39,143 nt of DNA from positions 1-39,143 of IMG/VR virus record IMGVR_UViG_3300011013_000034. One strand, given 5' to 3'. Origin of the DNA: a virus. The position numbers and the translations under genes are program-made. This document shows, one piece after another, positions 1 to 39,143 of this stretch. The notes beneath the pieces are model-generated. The model had not been told where the DNA came from and did no database searches. It saw nothing but the letters and a program-made list of their open reading frames with translations. Positions within the stretch are counted from its first letter, which is position 1, and every line of letters starts with the position of its first letter.

Positions 1-1
1 G

Positions 2-280
2 AATATAAATAGAAAGAACAGTCATTGGATATATCCAACTGTCTTAAAAAAATTAGAAAGAACATGTGAACAAGAAGGTATCCAGATGGTGAAGGTTTCA
101 CCATCCTATACCAGTCAAACTTGTTCAGGATGTGGCAACACAGACTCTGACTCACGAAACGGTGAGAAATATAAGTGTGTGAAATGCGGGTTAGAAATTG
201 ATGCAGATATAAATGCGGCAATCAACATTCGCAACAGAGGAGTTTATAGTCTCTCTGGCCAAATAAATAATAAAATATAA
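2..280 (+). CDS. tnpB: TnpB-family RNA-guided nuclease, C-terminal part (5' end outside window)
   Basis: The frame is open from base 2, so the gene begins upstream of the window and only about 92 codons are visible. The fragment has the TnpB C-terminus: a W-Y segment, a KLERTCEQ helix, the VKVSPSYTSQTCSGCG zinc-finger half, a second CVKCG half, and DADINAAINI, which carries the third RuvC catalytic Asp. These proteins of IS200/IS605 and IS607 elements are RNA-guided DNA nucleases. No Y1 or serine transposase is visible and no right-end hairpin was recognised in the 40 bases before the next gene. The guide RNA of such elements normally overlaps the tnpB 3' end, but I cannot define one here. 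Whether the complete gene is functional cannot be judged from the tail alone. The family call is firm. Confidence 0.9.
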   Translation, partial: NINRKNSHWIYPTVLKKLERTCEQEGIQMVKVSPSYTSQTCSGCGNTDSDSRNGEKYKCVKCGLEIDADINAAINIRNRGVYSLSGQINNKI

Positions 281-320
281 TATTTTATTTAACTATAACA
301 AAAATATTGCATTACACATT

Positions 321-680
321 ATGAAAAAAAATAACTTAAAAGATTTTTTTAAAGGATGGTTTATAGGAGATTTTGAGCCCTCTCTTTTGCGTTCACCAGA
401 TTTTGAGGTGGCGGTTAAAGATTATTCTGCTGGAGATAAAGAAAATAAACATGTTCATAAAAAAGCTGTTGAATTTACTGTTGTTTTAGATGGAGTCATA
501 TCTATGAATGATGTTAAATATTTTAAAAATGATATTATTACAATTGACAAATATGAATCAACAATATTTAAATCAATCACCGACTCAAGAACATTAGTAA
601 TTAAAACTCCGTCAGTTAAAGGAGATAAATATATTATAGATGAAACTGATATCACACAGAGGCAACCTAGAAAGGTCTAA
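321..680 (+). CDS. Small cupin-like protein, probably from a sugar or polysaccharide gene cluster
   Basis: This 119-residue protein opens with a KDFFKGWFIGDFEPS segment, followed by a single cupin-like barrel: two histidines in NKHVHKKAVE, then a glycine turn (VLDGVISMNDV) and a second half with NDIITIDKYEST. Similar short cupins occur in bacterial surface polysaccharide clusters beside nucleotide-sugar and GDPD-like genes, which matches the neighbours here. Substrate and activity are unknown. The ATG at 321 is preceded by an AT-rich leader without a Shine-Dalgarno sequence. The 3' end overlaps the next gene by 41 bases, more than the usual overlap, so the C-terminal residues past KYIIDETD may be an extension caused by loss of the original stop. 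The cupin call rests on pattern and length; the biological role is inferred from context. Confidence 0.7.
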   Translation: MKKNNLKDFFKGWFIGDFEPSLLRSPDFEVAVKDYSAGDKENKHVHKKAVEFTVVLDGVISMNDVKYFKNDIITIDKYESTIFKSITDSRTLVIKTPSVKGDKYIIDETDITQRQPRKV

Positions 681-1113
681 TCCAAAACAGGAAAATCATC
701 CTGATTACATAAGAGAAGCTTTAAGACAAGGCTTTGATGTTGAAGTAGACATTTGGCTTGTAGATGATAAGTTGTGGTTTGGACACGATGAACCACAATA
801 TGAAATTAAATGGAACTCTAAATGGAACTCTAATTGGGATTATCTAGGTGATGAACGTATATGGTGGCATTGTAAAAACCTAGAGGCCTTAGTGTATATT
901 AGAGAAAACGGCATAGGTCATACCAATTTTTTTTGGCACCAAGAGGATGATTTCACCCTGACTTCTAATTTTCATATCTGGACTTATCCAGGGAAGAAAT
1001 TAAGTAATAAATCCATTTGTGTAATGCCAGAGAGGGCAAGCTACACAAGTAGAGAGTTGAGGGATTGCTATGGAATCTGCAGCGATAACATTTTGAAATA
1101 TGTAGACTTATGA
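640..1113 (+). CDS. GDPD/PI-PLC-like phosphodiesterase, short form
   Basis: The 157-residue protein begins MKLISHRGN and has the glycerophosphodiester phosphodiesterase signature: HRG at residues 6-8, EN..P.YI..A, then DVEVDIW with the paired acidic residues, and FGHDEP with the second histidine. WHCKNLEAL and the C-terminal ICSDNILKYV are typical of a short GDPD-like family found in polysaccharide loci. The expected activity is metal-dependent hydrolysis of a phosphodiester; the substrate is unknown. A short in-frame duplication (KWNS repeated, around 811-834) lies just before the NWDYLG segment and may be recent. The stop overlaps the ATG of the galE remnant (ATGA arrangement), so the two genes were once translationally coupled. 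The frame itself is intact, unlike its downstream neighbour. Confidence 0.8.
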   Translation: MKLISHRGNLERSNPKQENHPDYIREALRQGFDVEVDIWLVDDKLWFGHDEPQYEIKWNSKWNSNWDYLGDERIWWHCKNLEALVYIRENGIGHTNFFWHQEDDFTLTSNFHIWTYPGKKLSNKSICVMPERASYTSRELRDCYGICSDNILKYVDL

Positions 1114-2058
1114 AAATTTTAGTCATAGGAGTTTAGGATATATAGGGAGCCACACAGCTGTTCAGACTGTTGAGTATGGATACGATGTCATTATCATAAA
1201 TAATTGTAGCAACGCATCCTATAAAACCTGGTTAGCACTTCAAAGACTTATAGGTAAAACTGAAAACATTTATTTGTTTGTAGGCGACATTAGAAAAGAG
1301 GAAAATCTTGATGTTGTATTTAGGTATGATAAAATTGACGCAGTCATTCATTTCGCAGCTGCAAAATCTGCTGAAGAATCTGTTGAAGAATATGTTAAAG
1401 ACTCCGACAAATACTATGACAACAATATTACTGGAACAATAAAGTTGCTCAACAAGATGAGTGAATACAAAGTGAACACACTCGTATTTTCTTCTAGCTA
1501 CTGTGTATACAGGGAGACCGAAACACCTAAAGACGGAATTGATGAAGATACTCCAATACAAAAGGCGGCAAATCCATATGGAAGCACAAAAAGGTTTGCG
1601 TAGACATCATTCAAGAATATACGGAAGTTGTCGACCTAAAAGCAGTGGCTCTAAGATATTTCATCCCTATTGGCTGTTATGAGCCTGGAAAGATTATCGA
1701 CAAACCTAAAGGGAAACCAGAAGGTCTTATTTCATACATCACAAGAGTTATTAAAGGAAATTTTGACCATTTTAGAGTACTTGGAAATGGCTACAATAAA
1801 AAGAATGGAACCGCAATTAGAGGCTATATAGATGTAAATAGCCTAGCTGCATACACACTTACCTTAGAGCATCACAAACCAATTCATACTGATAGTTTTC
1901 ACGTTTTTAATATTGGAACTGAACAAGGCCACTCAACATTTGATGTACTTCGAAAATTTAAAAAACAAGGCAATGAAATAAAATACAAAATATATCTAAA
2001 AAGAGAGGGAATATTATATCTATCTATGCAAATAACCGAAGGGCTACACAATTGTTGA
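1110..2058 (+). pseudogene. galE: Decayed UDP-glucose 4-epimerase-like gene (NAD-dependent SDR epimerase)
   Basis: Reading across frames reconstructs a GalE-like extended SDR. MKILVIG starts at ATG 1110 but runs into TAG at about 1134. One frame over, LGYIGSHTAV completes the glycine-rich NAD-binding loop, and the frame continues through DAVIHFAAAKS, LVFSSSYCVY and NPYGSTK (the catalytic YxxxK) to a stop at 1603. A further shift then gives DIIQEYTEVVDLKAVALRYF.PIG, IRGYIDV and HVFNIGTEQGHSTFDVL. After about 1985 the similarity is lost and the frame ends at 2058. Two separate single-base shifts plus a scrambled C-terminus make a functional enzyme very unlikely. A GTG at 1645 could start the last fragment, but that piece lacks the NAD-binding domain. 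The gene overlaps the preceding GDPD-like gene by ATGA, as expected for a transferred operon. Confidence 0.88.
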
Positions 2059-2119
2059 ATTAGAAAACTGAACGTACTTTTTCGCAAACTATTTCATCAA
2101 TAATATCTACTTTATAGCA

Positions 2120-2127
2120 TATTTATT
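2120..2127 (+). promoter_or_regulatory. Candidate phage promoter box, TATTTATT variant
   Basis: TATTTATT lies 46 bases before the ATG of the HAD-like gene at 2174, oriented with it. It is a one-base variant of the TATTTATA box seen at other unit heads. Position and sequence fit, but the distance is long and the region is AT-rich. Confidence 0.3.
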
Positions 2128-2173
2128 TTGTTTTCTGTTAATAATTGCTTCAATTTAATGAAAATAAAAATTT

Positions 2174-2938
2174 ATGAAAACAATAGCATTTAACATCGAC
2201 GGAGTAATTCGTAACTTTCACGCTCAGTTCGATAAACATTACCGAAAGGTATTTATTCAAAATGAAGAGCTCGTAGAAATGAACGAAGACTTTACCATTA
2301 AGGAACAAACCGAAGACGAAATTAAAGAAATTCAAGAAGCAGTTGAAAAAGCTGTTGAAGGAGCAATAAACTATCCTGTTGACTCTTGGGACCTCCTCAA
2401 TCACTATGAGTTCAAAAAGCAAGTTATTTCAATGACTGGCTCAGCTATCAATACTGAGGATGGTTATAAAATTAAAGAGAACCAGGATGACATTATTATA
2501 ACACCAAGAGAAGGTATTAAGAAGTTTATGTACGAGACTTATCCGTTCCAAATTTTTGGAAAGGCAGATGAGTATCAAGGGGCTATGGAAGCAATTAATC
2601 GCATTCAAGCTATTGGAAAAAGATTAGGTTTTAAGACAAAACTTGTTTGTGTCGCACAGAACGCTGCAATTAGAGCAACTTGCTACTTTCTTTGTAATGT
2701 ACAAAGTAGAATTAAAAGTATTGAATTTGTAGACTCTGAAAATGAGAAATGGGACCACTGCGATGTACTTGTTGATGTATCTCCAGATGCATTTCAAAGC
2801 AAGCCAGCAAACAAGACATCTGTGAAGATTGAAAGAGAATTTAATAGCTATGACAATGGAGATTTTTCATTTGACAATGTAAAGGCGTTAAATAATGAAA
2901 AAGTACTTAAAGAAATTTTAGGTTTAAAGGAAAAGTAA
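2174..2938 (+). CDS. HAD-like phosphatase-fold protein with altered motif I
   Basis: The 254-residue protein begins AFNIDGVIRNF, which matches HAD motif I (DxDGV) of 5'-nucleotidase-like enzymes except that the first, nucleophilic Asp is Asn (residue 7). Near the C-terminus CDVLVDVSPDAF resembles the acidic motif near the end of HAD folds. A charged helical insert of about 80 residues (EELVEMNEDFTIKEQTEDEIKEIQEAV region) separates motif I from the rest. The fold is reasonably supported. Because the nucleophile is missing, ordinary phosphatase activity is doubtful and a binding or structural role is possible. The gene stands alone between the cargo region and a strong terminator, so it is probably transcribed as a single unit. 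The ATG follows an AT-rich leader without a Shine-Dalgarno sequence. Confidence 0.65.
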   Translation: MKTIAFNIDGVIRNFHAQFDKHYRKVFIQNEELVEMNEDFTIKEQTEDEIKEIQEAVEKAVEGAINYPVDSWDLLNHYEFKKQVISMTGSAINTEDGYKIKENQDDIIITPREGIKKFMYETYPFQIFGKADEYQGAMEAINRIQAIGKRLGFKTKLVCVAQNAAIRATCYFLCNVQSRIKSIEFVDSENEKWDHCDVLVDVSPDAFQSKPANKTSVKIEREFNSYDNGDFSFDNVKALNNEKVLKEILGLKEK

Positions 2939-2963
2939 TAAAAATTTCATCCCCTTTATTTTT

Positions 2964-2996
2964 AAAAACCAGACTACTAAATAGTCTGGTTTTTTT
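2964..2996 (+). terminator. Rho-independent terminator after the HAD-like gene
   Basis: A 9-bp perfect stem (accagacta / tagtctggt) with a 5-base loop is extended by A-T pairs on both sides and followed by a run of seven T residues. It lies 25 bases after the stop at 2938 and is the strongest terminator seen in the window. Confidence 0.92.
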
Positions 2997-3079
2997 GTTT
3001 TTTGCAAATTTACTTTATTTTTTTCTTTCTTCGAAGTAGATTTTATTCATAAAACCTAAATATTGAAAAAAATTTTTTA

Positions 3080-4318
3080 ATGAAAGAAGAAACAGTAACA
3101 AAAAAGAAAGAGCTTACTCACAACGAAAGATGTGACCGAGCTATTGAGCAAATAAAAAGTGACAAATTTACAATCTCTTTTTATTGCCCACCTATGAATG
3201 CTCCAAGTGGTGGAGTAGCAGTCTTAATCAGATTAGCTAATGAATTAAGTAAAAAAGGGTTAAATGTAAATATGATATATGAGCCAAGGTTGGACCAACG
3301 TGCATCACAAGAAGCATCTATGAAGGCAAAAAAAGAAGTACGACTATTTGAAAGATTTAATCCAACTTGGTTGGACTTTGATATTAGTAACTTAAATTTT
3401 GTTGTTCTCGGAGATAAGCCTACCCTTAAAAAAGGAGAAAAACCACCAACTTTTAGTGATGGAACAGAAGTAAATTTCCAAACATTTAAAGTAAACCCTG
3501 AAGATATTTTAATTATACCTGAGGGATTTCCAGATATTATGCAAAAGACTGCTCAAATATCTTGTAAAAGAATTGTGCTTGCACAAAGTTGGTTTTATGT
3601 ACTTAATGCAATGGAGCCAGGACAAAAATGGCAACACTTCGGAATTAAGGATGTAATTTCTGTTTCAGACGCAATTACTGAATATTTAGATGCAATTATG
3701 CCAGGGTTAAATATTAAGAGATTACATCAAGGGATTGACCGTAAAACTTTTATTACACCTAAAAAGGTCTCTGACAAATACCCAATGGTTGCATTTACTG
3801 GTTCTAGAGGGCCAGAAAATAAATTAAAGACTCTTAATATCATTAAAACATTTTATGCTTTCTACCCACAATTTAGATGGGTTCGATTTGTTGAACTAAA
3901 AGATTTAGAGAGAAAAGAATTTGGAGAGAGATTAGCGAATTGTGCTTTCTTGCTTTACACTGATGATATTGCTGGTTTTGGAACACTTCCATTAGAAGCG
4001 ATGGCTTGTGGAACTCATGTAATTGGATGGGCTGCTCATGGAGGAAAAGAATACATGAAGTCTGACAATGAAGCAACGGGAACTTTAGGCAATGGATTTT
4101 GGACTAATAATGGAGATATTTTTCAAACAGCAGAATTGCTTGGTGTAGCAATGGAAAAATGGGTAAATGGAGATATGGATATCCCTGAAATTTCAAAAAC
4201 TTATGAGGAAACTCTTAAAGATTATACAGTAGAAGGAGAATCTGCACAAATAATTGAACTTATTAATGAATATAAAAACGAAAGAATTAATGAACTTGAG
4301 CAAGCAAAAACAAAGTAA
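3080..4318 (+). CDS. GT-B fold glycosyltransferase (GT4-like)
   Basis: This 412-residue protein has a GT-B layout. After a charged start of about 30 residues, the N-terminal half begins with ISFYCPPMNAPSGGVAVLIRLANELSKKGLNV, the usual opening of GT4-like enzymes with a glycine-rich loop. The C-terminal half contains PMVAFTGSRGPENKLKTL and GFGTLPLEAMACGTHVIGW, the nucleotide-sugar binding signature that includes the conserved Glu. It should transfer a sugar from an activated donor; donor and acceptor are unknown. Phage DNA, virion proteins and host surface are all possible acceptors. It begins about 80 bases after the terminator at 2964-2996 and heads an overlapping set with the next two genes. 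The start has no Shine-Dalgarno sequence. Confidence 0.85.
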   Translation: MKEETVTKKKELTHNERCDRAIEQIKSDKFTISFYCPPMNAPSGGVAVLIRLANELSKKGLNVNMIYEPRLDQRASQEASMKAKKEVRLFERFNPTWLDFDISNLNFVVLGDKPTLKKGEKPPTFSDGTEVNFQTFKVNPEDILIIPEGFPDIMQKTAQISCKRIVLAQSWFYVLNAMEPGQKWQHFGIKDVISVSDAITEYLDAIMPGLNIKRLHQGIDRKTFITPKKVSDKYPMVAFTGSRGPENKLKTLNIIKTFYAFYPQFRWVRFVELKDLERKEFGERLANCAFLLYTDDIAGFGTLPLEAMACGTHVIGWAAHGGKEYMKSDNEATGTLGNGFWTNNGDIFQTAELLGVAMEKWVNGDMDIPEISKTYEETLKDYTVEGESAQIIELINEYKNERINELEQAKTK

Positions 4319-5252
4319 TATATTGTTAGGATTATTCTTAGCAGATATAAAAAACGAAAATTTACTAAATGAAGCTTTATATAGTGTTTCTCAACAAGAA
4401 CTTCCAGTTGACTTGTTGATTATTCACCCTGGGCTTTCTAAAGAAGATTTAGAAAAATTACAAGCAATTGTAAATAAACCAACTGTATTTATCAAAGAGC
4501 AAAAACAAAATGCTAAGACTAATGAAGTTGAAGTAGTAGAAAACAAAATAGAGGCGACAAAACCAATTAACTTTCACATAGAAGAATTACAAATAAATAA
4601 TTTTTCTAAAGTGTTTAATACTGTGTTTAGGGTTGCCTCAGAAAATGAGTATCCAGCTTTTTCATTATTTGAAAAAGAAGATATAATTGGACCTAAATGG
4701 TTTTCAACTGCACATCAGTATATGGAAGAAAATCCAGATATGCATATATTTACTCCACTTATTAGAAATAATGTAAATGGTTCATTTATAAATTACATGA
4801 ATGAATCTGCTTGGGCAGAAGGATTTGCAGAAGAGGCTGGTAAATTTGATATGCAGCTTCTTAATCGTTTTAATTGTATAAATCCTCTTGGGGCTGTTTA
4901 TAAAACTGAAGCAATTAAAGAATATAGTGAAGAAAAAGATGATGGCTTGTTTTATCCAATGAAGGAGAGTATCAAAATTAGCCATTTTTATGAGTTTTTT
5001 ATTCGAATGGCATATAATGATGTTAAGATAATGAGTATCCCAAGAGTAGGGTATGAGATGAGAATATTTAATCAACCCGAATTCAAAGAGACTTCTTCTA
5101 AAATTCCACAAAACATAGTTCAAATTCCACTTGAAAAAGGCGGTATAACACCTGAAGAAGGTAGTTTTTGGATGGAACTAGCGAAAAAAGAATATTTCTT
5201 TGAAGATGACAGAAATAAAGTTTATGAAGAACCAAAACAACAAACAGCCTAA
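4290..5252 (+). CDS. Probable glycosyltransferase, GT-A/GT2-like
   Basis: About 320 residues. NILLGLFLADIKNENLLNEALYSVSQQ followed by VDLLIIHPGLS resembles the beta-alpha-beta start of family 2 glycosyltransferases. Further on, AFSLFEKEDIIGPKWF sits where a DxD-like metal site and acceptor region would be expected, and FNCINPLGAVYKTEAIKEYSEEKDDGLFYPM resembles the later GT-A core. No clean DxD is present, so activity is inferred from fold-like patterns and the neighbouring GT-B enzyme. ATG 4290 is preferred: it gives a 29-base overlap with the previous gene, and the next gene has an identical 29-base overlap if it starts at 5224. In-frame ATGs at 4254 and 4266 would add up to 12 poorly conserved-looking residues. 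Donor and acceptor are unknown. Confidence 0.6.
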   Translation: MNLSKQKQSNILLGLFLADIKNENLLNEALYSVSQQELPVDLLIIHPGLSKEDLEKLQAIVNKPTVFIKEQKQNAKTNEVEVVENKIEATKPINFHIEELQINNFSKVFNTVFRVASENEYPAFSLFEKEDIIGPKWFSTAHQYMEENPDMHIFTPLIRNNVNGSFINYMNESAWAEGFAEEAGKFDMQLLNRFNCINPLGAVYKTEAIKEYSEEKDDGLFYPMKESIKISHFYEFFIRMAYNDVKIMSIPRVGYEMRIFNQPEFKETSSKIPQNIVQIPLEKGGITPEEGSFWMELAKKEYFFEDDRNKVYEEPKQQTA

Positions 5253-6204
5253 AAGTAATGATGTTTCTGGCGACTCAAATTCTAAAAAAGGATTAAAGAC
5301 TGTAAAAATAAAAAAAGCTGCCTCAAAGGAATATTGGACTGAAGAAACAGAAAAGTATGTAAAAGAATATCTTGAAAATGATTTTCATTGGTATCAAGTT
5401 AAAATAGAAAAACATCTTGATAATTGTGCTAAAGAAAATAAGTCTTTAAAGAAAAAATTAGAATCAAATATTTGGAACAGAGAAGGTCTTCTTAATGAAA
5501 ATATTAAGAAAGCTTTCTCTTTAGTTGCTGATGATGATTTTATCCTTTTAAATGAGGCTTGGATAGAACAAACTAACAGGCAAAGTATTACTTTTAAAAA
5601 AGATAAAATTTTTAGGGATTTTATTCAAAAACCACTAAATCGTTTAGTTGAAAATATTATATTTAATTATAGACTTTTTAGACCTGGGGTAGACATAAAA
5701 ACTCTCCATGATGATTGTCTTACTTTTGTATATAGTAAGTTTGCTAATTTTAATCCTAGCCAAAATACAAAGTCATTTTCGTTTTATGGAACGATTGCTA
5801 AACATTATTTGCTAGGAGAAAAAAAAGAGCTTGATAAAATTCTTCAAACCAACTTAGATTATAATGACCACAAAGAAGAGGCAGATTCCAAAGAAACCGT
5901 TGAACTCGATGAAGTTTCAGACCTTGATTCATCCCTGTCTTTGTTTAATTATATAATAGAAGAGGTTGAAAGAGAGATTAACAAAGACAATATATCTAAA
6001 AATGATATTCAAGTTGGAGATGCAATAATTTCTATTTTTACAAACCATAAGATAATAGGTGTATATCAGAAAAATCAGGTATATCAACTAATAAAAGAAA
6101 GAACAGGTTTACAAACAAAAGATATTACTTATTCTCTTCATCGTTTTAGAATTTTCTATAAATTAGTTAAACAGGATTTTTTAAAACTAACAGATATTGA
6201 ATAG
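5224..6204 (+). CDS. Sigma-like protein, candidate late transcription sigma factor (gp55-like)
   Basis: About 326 residues from ATG 5224; ATG 5206 or TTG 5200 are alternatives. The N-terminus is lysine-rich. The segment around residues 137-208 (RLVENIIFNYRLF, DIKTLHDDCLTFVYSKFANFNP, KSFSFYGTIAKHYLLGEKK) follows the pattern of sigma-70 region 2 as seen in T4-type late sigma factors: a helix, an acidic DD, an NF.P turn and an aromatic F.FYGTIAKHYL helix. An acidic linker follows (residues 215-245), then a helical C-terminal part (IISIFTNHKIIGVYQKNQVYQLIKERTGLQTKDITYSLHRFR) that could be a region 4-like or winged-helix DNA-binding segment. It is the natural candidate to recognise the TATTTATA boxes described below. 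The call is by pattern only; a structure-based search would settle it. Confidence 0.6.
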   Translation: MKNQNNKQPKSNDVSGDSNSKKGLKTVKIKKAASKEYWTEETEKYVKEYLENDFHWYQVKIEKHLDNCAKENKSLKKKLESNIWNREGLLNENIKKAFSLVADDDFILLNEAWIEQTNRQSITFKKDKIFRDFIQKPLNRLVENIIFNYRLFRPGVDIKTLHDDCLTFVYSKFANFNPSQNTKSFSFYGTIAKHYLLGEKKELDKILQTNLDYNDHKEEADSKETVELDEVSDLDSSLSLFNYIIEEVEREINKDNISKNDIQVGDAIISIFTNHKIIGVYQKNQVYQLIKERTGLQTKDITYSLHRFRIFYKLVKQDFLKLTDIE

Positions 6205-6269
6205 TGGCTAAAAATTAAAAAGTGCTTAGATAATTTTATTATTCTGCTATTTTTTTTCGTCAAGCTATT

Positions 6270-6277
6270 TATTTATA
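6270..6277 (+). promoter_or_regulatory. TATTTATA box before the first tail operon
   Basis: An exact TATTTATA lies 66 bases before the ATG at 6344, overlapping a TATTTATT at 6266. It opens the 6344-9626 tail gene run, which has no other gap large enough for a promoter. Confidence 0.5.
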
Positions 6278-6343
6278 AAATTAAAACAAGAAAATCCATT
6301 CATCTAGCAAAGTTCGTGGGTGGGTTGTTCATAAATTAAAACT

Positions 6344-6739
6344 ATGTCTAACTTAAAATTAACACCAGAAGTATATTTGGCTCTCATTGAAAAATTAATG
6401 AAGAACAAAGATGAAGAAAGAGAACTTGCTTTAGATAGGTATCGAAAAGCAGATGAGATGATGGATACTGCAGAAGAATTTGCTCTTATGGGGCGAAATA
6501 CTGCTTCTTTTTTAAAAATGGCATCAGATTGTACTAATGATATGGCTGGTATGACTGATAAACTCAAAGGTATTATTTTTAAAGATGATGAAGTAGGGGC
6601 GGCTTCTATTGAATTTGGGGATGCTAAGAAAAAACAGCTTATTGAGAGTATAAAACAAATTAAAACAGAAGACCTTGAAGGTGATGATATGGATATGTCA
6701 TCTCCTAATCAGACTGAAGACCCAAAAGAAGATTATTAA
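6344..6739 (+). CDS. Hypothetical acidic helical protein in the tail operon
   Basis: The 131-residue protein is largely helical. Residues 1-75 (LTPEVYLALIEKLMKNKDEERELALDRYRKADEMMDTAEEF) have coiled-coil character, and the C-terminus is very acidic and probably disordered (DLEGDDMDMSSPNQTEDPKEDY). I do not recognise the family. It begins the overlapping tail gene run, and its stop shares bases with the next start (TAATG), so the two are translationally coupled. A small acidic helical protein at the head of a tail or baseplate operon could be a chaperone or an assembly factor; this is inference from position only. The leader lacks a Shine-Dalgarno sequence. Confidence 0.75.
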   Translation: MSNLKLTPEVYLALIEKLMKNKDEERELALDRYRKADEMMDTAEEFALMGRNTASFLKMASDCTNDMAGMTDKLKGIIFKDDEVGAASIEFGDAKKKQLIESIKQIKTEDLEGDDMDMSSPNQTEDPKEDY

Positions 6740-8028
6740 TGGCTTTAGACCTTCCTATATCAAATGTTCTTACAGATACCCAAGGAGAGCTAACTTCTAA
6801 AGTTTCAGCTATACAAAGCTTGCTTGCTCTTCCTGTTTTTCCTTATAGGAATATTCCAAAAAAAAACCAATTATCTTCTTTTGATTATCTTATGAAAATA
6901 TTGGAAACTATGGGAATTCCTCCAGAACCTCAATTTGATAAGTTTATTGACATAGTTTTATCTGAACAGAACATATTTTTAGAAAATGCGGTTCTTAATG
7001 CTTTTGCTTATTCTTTAGCTAAAAGAAATATAATTTTAAATCAACCCCCACTTGCAACCCCTCTTCTTTCAACAGAAATAGCAGCAACACAAAAAGTTAA
7101 TTTTGATTTACTTAAAGCACAGTTTGGAGGATTATATCTTGCAAATAATAAAAAAGAAATCACAAATAGTCTTATCTTTTCTGTTTTTGGTGGAGTAAAT
7201 ACTCCTGCGGGACAAATACTTGTTCCTAATTTAGCCGAAAGAAATAGACTTATTGATGGAGCTACTTGTGGAGATGAAATGTTTAGCACCTCTAATCCTC
7301 CTATTTCGCGTAATGAAGATGTAGAATTTAATCGTATTAAACTTAGACAACAACTTGAAAAAGGACAAGTAGAAATTATGGTTAATTGTCAAACTTCAAA
7401 AATAAAATTACCTTCTGAACCTGGTTTTTTACTCACTGGAGGTGGAACACAAACATTAACAGGCTCATCACCTTTGGGTACTAATGCACAAACTATACAA
7501 AATGTAGTAAATTATACTCAAGGTGAAATTCAGAAAATAAATAATGAAAAAAATGCAGCTACTGGTGGTAAAAATTTTCATCGTATAATGTTAGAAAAGT
7601 TATTGTCAAATATAACTACACTTGTTTCTCCTCATATTGTACCTGTTTTTAATTATATAACATCACAACCAGGGGGTATTCAACTTAGTCTCAGTGATTT
7701 TATACAACCAACTTGTACTGTTGCCGAAAATTGTGGTAGTTCAACTTCAGGAGTTGACCATGCATTTGCTTTTGAGCTTTCAAATGAAATGTATCGTGAA
7801 CTTGTGTCGGTTATTTTAATATTTACGATTAAAGAGTTTAAATCATTTGCTGTTAACTATTTAAAAAGGTTAGCTATTGAAAGAGCGATTCGTAAAGCAG
7901 AAAAACTTAAGTCTCAATTTAAGTTTGGTAGCATAACAGGAGCCGCAGGGCGATTGAGAAAATATAAGACCGCTCTTAGTTCTCTTTCTTCTATAGTACC
8001 TAATATTGATAATATAACAAACGTATAA
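6739..8028 (+). CDS. Unidentified tail/baseplate protein
   Basis: The 429-residue protein is coupled at both ends by TAATG overlaps, so it belongs to one structural operon. Its N-terminal part is mixed (LPISNVLTDTQGELTSKVSAIQSLLALPVFPY). A Gly/Thr/Ser-rich loop occurs near residues 233-255, and the C-terminal 80 residues are a strongly basic helix-rich region (IFTIKEFKSFAVNYLKRLAIERAIRKAEKLKSQFKFGS). Cysteines occur in pairs in mid-protein, without a clear metal motif. I recognise no catalytic motif. The position upstream of an OB-fold hub protein suggests a baseplate or tail component. There is no signal peptide or convincing membrane span. Confidence 0.8.
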   Translation: MALDLPISNVLTDTQGELTSKVSAIQSLLALPVFPYRNIPKKNQLSSFDYLMKILETMGIPPEPQFDKFIDIVLSEQNIFLENAVLNAFAYSLAKRNIILNQPPLATPLLSTEIAATQKVNFDLLKAQFGGLYLANNKKEITNSLIFSVFGGVNTPAGQILVPNLAERNRLIDGATCGDEMFSTSNPPISRNEDVEFNRIKLRQQLEKGQVEIMVNCQTSKIKLPSEPGFLLTGGGTQTLTGSSPLGTNAQTIQNVVNYTQGEIQKINNEKNAATGGKNFHRIMLEKLLSNITTLVSPHIVPVFNYITSQPGGIQLSLSDFIQPTCTVAENCGSSTSGVDHAFAFELSNEMYRELVSVILIFTIKEFKSFAVNYLKRLAIERAIRKAEKLKSQFKFGSITGAAGRLRKYKTALSSLSSIVPNIDNITNV

Positions 8029-8444
8029 TGGCCTGTATAAAGATAAAAGACGAATTAAACAAAGCAGAAGAGATTGCATCATTTATGTTGTTTCTTTTGC
8101 AGCAAGACCGTATACCTTTACCACGTTTGTCTATATTTCAAATATTAACGGCGAAAGCAAGACCTGGGTTGAGTGCGGAAATTTTGTCTGCATCTATAAT
8201 TTCTAGATTTGATGAAATTGGCATTCCGACAGGGCCTCTTGTTGGAGGAGCTCCAAATGTTATGGAAAATTTAGTTAAAGTAATGACGGAAGAATTTGTA
8301 GATTCAATTCAAAGCGACATGAGAGTAGATATTGCAACTGATATAGGTGCAACAATTCAAGGAGTTGGAGCTAATGCTGGTGGGCCTGTTACAGCCATTG
8401 GGTCTGTTGTGTCAAACGGTTCAGGAGTCGGAGTGCCAAGATAA
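8028..8444 (+). CDS. Unidentified small tail protein
   Basis: The 138-residue protein starts by TAATG overlap with the preceding gene. Its first 75 residues are helical (KDELNKAEEIASFMLFLLQQDRIPLPRLSIFQILT), and its end is glycine-rich and flexible (GATIQGVGANAGGPVTAIGSVVSNGSGVGVPR). No known motif was found. Such a flexible Gly/Val-rich tail often packs into neighbouring subunits in virion assemblies, but this is inference. The gene is real by coupling, codon use and the fit between its stop and the next small gene, which starts five bases later. Confidence 0.75.
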   Translation: MACIKIKDELNKAEEIASFMLFLLQQDRIPLPRLSIFQILTAKARPGLSAEILSASIISRFDEIGIPTGPLVGGAPNVMENLVKVMTEEFVDSIQSDMRVDIATDIGATIQGVGANAGGPVTAIGSVVSNGSGVGVPR

Positions 8445-8449
8445 ATATT

Positions 8450-8626
8450 ATGAAAAATAGAACTAATAAAGAATTACTTGATGAAATCAAAAAAATAATA
8501 GAGAACAAAATAGAACGTGTTGCTGTTGTGGATAAAATACTTAAAGAAATTGATGTACTTGAAGTTAAAGAGAATATTCTCAGGGAAAAAATTATAGAAA
8601 AGCAAAAAAATAATGGGTTTAGATGA
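8450..8626 (+). CDS. 58-residue coiled-coil protein
   Basis: A short frame runs from ATG 8450 to TGA 8626. The product is almost entirely charged helix (ELLDEIKKIIENKIERV, VVDKILKEIDVLEVKE, LREKIIEKQK) with heptad-like spacing of Ile, Leu and Val. It fills the space between the neighbouring genes exactly: five bases after the upstream stop and a 14-base overlap with the ATG at 8613. A longer minus-strand frame over the same bases is rejected because it opposes a coupled operon. Its function is unknown; a small oligomerising helper of the baseplate hub is plausible from position. Confidence 0.65.
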   Translation: MKNRTNKELLDEIKKIIENKIERVAVVDKILKEIDVLEVKENILREKIIEKQKNNGFR

Positions 8627-9626
8627 TTTAATGAGAGCAAACCTTGGTACTTTTAGCCAAGATAATACTGCTACGTCTGGTACTTTTCGAACTAGAAATG
8701 TGTATCCAGCTGAAGTGGTAAATGCTAACGACCCGACTGAACAAGGCAGGATAACTGCTCGAATTTTATCTCTAGATGAAAATAATAAAATAAGCGGAGG
8801 TCGTGACCGTAATGTCTCAACTGAACAGCTTGTTATTTGTCAGCGTTTGATGCCACAATTCTTTTTTGTAATGCCTTCAAAAGGAGAAATGGTGTACGTT
8901 ATTATGGAGAATCCAGAAGATAACTCTGCACCAAGATATTGGATGGGTCCTATAATTACATCTAAACCACAACTCAAATTTCAATCTTATCCTGAAGCAA
9001 ATAAAACTTTTGATATTACTAAATTTTATAGTAATCAAAATACTATAAATAAAACGGATGCTGAAAAATTATTTCCTAGACCAAGCGATGTAGCTATTCA
9101 AGGAAGAGATGATGCTGACCTTATACTCAAATCAAGGGAAGCAATTCTTATTGCTGGAAAATTTATTCCAGAAACTCTTGATGAGAATACAGAAAATCCA
9201 GGAAAATTTCAAATTAAACAGTTTGTAAAATCTGATATTAAATTATTTATAACAAGTAAAGATAAAGAAAAAATAGAGAAAGATTTATTGCCTTCATTTT
9301 CACAGTCTAATTTAATTTCTACAAACATAAATTTATATTCTCCAAGAGGAAAATTTAGAAACCCAAGTGAAATGTTGACATATGAATCAAATAAAGACCT
9401 TAAGTCTTTTGGAGAACTCGCAAATACACTTCACCCAGTGGTATTTGGCGATGAATTGATAAAGTTACTAGATTTAATTATAAATGTTGTATTAAACCAT
9501 ATTCATACACCTCAGAAGCCACTAGTTACTACTTCTGATTCAGATAAATTAAGCGAATATAGATTACCTTCAAGTGGAGAAGGTCTTATTCACGGCTTGG
9601 TGTCAAACCATATTAGAGTGAACTAA
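8613..9626 (+). CDS. Baseplate hub/spike protein with gp5/VgrG-like OB-fold domain
   Basis: 337 residues. Residues 30-118 (YPAEVVNANDPTEQGRITARIL, MPQFFFVMPSKGEMVYVIMEN, APRYWMGPIIT) follow the OB-fold pattern of T4 gp5 and VgrG N-terminal domains: a strand pair with DP.EQGR, then the PxxGExVyV strand and the RYWMGPI strand. A short segment GRDDADLILKSREAILIAGKF is the usual bridge to a hub or spike core. The C-terminal part has FGDELIKLLDLIINVVLNHIHTP, seen in related hub proteins. There is no lysozyme domain like that inserted in T4 gp5. The protein should sit at the centre of the baseplate, where it would adapt the tail tube to the spike. It is the last gene of its unit and converges on the minus-strand fibre gene. 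Confidence 0.8.
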   Translation: MGLDDLMRANLGTFSQDNTATSGTFRTRNVYPAEVVNANDPTEQGRITARILSLDENNKISGGRDRNVSTEQLVICQRLMPQFFFVMPSKGEMVYVIMENPEDNSAPRYWMGPIITSKPQLKFQSYPEANKTFDITKFYSNQNTINKTDAEKLFPRPSDVAIQGRDDADLILKSREAILIAGKFIPETLDENTENPGKFQIKQFVKSDIKLFITSKDKEKIEKDLLPSFSQSNLISTNINLYSPRGKFRNPSEMLTYESNKDLKSFGELANTLHPVVFGDELIKLLDLIINVVLNHIHTPQKPLVTTSDSDKLSEYRLPSSGEGLIHGLVSNHIRVN

Positions 9627-9649
9627 TGTTTGGCAGAAATTAGAGATAT

Positions 9650-12600
9650 TTAAAACTCTCTCATAACTCTAAAGTTAATTTCTTCCCCAGTTACAATTCT
9701 ATTCGTTCCAAATTCATTTATTTTGAATTGAATTTGATATTGCTGGTTATGTAAAAGCCATGAGGTATCAATAGTAAAGAAGTTTGATTTTTTCTTATTT
9801 ATTATTGCTTGACTTATAGAAGTCCAAGGTATGACAGTTTCTTGATTGTTCATTACCATTCTATATTTAACATCGTATGGGGTAATTGGCGTTTTGGTAC
9901 TGTAATTTACTCTTAGGTCGACAAATACTTTTAATAATTCATCATTTGAAATAATAGAATTATCATCTATTCCATATGTTGATAAACTGTATTCATTTAC
10001 TTGTGGAGCTTGAAGTGGGTTAGTAAAAAAGTTATCTTGTATTTGGAATGTTTGTGTAATAGATTGTTTGTCCATACCTGGAACAAATGTAATGTCATTC
10101 CAAACATCTTTATATATTTGTCCACGTTGTGCAGATGACATATTAACTTCAACATAATAAACACCCTTTTGGAGTTGTTGTGGAATAAGTCCTGTAATAA
10201 AGTCTGCTCCTGTAGAGTTTTTAATTGTTACAGTACCAGCAGAATAATAGTTAACAAAGTTATTTCCAGAGAATGTATATAAGAATAACTTGCTTACTCT
10301 ATTGTTAGTAACGTTTTTACGGTCATCTTTTATGGTTTGATTATAAGAAATTTCAATATATGGTTTCCATGCTGTGTTTGTTTTTTCTGTGAAGAATGAT
10401 GAAACAAATCTTGTATTTCCAGATATAAGTTCATATTCTCTTTTATATGCTATACCAACACCATTATTATCTCTGCTTCCATCAAGCCATGACAAAACTA
10501 AGTTTTGAATATCCATATTAATATTTTCGTCTCCTATTGGAAAATGTTGTGAAGAACATAAAGCTGAAGACGTAAATCCAGACACAGCTGTGGTTGCACT
10601 TAAAGCGAATTTATCATTAGGTAAAATAGTTTGAGATGTTCCGCTTCCTAATTCAACACCTAATCCTGAAAATTCAGAATTATTTTGTAATAATGTTGAA
10701 ATTTCTGATGTTGTTGGATAGTATGTAGTTGTTGAAATAGAACTTCCTGCCCCATCTCCAATGATATTAATTTGTACATTTGAGATATTAATTGATGAAG
10801 TGATATCCACTGAATTACTTAAAAATTCTGTTGTATCAAGTATGATAAGTTCATTTGTTGTAAGGTCAATAGCTTCAACACCCACACAATAAGTTCCTAG
10901 GTTGTGAATTATTCTAGTTGGAGTATTTGCTGTTAAATCTACTATTTTAGTTACATAGCTTACAGAATCTCCTGTAGTTGGTCCTGAACCTCCAAAAATA
11001 CCAACCTTAATATTATCAACATTAACGTTTGATTTTATTTCTACGCTATTAGTTGTGTATCCAGAAACTAAAGCAAATACTTCTTCGTCAGTTGTAATAT
11101 CTGTAAGTTTTACATAAATATTATCTGTACCTAAGTTATGATTTATAGTAAGTGGAGTATTTGCAGTAAGTCCTGTGGTAAGGTTAAAAGCATCTATGTT
11201 TGTAGTCCCACTTTCTTGTCCAGCAAGTACAACAAATTTAACTCCATTTATATTAGTGTTTGCGCTGAAAGTAAATGCATTGTTTGTATAATTATATATG
11301 TCTGGAAACAATAAAAGTTCGTTATTTATTGTGTCAATTGCTTGTGTAAATATGATATTGGAACCCAAATTATGGTTAACTACGAATGGTGTACCTCCTG
11401 TAATGTTTATAGTTTCTGAATAATTTGTAAACACTGTGGTATTTGCATGCACATCTTTATTAGCAAGTAAAGATGTTGTAGTTGTTCCAACTCCTTGTCC
11501 CATAACGTTTACCCTAACTGCGTTAACATTTGTAGTTGAATTTATAGTTACTGAAGTAGTGGTATAATTTAATACATCAGTATATATTTTTTCATTGCTA
11601 TCCACATCAACAACTTCTATAGTAATGTCAGAAGTCCCTAAATCGTGTTGAATTATTTTATCAACATTTCCCACAAGAGATACCACTTCAGAATAATAAC
11701 TAACAGAATTACCAATAGCTGTGCCAGAGCCACCGAATACATTAATTTTTAAATTAGGTACTGTTACATTTGATTTTACTTGTACACTATTATTAGTATA
11801 TCCAGACACTAAAGCATATACAACTTCATCTGTATCTGTGTCAACAAGAGATACATAAACACTTTTTGTACCTAAATTATGATTAACTGTAAATGAATTA
11901 TTTGCTGTAACGCCAGTTGTTATTGAAAACTCATCTATGTTTGTAGTTCCACTTTTTTGTCCGCCAAATACAACAAACTTAGCTGAACTTAAGGCATTAG
12001 AAGTTTTGTATACAAAACTATTGTCAGTGTACCCAGATATTTCCGAAAACAATAAAAGTTCATCAGACACTGTGTCAATTACTTGAGCAAATATTACAGG
12101 GGAATTGAGGTTATGGTGAACTATAAGAGATGTGTTCGCGGGCACACTTGTGGTACCAACAAAAGAGTTTAAAACAGAATTGTTAGTGTTTGTTATTGCA
12201 GTTGTTGAACCAGAATTAGGATTAAAATATATTGTAGTATCATTTCCTATTGTGGTAGCTGATAAATTTGTATTAAGTGTTGTTGATGAAAATATATCAA
12301 ATTGATATGTTGTTGGAGTTGTTGCTCCAGTTTTTGTAAGTTCTAAACCTTTAAAGTTTGTATTTCCAGTATATTGAAGAATTCCAGAATCTATTGCAGG
12401 ATTTTCATATATACCAGGAAAGTTCCAATTTTCAAGAGAAGTAGCTGAATTCCAATTAGAATATCCAGAAATAAGAGGGTTACCTGCTTGTTTTACAACA
12501 AAAGCTTCTTGAACCATATCATACCCACGACCTTCATCCCACTCTTTATTTATAGGAAAACAAACAAGGTCAAAAGATGCAGCTATTGCTTTGTTTAATA

Positions 12601-12892
12601 TGATATCTCCTTTTTCTGGACAAAGCACTTTATCTCTAGGTATTGCATTTGTCATTTTCAACTTTATAGATGTAATGTTGGAAAGATTAATGTCTTTTTG
12701 GTTAATTTTATATTGTAAATCCGTAAGGTCAAACTTCATGATAAAGCGACTTATAGAATTTTTTTTAGCCCCAGCACCTCCACCTCCATACCAAAGTTCA
12801 CTGACAGCATTTTGTCCAGAATTAAAGCTAGCAAAGTTGCCAGAAGCAATCGTGTTTGAGCGACTAGGATAAATTCGAAAGATACTTCCCAT
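9650..12892 (-). CDS. Large tail fibre/adhesin with duplicated three-module beta repeats
   Basis: 1080 residues in three parts. Residues 1-235 start FRIYPSRSNTIASG and contain ISRFIMKFDLTDL, a pattern of beta-sandwich domains (DNRLRE/CBM-like) in surface proteins. Residues 241-734 hold six modules of about 75-90 residues, each with an [N/H/Q]H[N/D]L segment, a central D..T.E strand pair and a closing FGG or GxG turn. They form an ABC-ABC array whose equivalent histidines are exactly 247 residues apart. The C-terminal 340 residues resume domains seen in the N-terminal part (WLDGSRDNNGVGIAYKREYEL, AWKPYIEISYNQTIKDD), then end in fibronectin-like beta strands. It is expected to project from the baseplate and bind the host surface. 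It is the only minus-strand gene among plus-strand baseplate genes and has its own TATTTATA box. Confidence 0.8.
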   Translation of the reverse strand: MGSIFRIYPSRSNTIASGNFASFNSGQNAVSELWYGGGGAGAKKNSISRFIMKFDLTDLQYKINQKDINLSNITSIKLKMTNAIPRDKVLCPEKGDIILNKAIAASFDLVCFPINKEWDEGRGYDMVQEAFVVKQAGNPLISGYSNWNSATSLENWNFPGIYENPAIDSGILQYTGNTNFKGLELTKTGATTPTTYQFDIFSSTTLNTNLSATTIGNDTTIYFNPNSGSTTAITNTNNSVLNSFVGTTSVPANTSLIVHHNLNSPVIFAQVIDTVSDELLLFSEISGYTDNSFVYKTSNALSSAKFVVFGGQKSGTTNIDEFSITTGVTANNSFTVNHNLGTKSVYVSLVDTDTDEVVYALVSGYTNNSVQVKSNVTVPNLKINVFGGSGTAIGNSVSYYSEVVSLVGNVDKIIQHDLGTSDITIEVVDVDSNEKIYTDVLNYTTTSVTINSTTNVNAVRVNVMGQGVGTTTTSLLANKDVHANTTVFTNYSETINITGGTPFVVNHNLGSNIIFTQAIDTINNELLLFPDIYNYTNNAFTFSANTNINGVKFVVLAGQESGTTNIDAFNLTTGLTANTPLTINHNLGTDNIYVKLTDITTDEEVFALVSGYTTNSVEIKSNVNVDNIKVGIFGGSGPTTGDSVSYVTKIVDLTANTPTRIIHNLGTYCVGVEAIDLTTNELIILDTTEFLSNSVDITSSINISNVQINIIGDGAGSSISTTTYYPTTSEISTLLQNNSEFSGLGVELGSGTSQTILPNDKFALSATTAVSGFTSSALCSSQHFPIGDENINMDIQNLVLSWLDGSRDNNGVGIAYKREYELISGNTRFVSSFFTEKTNTAWKPYIEISYNQTIKDDRKNVTNNRVSKLFLYTFSGNNFVNYYSAGTVTIKNSTGADFITGLIPQQLQKGVYYVEVNMSSAQRGQIYKDVWNDITFVPGMDKQSITQTFQIQDNFFTNPLQAPQVNEYSLSTYGIDDNSIISNDELLKVFVDLRVNYSTKTPITPYDVKYRMVMNNQETVIPWTSISQAIINKKKSNFFTIDTSWLLHNQQYQIQFKINEFGTNRIVTGEEINFRVMREF
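10691..12172 (-). repeat. Direct duplication of a 741-bp three-module block inside the fibre gene
   Basis: Residues about 241-487 (bases 11432-12172) and 488-734 (10691-11431) are two copies of an A-B-C module block. The modules within a block are also related to each other. Anchor histidines pair as 260/507, 338/585 and 416/663, each 247 residues apart. The two copies have diverged at DNA level, so this is an old duplication. Confidence 0.85.
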
Positions 12893-12917
12893 TATTTAAA
12901 AGTTGAATTTAGTTTTC

Positions 12918-12925
12918 TATAAATA
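12918..12925 (-). promoter_or_regulatory. TATTTATA box for the minus-strand fibre gene
   Basis: TATTTATA reads on the minus strand, 25 bases before the fibre start at 12892. It lies in the 113-bp divergent gap that also holds the plus-strand box at 12979. Confidence 0.6.
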
Positions 12926-12978
12926 GTTGCATTAATTGTTTTTTGTTAAGCGGTTTCTGTTTATTTTTTTTAAAGCCC

Positions 12979-12986
12979 TATTTATA
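12979..12986 (+). promoter_or_regulatory. TATTTATA box for the gp25/gp6 operon
   Basis: TATTTATA lies 19 bases before the ATG at 13006, within ccTATTTATAtttaaaataagg. It is oriented away from the minus-strand box at 12918, giving a compact divergent promoter pair. Confidence 0.65.
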
Positions 12987-13005
12987 TTTAAAATAAGGCT
13001 ATAAC

Positions 13006-13389
13006 ATGGCATCAATAGGTATCAAATTTCCTTTTTCAGAGACTAACACTGGTGGAGTATTTAAAACAACTTCAACGTCACAAGATTCTGTAAAGTCTAA
13101 CTTAATTTCTTTGCTTACAACAAAGAGAGGGCAAAGAGTTATGAATCATTCCTTTTTTTCTCCTCTTTTCGATTTTATTATGGAAGTTTGGGATGAAATT
13201 GCAGAAGAAAATTTAAGAGAGGCTCTTATTGAAAAAATAGATAAATTTTTTCATGAAATAGAAATTAAAAAAATTGTATTTGTATTTACTGAAGAAACAC
13301 ATGTTTTAGAAACTAAAATTTTTTATTCAATAATTGAACTAGGAGGTGTATCCGATTCAGTTAGTATATCTGTGAATCTTGAAATTTAA
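13006..13389 (+). CDS. Baseplate wedge protein, gp25-like
   Basis: The 127-residue protein matches the T4 gp25/P2 gpW-type wedge family in length and pattern. SVKSNLISLLTTKRGQRVMNHSFFSPLFDFIME is the family core (a helix, the LLTT..G.R turn and the FGS-like loop). An amphipathic helix follows (ENLREALIEKIDKFFHE), then two beta strands (IKKIVFVFTEETHVLETKIFYSII). In contractile tails gp25 joins the sheath-initiating layer to the inner wedge and binds gp6-like proteins, whose gene follows six bases later. The acidic residues that led to the old lysozyme name are not claimed here. This is one of the most secure assignments in the window. Confidence 0.9.
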   Translation: MASIGIKFPFSETNTGGVFKTTSTSQDSVKSNLISLLTTKRGQRVMNHSFFSPLFDFIMEVWDEIAEENLREALIEKIDKFFHEIEIKKIVFVFTEETHVLETKIFYSIIELGGVSDSVSISVNLEI

Positions 13390-13395
13390 TAGCAT

Positions 13396-15255
13396 ATGGC
13401 AAAACAGCAAGTTACATATTTAAGTAGAGACTTTGCAACAATAAGAGAGGACCTTATTCAATATCTTAAAACTTTTTTTCCTGAGCAGTGGCAAGATTTT
13501 AATGTTGCTTCTCCTGGTATGGCAATATTAGAACTAAATGCATATGTTGCCGACCTTCTGTCTTATGTGGCAGATAAAAAATTTAATGAGTTATTTCTCG
13601 ATTCTGCTCAAGAAAGAAATTCAATTTATAGATTAGCAAAGACTCATGGGTATAAAATACCTGGAGTTAGACCAGCAGTAACAATCTCTGATTTTATTAT
13701 TGAAGTTCCAACTACTTCAAATGGTCCAGATGTAAGTTATCTCCCTTTGTACAGAACAGGGGTTAAAGTTAAAGGTGCTGGCCAAGTATTTGAAACTGTT
13801 AATGAAATAGATTTTACAAACGATTTTTCTGAAGATGGAATTGCTAATCGTATTATAGAGCCTATACTTAATGGAAATCAAGACTTAATAAGATACCGTA
13901 TTATAAAGAGAGAAAAAATAAAAGCAGGTGTCACTAAGATATTTAAAAAAGAAATAACCACAGATGAAGCTGGTCCGTTTTTTCAACTTACGCTACCTGA
14001 GTCTAATGTGCTTGAAATTATGTCTGTAATCATTAAAGGCACAACTGGTATTTCTACAAACCCTACCTTTAAAGAATTTAATGATGATAACCTTAAATTT
14101 TATGAAGTAAATTATTTGCCTGAGAATAAAATTTTTGTTGATGAAGGCATAGGTAGTGATTCTAGTGGTATTAAGTCAGGCAATTATAAAGAAGTACCTC
14201 AAAGATTCATAAAAGAATTTTTGCCAAATGGTAAATGTCGACTCACATTTGGTTCAGGTTCAGATGGTGCTGCTGCATTTGATGGTTTTCTTACTAATAT
14301 GACAAATGTAACCAATTGTGATAGTTTAGATACTCTAAATGTTTCTGCATTATTAGATAATAATGCTCTTGGAGAAAAAGTAGAGCCAAATACAACTGTT
14401 TTTGTAAAATATCGTGTAGGAGGCGGTCAACTTTCCAATGTGGGAGCCAACACGCTTCAGTCAGTTAGCGATATTAACGCAGTAATACTCGGAGCAGACC
14501 CAGCTATTAATCAAACAATAATTTCTTCAACAAGAGCAAATAATCCAATCCCAGCACTTGGTGGCGTTGGATTACCTATTGCTGAAGAGATTAAACAATT
14601 TATTGCTGCAAATTACGCAGCTCAAGAAAGATGTGTTACTCTTGATGATTATATTTCTAGAGCTCAGCAGATACCAGGTAAATTTGGAGCTCCTTTTAGA
14701 ACTTTTGGCAAAGTGGAAGACAATAAAATTAAGCTGTATGTTCTGTCGAGAGATGGTAATGGAAAAATTGTTACATCATCTACATCTGTTATTAAAAATA
14801 ATATTCAAAATTATTTAGTTCCGTTTAGGATGTTAAATGATTTTGTGGAAATTAATGATGGAAAAGTTGTTAACTTACAAGTAGAGCTAGATATTTTAGT
14901 TGACCGAACTTTCAATGCATCTGAAGTTAAAGCAAATGTTATTAATGTAGTTAATGACTTTTTTAATGTTGATAATTGGCAAATGAATCAACATGTATAT
15001 ATTTCTCAAATAAATGATATAATACGCGATGTTCCAGGCGTTATTAATGTGGTTGATATAAGGCTTTATAATATGCAATTTGGAAGTTACTCAAGTACTA
15101 TACATGACCAAGCAATAGGAGAACAAACAACAGATTCAGACACAGGTGTTGTTAGAACAGAAATAGTCTTTAGAGATAATGCTTTATTTTCAACTCCCAT
15201 TTCATTATTTGAAGTGAAGTTTCAAAATAAAGATGTGCGGGTACGCGTAAGCTAA
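13396..15255 (+). CDS. Baseplate wedge protein, gp6/baseplate J-like
   Basis: 619 residues. The opening SRDFATIREDLIQYLKTFFPEQWQDFNVASPGMAILELNAYVADLLSYVADKKFNELFLDSAQERNSIYRLAKTHGYKI region (starting near residue 10) is the hallmark of gp6/J-type wedge proteins: a start helix, SPGM.ILEL and a tyrosine-rich helix, then a rejected-loop YKIPGVRPA. The C-terminal part has AEEIKQFIAANYAAQERCVTLDDYISRAQQIPGKFG and DIIRDVPGVINVVDIRLY, both standard for the family. It dimerises around the hub to form the inner ring of the baseplate. It follows gp25 by six bases, the usual order in T4-like and P2-like phages. No truncation is seen. Confidence 0.93.
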   Translation: MAKQQVTYLSRDFATIREDLIQYLKTFFPEQWQDFNVASPGMAILELNAYVADLLSYVADKKFNELFLDSAQERNSIYRLAKTHGYKIPGVRPAVTISDFIIEVPTTSNGPDVSYLPLYRTGVKVKGAGQVFETVNEIDFTNDFSEDGIANRIIEPILNGNQDLIRYRIIKREKIKAGVTKIFKKEITTDEAGPFFQLTLPESNVLEIMSVIIKGTTGISTNPTFKEFNDDNLKFYEVNYLPENKIFVDEGIGSDSSGIKSGNYKEVPQRFIKEFLPNGKCRLTFGSGSDGAAAFDGFLTNMTNVTNCDSLDTLNVSALLDNNALGEKVEPNTTVFVKYRVGGGQLSNVGANTLQSVSDINAVILGADPAINQTIISSTRANNPIPALGGVGLPIAEEIKQFIAANYAAQERCVTLDDYISRAQQIPGKFGAPFRTFGKVEDNKIKLYVLSRDGNGKIVTSSTSVIKNNIQNYLVPFRMLNDFVEINDGKVVNLQVELDILVDRTFNASEVKANVINVVNDFFNVDNWQMNQHVYISQINDIIRDVPGVINVVDIRLYNMQFGSYSSTIHDQAIGEQTTDSDTGVVRTEIVFRDNALFSTPISLFEVKFQNKDVRVRVS

Positions 15256-15335
15256 CTCAAATTTACTTTTTGTTTCAAACGGTTTAGGGAGGTCATTTTT
15301 AATTTTCATCTTTATTTCAAAAAAATTTGTTCTTA

Positions 15336-15343
15336 TATTTATA
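15336..15343 (+). promoter_or_regulatory. TATTTATA box for the 1188-residue baseplate gene
   Basis: TATTTATA lies 17 bases before the ATG at 15361 in a 105-bp gap. The downstream context aaaacaagg resembles that of the 12979 box. Confidence 0.65.
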
Positions 15344-15360
15344 AAAACAAGGCTCTTAAG

Positions 15361-18300
15361 ATGCAGGAAAAATTACTTTTAAAACAATCCAGAACAGGAA
15401 CGACAATTTCTTATTTTGATACACAATTAGCTGATAATTCTGTTGATAAATTGCCTGCATTTGTTGAATTTGATACTCTTGGTAACCCAGTTTCTCTAAA
15501 AACATATGCTGGTGGTAGTGAAGTGTGGAGATTAAACTCAAGTAACATAAATGAACTTGCACCAAATTTAACTGTTACTGGATATACTTATTCATCAACC
15601 ATAGACCATGTACTTAGCTTAGCTGAACTTGGAAGACTTGAATCAAGGTTTAAAAGTAAAATGTTAAATTTGGCCAATGGTCAAAATACTAGTTATGTGT
15701 TTTTTGAAAACACTGAGATTGATGATATGTTCGTTAATGTAAATCTTAATAGAACATATAAAACATTAGATACACTTAGCATTTATAATAACCCGCTTCA
15801 AAGCATGCCTATACAAGAAGCTGGCACAGGAATAGTTTTTGGAAAACTTGAAGCCAAACAAAAGATACAAGATGCAAATGGCGAATTTATCAACATACCA
15901 TTAAGTAATGTTCCAATTGGAATTTTTAATGAGTCAAACGCATTTCCAACAACAACATCTGTTGATAATGATGGAAATAGAATTGTGTTAAACCTCAGTG
16001 AAGGTGCTATGTCAGAATCTGATTTTTTTAACACGGAATCTATTAGTCTTGACAATGAATTTTTACAATCAGGCTCTGGATATACTTCAGTCCCAGAACA
16101 GTTTAAACACATCACACAGACAAACGAAAATGGAGAATTTATAATTCATAATGCACCTACTGGTTCTCAGGTATTAATATTTGAAGTAGACCTTTTAAAA
16201 CAGGGTCTTACAAAAGATGAAATATCAAACAATAGAGGGTTTGCATTTCCAGGTTTTGGTAAACCAAATGTCGATGAAGTTCCAGCATATTTTTTTAGAC
16301 AAATACCTGTGGATATTGTTCCTGCTTGGGGAAATAATCAAAGCGGCTATACTGAATTAAACATAAATGTAAACTTAGACCTACGTAAATGGACAACTTA
16401 TTATGTGCCTCCAATGGCATACAAAGGGAAGGGCTTAAGAGCTCTAGCAATTGAAGATGGTATAGATGCACCTCTCACTATAGAAGTTAGAGATATGTCC
16501 AAAGAAGGATATCCAACTGAAGGGCATGAAATTGTAGAAATACAACAAACTTTAGAAAACAGAGATGAAAATCAACAACTTGCTTGGTTTACAGAATTTG
16601 CTGTTAGTAAATCTAAGGTTCAAATGAGAAATGACGATTACACTGTTTTTAAGCTTCCTGCAAATATGTATGACCCTAATGGCTATAGAACAGATAAAGA
16701 AGGTGTTCCTAGAGATAGCAATCATCCTAATGGAGGAGAATCAAATCGTGGTGTTTGGCTTGCTGGCTATCAGTTTAAAATTTCTTATATTAACGAAGAT
16801 ACTATTTTTAAATCAACAGGTCTTCAAAGAGATTTTTTACCCGAAGGAGCAATTACTAGAGACCATTATCATTTAAACAGAAATGGTGCACCTGTGTTTG
16901 AAACAAACACTAACACTTTTGAATCAGGAATAGGTATGTGGCCATATGAAAAACCTTGGGACCACACATATCCTAGTACCTATAGCATACCAGCTATGCC
17001 AACTCAGAGGATACCAATAATTCCAAAACTTCCTAATGGAAACACAGCAATAGAATACCCAAAATTTTCAGATGGAGACTTAATAGGCGCTGTAGGAGGA
17101 GGTGGTTCAGGAGGGTTTGGGGCTCAACTTGTTTTTGGGGCACCCATACCAAATCATTTCTCTAAGCGTGTAACTAATAGTTTTGTGTATAAATATGAAA
17201 GAGGAGTTTCGTGGGGTGAAACATATGCTAATGGATATAGTCCTAATTATGGTAATGGTTCTCAACACGAGGTGCCTGCTGGAATATCTCATGTAGTAAA
17301 TGGAGAGCATTATCAAAGAATGGAGTGTGGTTATGCTTATTGGATTAAACCAGAAGGTTGGATGAGAACCTTTCATTTTAGGAACGACGGTTTGTTTAGT
17401 GATTTTGACCTTGTTTTTGAGCCTGATGTTAAAAATGAAAATGGGTTTTTATCAAAAGGTTCTGAACTCTTGGGGTTTGAGTCTGTCAGCGATTATAATG
17501 GCACTGTTACAAATATACAAAGTCTTCGAAATGATATGGCGATGTCTTTAGAAGCTAAAGACCTAAATCTCAAAGAGGAAGGATTAGAGCTTTATAGAAT
17601 AATAGAGCCAGCTAAAATAGTTGACGTTTCGCCTCCTTTTGTTAAACAATTTGTGTCACTTGATATTCAAAGTTTGTATATACAAAGAGGAGAAGGGAAG
17701 GGAGATAGTCAAATCGTTCAACCTAAAATTCAAGAAACTGGTCCAGGTGGTGACAATATGTTTTTTACTTGGATTGGCGAAGGAGCCAGAGCTGCTCAAA
17801 CAACTACTGCTGAAGATAATTTTTTGAGTGCTGAACCTCCTGTGAGCGATGGCTTTAGAACTAGTTCTGAATTTAGTACATTAAAAAGAGTCGAGTTGCA
17901 CATTACTAATCTTGGACTTTTTCCAGCTGAATTTAAAGGGAGAGTAATTGGCTCTAATAAAGTTGAAATTTTTACAATTGATGATTTTCAACTTGATGTG
18001 GAACCAATTTTAAAACTTCCTGCAAACGATGGTTTTAATGATAATCTGTCTACATTTGAAAAAGCGAGTTATCGTATAAGTTTTCATGGAATTAATTTTT
18101 ATAAAGATGTTGGAACTGAGACAAAAGCAAATGAACATGATGGTTTTATTAATAACATTTTTCATATAACTAATTCTGGTAAAGTTTTACCAGCAGGTAC
18201 TCAGGATTCAGACCCTGCTGATATAAATAGATATGTTTCTCATCCTGGAGTAGCAGGTATAATTTATGATAAGTATACTCAATCATATCCATATTCTTCT

Positions 18301-18927
18301 AAGTTTAATGTAAATACATTCTTAGATGTTACAGATGCATCTAATCAAATAGCTAATAAAATTAACCTTTCTTTCCCTGTGGGAGAAGAAGGTTCAGAGC
18401 CTACTTTTAAATTAGTTTCTTATTGGAATGATATTTCTACAAATTATTTTTATTCAACATATACTAAAGAAAATGTTCATTATAACAATTTAGTAGGAAA
18501 ACTTTTTAGCGAAAATGGGATGCTTAAATTTATGTCATACCCTATTTATGATGCTAATGGTACATTAATTACAGCCCCTATTGTATCTAATGTGTTTCCA
18601 ATAACAAACGATTCAGGACTTCAATGTTTAGATGATTTTAAACTTCCTGCTTCTTTGTTTAATGTAGTTTTAAATATTGGCGGTTCTGACCAAGAAAAAA
18701 TGTTAAAACATTCAATAGCTATTGATGGAATGGGATTTATAAATCCTACTCATGGTAGTGATAACAATTCTGGAGTAAATAAATTTGAAGGTAATTGGCA
18801 ACGCTCCCACTTTGAACCTACGGGCATTGTGCCTAATTGCGCAAATAAGACGTTTGATAACGGCAAAAAACAACTAATTCCTTTTAAAAGAGTAGGGGAT
18901 GCTGAAAATGAAGTTCCAAATCCTTAA
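15361..18927 (+). CDS. Very large baseplate/tail structural protein
   Basis: 1188 residues, immediately after gp6 in the place where large wedge or fibre-attachment proteins lie in T4-like baseplates. Residues 155-290 look like a carboxypeptidase-regulatory-like beta domain interrupted by a long loop: IVFGKLEAKQKIQDANGEFINIPLSNVPIGIF pairs with TNENGEFIIHNAPTGSQVLIFEVDL. After this the protein is rich in aromatic residues and prolines (FFRQIPVDIVPAW, YVPPMAYKGKGLRAL, GMWPYEKPWDHTYPSTY). A glycine loop GGGGSGGFGAQ occurs near residue 580. No enzyme motif was found. The assignment as virion protein rests on size, composition and operon; equivalence to gp7 or gp10 cannot be claimed. The product is intact and starts after its own TATTTATA box. 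Confidence 0.78.
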   Translation: MQEKLLLKQSRTGTTISYFDTQLADNSVDKLPAFVEFDTLGNPVSLKTYAGGSEVWRLNSSNINELAPNLTVTGYTYSSTIDHVLSLAELGRLESRFKSKMLNLANGQNTSYVFFENTEIDDMFVNVNLNRTYKTLDTLSIYNNPLQSMPIQEAGTGIVFGKLEAKQKIQDANGEFINIPLSNVPIGIFNESNAFPTTTSVDNDGNRIVLNLSEGAMSESDFFNTESISLDNEFLQSGSGYTSVPEQFKHITQTNENGEFIIHNAPTGSQVLIFEVDLLKQGLTKDEISNNRGFAFPGFGKPNVDEVPAYFFRQIPVDIVPAWGNNQSGYTELNINVNLDLRKWTTYYVPPMAYKGKGLRALAIEDGIDAPLTIEVRDMSKEGYPTEGHEIVEIQQTLENRDENQQLAWFTEFAVSKSKVQMRNDDYTVFKLPANMYDPNGYRTDKEGVPRDSNHPNGGESNRGVWLAGYQFKISYINEDTIFKSTGLQRDFLPEGAITRDHYHLNRNGAPVFETNTNTFESGIGMWPYEKPWDHTYPSTYSIPAMPTQRIPIIPKLPNGNTAIEYPKFSDGDLIGAVGGGGSGGFGAQLVFGAPIPNHFSKRVTNSFVYKYERGVSWGETYANGYSPNYGNGSQHEVPAGISHVVNGEHYQRMECGYAYWIKPEGWMRTFHFRNDGLFSDFDLVFEPDVKNENGFLSKGSELLGFESVSDYNGTVTNIQSLRNDMAMSLEAKDLNLKEEGLELYRIIEPAKIVDVSPPFVKQFVSLDIQSLYIQRGEGKGDSQIVQPKIQETGPGGDNMFFTWIGEGARAAQTTTAEDNFLSAEPPVSDGFRTSSEFSTLKRVELHITNLGLFPAEFKGRVIGSNKVEIFTIDDFQLDVEPILKLPANDGFNDNLSTFEKASYRISFHGINFYKDVGTETKANEHDGFINNIFHITNSGKVLPAGTQDSDPADINRYVSHPGVAGIIYDKYTQSYPYSSKFNVNTFLDVTDASNQIANKINLSFPVGEEGSEPTFKLVSYWNDISTNYFYSTYTKENVHYNNLVGKLFSENGMLKFMSYPIYDANGTLITAPIVSNVFPITNDSGLQCLDDFKLPASLFNVVLNIGGSDQEKMLKHSIAIDGMGFINPTHGSDNNSGVNKFEGNWQRSHFEPTGIVPNCANKTFDNGKKQLIPFKRVGDAENEVPNP

Positions 18928-18938
18928 TTTAATAAATT

Positions 18939-19667
18939 TTGAAAGATATAAAGCAAATATTACTAGGTTCAAAAAATACTATAGACAAGTCTAATGAAGA
19001 TATTTTTATTAATTTGACTCTTGAGCGTTCTTTTAATGAATTAAAGAAAGAACGTTTTGATAATAATTTTAATCTTGCTGACCAATTTCGTAATGAAAGA
19101 AATACGTCAAGAGATTTTAGAATATACGGGCAAATTTCATCATCTGTAGCAGATTGTGATAATTTATCTTTAATTGCTTATGGAGATACGGGACTTACAA
19201 TACAAGTAGCATCTGTTAATTCTTCTCCAACGGGTCTTTTTGGTAAAAATGTTTTTGGTAAAAAAAATGGTAAATATCTTATCTCTCTTGAAGATTATCC
19301 AGGAAATTTTGTATATATTGTTGCACAAAATGGAGGCAGCAATTTATTTAATTCTCAAGTTTTTGCACAACAATTAGTTTTTTTGGATGGTGAAGGTAAT
19401 TTTATAGAGTATGGAAATGATACAATAGAAATAACTCCAAATAACTCCATTGTAACTATTCAAAATGATTTTACATTTTTTTATCAAAAACACTGGATTA
19501 ATTTAGATATTAATATAGATTCAGAGTCAAGTATTGGAACATTTGATTTTAATCCACCAGGAAGCATTGGATTGTCAAACTCTAGCTTCTTTGATGTTGG
19601 TCCTGTTACCTATAGTTCAGACCTTCCAACTGGTGACTTAATAATTGATGAAACATTTTTTAACTAA
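18939..19667 (+). CDS. Baseplate-associated protein with conserved C-terminal tail motif
   Basis: 242 residues. The only usable start is TTG 18939 (ATT 18936 lies just before it, after an in-frame stop), 12 bases after the previous stop. The N-terminal region has FINLTLERSFNELKKERFDNNFNLADQFRNERNTSRDFRIYGQI, a helix-turn segment typical of structural rather than enzymatic proteins. The rest is beta-rich. The last 19 residues follow the pattern TYxSDLPxxxLIIxExFFN, which recurs at the end of the protein encoded at 20008-20967. The stop overlaps the next ATG (TAATG). No family is recognised, but membership of the baseplate operon is clear. Confidence 0.75.
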   Translation: MKDIKQILLGSKNTIDKSNEDIFINLTLERSFNELKKERFDNNFNLADQFRNERNTSRDFRIYGQISSSVADCDNLSLIAYGDTGLTIQVASVNSSPTGLFGKNVFGKKNGKYLISLEDYPGNFVYIVAQNGGSNLFNSQVFAQQLVFLDGEGNFIEYGNDTIEITPNNSIVTIQNDFTFFYQKHWINLDINIDSESSIGTFDFNPPGSIGLSNSSFFDVGPVTYSSDLPTGDLIIDETFFN

Positions 19668-20008
19668 TGAAAGTAAATTTATACGCAGACATAAGAAAAA
19701 CAGATTTACCTAACTTTCCTGATGGAGTTGGTTTTTTGTCAAATGACAGAAGCCAATTGCTGTTAACTCCTCCAAATGATTTTTATATTACTTTAGATTT
19801 ATATAAAACAGAGGAAATGTCACAGTATGTAGATGTACAAAAAGATGAAAGTGTTTTTACAATTGAAAGACAGGAATTTAATCCTTTTTATATAGAATTT
19901 GATTTTTTTAATACTATTTTAAAACTTAAAGACGAAACAGAAACTTTACCTACTATGTCTGTTGCAATTTCTAAAGCAGCAAAATTTTCAATTGATATCA
20001 ACAGCTAA
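19667..20008 (+). CDS. Small unidentified baseplate-operon protein
   Basis: The 113-residue protein is coupled on both sides by TAATG overlaps. It is predicted to be mainly beta (VNLYADIRKTDLPNFPDGVGFLS, DFYITLDLYKTEEMSQYV, FTIERQEFNPFYIEFDFFNTILKL). It has no cysteine and no recognised motif. It sits between two genes whose products share a C-terminal motif, so the three may form one sub-assembly. Confidence 0.75.
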   Translation: MKVNLYADIRKTDLPNFPDGVGFLSNDRSQLLLTPPNDFYITLDLYKTEEMSQYVDVQKDESVFTIERQEFNPFYIEFDFFNTILKLKDETETLPTMSVAISKAAKFSIDINS

Positions 20009-20967
20009 TGCAAACTCATAAAATATTCATAAATCCTAGATTTTCAGGAACTAGTGTTGCTATAAGTTCAGACTTACAAGTAAACAATGGTTATTTATCT
20101 CATACACAAGATGCTTTAGGTGACGGAGTAGTAAATGAATTTAACGTTAGAGCTTTTCTTAATGATGAAAAAAATAATATCATTATAAATGAATTTTATA
20201 TATATCTTAATGCAAATACAACAGATTCTCAATACAGAGAAGTTTTTTATTCAGATAAAAAATTAGCTGATATTTTTAAAGAGTTTTACGAAACAACTGT
20301 TACTTTAGGAGTTCAAACATCTACTTCTGTTATTAATCAAAACCTTACAGGAACAACCTCTTTAAGTGTTTTAGACCATAATTTTAACTATTTAACAGCA
20401 GACGGAATTCCTGCACAATTTAGTGGCTCTCCACAAAGCTTAATGGGTTCAAACAGATTAAATAAACTAGTTGATAACATAGTTACAACAACTGAAGAAG
20501 ATAGTTATTATGTAGATGTTTATTTAAGAAGGTCATCACCTCAAATATCTTTACAAGTATCAAATGGTGATATAGAAAATGTTTTAATTAAAAATAATGA
20601 GTTTTCACAAGGGTTTGTTGACTTAAATAATTTAAGTGAAGAAAATGATGTTTGGTCAGATGTGCCACTTTCTGTGAGGCAGTGTTTTGTTTTTTCAGAT
20701 GAATTAGAATTTGTAGATGAAAGGATTTTTGATTCTTGGGAAAACCCAGGTGATGATGTGACAGCTTGGAATGATTTTGTTGATTTAGCAAATTCGGCTT
20801 ACGCTAGTTTTGTTGCCAATGGATGTACTATGAAAGATGTCTATCAACCATCTGAGCCAATTTATAAAAAACGTAATCCAGACGGTTCTTTTATGAATTT
20901 TGGAACTTATAAATCAGACCTCCCACAAGAAGGTTTAATAATTGAAGAAAATTTTTTTAACATATAA
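20008..20967 (+). CDS. Baseplate-operon protein sharing the C-terminal tail motif
   Basis: 319 residues. It is beta-rich in the first half (IFINPRFSGTSVAISSDLQVNNGYLS, IIINEFYIYLNANTTDSQYREVFYSDKK). In the second half NDVWSDVPLSVRQCFVFSDELEFVDERIFDSWENPGDDVTAWNDFVDLANSAYASFVANGC is acidic and aromatic. The C-terminus, TYKSDLPQEGLIIEENFFNI, matches the end of the protein at 18939-19667 at 13 of 19 positions. The remainder shows no obvious similarity between the two proteins. It starts by TAATG overlap with the previous gene. Its function is unknown; a virion component is inferred from the operon. Confidence 0.75.
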   Translation: MQTHKIFINPRFSGTSVAISSDLQVNNGYLSHTQDALGDGVVNEFNVRAFLNDEKNNIIINEFYIYLNANTTDSQYREVFYSDKKLADIFKEFYETTVTLGVQTSTSVINQNLTGTTSLSVLDHNFNYLTADGIPAQFSGSPQSLMGSNRLNKLVDNIVTTTEEDSYYVDVYLRRSSPQISLQVSNGDIENVLIKNNEFSQGFVDLNNLSEENDVWSDVPLSVRQCFVFSDELEFVDERIFDSWENPGDDVTAWNDFVDLANSAYASFVANGCTMKDVYQPSEPIYKKRNPDGSFMNFGTYKSDLPQEGLIIEENFFNI

Positions 20968-20977
20968 TTTTTAAGAA

Positions 20978-21658
20978 ATGGAAAATACACCAGAAACACT
21001 TTTATTTTTAAATAAAAAAATAAATTTAACTACAATAAGAGAATCTAACGGTCTTTCTTTTATTGAAAATTATAATGTATCAAGTGTAACATCAACATTT
21101 GAATTTTCATTAAATCCTGGAGTAGAAGGGCCACCAGTAGAATTATTAACAACAGAGGAATCATATGTTAATCCTCAAATAGCCTCTTCTTCAAAAGAAA
21201 TTCTCACAAGCCATAAAATTATAAGAATATTATTACATAAAACAACACCACCTCCTGGGAATCATATTTATTATATAAACATATGGCAACCAACTTTTGA
21301 AGATTCAAATGGTCAACCATCTGGTGAATTATTTATAACTTTTTCTAGAAAAGTTTTTGTAAGTTCTGCTCTTGGTTATCGTTATGAAGATTTTTCAACA
21401 GGTTTCGTAAATGGTGGCCAGGCATTAAGTCCTCCAACTCAAGGGTGGAAAGATGCATATGCATCTTGGGTTCACAATTTTGCAGAAGTACCTTTAGATT
21501 CAACAGGAACCCCATTAAGTGGTATCGCACTCTCGCTTGCTATGTTGACAACTCCCGCTTATAGAAATATTCACTTAAATGTAACAGGGGTTTTATCTAA
21601 TGATATCCCTATTCCGTTAAAATTACAATTTCAAGCTGATTCTTTTACTTTGAGTTAG
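20978..21658 (+). CDS. Unidentified structural protein, 226 residues
   Basis: It starts 10 bases after the previous stop. The protein is beta-rich with many Pro/Thr turns (ISFIENYNVSSVTSTFEFSLNPGVEGPP-like region), HKIIRILLHKTTPPPGNHIYYINIWQP and FITFSRKVFVSSALGYRYEDF. A short segment, QGWKDAYASWVHNFA, parallels AWNDFVDLANSAYASFVAN in the preceding gene's product; this may be a shared helix, though the similarity is weak. No catalytic motif is seen. It belongs to the baseplate operon by spacing and strand. Confidence 0.72.
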   Translation: MENTPETLLFLNKKINLTTIRESNGLSFIENYNVSSVTSTFEFSLNPGVEGPPVELLTTEESYVNPQIASSSKEILTSHKIIRILLHKTTPPPGNHIYYINIWQPTFEDSNGQPSGELFITFSRKVFVSSALGYRYEDFSTGFVNGGQALSPPTQGWKDAYASWVHNFAEVPLDSTGTPLSGIALSLAMLTTPAYRNIHLNVTGVLSNDIPIPLKLQFQADSFTLS

Positions 21659-21673
21659 AAAAAAAATTAATAA

Positions 21674-21681
21674 TATTTATA
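21674..21681 (+). promoter_or_regulatory. TATTTATA box before the 21692 gene
   Basis: TATTTATA ends 10 bases before the ATG at 21692. If transcription starts about six bases downstream, as in T4 late promoters, the leader would be only a few bases long. Confidence 0.5.
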
Positions 21682-21691
21682 AAAAAAAGAT

Positions 21692-22567
21692 ATGGCTACA
21701 GGTATATATGGTTCGGTTAAACTTGCTAATGTAACATTTGACGATGTTGATATTTTATTTGCATTTGCAAAAGACAGAGAAACAATTGGGGATGTTCAAA
21801 TGCAGCCTTTGTATAACTCGATTACAAATAATGAGTTCAGGAAACTTATAGGTGCTGATGGAGTATATAAACTTAGGCTTCCAGCTACCACCTTTAATAA
21901 ACTCGGATTTTACACGATTCTTGTTAAACCTAAATCATTTCAAACTGAAATTATAAATTGTTCATTCGTTGTTACTAATGATGCCAATGGGCTTCAAATA
22001 TCTAAAAAAGGCATTGTTATTCCTAAACTTAATTTCCAGACTACAGGAGCTCTTACAGGTTATCAAATAGAATATTTTGATAACAATGGAGTCAAAGTTA
22101 AAAATTTTCACAGAATTATTACTAGTACAGAACTAGTAAGTGTTAGTACAAACAATTCTAACTCTCAAGCTTCTTCTACGACTTACGTAATTGACCCTAA
22201 TGGTAATAATTTATTTCTTACTCTTACTCCTGATGAAATAAGTCTTATTTCAAACGCATCTGCTCCAAATCTTGGTAATAGTGGGCAAAAAATTCTTATA
22301 TCAAATACCTTTTTTGACCCTAGAATGATTGAGGTGGAAATGGTTGACCAAACAGTTAAAACCTTGTCTTATGGCCTTTTTGGAAATTCTACAATAGACT
22401 TAGAACAAGGTATACTTTCTCAGTTTGACGACAACAATAATCTATATAAACAATATAACTTACTTACTCGCAAGAAACAGTTTTCTAATGGTAATGTTGA
22501 TATTAAAGAAGAAAGAACGGGAATCAATCTAAATCAAGACTTTTTAGGTCTTAGTCAAGGACAGTAA
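21692..22567 (+). CDS. Unidentified baseplate/tail protein, 291 residues
   Basis: The protein begins MATGIYGSVKLANVTFDDVDILFAFAKDRE and looks like a mixed alpha/beta structural protein. TFNKLGFYTILVKPKSFQTEIINCSFVV and a later DPRMIEVEMVDQTVKTLSYGLFGNSTIDLEQGILSQFDDNNN are its most ordered parts, and the C-terminus is basic then flexible. It is the last gene of the plus-strand baseplate block, and its stop lies three bases from the stop of the convergent S74 fibre gene with no terminator hairpin between. No family is recognised. A separate TATTTATA box allows independent expression. Confidence 0.75.
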   Translation: MATGIYGSVKLANVTFDDVDILFAFAKDRETIGDVQMQPLYNSITNNEFRKLIGADGVYKLRLPATTFNKLGFYTILVKPKSFQTEIINCSFVVTNDANGLQISKKGIVIPKLNFQTTGALTGYQIEYFDNNGVKVKNFHRIITSTELVSVSTNNSNSQASSTTYVIDPNGNNLFLTLTPDEISLISNASAPNLGNSGQKILISNTFFDPRMIEVEMVDQTVKTLSYGLFGNSTIDLEQGILSQFDDNNNLYKQYNLLTRKKQFSNGNVDIKEERTGINLNQDFLGLSQGQ

Positions 22568-22569
22568 AA

Positions 22570-24201
22570 TTAACCACCTAACTTATTAATTCTTTCTTCA
22601 AGAACTTTGTTTTTGTTTTCGAGGGATTTAATTGCTTCTACTAAAAATGGTATAAGTTCTTTATAGTCAAGCGTGAGTTTATCTTTATCTCCTACTCTTG
22701 GTCTTACAAGGTCTGGAATTATTTTTTGAACCTCTTGTGCAATAAGTCCAAATACAGTCCCATTTTTCATATTAGCTTCTTTCTTCCAATTAAATGATAC
22801 ACCACGAAGTGAGGCTACTTTATCAAGTGCTCCCGTTAGGTTTTGGATATTATCTTTAAGTGTGATGTCAGATGCACCGTCAATAAGTAGACCGTTGGCA
22901 TTTGTTTGTAGGTCTGTAACTGATGGTAAATTAACAACTGTAAAATCAGGTACGTATACTGTGGCTTGAGCAGTGGCTGTTATTCCAGAGCCGCCAAGAA
23001 TTACAGCACTTGAATATGCTGCTGGAATTGAATGATTGTATCCACCAAGTATAGCTGATTGCTTTGCTGCTGCTCCATCTCCTGTAAATGAATTGCTTAT
23101 TTCAGAATGATTAAAAGCACTAGTTCCAGATGCACTTACTTTGTTGGATATTTTTCCATAACCACCTACATGAGAATTTAGTCCAAAAGCTATAGTGTTT
23201 CGTCCTTCTGCATGAGAATAAGTCCCTGCTGCAATTGTGTTTTTTCCTTCTGTGTGAGAAGCATTTCCTGAAGCTGTTGTATATAAGCCTTCTGCATGAG
23301 AACCCTCGCCACTTGCCGTTGTATAAGCTCCTTCTGCATGAGAAACTAGGGCACTTGCTGTTGAGTGACCACCTTCTGCATGTGATATATTTCCTGTAGC
23401 ATATGTTCTTTGTCCTTCTGCGTGAGAATAAGTCCCTGAGGCTATTGTATTTTTTCCTTCTGAATGAGAAGCATTTCCTGAAGCTGTTGTAATATATCCT
23501 TCTACGTGAGAATAAGTCCCTGCGGCTATTGTGGATTTACCTTCAGCATGTGAATATGCACCAGTTGTTATTGTATAAGCCCCTTGAGAGTGTGAAGTAT
23601 CTCCAGATGCAATTGTTTTTTTACCTTCTGCATGAGAATTATATCCAATAGATTTTGTTTGTTGACCTTCTGCATGAGAATAAGTTCCTAAGGCTTTTGT
23701 AAATTTGCCTTCTGCATGTGAATATGCGCCATTTGCGGTTGTATAAGCTCCTTGGGAGTGCGATGTAGCCCCAGATGCAATTGTTAACCATCCTTCTGCG
23801 TGAGAACGGACTCCAAAAGCTTTTGTTGATTGACCCTCTGCATGAGCGATAGTTCCTGAAGCTGATGTTTTATAGCCTTCGGCATGAGAACCTAGATTTC
23901 CACTTGCTGTGTTATTAAAGCCCTGAGCATGACTATAGCTTCCGCTTGCTAAGTTTCCTGAACCATTATTTGCTCGCACAGAATTTATTCCTGTACTCCC
24001 TGACCAAAGGTCTCCTGAGGTTCCAGTTGTACCTCCTATAAGCAAAGTGCTAAGTTCGGTTGTTCCTGAATAAAATGTTGTAGCAGTTAAAGAACTAGAG
24101 ACAACATTATTAAAGTTTGCTGTACCACTAAATTGGTCATTAATAATATCAACACCTTCAAATATAGTGTTTCCTGTTAATATAAGTTGTCCTGTTGCCA
24201 T
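22570..24201 (-). CDS. Tail fibre with YadA-head-like repeats and peptidase S74 chaperone
   Basis: 543 residues. Residues 1-85 form an N-terminal attachment region. Residues about 88-354 are some 19 copies of a 14-residue repeat, G-x-x-SHAEG-x-x-T-x-A-x, the left-handed beta-roll of YadA-like heads and haemagglutinins. A linker follows, and residues 443-543 are an intramolecular chaperone domain of peptidase S74: SDITLKDNI (Ser444 precedes Asp445 at the expected self-cleavage site, Lys449 nearby), GVSFNWKK, FGLIAQEVQKIIPDLV, LDYKELIPFLVEAIKSLE and a terminal coiled coil. Fibres of this type trimerise, then release the chaperone by autoproteolysis. It should be a host-recognition fibre. The ATG at 24201 follows a minus-strand TATTTATA box. 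Confidence 0.93.
   Translation of the reverse strand: MATGQLILTGNTIFEGVDIINDQFSGTANFNNVVSSSLTATTFYSGTTELSTLLIGGTTGTSGDLWSGSTGINSVRANNGSGNLASGSYSHAQGFNNTASGNLGSHAEGYKTSASGTIAHAEGQSTKAFGVRSHAEGWLTIASGATSHSQGAYTTANGAYSHAEGKFTKALGTYSHAEGQQTKSIGYNSHAEGKKTIASGDTSHSQGAYTITTGAYSHAEGKSTIAAGTYSHVEGYITTASGNASHSEGKNTIASGTYSHAEGQRTYATGNISHAEGGHSTASALVSHAEGAYTTASGEGSHAEGLYTTASGNASHTEGKNTIAAGTYSHAEGRNTIAFGLNSHVGGYGKISNKVSASGTSAFNHSEISNSFTGDGAAAKQSAILGGYNHSIPAAYSSAVILGGSGITATAQATVYVPDFTVVNLPSVTDLQTNANGLLIDGASDITLKDNIQNLTGALDKVASLRGVSFNWKKEANMKNGTVFGLIAQEVQKIIPDLVRPRVGDKDKLTLDYKELIPFLVEAIKSLENKNKVLEERINKLGG
23140..23940 (-). repeat. About 19 tandem 42-bp units encoding 14-residue YadA-like repeats
   Basis: Each unit encodes G-x-x-SHAEG (or SHSQG, SHTEG, SHVEG) followed by six variable residues. 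Some stretches suggest a larger period: a SHSQGAYT unit is followed by a GAYSHAEG unit twice, four units apart, and a GTYSHAEG / GNxSH pattern also recurs. Such arrays can gain or lose units by recombination. Confidence 0.9.
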
Positions 24202-24214
24202 TGTTAATTTTATA

Positions 24215-24222
24215 TATAAATA
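24215..24222 (-). promoter_or_regulatory. TATTTATA box for the S74 fibre gene
   Basis: It reads TATTTATA on the minus strand, 13 bases before the fibre start at 24201, in the 30-base gap after the stop of the upstream minus-strand gene. Confidence 0.55.
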
Positions 24223-24231
24223 GTTTATCTT

Positions 24232-25677
24232 TTAGTTTTCACCGATAATCTCATTGCCAATATCACCTAAAGTATCAAATTTATTTCCCCAAATAAGTTT
24301 AATTTTAAATCCGAAATTTGTATTTCCGACAAGGTTAACAGTTTTAGTTTCTATTTTGTATCCCCTATAGTCAGCTATAAGACCATAAGTCCCTACACTA
24401 AGACCTGAGAAACTGTAGTTACCAAAGGTATCAGTAAGTTGTTGTGTCTCAAACCCAGAAGGATATTTAAGTGTTATTGTTGCCCCAGTAACTGTGCTCC
24501 CCGAAACAGTTCCGCTTAATACAAGATTCCCTATTGGGTCAGATGCAGCAAGCACAACAGAAGGTGGTACACCTGGCTCTGGAATATTTTTATTGCCTGG
24601 ATAATCTGATTCAGCTTCTATGGTGGTAGTTGAAATTATATCTGGAGTTTGAGCAATTTTTGTTTGTGAATATGTTACTACGCTTCTTTTCACTCCAAAA
24701 ATGTCAAGTAAATTTTTTCTGTTTCCAATTCTAAAAATAAACTCTCTATTATTTAATAAGGTAAAATTTTGAGATTTAGAAACTAGTGAACCTGTGTTCC
24801 GAAAAACTCCTGTAAAATAATAAGTGTTAATTATTCCTTCAAATTCTGTATCACTTGTATTATAGCTTATTTCTACAAATGTTTCATCTCCATCTGCTGC
24901 TTCTGAAAATTCAAATATAGGCGACAAAGAGTTTGTAACTCCAGTTGTTGGAAGAATAATTTGTGGGGTATTTGGTATCGTAAAAAAAGTGAAATATCTC
25001 CCTTGCACAGTTGCTCCAGAGAAATTGTTAGTTTCTGCAGATATAACATGTGTGTTAGGGTAAGTTTCTAGTTTTTCAACCTGTTGATATATTCCTTCTT
25101 CTGCAACTCCATTTTCGTTAATAAAAAATCGGTCTATGCAAGGAGGTATACCATCACGGCTTTTATCCCAATTAAATGAAAATGTTGAGGTAATAAAATA
25201 TTGTCCTTTATCTTGGAGTAAAGTTTTTTTAAAATTACCTAATTGTTTATAGTATTCTGGTGGCTGAAAATCATATATAAACCCAGAATCTGTAAATCCA
25301 CTTGTATTTGCCGAAATAGATAAAACAGGTGTTTGAAGTACTGTTTTAACTTCTTCTACGTTTGTAAAATTTTGATATGAAGTAAAATCTATGGCATATA
25401 TATTGTGTATAATATTTACTTCATTAGAAAAAGAGTCAGTATTTCCTGTATATGAAAACCTAAAAAAAGGTCTTGCAATAGATGTAAATATACCATCAGG
25501 AATTTGAGCGTAATAATTTTCTGTGCCACCAACAATATTTCCTTGAGGAACATTAAATGTAAATGGTTTTGTATCTGGCATAGCCATTTGTACCCATTTG
25601 TTATTATAAAATACTTGTTGAACACTATTTTTTGTTCCAGAGCTTGAAGCTCTTTCGTATATTGCTAATCCACTCAT
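24232..25677 (-). CDS. Fibre or baseplate protein with C-terminal carboxypeptidase-regulatory-like domain
   Basis: 481 residues. The first 370 are beta-rich with no recognised motif (AIYERASSSGTKNSVQQVFYNNKWVQM, FFRFSYTGNTDSFSNEVNIIHNIYAIDF, SPIFEFSEAADGDETFVEISYNT). Residues about 385-460 (LVLSGTVSGSTVTGATITL, DTFGNYSFSGLSVGTYGLIADYRGYKIETKTVNL) follow the carboxypeptidase-regulatory-like beta-sandwich pattern, with the typical D..G.Y.F.GL..G.Y turn. This fold is common in surface proteins of Bacteroidota and in fibres of their phages. It shares one base with the start of the preceding minus-strand gene (TAATG arrangement), so the two are coupled. A fibre-network or receptor-binding role is inferred. 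Confidence 0.72.
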   Translation of the reverse strand: MSGLAIYERASSSGTKNSVQQVFYNNKWVQMAMPDTKPFTFNVPQGNIVGGTENYYAQIPDGIFTSIARPFFRFSYTGNTDSFSNEVNIIHNIYAIDFTSYQNFTNVEEVKTVLQTPVLSISANTSGFTDSGFIYDFQPPEYYKQLGNFKKTLLQDKGQYFITSTFSFNWDKSRDGIPPCIDRFFINENGVAEEGIYQQVEKLETYPNTHVISAETNNFSGATVQGRYFTFFTIPNTPQIILPTTGVTNSLSPIFEFSEAADGDETFVEISYNTSDTEFEGIINTYYFTGVFRNTGSLVSKSQNFTLLNNREFIFRIGNRKNLLDIFGVKRSVVTYSQTKIAQTPDIISTTTIEAESDYPGNKNIPEPGVPPSVVLAASDPIGNLVLSGTVSGSTVTGATITLKYPSGFETQQLTDTFGNYSFSGLSVGTYGLIADYRGYKIETKTVNLVGNTNFGFKIKLIWGNKFDTLGDIGNEIIGEN

Positions 25678-28115
25678 TAATTCCCTATTGTATTAATAAG
25701 AGTTGGTACAACACCATGTGTACCAACAATTGTTGTGTTAGTTGTTTCAGGCTGAATATTTATAAGTAGTTCAAAAGAAGGTATTGAATCACTTAACTCA
25801 TCACTCACAATAGTTTTTATATCATGAGATGCGATATCATCTTTTAATTCGTCTGCAATATTTAAATTTATTTCTGCTGGAATTATTTTATTTTTTATTG
25901 TCTCATCAATTGTTAAACCAATTTCTGCTGGAACTATTATATCAACTGGTTGAACAGGAAGTTTAACTTGAAACTCCGAACCACGGTCAATACCTTCTTT
26001 ATAAACGTATTTTTGTCTATTAAATGTAGTATTTCTATAAACAACTCCTTCACTCTCTACTATTGTAGTTGCAGGAATAAGCTGAGTTAAGTAATCTTGT
26101 AGTTGTACTTCTAGTAGATTTATAAACTGGTCTAAAGCTTTAAATGTAAGTTGGTTCGATTTGGGGTCCGATAAAAGATAATAGTTTAAATATATTTTTC
26201 TAAGAGTATGATAGTGGAAACCCGTGTGCCCTACAGCTCTTGTTTTACGGTCTCTTGGGTCTATACTATTTCTATACACAAAATCAATATATTGCTCGAA
26301 AGTCATATCTTCTATGTCTTCTGGTTGTACAAATTCACAATTATCAATTGTATAGAAAAATGGTACTGTTAATGCTGAAAAATTAGGAGCTAAGCTACCC
26401 CATGTCCAACAAGTTCCAGATAATTTATACCACTCGAAGGCATCACATTCTATTGCTTTTGCTGGGTCGAGTGAAATTGAAATCTCTTTAGAGTTCACAA
26501 TACTAGCAGAGCCATTAACAGAAGTATCTCCTGTTACAATCTTAATATTGTCAATTCTTTTTAGTGGCTCAAATTCTGGTCTCCATTGGTCAATATATTT
26601 AACTCCATTTCCTCTACCTTCGCCTCCTTCTTGAAACTCAACAATTTGGTTATCATAATTTATATAGCCATTTGGGTTTATTTTAAAAGAAGCTTGGTTA
26701 ACGGAGCTTATATTACCTTGAACTGTTTTTTGAATATCATATACAAATTCATTTAAGCTTATCAAACAATCTGGCGCTCCAAGTAGCTTAAAAATAAATA
26801 TAAGTGCATCACGAGTACCTTTCTTTTTATAAAGCCAGTTTAAGTTTATTAATATTCTTTTCCATATCTCAACATTAAAATGCGAATGAGAGCTTTCTGT
26901 ATTTCCATCTAAATCTGATGTAAGATATTCAAATAAATCAACTTCTGAGAATCCATCTGATAATTTCCAACCAAGAAGTTGACTAAGTTTAAACATAAAT
27001 TTAGGTGGAACACTCTCCATTCCATTGTATGTTATGTGATGAGCGTAGGCAATATTGTCGATATAGTTTTTTAGTTGGTCAAATTGGTGATTATGAACTT
27101 GTATTATTTTTTTATAAATTTGACTATCTGTATCAAGCTCCTTAAAGTTGTCTCCAACAATGGTTCTAAGAATCATGTTGGTCTTAATATCATCAATCTG
27201 CGAAGCTTTGTCTAATAAATCATCTCTGTAATCTGTATATTTTGAGCCTGAAATATCTGGATTAAAGCCATCTATGCTTTTCGGCCAAGAAAATCTCTCT
27301 TCGTTTTCTGTGCCATCTAAAAGCTCAAAGTCTGGAATAAGAAAAATCTCTTCGTATAGAAGTTGATTTTCAAGTGTACTTATAGTGTTTTTATACTCTG
27401 AAATTTTTTTCTTAGTAGGTCTAATATATATAGGGTCAGAACTAGAGGATGTGTTGCTGTTAAATACGTAATTAGCTACGGTAAATTCCATATGACTTCC
27501 AGCAGAAAAAGAATAGCTTAAAATGTCATGCATGGCTGATGAACCGCTAAGTTGTATTGCGTAATTTTCCGTGTTTGTTGCAAGGCTTGATATATTATTT
27601 ACGGTACCTCCTGAGTTTAATTTAACACTGCCTTGATTACATATATTGTCTAAAGGAATTTTAAAAGTAGAAGTTTTTATTTTAGTAATTTCATCTACTT
27701 TTTGAGAATAGTCAATAACTGTATTAGCAGTCATATTTACTTTGTCATAGGATAAAATTGCATAGGGGAATCTTTCTATGATGTGGTCAAAAGAGACAAC
27801 TAACTCAGAGTAAAAAGAACCAAAATAAGCATATGTTTTAGGGTCTTTCTTATTTAAAGTAAGTTCTGATGGCTTAATATAATTAGTCTCTTGTCGATTA
27901 AAATCGTCTACTTTAAGAGTTTCAAGTGTATCAAAGCTGCCAAACTGAAGGTCTTTACTACTAGCGGAAAGTGTTGATTGTCCGAAGTCTCTTTCCATCC
28001 TAAAATCACCAAAAGTAAATATAGATGGAGACTTTGAGGCATTTAACCTTTTATCTTTACCTGGACTGGTTTTTAAAGATAATGTAGTACCACTATTAGG
28101 TATTTCTGCTGACAT
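25677..28115 (-). CDS. Baseplate protein with P2 gpI-like domain (gp7-type wedge candidate)
   Basis: 812 residues. The N-terminal 250 residues are beta-rich. Around residues 340-450 lies a run resembling the tail protein I domain: HNHQFDQLKNYIDNIAYAHHITYNGMESVPPKFMFKLSQLLGWKL, then WKRILINLNWLYKKKGTRDALIFIFKLLGAPDCLI. The WLYKKKGTRDALIF.FKLLG segment is the most characteristic part of gpI and of the matching part of T4 gp7. In P2-type phages gpI follows gpJ; here it is about 10 kb away on the opposite strand. The C-terminus holds a proline-rich tract with three repeated segments (IIVPAEIGLTIDETIK, IIPAEINLNIADELK, IKTIVSDELSDSIPSF). It heads the minus-strand block with promoters in the 28116-28395 gap. 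Confidence 0.75.
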   Translation of the reverse strand: MSAEIPNSGTTLSLKTSPGKDKRLNASKSPSIFTFGDFRMERDFGQSTLSASSKDLQFGSFDTLETLKVDDFNRQETNYIKPSELTLNKKDPKTYAYFGSFYSELVVSFDHIIERFPYAILSYDKVNMTANTVIDYSQKVDEITKIKTSTFKIPLDNICNQGSVKLNSGGTVNNISSLATNTENYAIQLSGSSAMHDILSYSFSAGSHMEFTVANYVFNSNTSSSSDPIYIRPTKKKISEYKNTISTLENQLLYEEIFLIPDFELLDGTENEERFSWPKSIDGFNPDISGSKYTDYRDDLLDKASQIDDIKTNMILRTIVGDNFKELDTDSQIYKKIIQVHNHQFDQLKNYIDNIAYAHHITYNGMESVPPKFMFKLSQLLGWKLSDGFSEVDLFEYLTSDLDGNTESSHSHFNVEIWKRILINLNWLYKKKGTRDALIFIFKLLGAPDCLISLNEFVYDIQKTVQGNISSVNQASFKINPNGYINYDNQIVEFQEGGEGRGNGVKYIDQWRPEFEPLKRIDNIKIVTGDTSVNGSASIVNSKEISISLDPAKAIECDAFEWYKLSGTCWTWGSLAPNFSALTVPFFYTIDNCEFVQPEDIEDMTFEQYIDFVYRNSIDPRDRKTRAVGHTGFHYHTLRKIYLNYYLLSDPKSNQLTFKALDQFINLLEVQLQDYLTQLIPATTIVESEGVVYRNTTFNRQKYVYKEGIDRGSEFQVKLPVQPVDIIVPAEIGLTIDETIKNKIIPAEINLNIADELKDDIASHDIKTIVSDELSDSIPSFELLINIQPETTNTTIVGTHGVVPTLINTIGN

Positions 28116-28125
28116 AAAATGAATT

Positions 28126-28180
28126 TATATTTATTAAAAACTCGGTAAACATAAGGCTTGTCGAGTTTTTAATAAATATA
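28126..28180. promoter_or_regulatory. 19-bp perfect inverted repeat with facing TATTTATT boxes
   Basis: Arms 28126-28144 and 28162-28180 are perfect inverted repeats around a 17-base centre. Each arm, read towards the centre, contains TATTTATTAAAAACTCG: the plus-strand box is at 28128 and the minus-strand box at 28171-28178. The minus-strand copy points to the gene starting at 28115. The site lies between divergent genes and follows no gene end, so a simple terminator is unlikely. It may be a paired promoter or a binding site for a dimeric regulator. Confidence 0.6.
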
Positions 28181-28344
28181 TAAAAAAATAAGATTTTTAT
28201 TTTAAAATTTTTGTTAACCATTACAGTGATTACTTGTCAATTTTTAGCCATTAAGTTAAAAAAATGTAAATAAAATTATTTAAAAATAAATTAAAATCGA
28301 ACAAAAAACTCTAAAACATTTATTTTAGAAAAAAAATTTAATAA

Positions 28345-28352
28345 TATTTATA
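28345..28352 (+). promoter_or_regulatory. TATTTATA box for the 28396 gene
   Basis: TATTTATA ends 43 bases before the ATG at 28396. The sequence between box and start is less AT-rich (gaaatggtgagaacag) and contains no alternative start in frame. Confidence 0.55.
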
Positions 28353-28395
28353 TGAAATGGTGAGAACAGTCTTCAAGGACTAAAAATAGATAATT

Positions 28396-30444
28396 ATGTA
28401 CTTAAATCAAGAGCCAACAACTTTTTTAAACATAAAATTGACTGATGATGGAAGAAGGCTTCTTTCGTTAGGACAATTGACCTACAGTAAAGCATTATTA
28501 TCTGATAGAGAAATTGATTATAAAATAGACCTAAATGGAGATTATGATATTTGTAATAACAAAATATTATCTCCCTCAGATAATAATCCGTTCATTACAT
28601 CTAATTTTGACGGTTCTCCTTCTATACAATTAAGCCAGGCTTCAGTAAGTTCATCTAGACAAATAATTACTGCACAAACAGATAGCGTTGGTTTTTTTAC
28701 TGGAACAACAAATACTTTTGGTATAGATGAAACTAAATATTTAGGACAATCTTATATTCCTTATTCAGCAGGAACACCAGATGGTTCGGATACTGTAGCA
28801 ATATGGTCAGGAGCTTCTGGTGCGTTTATTCCAACAGTAGGTAATCTTGCTTACGTAATTTGGTCTCCACCTCAGAATAGTGGTAACACAATTACAGGAT
28901 TAGAGAAAGAAGTTTCAGGTACAAACCCTACGTTGTCTAATTGGTATTCTGTAATGTCAGTTGATGAATCTGCACTTACAGTTCAATTCGACCGTCCTGT
29001 CCCAAATTTTGGAGTCACCGATTCAAATTCTACTCAAGTGGCTAGAATGTTTTTTTATCCAAAAAATGGTGTTGATACATTTTATGGTTCTGCTACAACA
29101 ATTCAAACTAGTGTTTGGAACATGAATATAGTAAGGACTAGTAGCGAGATTGGTTCGGACTCAACGGTAAGTGGCTATACTAATTATGGCTCTATAGAAT
29201 ATAATGGAACTAAGCACTATCTTGGATTTTCATCAGAAACTAGACAAATTGGAATTATACATTATTCTAATTTATGGTCAGGAAATACTTACGCTGAGCA
29301 ATTGGTAGAAAAAAGTACTACGCTTGATATTCCAAATATTATGTGGCATAAATATCCTGCCAACAATGGTTCGGCATTAAATTATGGCATACAGCTTACA
29401 GATGCTGCAAGCACTTCAATTTTTGACAATGTTTCTCAGACTAATTATACAGACTTAAGAGACGGAACTTCAACAAATTCAAATGTAGTTGGACGCGTAT
29501 ATTCATCATTACAAGTCATAGTAATTACAGACCCAGAACTTCTTACTGCACTTAGCTATAAATCTAATAGAAATTATACTCTTCCAGCTCTTAATTTAAA
29601 TTTAATAACAGCCCCAAAACATCCGCTTACAACATCAGAAGCTACGGCTTCTGTTACAAGTGGTAAAACTTATTTTGCTACTTATGTAATAGAGTCAGAA
29701 AACCCAGCCTCAGGAACAACTTCTTTTGGCTATCCTCAATCGCTTCATTGTGGATACATAAGTCAAATTAAAGGAGAGGTTGATGCTAACGGTGAAGGTC
29801 AGTATCTAACTGCGAACTTTGCAACTAATTCATTTCCTTATCTAAGAAGTGAAACAAATATGACTTCTAGTTCAGCGTTTTCTGGAACTGGATGGAATGC
29901 TAATAAAATACAACTTTTAATTCAATCAGCAGATAACACTTTATCAACTAACCCTCAAATAGATACTCTCCCAACTGATGGCTGGACTTTAGTTTCTACA
30001 ACTGCAGGAAATGGAATTTATACAGGAGATGGAGTTGAAACTACTATTGACCCACTTAAGCTTAATGGATACCAGTTTGTTATTTCACAAGAAGACATTG
30101 ACTCAGGCTCAACTTATTCTATTGCGTCTACATTGCCATATTCTTCGGTGACAACTAATCAGGAAGTTCTAAACTTTGGTGATGAAGCATTTTTCTTCGG
30201 AAATCTTACAACAGCTATTAAAGCAACTGCTTTTAAAACAACATTTACAATATTGGCAAAAAACACAGAATTCAACTCTTCTTTAAATGAGAGTTTTAAT
30301 GGTCTTAACAATGCGGATACATTCATTACGGAAATAGGAATCTTAGATAATAACAATGTACTTGTAGGTGTAGGGAAACCGAGTTATCCGCTTAAAAAAA
30401 GTGATGCAAGATTTTTAGCATTTCAATTAGAAATTGATTTTTAA
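28396..30444 (+). CDS. Large tail-tip/fibre protein, 682 residues
   Basis: The N-terminus FLNIKLTDDGRRLLSLGQLTYSKALLSDREIDY carries an LTDxGRxxL segment shared with the next two proteins (LTELGREYL, LTEVGRKYL). The middle is beta-rich, Ser/Thr/Asn-rich and lacks cysteine clusters. The C-terminal 40 residues (ITEIGILDNNNVLVGVGKPSYPLKK, then FLAFQLEIDF) match the end of the protein at 32592-33692 and resemble C-terminal modules of other phage tail proteins. The protein probably belongs to the distal tail or fibre network. It is followed after three bases by the next gene and is preceded by a TATTTATA box. No enzyme motif is seen. Confidence 0.75.
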   Translation: MYLNQEPTTFLNIKLTDDGRRLLSLGQLTYSKALLSDREIDYKIDLNGDYDICNNKILSPSDNNPFITSNFDGSPSIQLSQASVSSSRQIITAQTDSVGFFTGTTNTFGIDETKYLGQSYIPYSAGTPDGSDTVAIWSGASGAFIPTVGNLAYVIWSPPQNSGNTITGLEKEVSGTNPTLSNWYSVMSVDESALTVQFDRPVPNFGVTDSNSTQVARMFFYPKNGVDTFYGSATTIQTSVWNMNIVRTSSEIGSDSTVSGYTNYGSIEYNGTKHYLGFSSETRQIGIIHYSNLWSGNTYAEQLVEKSTTLDIPNIMWHKYPANNGSALNYGIQLTDAASTSIFDNVSQTNYTDLRDGTSTNSNVVGRVYSSLQVIVITDPELLTALSYKSNRNYTLPALNLNLITAPKHPLTTSEATASVTSGKTYFATYVIESENPASGTTSFGYPQSLHCGYISQIKGEVDANGEGQYLTANFATNSFPYLRSETNMTSSSAFSGTGWNANKIQLLIQSADNTLSTNPQIDTLPTDGWTLVSTTAGNGIYTGDGVETTIDPLKLNGYQFVISQEDIDSGSTYSIASTLPYSSVTTNQEVLNFGDEAFFFGNLTTAIKATAFKTTFTILAKNTEFNSSLNESFNGLNNADTFITEIGILDNNNVLVGVGKPSYPLKKSDARFLAFQLEIDF

Positions 30445-30447
30445 ATT

Positions 30448-31455
30448 ATGGGAAAAATACCTTCAGCAACAACAATAAATATTTCTGCTTATCTTACAGA
30501 ATTAGGTAGAGAATATCTATTTGATAAAAATAATACTAGGTTTGAATCAGGAAATGATTTGTTTCAAATTTCACAGTTTACCTTAGCAGACCCAGATGAG
30601 AATTATAATTCATCAACTCATTTATCTACTGGTAATATCCCTGATGTTTCAGGAGAGTTTGAAAACTGTCTTAAGACATCTCAAAATTTTGTTCAAAAAA
30701 ATGTAATAGCTTTTGATATAGATGGAAATTCATCAAGTATAGGAACAGGGGCTCTTTTGACCTCAGCTCCTAAATACGTATCTCCTAATGGCTTAATACA
30801 ATCTGATAACTCATATGAACACACTCTTAGCAATCAAGTAAATAATGGTACTCAAATACCCTTAAGTGGCCCCAACACAGTTACTTTTGCTTCTAGTAAT
30901 CCTGACCCTACTACGGTTCCTTTGTCTAGAAAAGCAGACTTAGAAACATTAGACACTTTGTCTCCAGGGACAACAATTGATGAATCAGAATATAATGTAT
31001 CCATTATAACAGCTGGACTTAATCAAGTTATAGATGGAAATGGACACATTCATATCCCTATCGAGCAATCAAATGTTGGAGTTGGAAGCCATTGGATAAC
31101 AATTATTCCTCCAAAACCACAACAAGATTATGCTATTGTTTTGTTTTCTCAAAAAACTACAAATGGATATGCGTGGTTTTTTGATGAACTTACAAATACA
31201 TATATTTTTAATTTGAAACTTTGGGTAAACAATTTTATTCCCATACCAAATGTAAATGTAAATATTTCAAGATTAGTGAAATTTAATTTTTACGGAACAA
31301 GTACAAATGTAGCAACGGAATCAGGTACGTTCTATTTTAAATTTAATTTAGCTTTAATAGCAACAGGAGGACCACCACCACCTCCTCCTGGTGGAGGGAG
31401 TACAACTGGTGGAGCGAATACAAGTTCTAGCACAACAGCTTCAAGCGGGTTTTAA
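30448..31455 (+). CDS. Tail/fibre protein, complete paralogue of the split pair that follows
   Basis: 335 residues. The first 95 residues (MGKIPSATT, AYLTELGREYLF, FTLADPDENYNSSTHLSTGNIPDVSGE, CLKT) are closely similar to those of the product of 31488-31988. The C-terminal 165 residues (ITAGLNQVIDGNGHIHIPIEQSNVGVGSHWITIIPPKP, then FNFYGTSTNVATESGTF) are similar to the product of 32000-32566. It is therefore the intact version of a two-part protein. It ends in a flexible tail with a run of six prolines flanked by glycines (about residues 308-318), then Ser/Thr-rich sequence. It starts three bases after the preceding stop. The function is not known; a virion surface protein is likely. Confidence 0.75.
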   Translation: MGKIPSATTINISAYLTELGREYLFDKNNTRFESGNDLFQISQFTLADPDENYNSSTHLSTGNIPDVSGEFENCLKTSQNFVQKNVIAFDIDGNSSSIGTGALLTSAPKYVSPNGLIQSDNSYEHTLSNQVNNGTQIPLSGPNTVTFASSNPDPTTVPLSRKADLETLDTLSPGTTIDESEYNVSIITAGLNQVIDGNGHIHIPIEQSNVGVGSHWITIIPPKPQQDYAIVLFSQKTTNGYAWFFDELTNTYIFNLKLWVNNFIPIPNVNVNISRLVKFNFYGTSTNVATESGTFYFKFNLALIATGGPPPPPPGGGSTTGGANTSSSTTASSGF

Positions 31456-31470
31456 AAAAATAAAAACAAA

Positions 31471-31478
31471 TATTTATA
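31471..31478 (+). promoter_or_regulatory. TATTTATA box for the split paralogue
   Basis: TATTTATA ends nine bases before the ATG at 31488, in the only gap (32 bases) between the two paralogues. It would allow separate expression of the second copy. Confidence 0.5.
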
Positions 31479-31487
31479 ATAAAAGTT

Positions 31488-31988
31488 ATGGGATATATAC
31501 CTTCAGCAACTACAACATCTGGAACTGCCTACCTTACAGAAGTGGGCAGAAAATATCTTTTCAATAAAGGTAATGTCCGTTTTGATGCAAACGGTGTTGA
31601 CTTGTTTAAGATAGTTTCTTTCACATTAGGAGACCCAGATGAAAATTATAATTCAACAGTTCATCTAACTACTGGAGAGATACCTGATATTTCAGGAGAA
31701 TCTGAATCGTGTCTTAAGACTGCTACAGATTTTTTACAACAAAATATTGTAATATTTGATATAAATGGCACATCACTTCCAGCTACAGCAGGGACAACAG
31801 GAGCAGGGACAACAGGGACAACAGGAGCAGGGACAACAGGAACAACAGGAACAGGAATAATAGGAGCAGGGACAACAGGAGCAGGGATAGGTGGAACGAC
31901 TACGCCTAACCCAAATTATACTGTTCCCAATGGAGTGTTACTTTCTAATGGCTCATATGAATTTACTATCAATATTAATAATTTATAA
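31488..31988 (+). CDS. N-terminal half of a split tail/fibre paralogue
   Basis: 166 residues. Residues 1-95 (MGYIPSATT, AYLTEVGRKYLF, FTLGDPDENYNSTVHLTTGEIPDISGE, CLKT) are very similar to the N-terminus of the 30448-31455 product. A Gly/Thr/Ala low-complexity stretch (about residues 102-142) replaces a normal spacer. The frame continues through NGSYEFTININNL and stops at 31988. In the intact paralogue the matching NSYEHTLSNQ point runs on into the second domain, here encoded in another frame from 32000. It may be a free-standing attachment domain, or one half of a product made by frameshifting or assembled from two chains. Confidence 0.75.
   Translation: MGYIPSATTTSGTAYLTEVGRKYLFNKGNVRFDANGVDLFKIVSFTLGDPDENYNSTVHLTTGEIPDISGESESCLKTATDFLQQNIVIFDINGTSLPATAGTTGAGTTGTTGAGTTGTTGTGIIGAGTTGAGIGGTTTPNPNYTVPNGVLLSNGSYEFTININNL
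31785..31892 (+). repeat. Imperfect ggaacaaca / ggagcaggg low-complexity repeat
   Basis: About 100 bases of short imperfect units (acaggaacaacagg and gcagggacaacagg types) encode alternating G-T-T and G-A-G-type triplets. The stretch is much more GC-rich and G-rich than its surroundings and is prone to slippage. Confidence 0.85.
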
Positions 31989-31999
31989 GCAACACAATT

Positions 32000-32566
32000 A
32001 TGGCAGTAGGAATACCAACTTCACCAATAGCACTTTTGACTAACCCAAAGCCAGAATCTTCTGCTATTCTTATTAAGCAAATTATTGCTTTAGAGACTGT
32101 AGATAGTACTTCTGGAGGGGCAGTAATAAATGAGGCACAATTTAATTTATCTTTAACAACAGGTGGGCTTAATGAAGTTACTGTAGATAACAATATATAT
32201 GTACCATTAGAAAAAAACAACACAGGAGAAGGGAGTCATTGGATTACTTTTGTAACTCCGATACCTGGGAGAAATTCTTTAATTGTTATTTACTCAATAA
32301 AAGATAGCACATATAAAGGAGGTTATTTTTGGATTCAAAAAGCTTTGCCTCAAACGTACTTAGATAATTTTAAATTGTGGCTTAATGGTTTCGCTACATT
32401 ACCTACGTTATCAAGACAAGTAACTAAGTATATTAAATTTACTTTTTATGGAACAACCACTAATCTATCAACTCAATCAACAACTTTATCTATTAAATTA
32501 ACAGGAACTGTTGGTGGATTTTCTACAGGAGCTTCAAGCAGCACTGTTTTACCAATAGTAAGATAA
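32000..32566 (+). CDS. C-terminal half of the split tail/fibre paralogue
   Basis: 188 residues from ATG 32000, 11 bases after the previous stop and in a different frame. The product (LSLTTGGLNEVTVDNNIYVPLEKNNTGEGSHWITFVTP, then FKLWLNGFATLPTLSRQVTKYIKFTFYGTTTNLSTQSTTL) aligns along its length with the C-terminal half of the 30448-31455 product; GIPTSPIALLTNP aligns with QIPLSGPNTVTFASSNP at the junction. There is no independent box before it, so it depends on upstream transcription and on reinitiation or frameshifting. Its start has no Shine-Dalgarno sequence. Confidence 0.75.
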   Translation: MAVGIPTSPIALLTNPKPESSAILIKQIIALETVDSTSGGAVINEAQFNLSLTTGGLNEVTVDNNIYVPLEKNNTGEGSHWITFVTPIPGRNSLIVIYSIKDSTYKGGYFWIQKALPQTYLDNFKLWLNGFATLPTLSRQVTKYIKFTFYGTTTNLSTQSTTLSIKLTGTVGGFSTGASSSTVLPIVR

Positions 32567-32591
32567 CAATTAAATATAAAATTATAATATA

Positions 32592-33692
32592 ATGCCAAAT
32601 TTATTCAAGCCCGTAGAAAACTTCATATCAACTCGACAAGAAGTTTCCAAAATTATTACTTTAAATGGTAGTAGTTTATCTTATACACTTTGTGATAGAA
32701 CTGACCTTGCTTCTGTTGAGTCTAATTATTTCACTTCTTTTAATCTTCCTGCTGTAGTTGAAGATTTTCTATCAGGCTCAACGTTTGCTAAGTCAAACCC
32801 TGAGAATTATCAACTTAATGTAGATAAAATAATTATAAGTCCGATAGCAAGAGAAAATTATTCTGAGACTATTGACGGACGTAGCATAACTTTTGCTGTT
32901 CCTCAAGATTCAGCTTCAGGTCTTTCTGCAAAAACAATTGTGTCTAGTACATATGGCTCTTTACAGAAAAGTCAATCAGATTCTATGCTTGGCTCTAATA
33001 TTGCATTTTTATTTTCTGATGACATAAATAAGCCTTATACTGGAACAACTGAATCTGGAAGCATAGATAATGCTGGCAATAGCACTTGGAATACTACAAG
33101 ATTTTCAGATAGACCTGCTGCAGTATCTTATCAAAATGTAGATGCAGCTGATGTAAATTCAGACCAAAGAAATTTTTCATCAGTAAATTTATCTGTATCG
33201 GTACCAGAAGAATATCCAACATTAACTAATCAGGGGTATAATTATGATGTTCCAGTTGGTTTTGTGGCTCTTGATAAAGGATTTATGGTATTGACTCATC
33301 CAGATATTGTAGATAATTTTAATTTTAACAAAGGGCAACATGTGTCAACAGGAGATATTAACACAGGTATAGGCTCTGGGACAACAGATATTTATTTTTC
33401 TTCATCAACTGAATCTAGCGTTGTTTATAGCGACATAGATGTTGTATTTAAAAATTCAATTATTTGCCTTGCTTTCCCAGGTGAGTTTAATTTCTCAAGT
33501 AATCCTACTTGGGATATTCAAAAAAATTTAGACGAAAAAGCCGCAGGCACAAATAACTATGACCCTATTTACGTAAGTGAAGTAGGACTGTATAATACTA
33601 AACAAGAATTAGTTGCAATTGCCAAACTTGACCGTCCTGTTAAAAAAACTTATACAAATTTAATAACTTTTACAATTGAAATAGATGTATAA
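32592..33692 (+). CDS. Tail/fibre protein sharing a C-terminal module with the 28396 product
   Basis: 366 residues. The N-terminal 110 residues contain helical and mixed segments (FISTRQEVSKIITLNGSSLSYTL, YFTSFNLPAVVEDFL). The middle is Ser/Thr-rich beta (GFVALDKGFMVLTHPDIVDNFNF, TDIYFSSSTESSVVYSDIDVVFKN). The end, VSEVGLYNTKQELVAIAKLDRPVKK and FTIEIDV, matches the C-terminus of the 28396-30444 product. This E-[IV]-G-[LI]-Y-like motif with [AG]K..P[LV]KK is common at the ends of phage tail-tip proteins. It closes the plus-strand fibre block and is followed by a terminator. The role is inferred from operon and module. Confidence 0.75.
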   Translation: MPNLFKPVENFISTRQEVSKIITLNGSSLSYTLCDRTDLASVESNYFTSFNLPAVVEDFLSGSTFAKSNPENYQLNVDKIIISPIARENYSETIDGRSITFAVPQDSASGLSAKTIVSSTYGSLQKSQSDSMLGSNIAFLFSDDINKPYTGTTESGSIDNAGNSTWNTTRFSDRPAAVSYQNVDAADVNSDQRNFSSVNLSVSVPEEYPTLTNQGYNYDVPVGFVALDKGFMVLTHPDIVDNFNFNKGQHVSTGDINTGIGSGTTDIYFSSSTESSVVYSDIDVVFKNSIICLAFPGEFNFSSNPTWDIQKNLDEKAAGTNNYDPIYVSEVGLYNTKQELVAIAKLDRPVKKTYTNLITFTIEIDV

Positions 33693-33712
33693 TTTCAATT
33701 TCGTTTTACATG

Positions 33713-33747
33713 AAAAAAAGGCTTTATATTAATAAAGTCTTTTTTTA
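33713..33747 (+). terminator. Rho-independent terminator after the fibre block
   Basis: A stem pairing aaaaaggctttat with ataaagtcttttt (one G-T pair) around a short loop is followed by a T run. It separates the structural genes from the resolvase gene at 33757. The arms are AT-rich, so it is weaker than the terminator at 2964. Confidence 0.75.
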
Positions 33748-33756
33748 TATTTTGTC

Positions 33757-34302
33757 ATGACATTAGGACTAGATATAAGTACTGCTTGCATAGGTTACTC
33801 TGTGTTTTCTGACGATAATAAATTACTTGAACTCAATTGTGTAAAATTCAAATCTAAACAGACAATGTTCGAGAAATTGCAAAGTTTCAAAAAAGCAACA
33901 GAACATTTTAAAGATTTCCCAATTAAAAGAGTTTCTATCGAGGAGCCTCTTAAAAAATTCGCTGGAAAATTTTCTTCTGCACACACTATTGCAGTGCTTA
34001 ATTTTTTTAATGGCATGATTAGTTCTTATGTATTTGACCTTTATGAGTTAGAGCCAGAATATTATAATGTAAATGCTGCACGTAAAACTGTGTTTCCCGA
34101 CCTTAAATTAGACAGAAAAGGAAAGGTTGCTAAATATCAAATTTGGAAAGGTGTTATGGAATTGGAACCGCAAATTAATTGGAGATATGGAGTGCGTTCA
34201 AGAAAATTATCTGAAGAAAATTTTGATATGTCAGATAGCTATGTTGTTTCAATGTGTGCTATTATATTAGCTCAAAAACAAAGAGACAAGCTTAATTCTT
34301 GA
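33757..34302 (+). CDS. RuvC-like Holliday junction resolvase
   Basis: The 181-residue protein has the RuvC fold motifs in order: GLDISTACIGYSV with Asp6 as the first metal ligand, SIEEP with Glu62/Glu63, and FDMSDSYVV with Asp157/Asp160 as the final acidic pair. Length and spacing fit RuvC-like phage resolvases. The expected role is resolution of recombination and replication junctions before packaging, replacing the endonuclease VII used by T4. Its neighbour is the recombination nuclease gene downstream, which fits. It begins only ten bases after the terminator, so its promoter may overlap that region or read-through may occur. No truncation is seen. Confidence 0.88.
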   Translation: MTLGLDISTACIGYSVFSDDNKLLELNCVKFKSKQTMFEKLQSFKKATEHFKDFPIKRVSIEEPLKKFAGKFSSAHTIAVLNFFNGMISSYVFDLYELEPEYYNVNAARKTVFPDLKLDRKGKVAKYQIWKGVMELEPQINWRYGVRSRKLSEENFDMSDSYVVSMCAIILAQKQRDKLNS

Positions 34303-34329
34303 TGCAAAGTAAATATTTTACTATATTTG
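34299..34329 (+). promoter_or_regulatory. Bacteroidota-type promoter before the SbcDC-like gene
   Basis: TTG at 34299-34301 and TATATTTG at 34322-34329 are separated by 20 bases, matching the Bacteroidota primary sigma pattern of a TTG-type upstream element and TAnnTTTG. It lies 37 bases before the ATG at 34367 and partly overlaps the end of the resolvase gene. Confidence 0.6.
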
Positions 34330-34366
34330 CCTAATACAGTTATTAATATCACAAACAAACTAAAGA

Positions 34367-37300
34367 ATGAAAATCGCCCATTTGGCCGATATTCAGATTA
34401 GATTTGGTTCGCGCCATCCTGAATATAGACAAGTTTTTAAAAAACTTTATGCCGACCTAAATATTGTAAAGCCAGATAGAATTTACTTAGCTGGAGACTT
34501 GGTTCACCAAAAAATAAACATGTCTCCAAATTCCCATACTCTTTTAGCAGAACTACTTATAAATCTATCAAACATTGCTCCTACAGATGTTATTTTAGGT
34601 AACCATGATATGAATCTTCAAGATAAAGCTCAAGGAGATGCTATTTCTCCAATTTTTGACCTAGCAAGTATGTTAGGACAAAAAGAAATGGCAAATGTTA
34701 TTGGAGAGCATAATAAAAATCGGGTGGATTTCAGTAAAAAAGCAGTTTATTTTTTTCCAGACTCAGGCATTTACGATATTACAGATAAACTTACTTATGG
34801 TGTATATTCATGTAAGGATAATCAGTTGTTTGCTTTAGAATCTAAAAAACCAGGAAGATATTACGCAGCTTTATTTCACGGAACAATTTATGGTTCAAGA
34901 AATGACAATGGATATTTATCTACTGGAGATAATCTGATAAAACCATCAACATTTGCAAATTATGATATTGCCATGCTTGGCGATATCCATGAACATCAAA
35001 CAATTCCAAGATTTAAAGATGACATATCAGATACAATTGCATATGCTGGCTCACTTATTCAACAAAATTATGGAGAATCAATTGATAAAGGTTATTTACT
35101 TTGGGATACAGATACTTCTACTTTTGAAAAGAAAATCATCTTAAACGATTATGGCTTTGCTAAGATTCATATATCTAGAGGAGAAAATATTGAAGAAAGA
35201 ATTGAACACATGCGTTTTTCAAATGACCGAAGAAAGACAAAAGTAAAAGTTACTTGGGAAGATTTTGAAGAAAACTATTCTCTTGAAAAGGAAATACAAA
35301 TTAAAAAATTAGTTAAAGAGAAGCATGGCTGTGAAGTTGTTAATGTGAATTTTGAAGGAATTAAAAAAGAATATGAAGATTTAGAAAGTGATGAAAAAGA
35401 AGAAGAAAAGGCGTTTTTAACTTATTTTGATGAATTTATTGATAATAATGAATTTGACGACTGTGATGATGATTTAAAAAAAGAAATTATAAAATTTGCA
35501 GAAGAAGTAGATAATGTTCTGGAAATAGATGAATCAATAAAAAAAGGTAGTTCTTGGGAACTTAAATCAGTTGAGATTAGTAATTTGTTCTCATTTCCTA
35601 AAACACCAACTAGATTTGATTTTGACCAAGAGTTACAAGGTATTGTAGGCGTTTTTGGAAATAATTATAATGGTAAATCTAATTTTGTAAAAGCTCTTGT
35701 GTGGGGATTAATGGATGTTATTCTTGGAACTACAAATAAGCAAGCTAATAAATTTTTAGTTAATCTGTATACTGACTCAGAGGTGGGATATGCTAAATAT
35801 TTTTTACTTATTGATGATGAAGAATATTATATTGAAAGAAAAGTTACAAGAAAAACAAAGTCAGATGGAACTAAATCTAATACCTATAAAGTAATTTATA
35901 AAAAACTTATTGTTACTAAAGATGACTATGGAAATATTGAAGAAGAGAAGTGGGTGTCAAAAATATCAGATAAAAATACAACTGAACAAAAAGAAGTTAA
36001 AGACCTTGTACTTCAGTCAATAGGCACTTTTGAGGATTTTGCCAAAACTAGTCTTCAAGCACAAGATGGTGATGCAAATTACTTATCACTCCACCAACAA
36101 CCTAAAAATGACCTTATTAATAAATTTCTTGGCCTTGAATCATATCGTGACCGTCACGCATATGGGAAAGAATTTTTTAATAAAATTAAAAACAAACAAA
36201 GAGAGCTTGGCGATGTGATAGAGATTGAAGATAAAATTAAAGTCTTTGAAAATGATATAAAAGAAAAAGAAAAAAACCTTGTCTCTCTTCAAAAAGAAAA
36301 AGATATTAATTCCACAAAAAAATCTGACACAGATAATAGGGTGTTAGAATATACACAAAAATTAGAAAAAGTTGAAGTTCTTCTTTATGAAGACAGAAAA
36401 GAATTAAAAGCAGCACTTTTTAATAAAGAACAGGAATTGTTAGATTTTCAAAAAGAACATATAGAAGTTCAAACGTGGCTAGGCTCTAATTTTAAAAAAG
36501 CTCTTCCTTTCAAAGAAGGGGAAACATTACAAAAAATCCAATTAGAAATTAAAGGAAAAGAAGATAGTCTTCAAGTGGAGAAAAATAATTTTCTTATTAT
36601 CAAAAAATGGATTGACACTAATCCAAAAAAGGAAGAAATTTATTTAGGTGGAACAGCTGACCAAATTAAGACTTTAACTAGTGAATTAGTATCATTAAGA
36701 GCTGAGCTTAAAATGTATGCAGGAGAAGACTGTCCTACTTGTAAAAGAGCTATTGAAGGCTCAGAGCCTCAGCCTGAAAAACATGCAGAATGTGAAAAAA
36801 TAATTTTAGAAAAACTGAAAGAAATAGAAAATAAAGAAGCTTTTATTAAATCGGCTAATGATATTGTTACACATAATACTACGTTTGATTCAAAGAAAAT
36901 TCAATATAATACATTATATTCTCTTTGCAAATCTAAGAGACAAACTATTGACGGTCTAATAGAGAAGGAAAAACAAATAAAAAATTCTGAAAATTTAATT
37001 GAACATAATATTTTAGTCGACAATAAGACAACTAGATTTCAATTACTTACAACGTCCATTGAAACAATTAAAGGAGAAATTTATAAGTTAAAAGAGAACG
37101 ATGCTAAAATTGATGATAGTTTACGAAAAAAAGCTCACAACATTACTGTACAAGAAGAAATCGACCGACTTCAAAGTAAAGCAAAAGAATTCCAGCTAAA
37201 CGTTTTTAACCTTGATAGAAATATTGTTGACCTATCTGGTGATATTAAAGTTCTTAAAAATAACAAAGAGAATTATAGTGATAAATTAGAGAATATTAAG

Positions 37301-37852
37301 AGGGAAGAAAAAATGTATAAAGTGTACTCTATTTATTTACAAGCAGTACATCGTGATGGAATACCAGCATTAATTATTAGAAAAAAGCTTCCTATAATTA
37401 ACTCAAAAATTAACTCGATTCTTCAAGATATTGTTGATTTTAAAGTTGAGCTCAAAATACTTACTAATGGCGATATTAATGAGGTGTTTTATTTTGCTGA
37501 AGATAAAAGTGATGCATTGCCTATTTCAGGTTTTGCTTCAGGGGCTCAAAAGTTCGTTTCTATTATTGCAATAAAAGAAGCATTGCATTATATGAGTACG
37601 CTTCCTAAGCCATCTTTGTCTATTATTGACGAGGGATTTGGCTCTTTGGACGAGGAACTTACTATGGAGATGTTAGGTATTTTGTTATTTCTTAAAAGTA
37701 TACATAAAAATGTAATAGTTATCACTCATAGAAATGAAATTAAAGATTTTGCTGACAAGATTATTGAAGCTAAAAAAGTTAAGGATGACATTCCTAAAAA
37801 TATTTTAGATAACAATCCAAATGCTGGAATATCAATATTTAGCGTAAAATGA
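34367..37852 (+). CDS. Single-chain SbcD-SbcC (Mre11-Rad50, gp47-gp46) fusion
   Basis: 1161 residues combining two normally separate subunits. Residues 1-300: calcineurin-like phosphoesterase with Asp8 (ADIQ), GD 43-44, GNHD 78-81, His171 and GDIHEH 206-210. The usual His of motif I (DxH) is Gln10. An acidic linker follows (about 325-385). Residues 392-1161: Rad50-like ATPase with Walker A GNNYNGKS (431-438), a long coiled coil holding a zinc hook CPTC (789-792), signature FASGAQKF (1056-1063), Walker B IIDE (Asp1088, Glu1089) with D-loop GSLDEE, and the ITHR histidine loop. It should process DNA ends for recombination-dependent replication. Fusion would fix a 1:1 ratio. It has a host-type promoter and overlaps the next gene by ATGA. 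Confidence 0.93.
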   Translation: MKIAHLADIQIRFGSRHPEYRQVFKKLYADLNIVKPDRIYLAGDLVHQKINMSPNSHTLLAELLINLSNIAPTDVILGNHDMNLQDKAQGDAISPIFDLASMLGQKEMANVIGEHNKNRVDFSKKAVYFFPDSGIYDITDKLTYGVYSCKDNQLFALESKKPGRYYAALFHGTIYGSRNDNGYLSTGDNLIKPSTFANYDIAMLGDIHEHQTIPRFKDDISDTIAYAGSLIQQNYGESIDKGYLLWDTDTSTFEKKIILNDYGFAKIHISRGENIEERIEHMRFSNDRRKTKVKVTWEDFEENYSLEKEIQIKKLVKEKHGCEVVNVNFEGIKKEYEDLESDEKEEEKAFLTYFDEFIDNNEFDDCDDDLKKEIIKFAEEVDNVLEIDESIKKGSSWELKSVEISNLFSFPKTPTRFDFDQELQGIVGVFGNNYNGKSNFVKALVWGLMDVILGTTNKQANKFLVNLYTDSEVGYAKYFLLIDDEEYYIERKVTRKTKSDGTKSNTYKVIYKKLIVTKDDYGNIEEEKWVSKISDKNTTEQKEVKDLVLQSIGTFEDFAKTSLQAQDGDANYLSLHQQPKNDLINKFLGLESYRDRHAYGKEFFNKIKNKQRELGDVIEIEDKIKVFENDIKEKEKNLVSLQKEKDINSTKKSDTDNRVLEYTQKLEKVEVLLYEDRKELKAALFNKEQELLDFQKEHIEVQTWLGSNFKKALPFKEGETLQKIQLEIKGKEDSLQVEKNNFLIIKKWIDTNPKKEEIYLGGTADQIKTLTSELVSLRAELKMYAGEDCPTCKRAIEGSEPQPEKHAECEKIILEKLKEIENKEAFIKSANDIVTHNTTFDSKKIQYNTLYSLCKSKRQTIDGLIEKEKQIKNSENLIEHNILVDNKTTRFQLLTTSIETIKGEIYKLKENDAKIDDSLRKKAHNITVQEEIDRLQSKAKEFQLNVFNLDRNIVDLSGDIKVLKNNKENYSDKLENIKREEKMYKVYSIYLQAVHRDGIPALIIRKKLPIINSKINSILQDIVDFKVELKILTNGDINEVFYFAEDKSDALPISGFASGAQKFVSIIAIKEALHYMSTLPKPSLSIIDEGFGSLDEELTMEMLGILLFLKSIHKNVIVITHRNEIKDFADKIIEAKKVKDDIPKNILDNNPNAGISIFSVK

Positions 37853-38238
37853 CACGAGAAGAATTACTTAAATTAAGCGAAAAAGAGCGTGAAGCTTATT
37901 ATTCTCAATTAAACAAACAAGTAGAAAGAGAAGATGCTGCTAAAAAACTTAAATTACAGCAACAAGAATTAATTGATTATAGTAAAAGGAAAGCTAGAGA
38001 AGCTAAAAGAACTGCTGAAAAAGCCGCTAAAATAAAAGTTGTAGAACAATATCTTGCGTCTAAACTCTCCATAGATTGGATTTTAGATAAGTCAAATTAC
38101 TATGATGGTATTCTTCAGGAGCAAAAGCTTTTTCAAATAAAAAAAGGACTTACAATTTACACACTCTATATTAAAGATAAAGAAATTGCTAAAACTCATA
38201 AAAAACTTTGGTATACAGGAATATATTGCAAGAACTGA
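37849..38238 (+). CDS. Small basic helical protein coupled to the SbcDC-like gene
   Basis: The 129-residue protein starts within the stop of the nuclease gene (ATGA). The first 70 residues are a highly charged helix (EELLKLSEKEREAYYSQLNKQVEREDAAKK.. then KRKAREAKRTAEKAAKIK). A small domain follows (VVEQYLASKLSIDWILDKSNYYDG, GLTIYTLYIKDKEIAKTHKKLWYTGIYC). The family is not recognised; coupling suggests a partner in recombination or DNA metabolism. After the stop at 38238, another frame continues with a charged helix (ELKEKAENILKEHYKQTKKEKED) to 38303, right up to the convergent gene. A one-base shift near 38232 would join them, so the annotated C-terminus may be shortened by a frameshift. Confidence 0.72.
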   Translation: MTREELLKLSEKEREAYYSQLNKQVEREDAAKKLKLQQQELIDYSKRKAREAKRTAEKAAKIKVVEQYLASKLSIDWILDKSNYYDGILQEQKLFQIKKGLTIYTLYIKDKEIAKTHKKLWYTGIYCKN

Positions 38239-38299
38239 AAGAGAAAGCTGAAAATATTTTAAAAGAACATTATAAGCAAACAAAAAAAGAAAAAGAAGA

Positions 38300-38923
38300 T
38301 TAGTAAAGCGTCTCCTCTCCTGTTCCTGGTTCCGATGGTTCTGATGGTTTTGCTAGTGAAGATGCAGGTGTAGTATTGCCTGAAGGTGCAATGAGCATTT
38401 TTTGATTTGCTGCCGCTATATTAGGATTAAATTCAGAAATAATTCCTCCTGTCATTGCTGAGTCTTGTTTTGAAAAACCACCTATTGGCAAGCTAGTAAA
38501 CATTTTACCAGTAAACCACATTCCTTTTATGTTTTCAGATTTAAAAAGTCTCCATTTATTATTGGCTTCAGCACTTCTAACGCCAGTTTTAATAGCTTCA
38601 CTTTCTGATTGTCCTACTTCATGTATTCCTCTAATAATTATTTTTCCATATTTATTTTTTCCTAGTGCTACAGGGAGTATAGTCCTCATTTTGGCAATAG
38701 GCATAGTATATTTTTCATTGTTAGATTTAAAAGATAAACCTACTTCCATACCATATGTAATAGCTTGTTTCATAAGTTCAGCGTTAAACGGAACACGTTC
38801 ACCACTTTTTGCTAAAGCAGAAATTCTTTGGGCATCCGTAACTATTTCCATAAGCAATTTTTGGAAATTAATTCCAGATTGCTCAAGTAATTTTTTTTTG
38901 TATTGTAGTGATGAATTAAGCAT
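38300..38923 (-). CDS. Unidentified protein, weakly WYL-like centre
   Basis: 207 residues. The N-terminal 70 residues are helical (LLEQSGINFQKLLMEIVTDAQRISALAKSGERV). The central region, KIIIRGIHEVGQSESEAIKTG then KWRLFKSENIKGMWFTGKMF, follows an order seen in WYL/SH3-like beta domains: a recoverable beta strand, a GQS loop and a WRLF...I.GM strand. The similarity is too weak for a firm name. The C-terminal 40 residues are flexible and end in a Ser/Pro/Glu-rich tail (PSEPSEPGTGEE). It is transcribed towards the recombination genes and converges on them. A TATTTATT box sits five bases before the ATG. The gene is real by length and composition; its function is unknown. Confidence 0.7.
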   Translation of the reverse strand: MLNSSLQYKKKLLEQSGINFQKLLMEIVTDAQRISALAKSGERVPFNAELMKQAITYGMEVGLSFKSNNEKYTMPIAKMRTILPVALGKNKYGKIIIRGIHEVGQSESEAIKTGVRSAEANNKWRLFKSENIKGMWFTGKMFTSLPIGGFSKQDSAMTGGIISEFNPNIAAANQKMLIAPSGNTTPASSLAKPSEPSEPGTGEETLY

Positions 38924-38928
38924 TTGTA

Positions 38929-38936
38929 AATAAATA
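38929..38936 (-). promoter_or_regulatory. Candidate TATTTATT box for the 38923 gene
   Basis: It reads TATTTATT on the minus strand and ends five bases before the start codon at 38923, implying a nearly leaderless transcript. It is a variant of the common box and a weaker candidate. Confidence 0.3.
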
Positions 38937-38992
38937 GTGCAAAATAGTAATTTTTTTTTAAGAAAATTTTTGTTTATATTTTAAAAACAACC

Positions 38993-39143
38993 ATGACAAA
39001 CATAATTATTAAGACAGAACAAGATTATCATATGGAATATCATGAAAATAGTAAAGTGCATATTAGTTTCTATAAATCTAACTTATTTAATCAATGTGCT
39101 CATCAACATATTATTGAAAAGCATTTAGCTCTTGATAAACAAA
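38993..39143 (+). CDS. Unidentified gene, 3' end outside window
   Basis: The frame is open from ATG 38993 to the window end, giving 50 residues (starting MTNIIIKTEQDYHMEYHENSKVH). It is histidine-rich, with a beta-like start followed by a helix (CAHQHIIEKHLALDK). It is divergent from the 38923 gene with a 69-base AT-rich gap that includes tttttgtttatatttt, which resembles but does not match a Bacteroidota -7 element. No family can be recognised from this piece. Confidence 0.6.
   Translation, partial: MTNIIIKTEQDYHMEYHENSKVHISFYKSNLFNQCAHQHIIEKHLALDKQ

Follow-up and report, generated by a model that had tools for sequence, protein, structure and literature searches.

The 39,143 bases of viral DNA analysed here (the window, positions 1 to 39143) raise the question of why a sequence of this length should lack the tetranucleotide GATC. 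The original prediction that GATC is missing was borne out by counting: none was found, against 81 copies expected from a Markov model and 114 from base composition alone. The Markov figure is conservative, because avoidance itself depresses the counts of GAT and ATC. A synonymous-codon shuffle, in which each protein and the per-gene codon usage were held fixed, yielded 89.5 ± 7.0 copies over 300 runs (z −12.9) and never fewer than 71. Hence, the absence does not result from codon usage, and the proposed strong selection against GATC, exceeding codon bias, is real.

The mode of avoidance is visible at the codon level. The switch of Asp codons from GAT to GAC before C, which had been described from a few sites, proved to be absolute. 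In this position GAC was found in 85 out of 85 cases and GAT in 0 out of 85, whereas elsewhere 512 GAT and 128 GAC codons were counted, GAT making up 80% when the next base is A, G or T. Nothing comparable was seen ahead of C for the control pairs AAT/AAC, TAT/TAC and CAT/CAC. In the second frame, Ile following G is never encoded by ATC (0/61), and in the third frame Ser following xGA is AGY in 15 out of 15 cases, compared to 75% TCN elsewhere. The three example sites named before are genuine and in frame, all on the plus strand: GAC-CTT-GAT-TCA at 5920-5931 (ORF 5200-6204), where the switch before C lies beside a normal GAT, GAC-CGT at 8106-8111 (ORF 8028-8444), and GAC-CTT-CTG at 13552-13560 (ORF 13396-15255). 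Mutational bias, codon-usage bias or an assembly artefact might be considered in an AT-rich genome (32% GC). However, GAT codons occur freely when A, G or T follows, the protein- and codon-preserving null retained at least 71 GATC in every shuffle, and relatives from independent metagenomes have zero copies of some words and normal counts of others. The shuffle null and the retention data at orthologous sites described below refute this explanation, the probability of which is practically nil.

CCGG is likewise absent from the window, where 17.8 copies were expected by synonymous shuffle (z −5.0) and 14.7 by the Markov model. CGCG, CTAG, GTAC and TCGA occur at about normal frequency, and GCGC is moderately low (z −2.6). 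Restriction-site elimination was defined as CB (observed/expected) below 0.1 with an expected count above 15. By this definition GATC is clearly eliminated in the window and CCGG is borderline there (0/14.7 Markov, 0/17.8 shuffle), the latter being backed by 0/210 in a 389 kb relative. A depletion beyond protein sequence and codon usage was found for both words in the window and also in the relatives. The absence of CCGG was not mentioned in the original prediction, which covered GATC alone and not the switching of eliminated words across the phage family described below.

The window is a piece of the genome of a large T4-like phage with a contractile tail. Its plus strand encodes a T4 gp6-like baseplate wedge protein of 619 aa (13396-15255; PHROG 219/10646/6), a RuvC-like Holliday junction resolvase (33757-34302; PHROG 159, E 4.9e-8), and an SbcC-like recombination nuclease, a fusion of the T4 gp46/47 type (34367-37852; PHROG 77, E 2.5e-27). 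The resolvase is a structure-specific enzyme and not a restriction enzyme. Judged from the gene content, the T4-like tail and recombination genes suggest a lytic phage. Phage records yielded no megablast match to window bases 1-25,000, and the SbcC-like ORF as query retrieved no relatives. The baseplate wedge ORF served as the anchor for the relative search and for trees. It identified 17 IMG/VR loci, and an alignment of 14 of these extended the number to 34 loci. About 30 IMG/VR contigs encode relatives of the wedge protein, including contigs of 372 kb (G008), 389 kb (G025) and 187 kb (G009). These contigs were taken nearly whole, and words of 4 to 6 bases were counted in 27 non-redundant family contigs; the window and most relatives are genome fragments.

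Elimination of short words is widespread in this family. CCGG was eliminated in 22 out of 25 contigs with an informative expectation and was normal only in G019, G023 and G030; in the two largest contigs, zero copies compare with 210 expected (G025) and 122 expected (G008). GATC was eliminated in 15 of the 27 non-redundant contigs. CGCG was eliminated in most family contigs and was normal or just mildly low in the window, G021/G022/G029, G025, G028 and G030. CTAG was eliminated in G023 and in a single clade comprising G001, G004, G011, G014 and G002, the last being a near-duplicate. Furthermore, GATATC, ATCGAT and CGNCG are missing from subsets of contigs, GCGC from G024, CCWGG and GGWCC from G030, and CCTNAGG from G008. 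The eliminated words resemble Type II recognition sites and nearly all are palindromic, and the few residual copies in the relatives are isolated. Up to seven words were eliminated together in one contig. Under the synonymous null, G014 has 0 versus 245 GATC, 1 versus 171 CTAG, 0 versus 52 CGNCG, 0 versus 41 CCGG, 1 versus 24 GATATC, 0 versus 21.5 ATCGAT and 0 versus 21 CGCG. Expected counts are not meaningful for words lying within other eliminated words; accordingly, CCSGG was discarded as an artefact, since its counts reflect the contained CCGG.

Selection against GATC by the physiology of this site, such as MutH-type nicking in mismatch repair or SeqA-type regulation, had been suggested as an alternative, and GATC is indeed the strongest signal of the window. 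This does not fit the equally complete absence of CCGG there, nor the loss of many unrelated words in relatives, where CCGG, CGCG, CTAG, GATATC, CGNCG and CCWGG are eliminated just as fully as GATC. In addition, GATC is frequent in G003/G015, yet GGATC/GATCC (0/61) and AGATCT (0/30) are missing while other GATC contexts are normal, so that at least two more specific words must be involved in this clade. To our knowledge, Bacteroidota, the likely hosts (see below), do not use Dam-directed repair. The Dam alternative was therefore abandoned as extremely improbable.

The set of eliminated words changes between lineages. On the wedge-protein tree the minimum numbers of changes were 6 for GATC, 5 for CGNCG, 4 for CCGG, 3 each for CGCG and GATATC, and 2 for CTAG, which are rough minima because several deep branches are unresolved. 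Elimination is all-or-none on the tree, and near relatives alternate between normal and zero GATC: G008, in which GATC is present, clusters with G009 (no GATC) and G012 (2 copies) at 73-75% nucleotide identity. Orthologues were compared in codon alignments at positions where both phages encode identical amino acids. At such positions GATC was never retained in an avoiding phage (G003 to G011, 0/57; G015 to G004, 0/38; G008 to G009, 0/73; G008 to G012, 0/49), compared to 31 out of 51 between two GATC-bearing phages; control words were mostly retained at 10-70%. The commonest replacement of GATC at orthologous sites was GAT-C by GAC-C.

Several features point to the host. A Shine-Dalgarno sequence precedes only 0-16% of the family genes, versus 62% in the outgroup G016 (8 genes), and the leaders are adenine-rich with A peaks around −13 to −10 and at −3. 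This matches the description of Flavobacterium johnsoniae, in which A at −3, −6, −12 and −13 promotes translation (PMC6847099). F. psychrophilum CSF259-93 possesses HpaII-like CCGG and FnuDII-like CGCG restriction-modification systems and a GATC methyltransferase of MboI specificity (PMC11837570), and these three specificities are the most widely eliminated words of the phage family. An active GATC restriction-modification system is present in Prevotella intermedia (PMC5608340). Of 14 control genomes, a single one, from a Bacteroides, contained the RE_HpaII family. Because of the adenine-rich leaders without Shine-Dalgarno sequences, the matching flavobacterial specificities and this control genome, a host among the Bacteroidota is likely for the window phage and its relatives. 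The GATC methyltransferase of F. psychrophilum lacks a cognate restriction enzyme (PMC11837570), which would also fit modification-dependent cutting, i.e. an orphan host methyltransferase marking the phage DNA for a DpnI-like Type IIM enzyme, and Type IIM systems of GATC specificity have been associated with avoidance in phages (PMC6286503). This mechanism would account for GATC only, and not for CCGG, CGCG, CTAG and GATATC, which makes it very unlikely.

Protection by methylation and cutting by the phages themselves were addressed by profile searches, which for methyltransferases replaced a motif regex scan that had missed an enzyme of the DLPY type. C5 methyltransferases (PF00145) were not matched in any of 30 records, N6/N4-type methyltransferases (PF01555) were not matched in the 14 core contigs, and of the first 18 records the distant outgroup alone had a D12-type enzyme (PF02086). 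The contigs G021/G022/G029 carry an N6/N4 methyltransferase with a DLPY motif. A methyltransferase as a general cause of CGCG tolerance was dropped, as CGCG is tolerated in the 389 kb contig, in which no match to this enzyme family was obtained. Since most contigs are without a recognised methyltransferase, site removal is the visible protection of this family. It has to be noted that the window is a fragment, so that a methyltransferase may lie elsewhere in the genome of this phage, and that three related contigs do carry an N6/N4 methyltransferase; both points count against site removal under host restriction as the full explanation.

The lack of a recognised methyltransferase in the core contigs would also be expected if the phages degraded the DNA of the host with sequence-specific endonucleases of their own, chiefly against CCGG, their own genome being site-free instead of methylated. 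The nearly universal loss of CCGG, while GATC, CTAG and CGCG vary, is what a conserved phage gene would give. However, the RE_HpaII and DpnII families had no match in the phages tested, including two contigs of more than 370 kb. Among the PADLOC/Pfam matches listed for the 372 kb contig, the nucleases belong to homing endonuclease, T7 endonuclease I-like and PD-(D/E)XK exonuclease-type families, and these matches include no Type II enzyme. Moreover, up to seven words per genome would demand many such nucleases, and CCGG, CGCG and GATC match specificities known in a flavobacterium. We therefore regard phage-encoded cutters as unlikely.

As no cutter encoded by the phages was seen among the enzyme families searched and the matches listed, it most likely is a Type II enzyme of the hosts. 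Removal of the GATC and CCGG sites from the window phage by selection from host Type II restriction enzymes is the best explanation of our data, to which we assign a probability of a little under nine in ten, and the original reading of GATC-specific restriction in the host range is thereby supported, although the identity of the cutter as a host enzyme is inferred. Hosts in the range of the phage would carry Type II enzymes cutting unmethylated GATC and CCGG. In each generation, phages bearing a site would be more likely to be cut, and mostly silent substitutions (GAT-C to GAC-C, G-ATC to G-ATT or G-ATA, and Ser TCN to AGY after xGA) would be fixed until no site is left. With a change of host, the set of eliminated words would change as well. 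A CCGG loss as widespread as that observed requires almost every host to possess a CCGG cutter, or else a long memory, which may be held against host restriction.

That viruses may rid their genomes of every copy of a Type II site is known, and roughly one viral genome in ten shows it (Rusinov et al. 2018, PMC6286503). Like the non-temperate phages of that study, the phages described here have lost Type II sites, most of them palindromic, completely or nearly completely and beyond what composition predicts, with no modification enzyme recognised in the core contigs. In contrast to those cases, up to seven words per contig are affected, contigs of up to 372-389 kb are involved, and closely related phages switch from one set to another. 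That study used pairing of sites with hosts, whereas our words were read from the phages alone. The classic case is Staphylococcus phage K (140 kb), in which GATC was eliminated against Sau3A (PMC6532042). This large lytic phage resembles the window phage, which is probably lytic too, in its elimination of GATC, but there a single word is matched to a single known host system, whereas here CCGG is co-eliminated and other words are lost in relatives of up to 389 kb. Among more distant relatives, Microcystis phage Mel-JY01 (PP395634; 30% identity in the baseplate wedge protein) has eliminated GATC (0/99), CTAG (0/43), GAATTC, GATATC and GGACC in the 50 kb examined. It differs in its normal CCGG (231/184) and CGCG counts, a Shine-Dalgarno frequency of 46%, and a host from another phylum. 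Conversely, Flavobacterium phage vB_FspM_immuto encodes a full-length wedge homologue (29%) and has the same adenine-rich leaders without Shine-Dalgarno sequences, but shows no site elimination (GATC 165/176, CCGG 49/46 in 50 kb).

Hence, the elimination is of a known kind, but unusually complete, multi-site and lineage-switching. Less ordinary are the number of words lost together, the size of the contigs, and the all-or-none switching between relatives; in the part of the literature searched, we found no paper describing multi-word, switching elimination for such phages. Site elimination becomes harder in bigger genomes because each added kilobase brings potential sites, and the 372-389 kb contigs with zero CCGG indicate that selection can keep more than 100 potential sites at zero. 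Close relatives differing by a whole erased word represent a natural experiment on the pace of restriction-driven genome shaping and on the rate at which the mark of an erased word fades after the pressure has stopped. We lean towards the view that the family keeps a cumulative record of the restriction repertoires of its hosts, rewritten over about 25-30% nucleotide divergence, and that its fingerprints of up to seven erased words predict host restriction-modification systems, including specificities such as CGNCG (0 versus 52 under the synonymous null). We know of no restriction enzyme with the latter specificity. Such fingerprints could predict hosts of uncultured phages as well as unknown restriction specificities.

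A further observation concerns the cargo region at the start of the window (1-2150, plus strand), which comprises a TnpB C-terminus (2-280), two small ORFs and an epimerase-like sequence split into two ORFs (1274-1603 and 1645-2058). In 16 related contigs, neither TnpB nor ORF 321, ORF 640 or the first of the epimerase ORFs was found. The TnpB fragment had distant matches alone (at most 48% identity, unrelated phyla) when 84,980 bacterial and archaeal genomes were searched, and a TnpB-based host assignment was dropped because the matches are scattered over many phyla. As had been claimed, this region is free of GATC, with 0 copies found where about 5-6 were expected (chance about 0.2-0.7%). 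The accompanying remark that the cargo has either been resident for long or came from a similar background is consistent with this count, which rests on about 5 expected sites.

Three of the IMG/VR contigs encoding relatives of the window's baseplate wedge protein carry a gene for a PF01555 methyltransferase with a DLPY motif (G021:C1:32067-32723, G022:C1:32979-33635, and G029:C1:6815-7471). These carriers are mutually related and are devoid of both GATC and CCGG. The enzyme may protect some word outside the eliminated set.

In the 50 kb of genome counted for the Microcystis phage Mel-JY01 (PP395634.1 140001-190000), a distant relative by the baseplate wedge protein, GATC, CTAG, GAATTC, GATATC, GGACC, CTGCAG, and CTGAAG were eliminated. 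This multi-word avoider is in culture and its host is named.

In contrast to the all-or-none pattern found elsewhere, depletion in the 372 kb contig G008 was intermediate, with 554 GATC sites observed versus 760 expected and 215 CTAG sites versus 425. This possibly represents an avoidance mark in decay or in build-up. Among the matches listed for this contig were viperin-like (pVip) matches, the NAD synthesis genes NAPRTase and NAD synthase, as well as Thg1, RtcB, RF-1-domain, and poly(A) polymerase-like genes.

The non-palindromic word CCTGA/TCAGG was strongly depleted in the 187 kb contig G009 (18 occurrences versus 138 by the synonymous null), and word counts of CGNNCG and GGSCC were also low. 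Possibly, these are asymmetric or Type III-like sites.

In positions 1-2150 of the window, small ORFs lie downstream of the TnpB C-terminus, together with an epimerase-like gene that is broken across two frames. In 16 related contigs, no counterpart was found for TnpB, for the first epimerase ORF, or for ORFs 321 and 640.

TCCCCC/CCCCTTT occurred 13-15 times within 60 bases upstream of genes in G008, G009, and two further contigs (G010 and G012), which is 100-200 times the expectation from composition, and is a candidate leader or promoter element.
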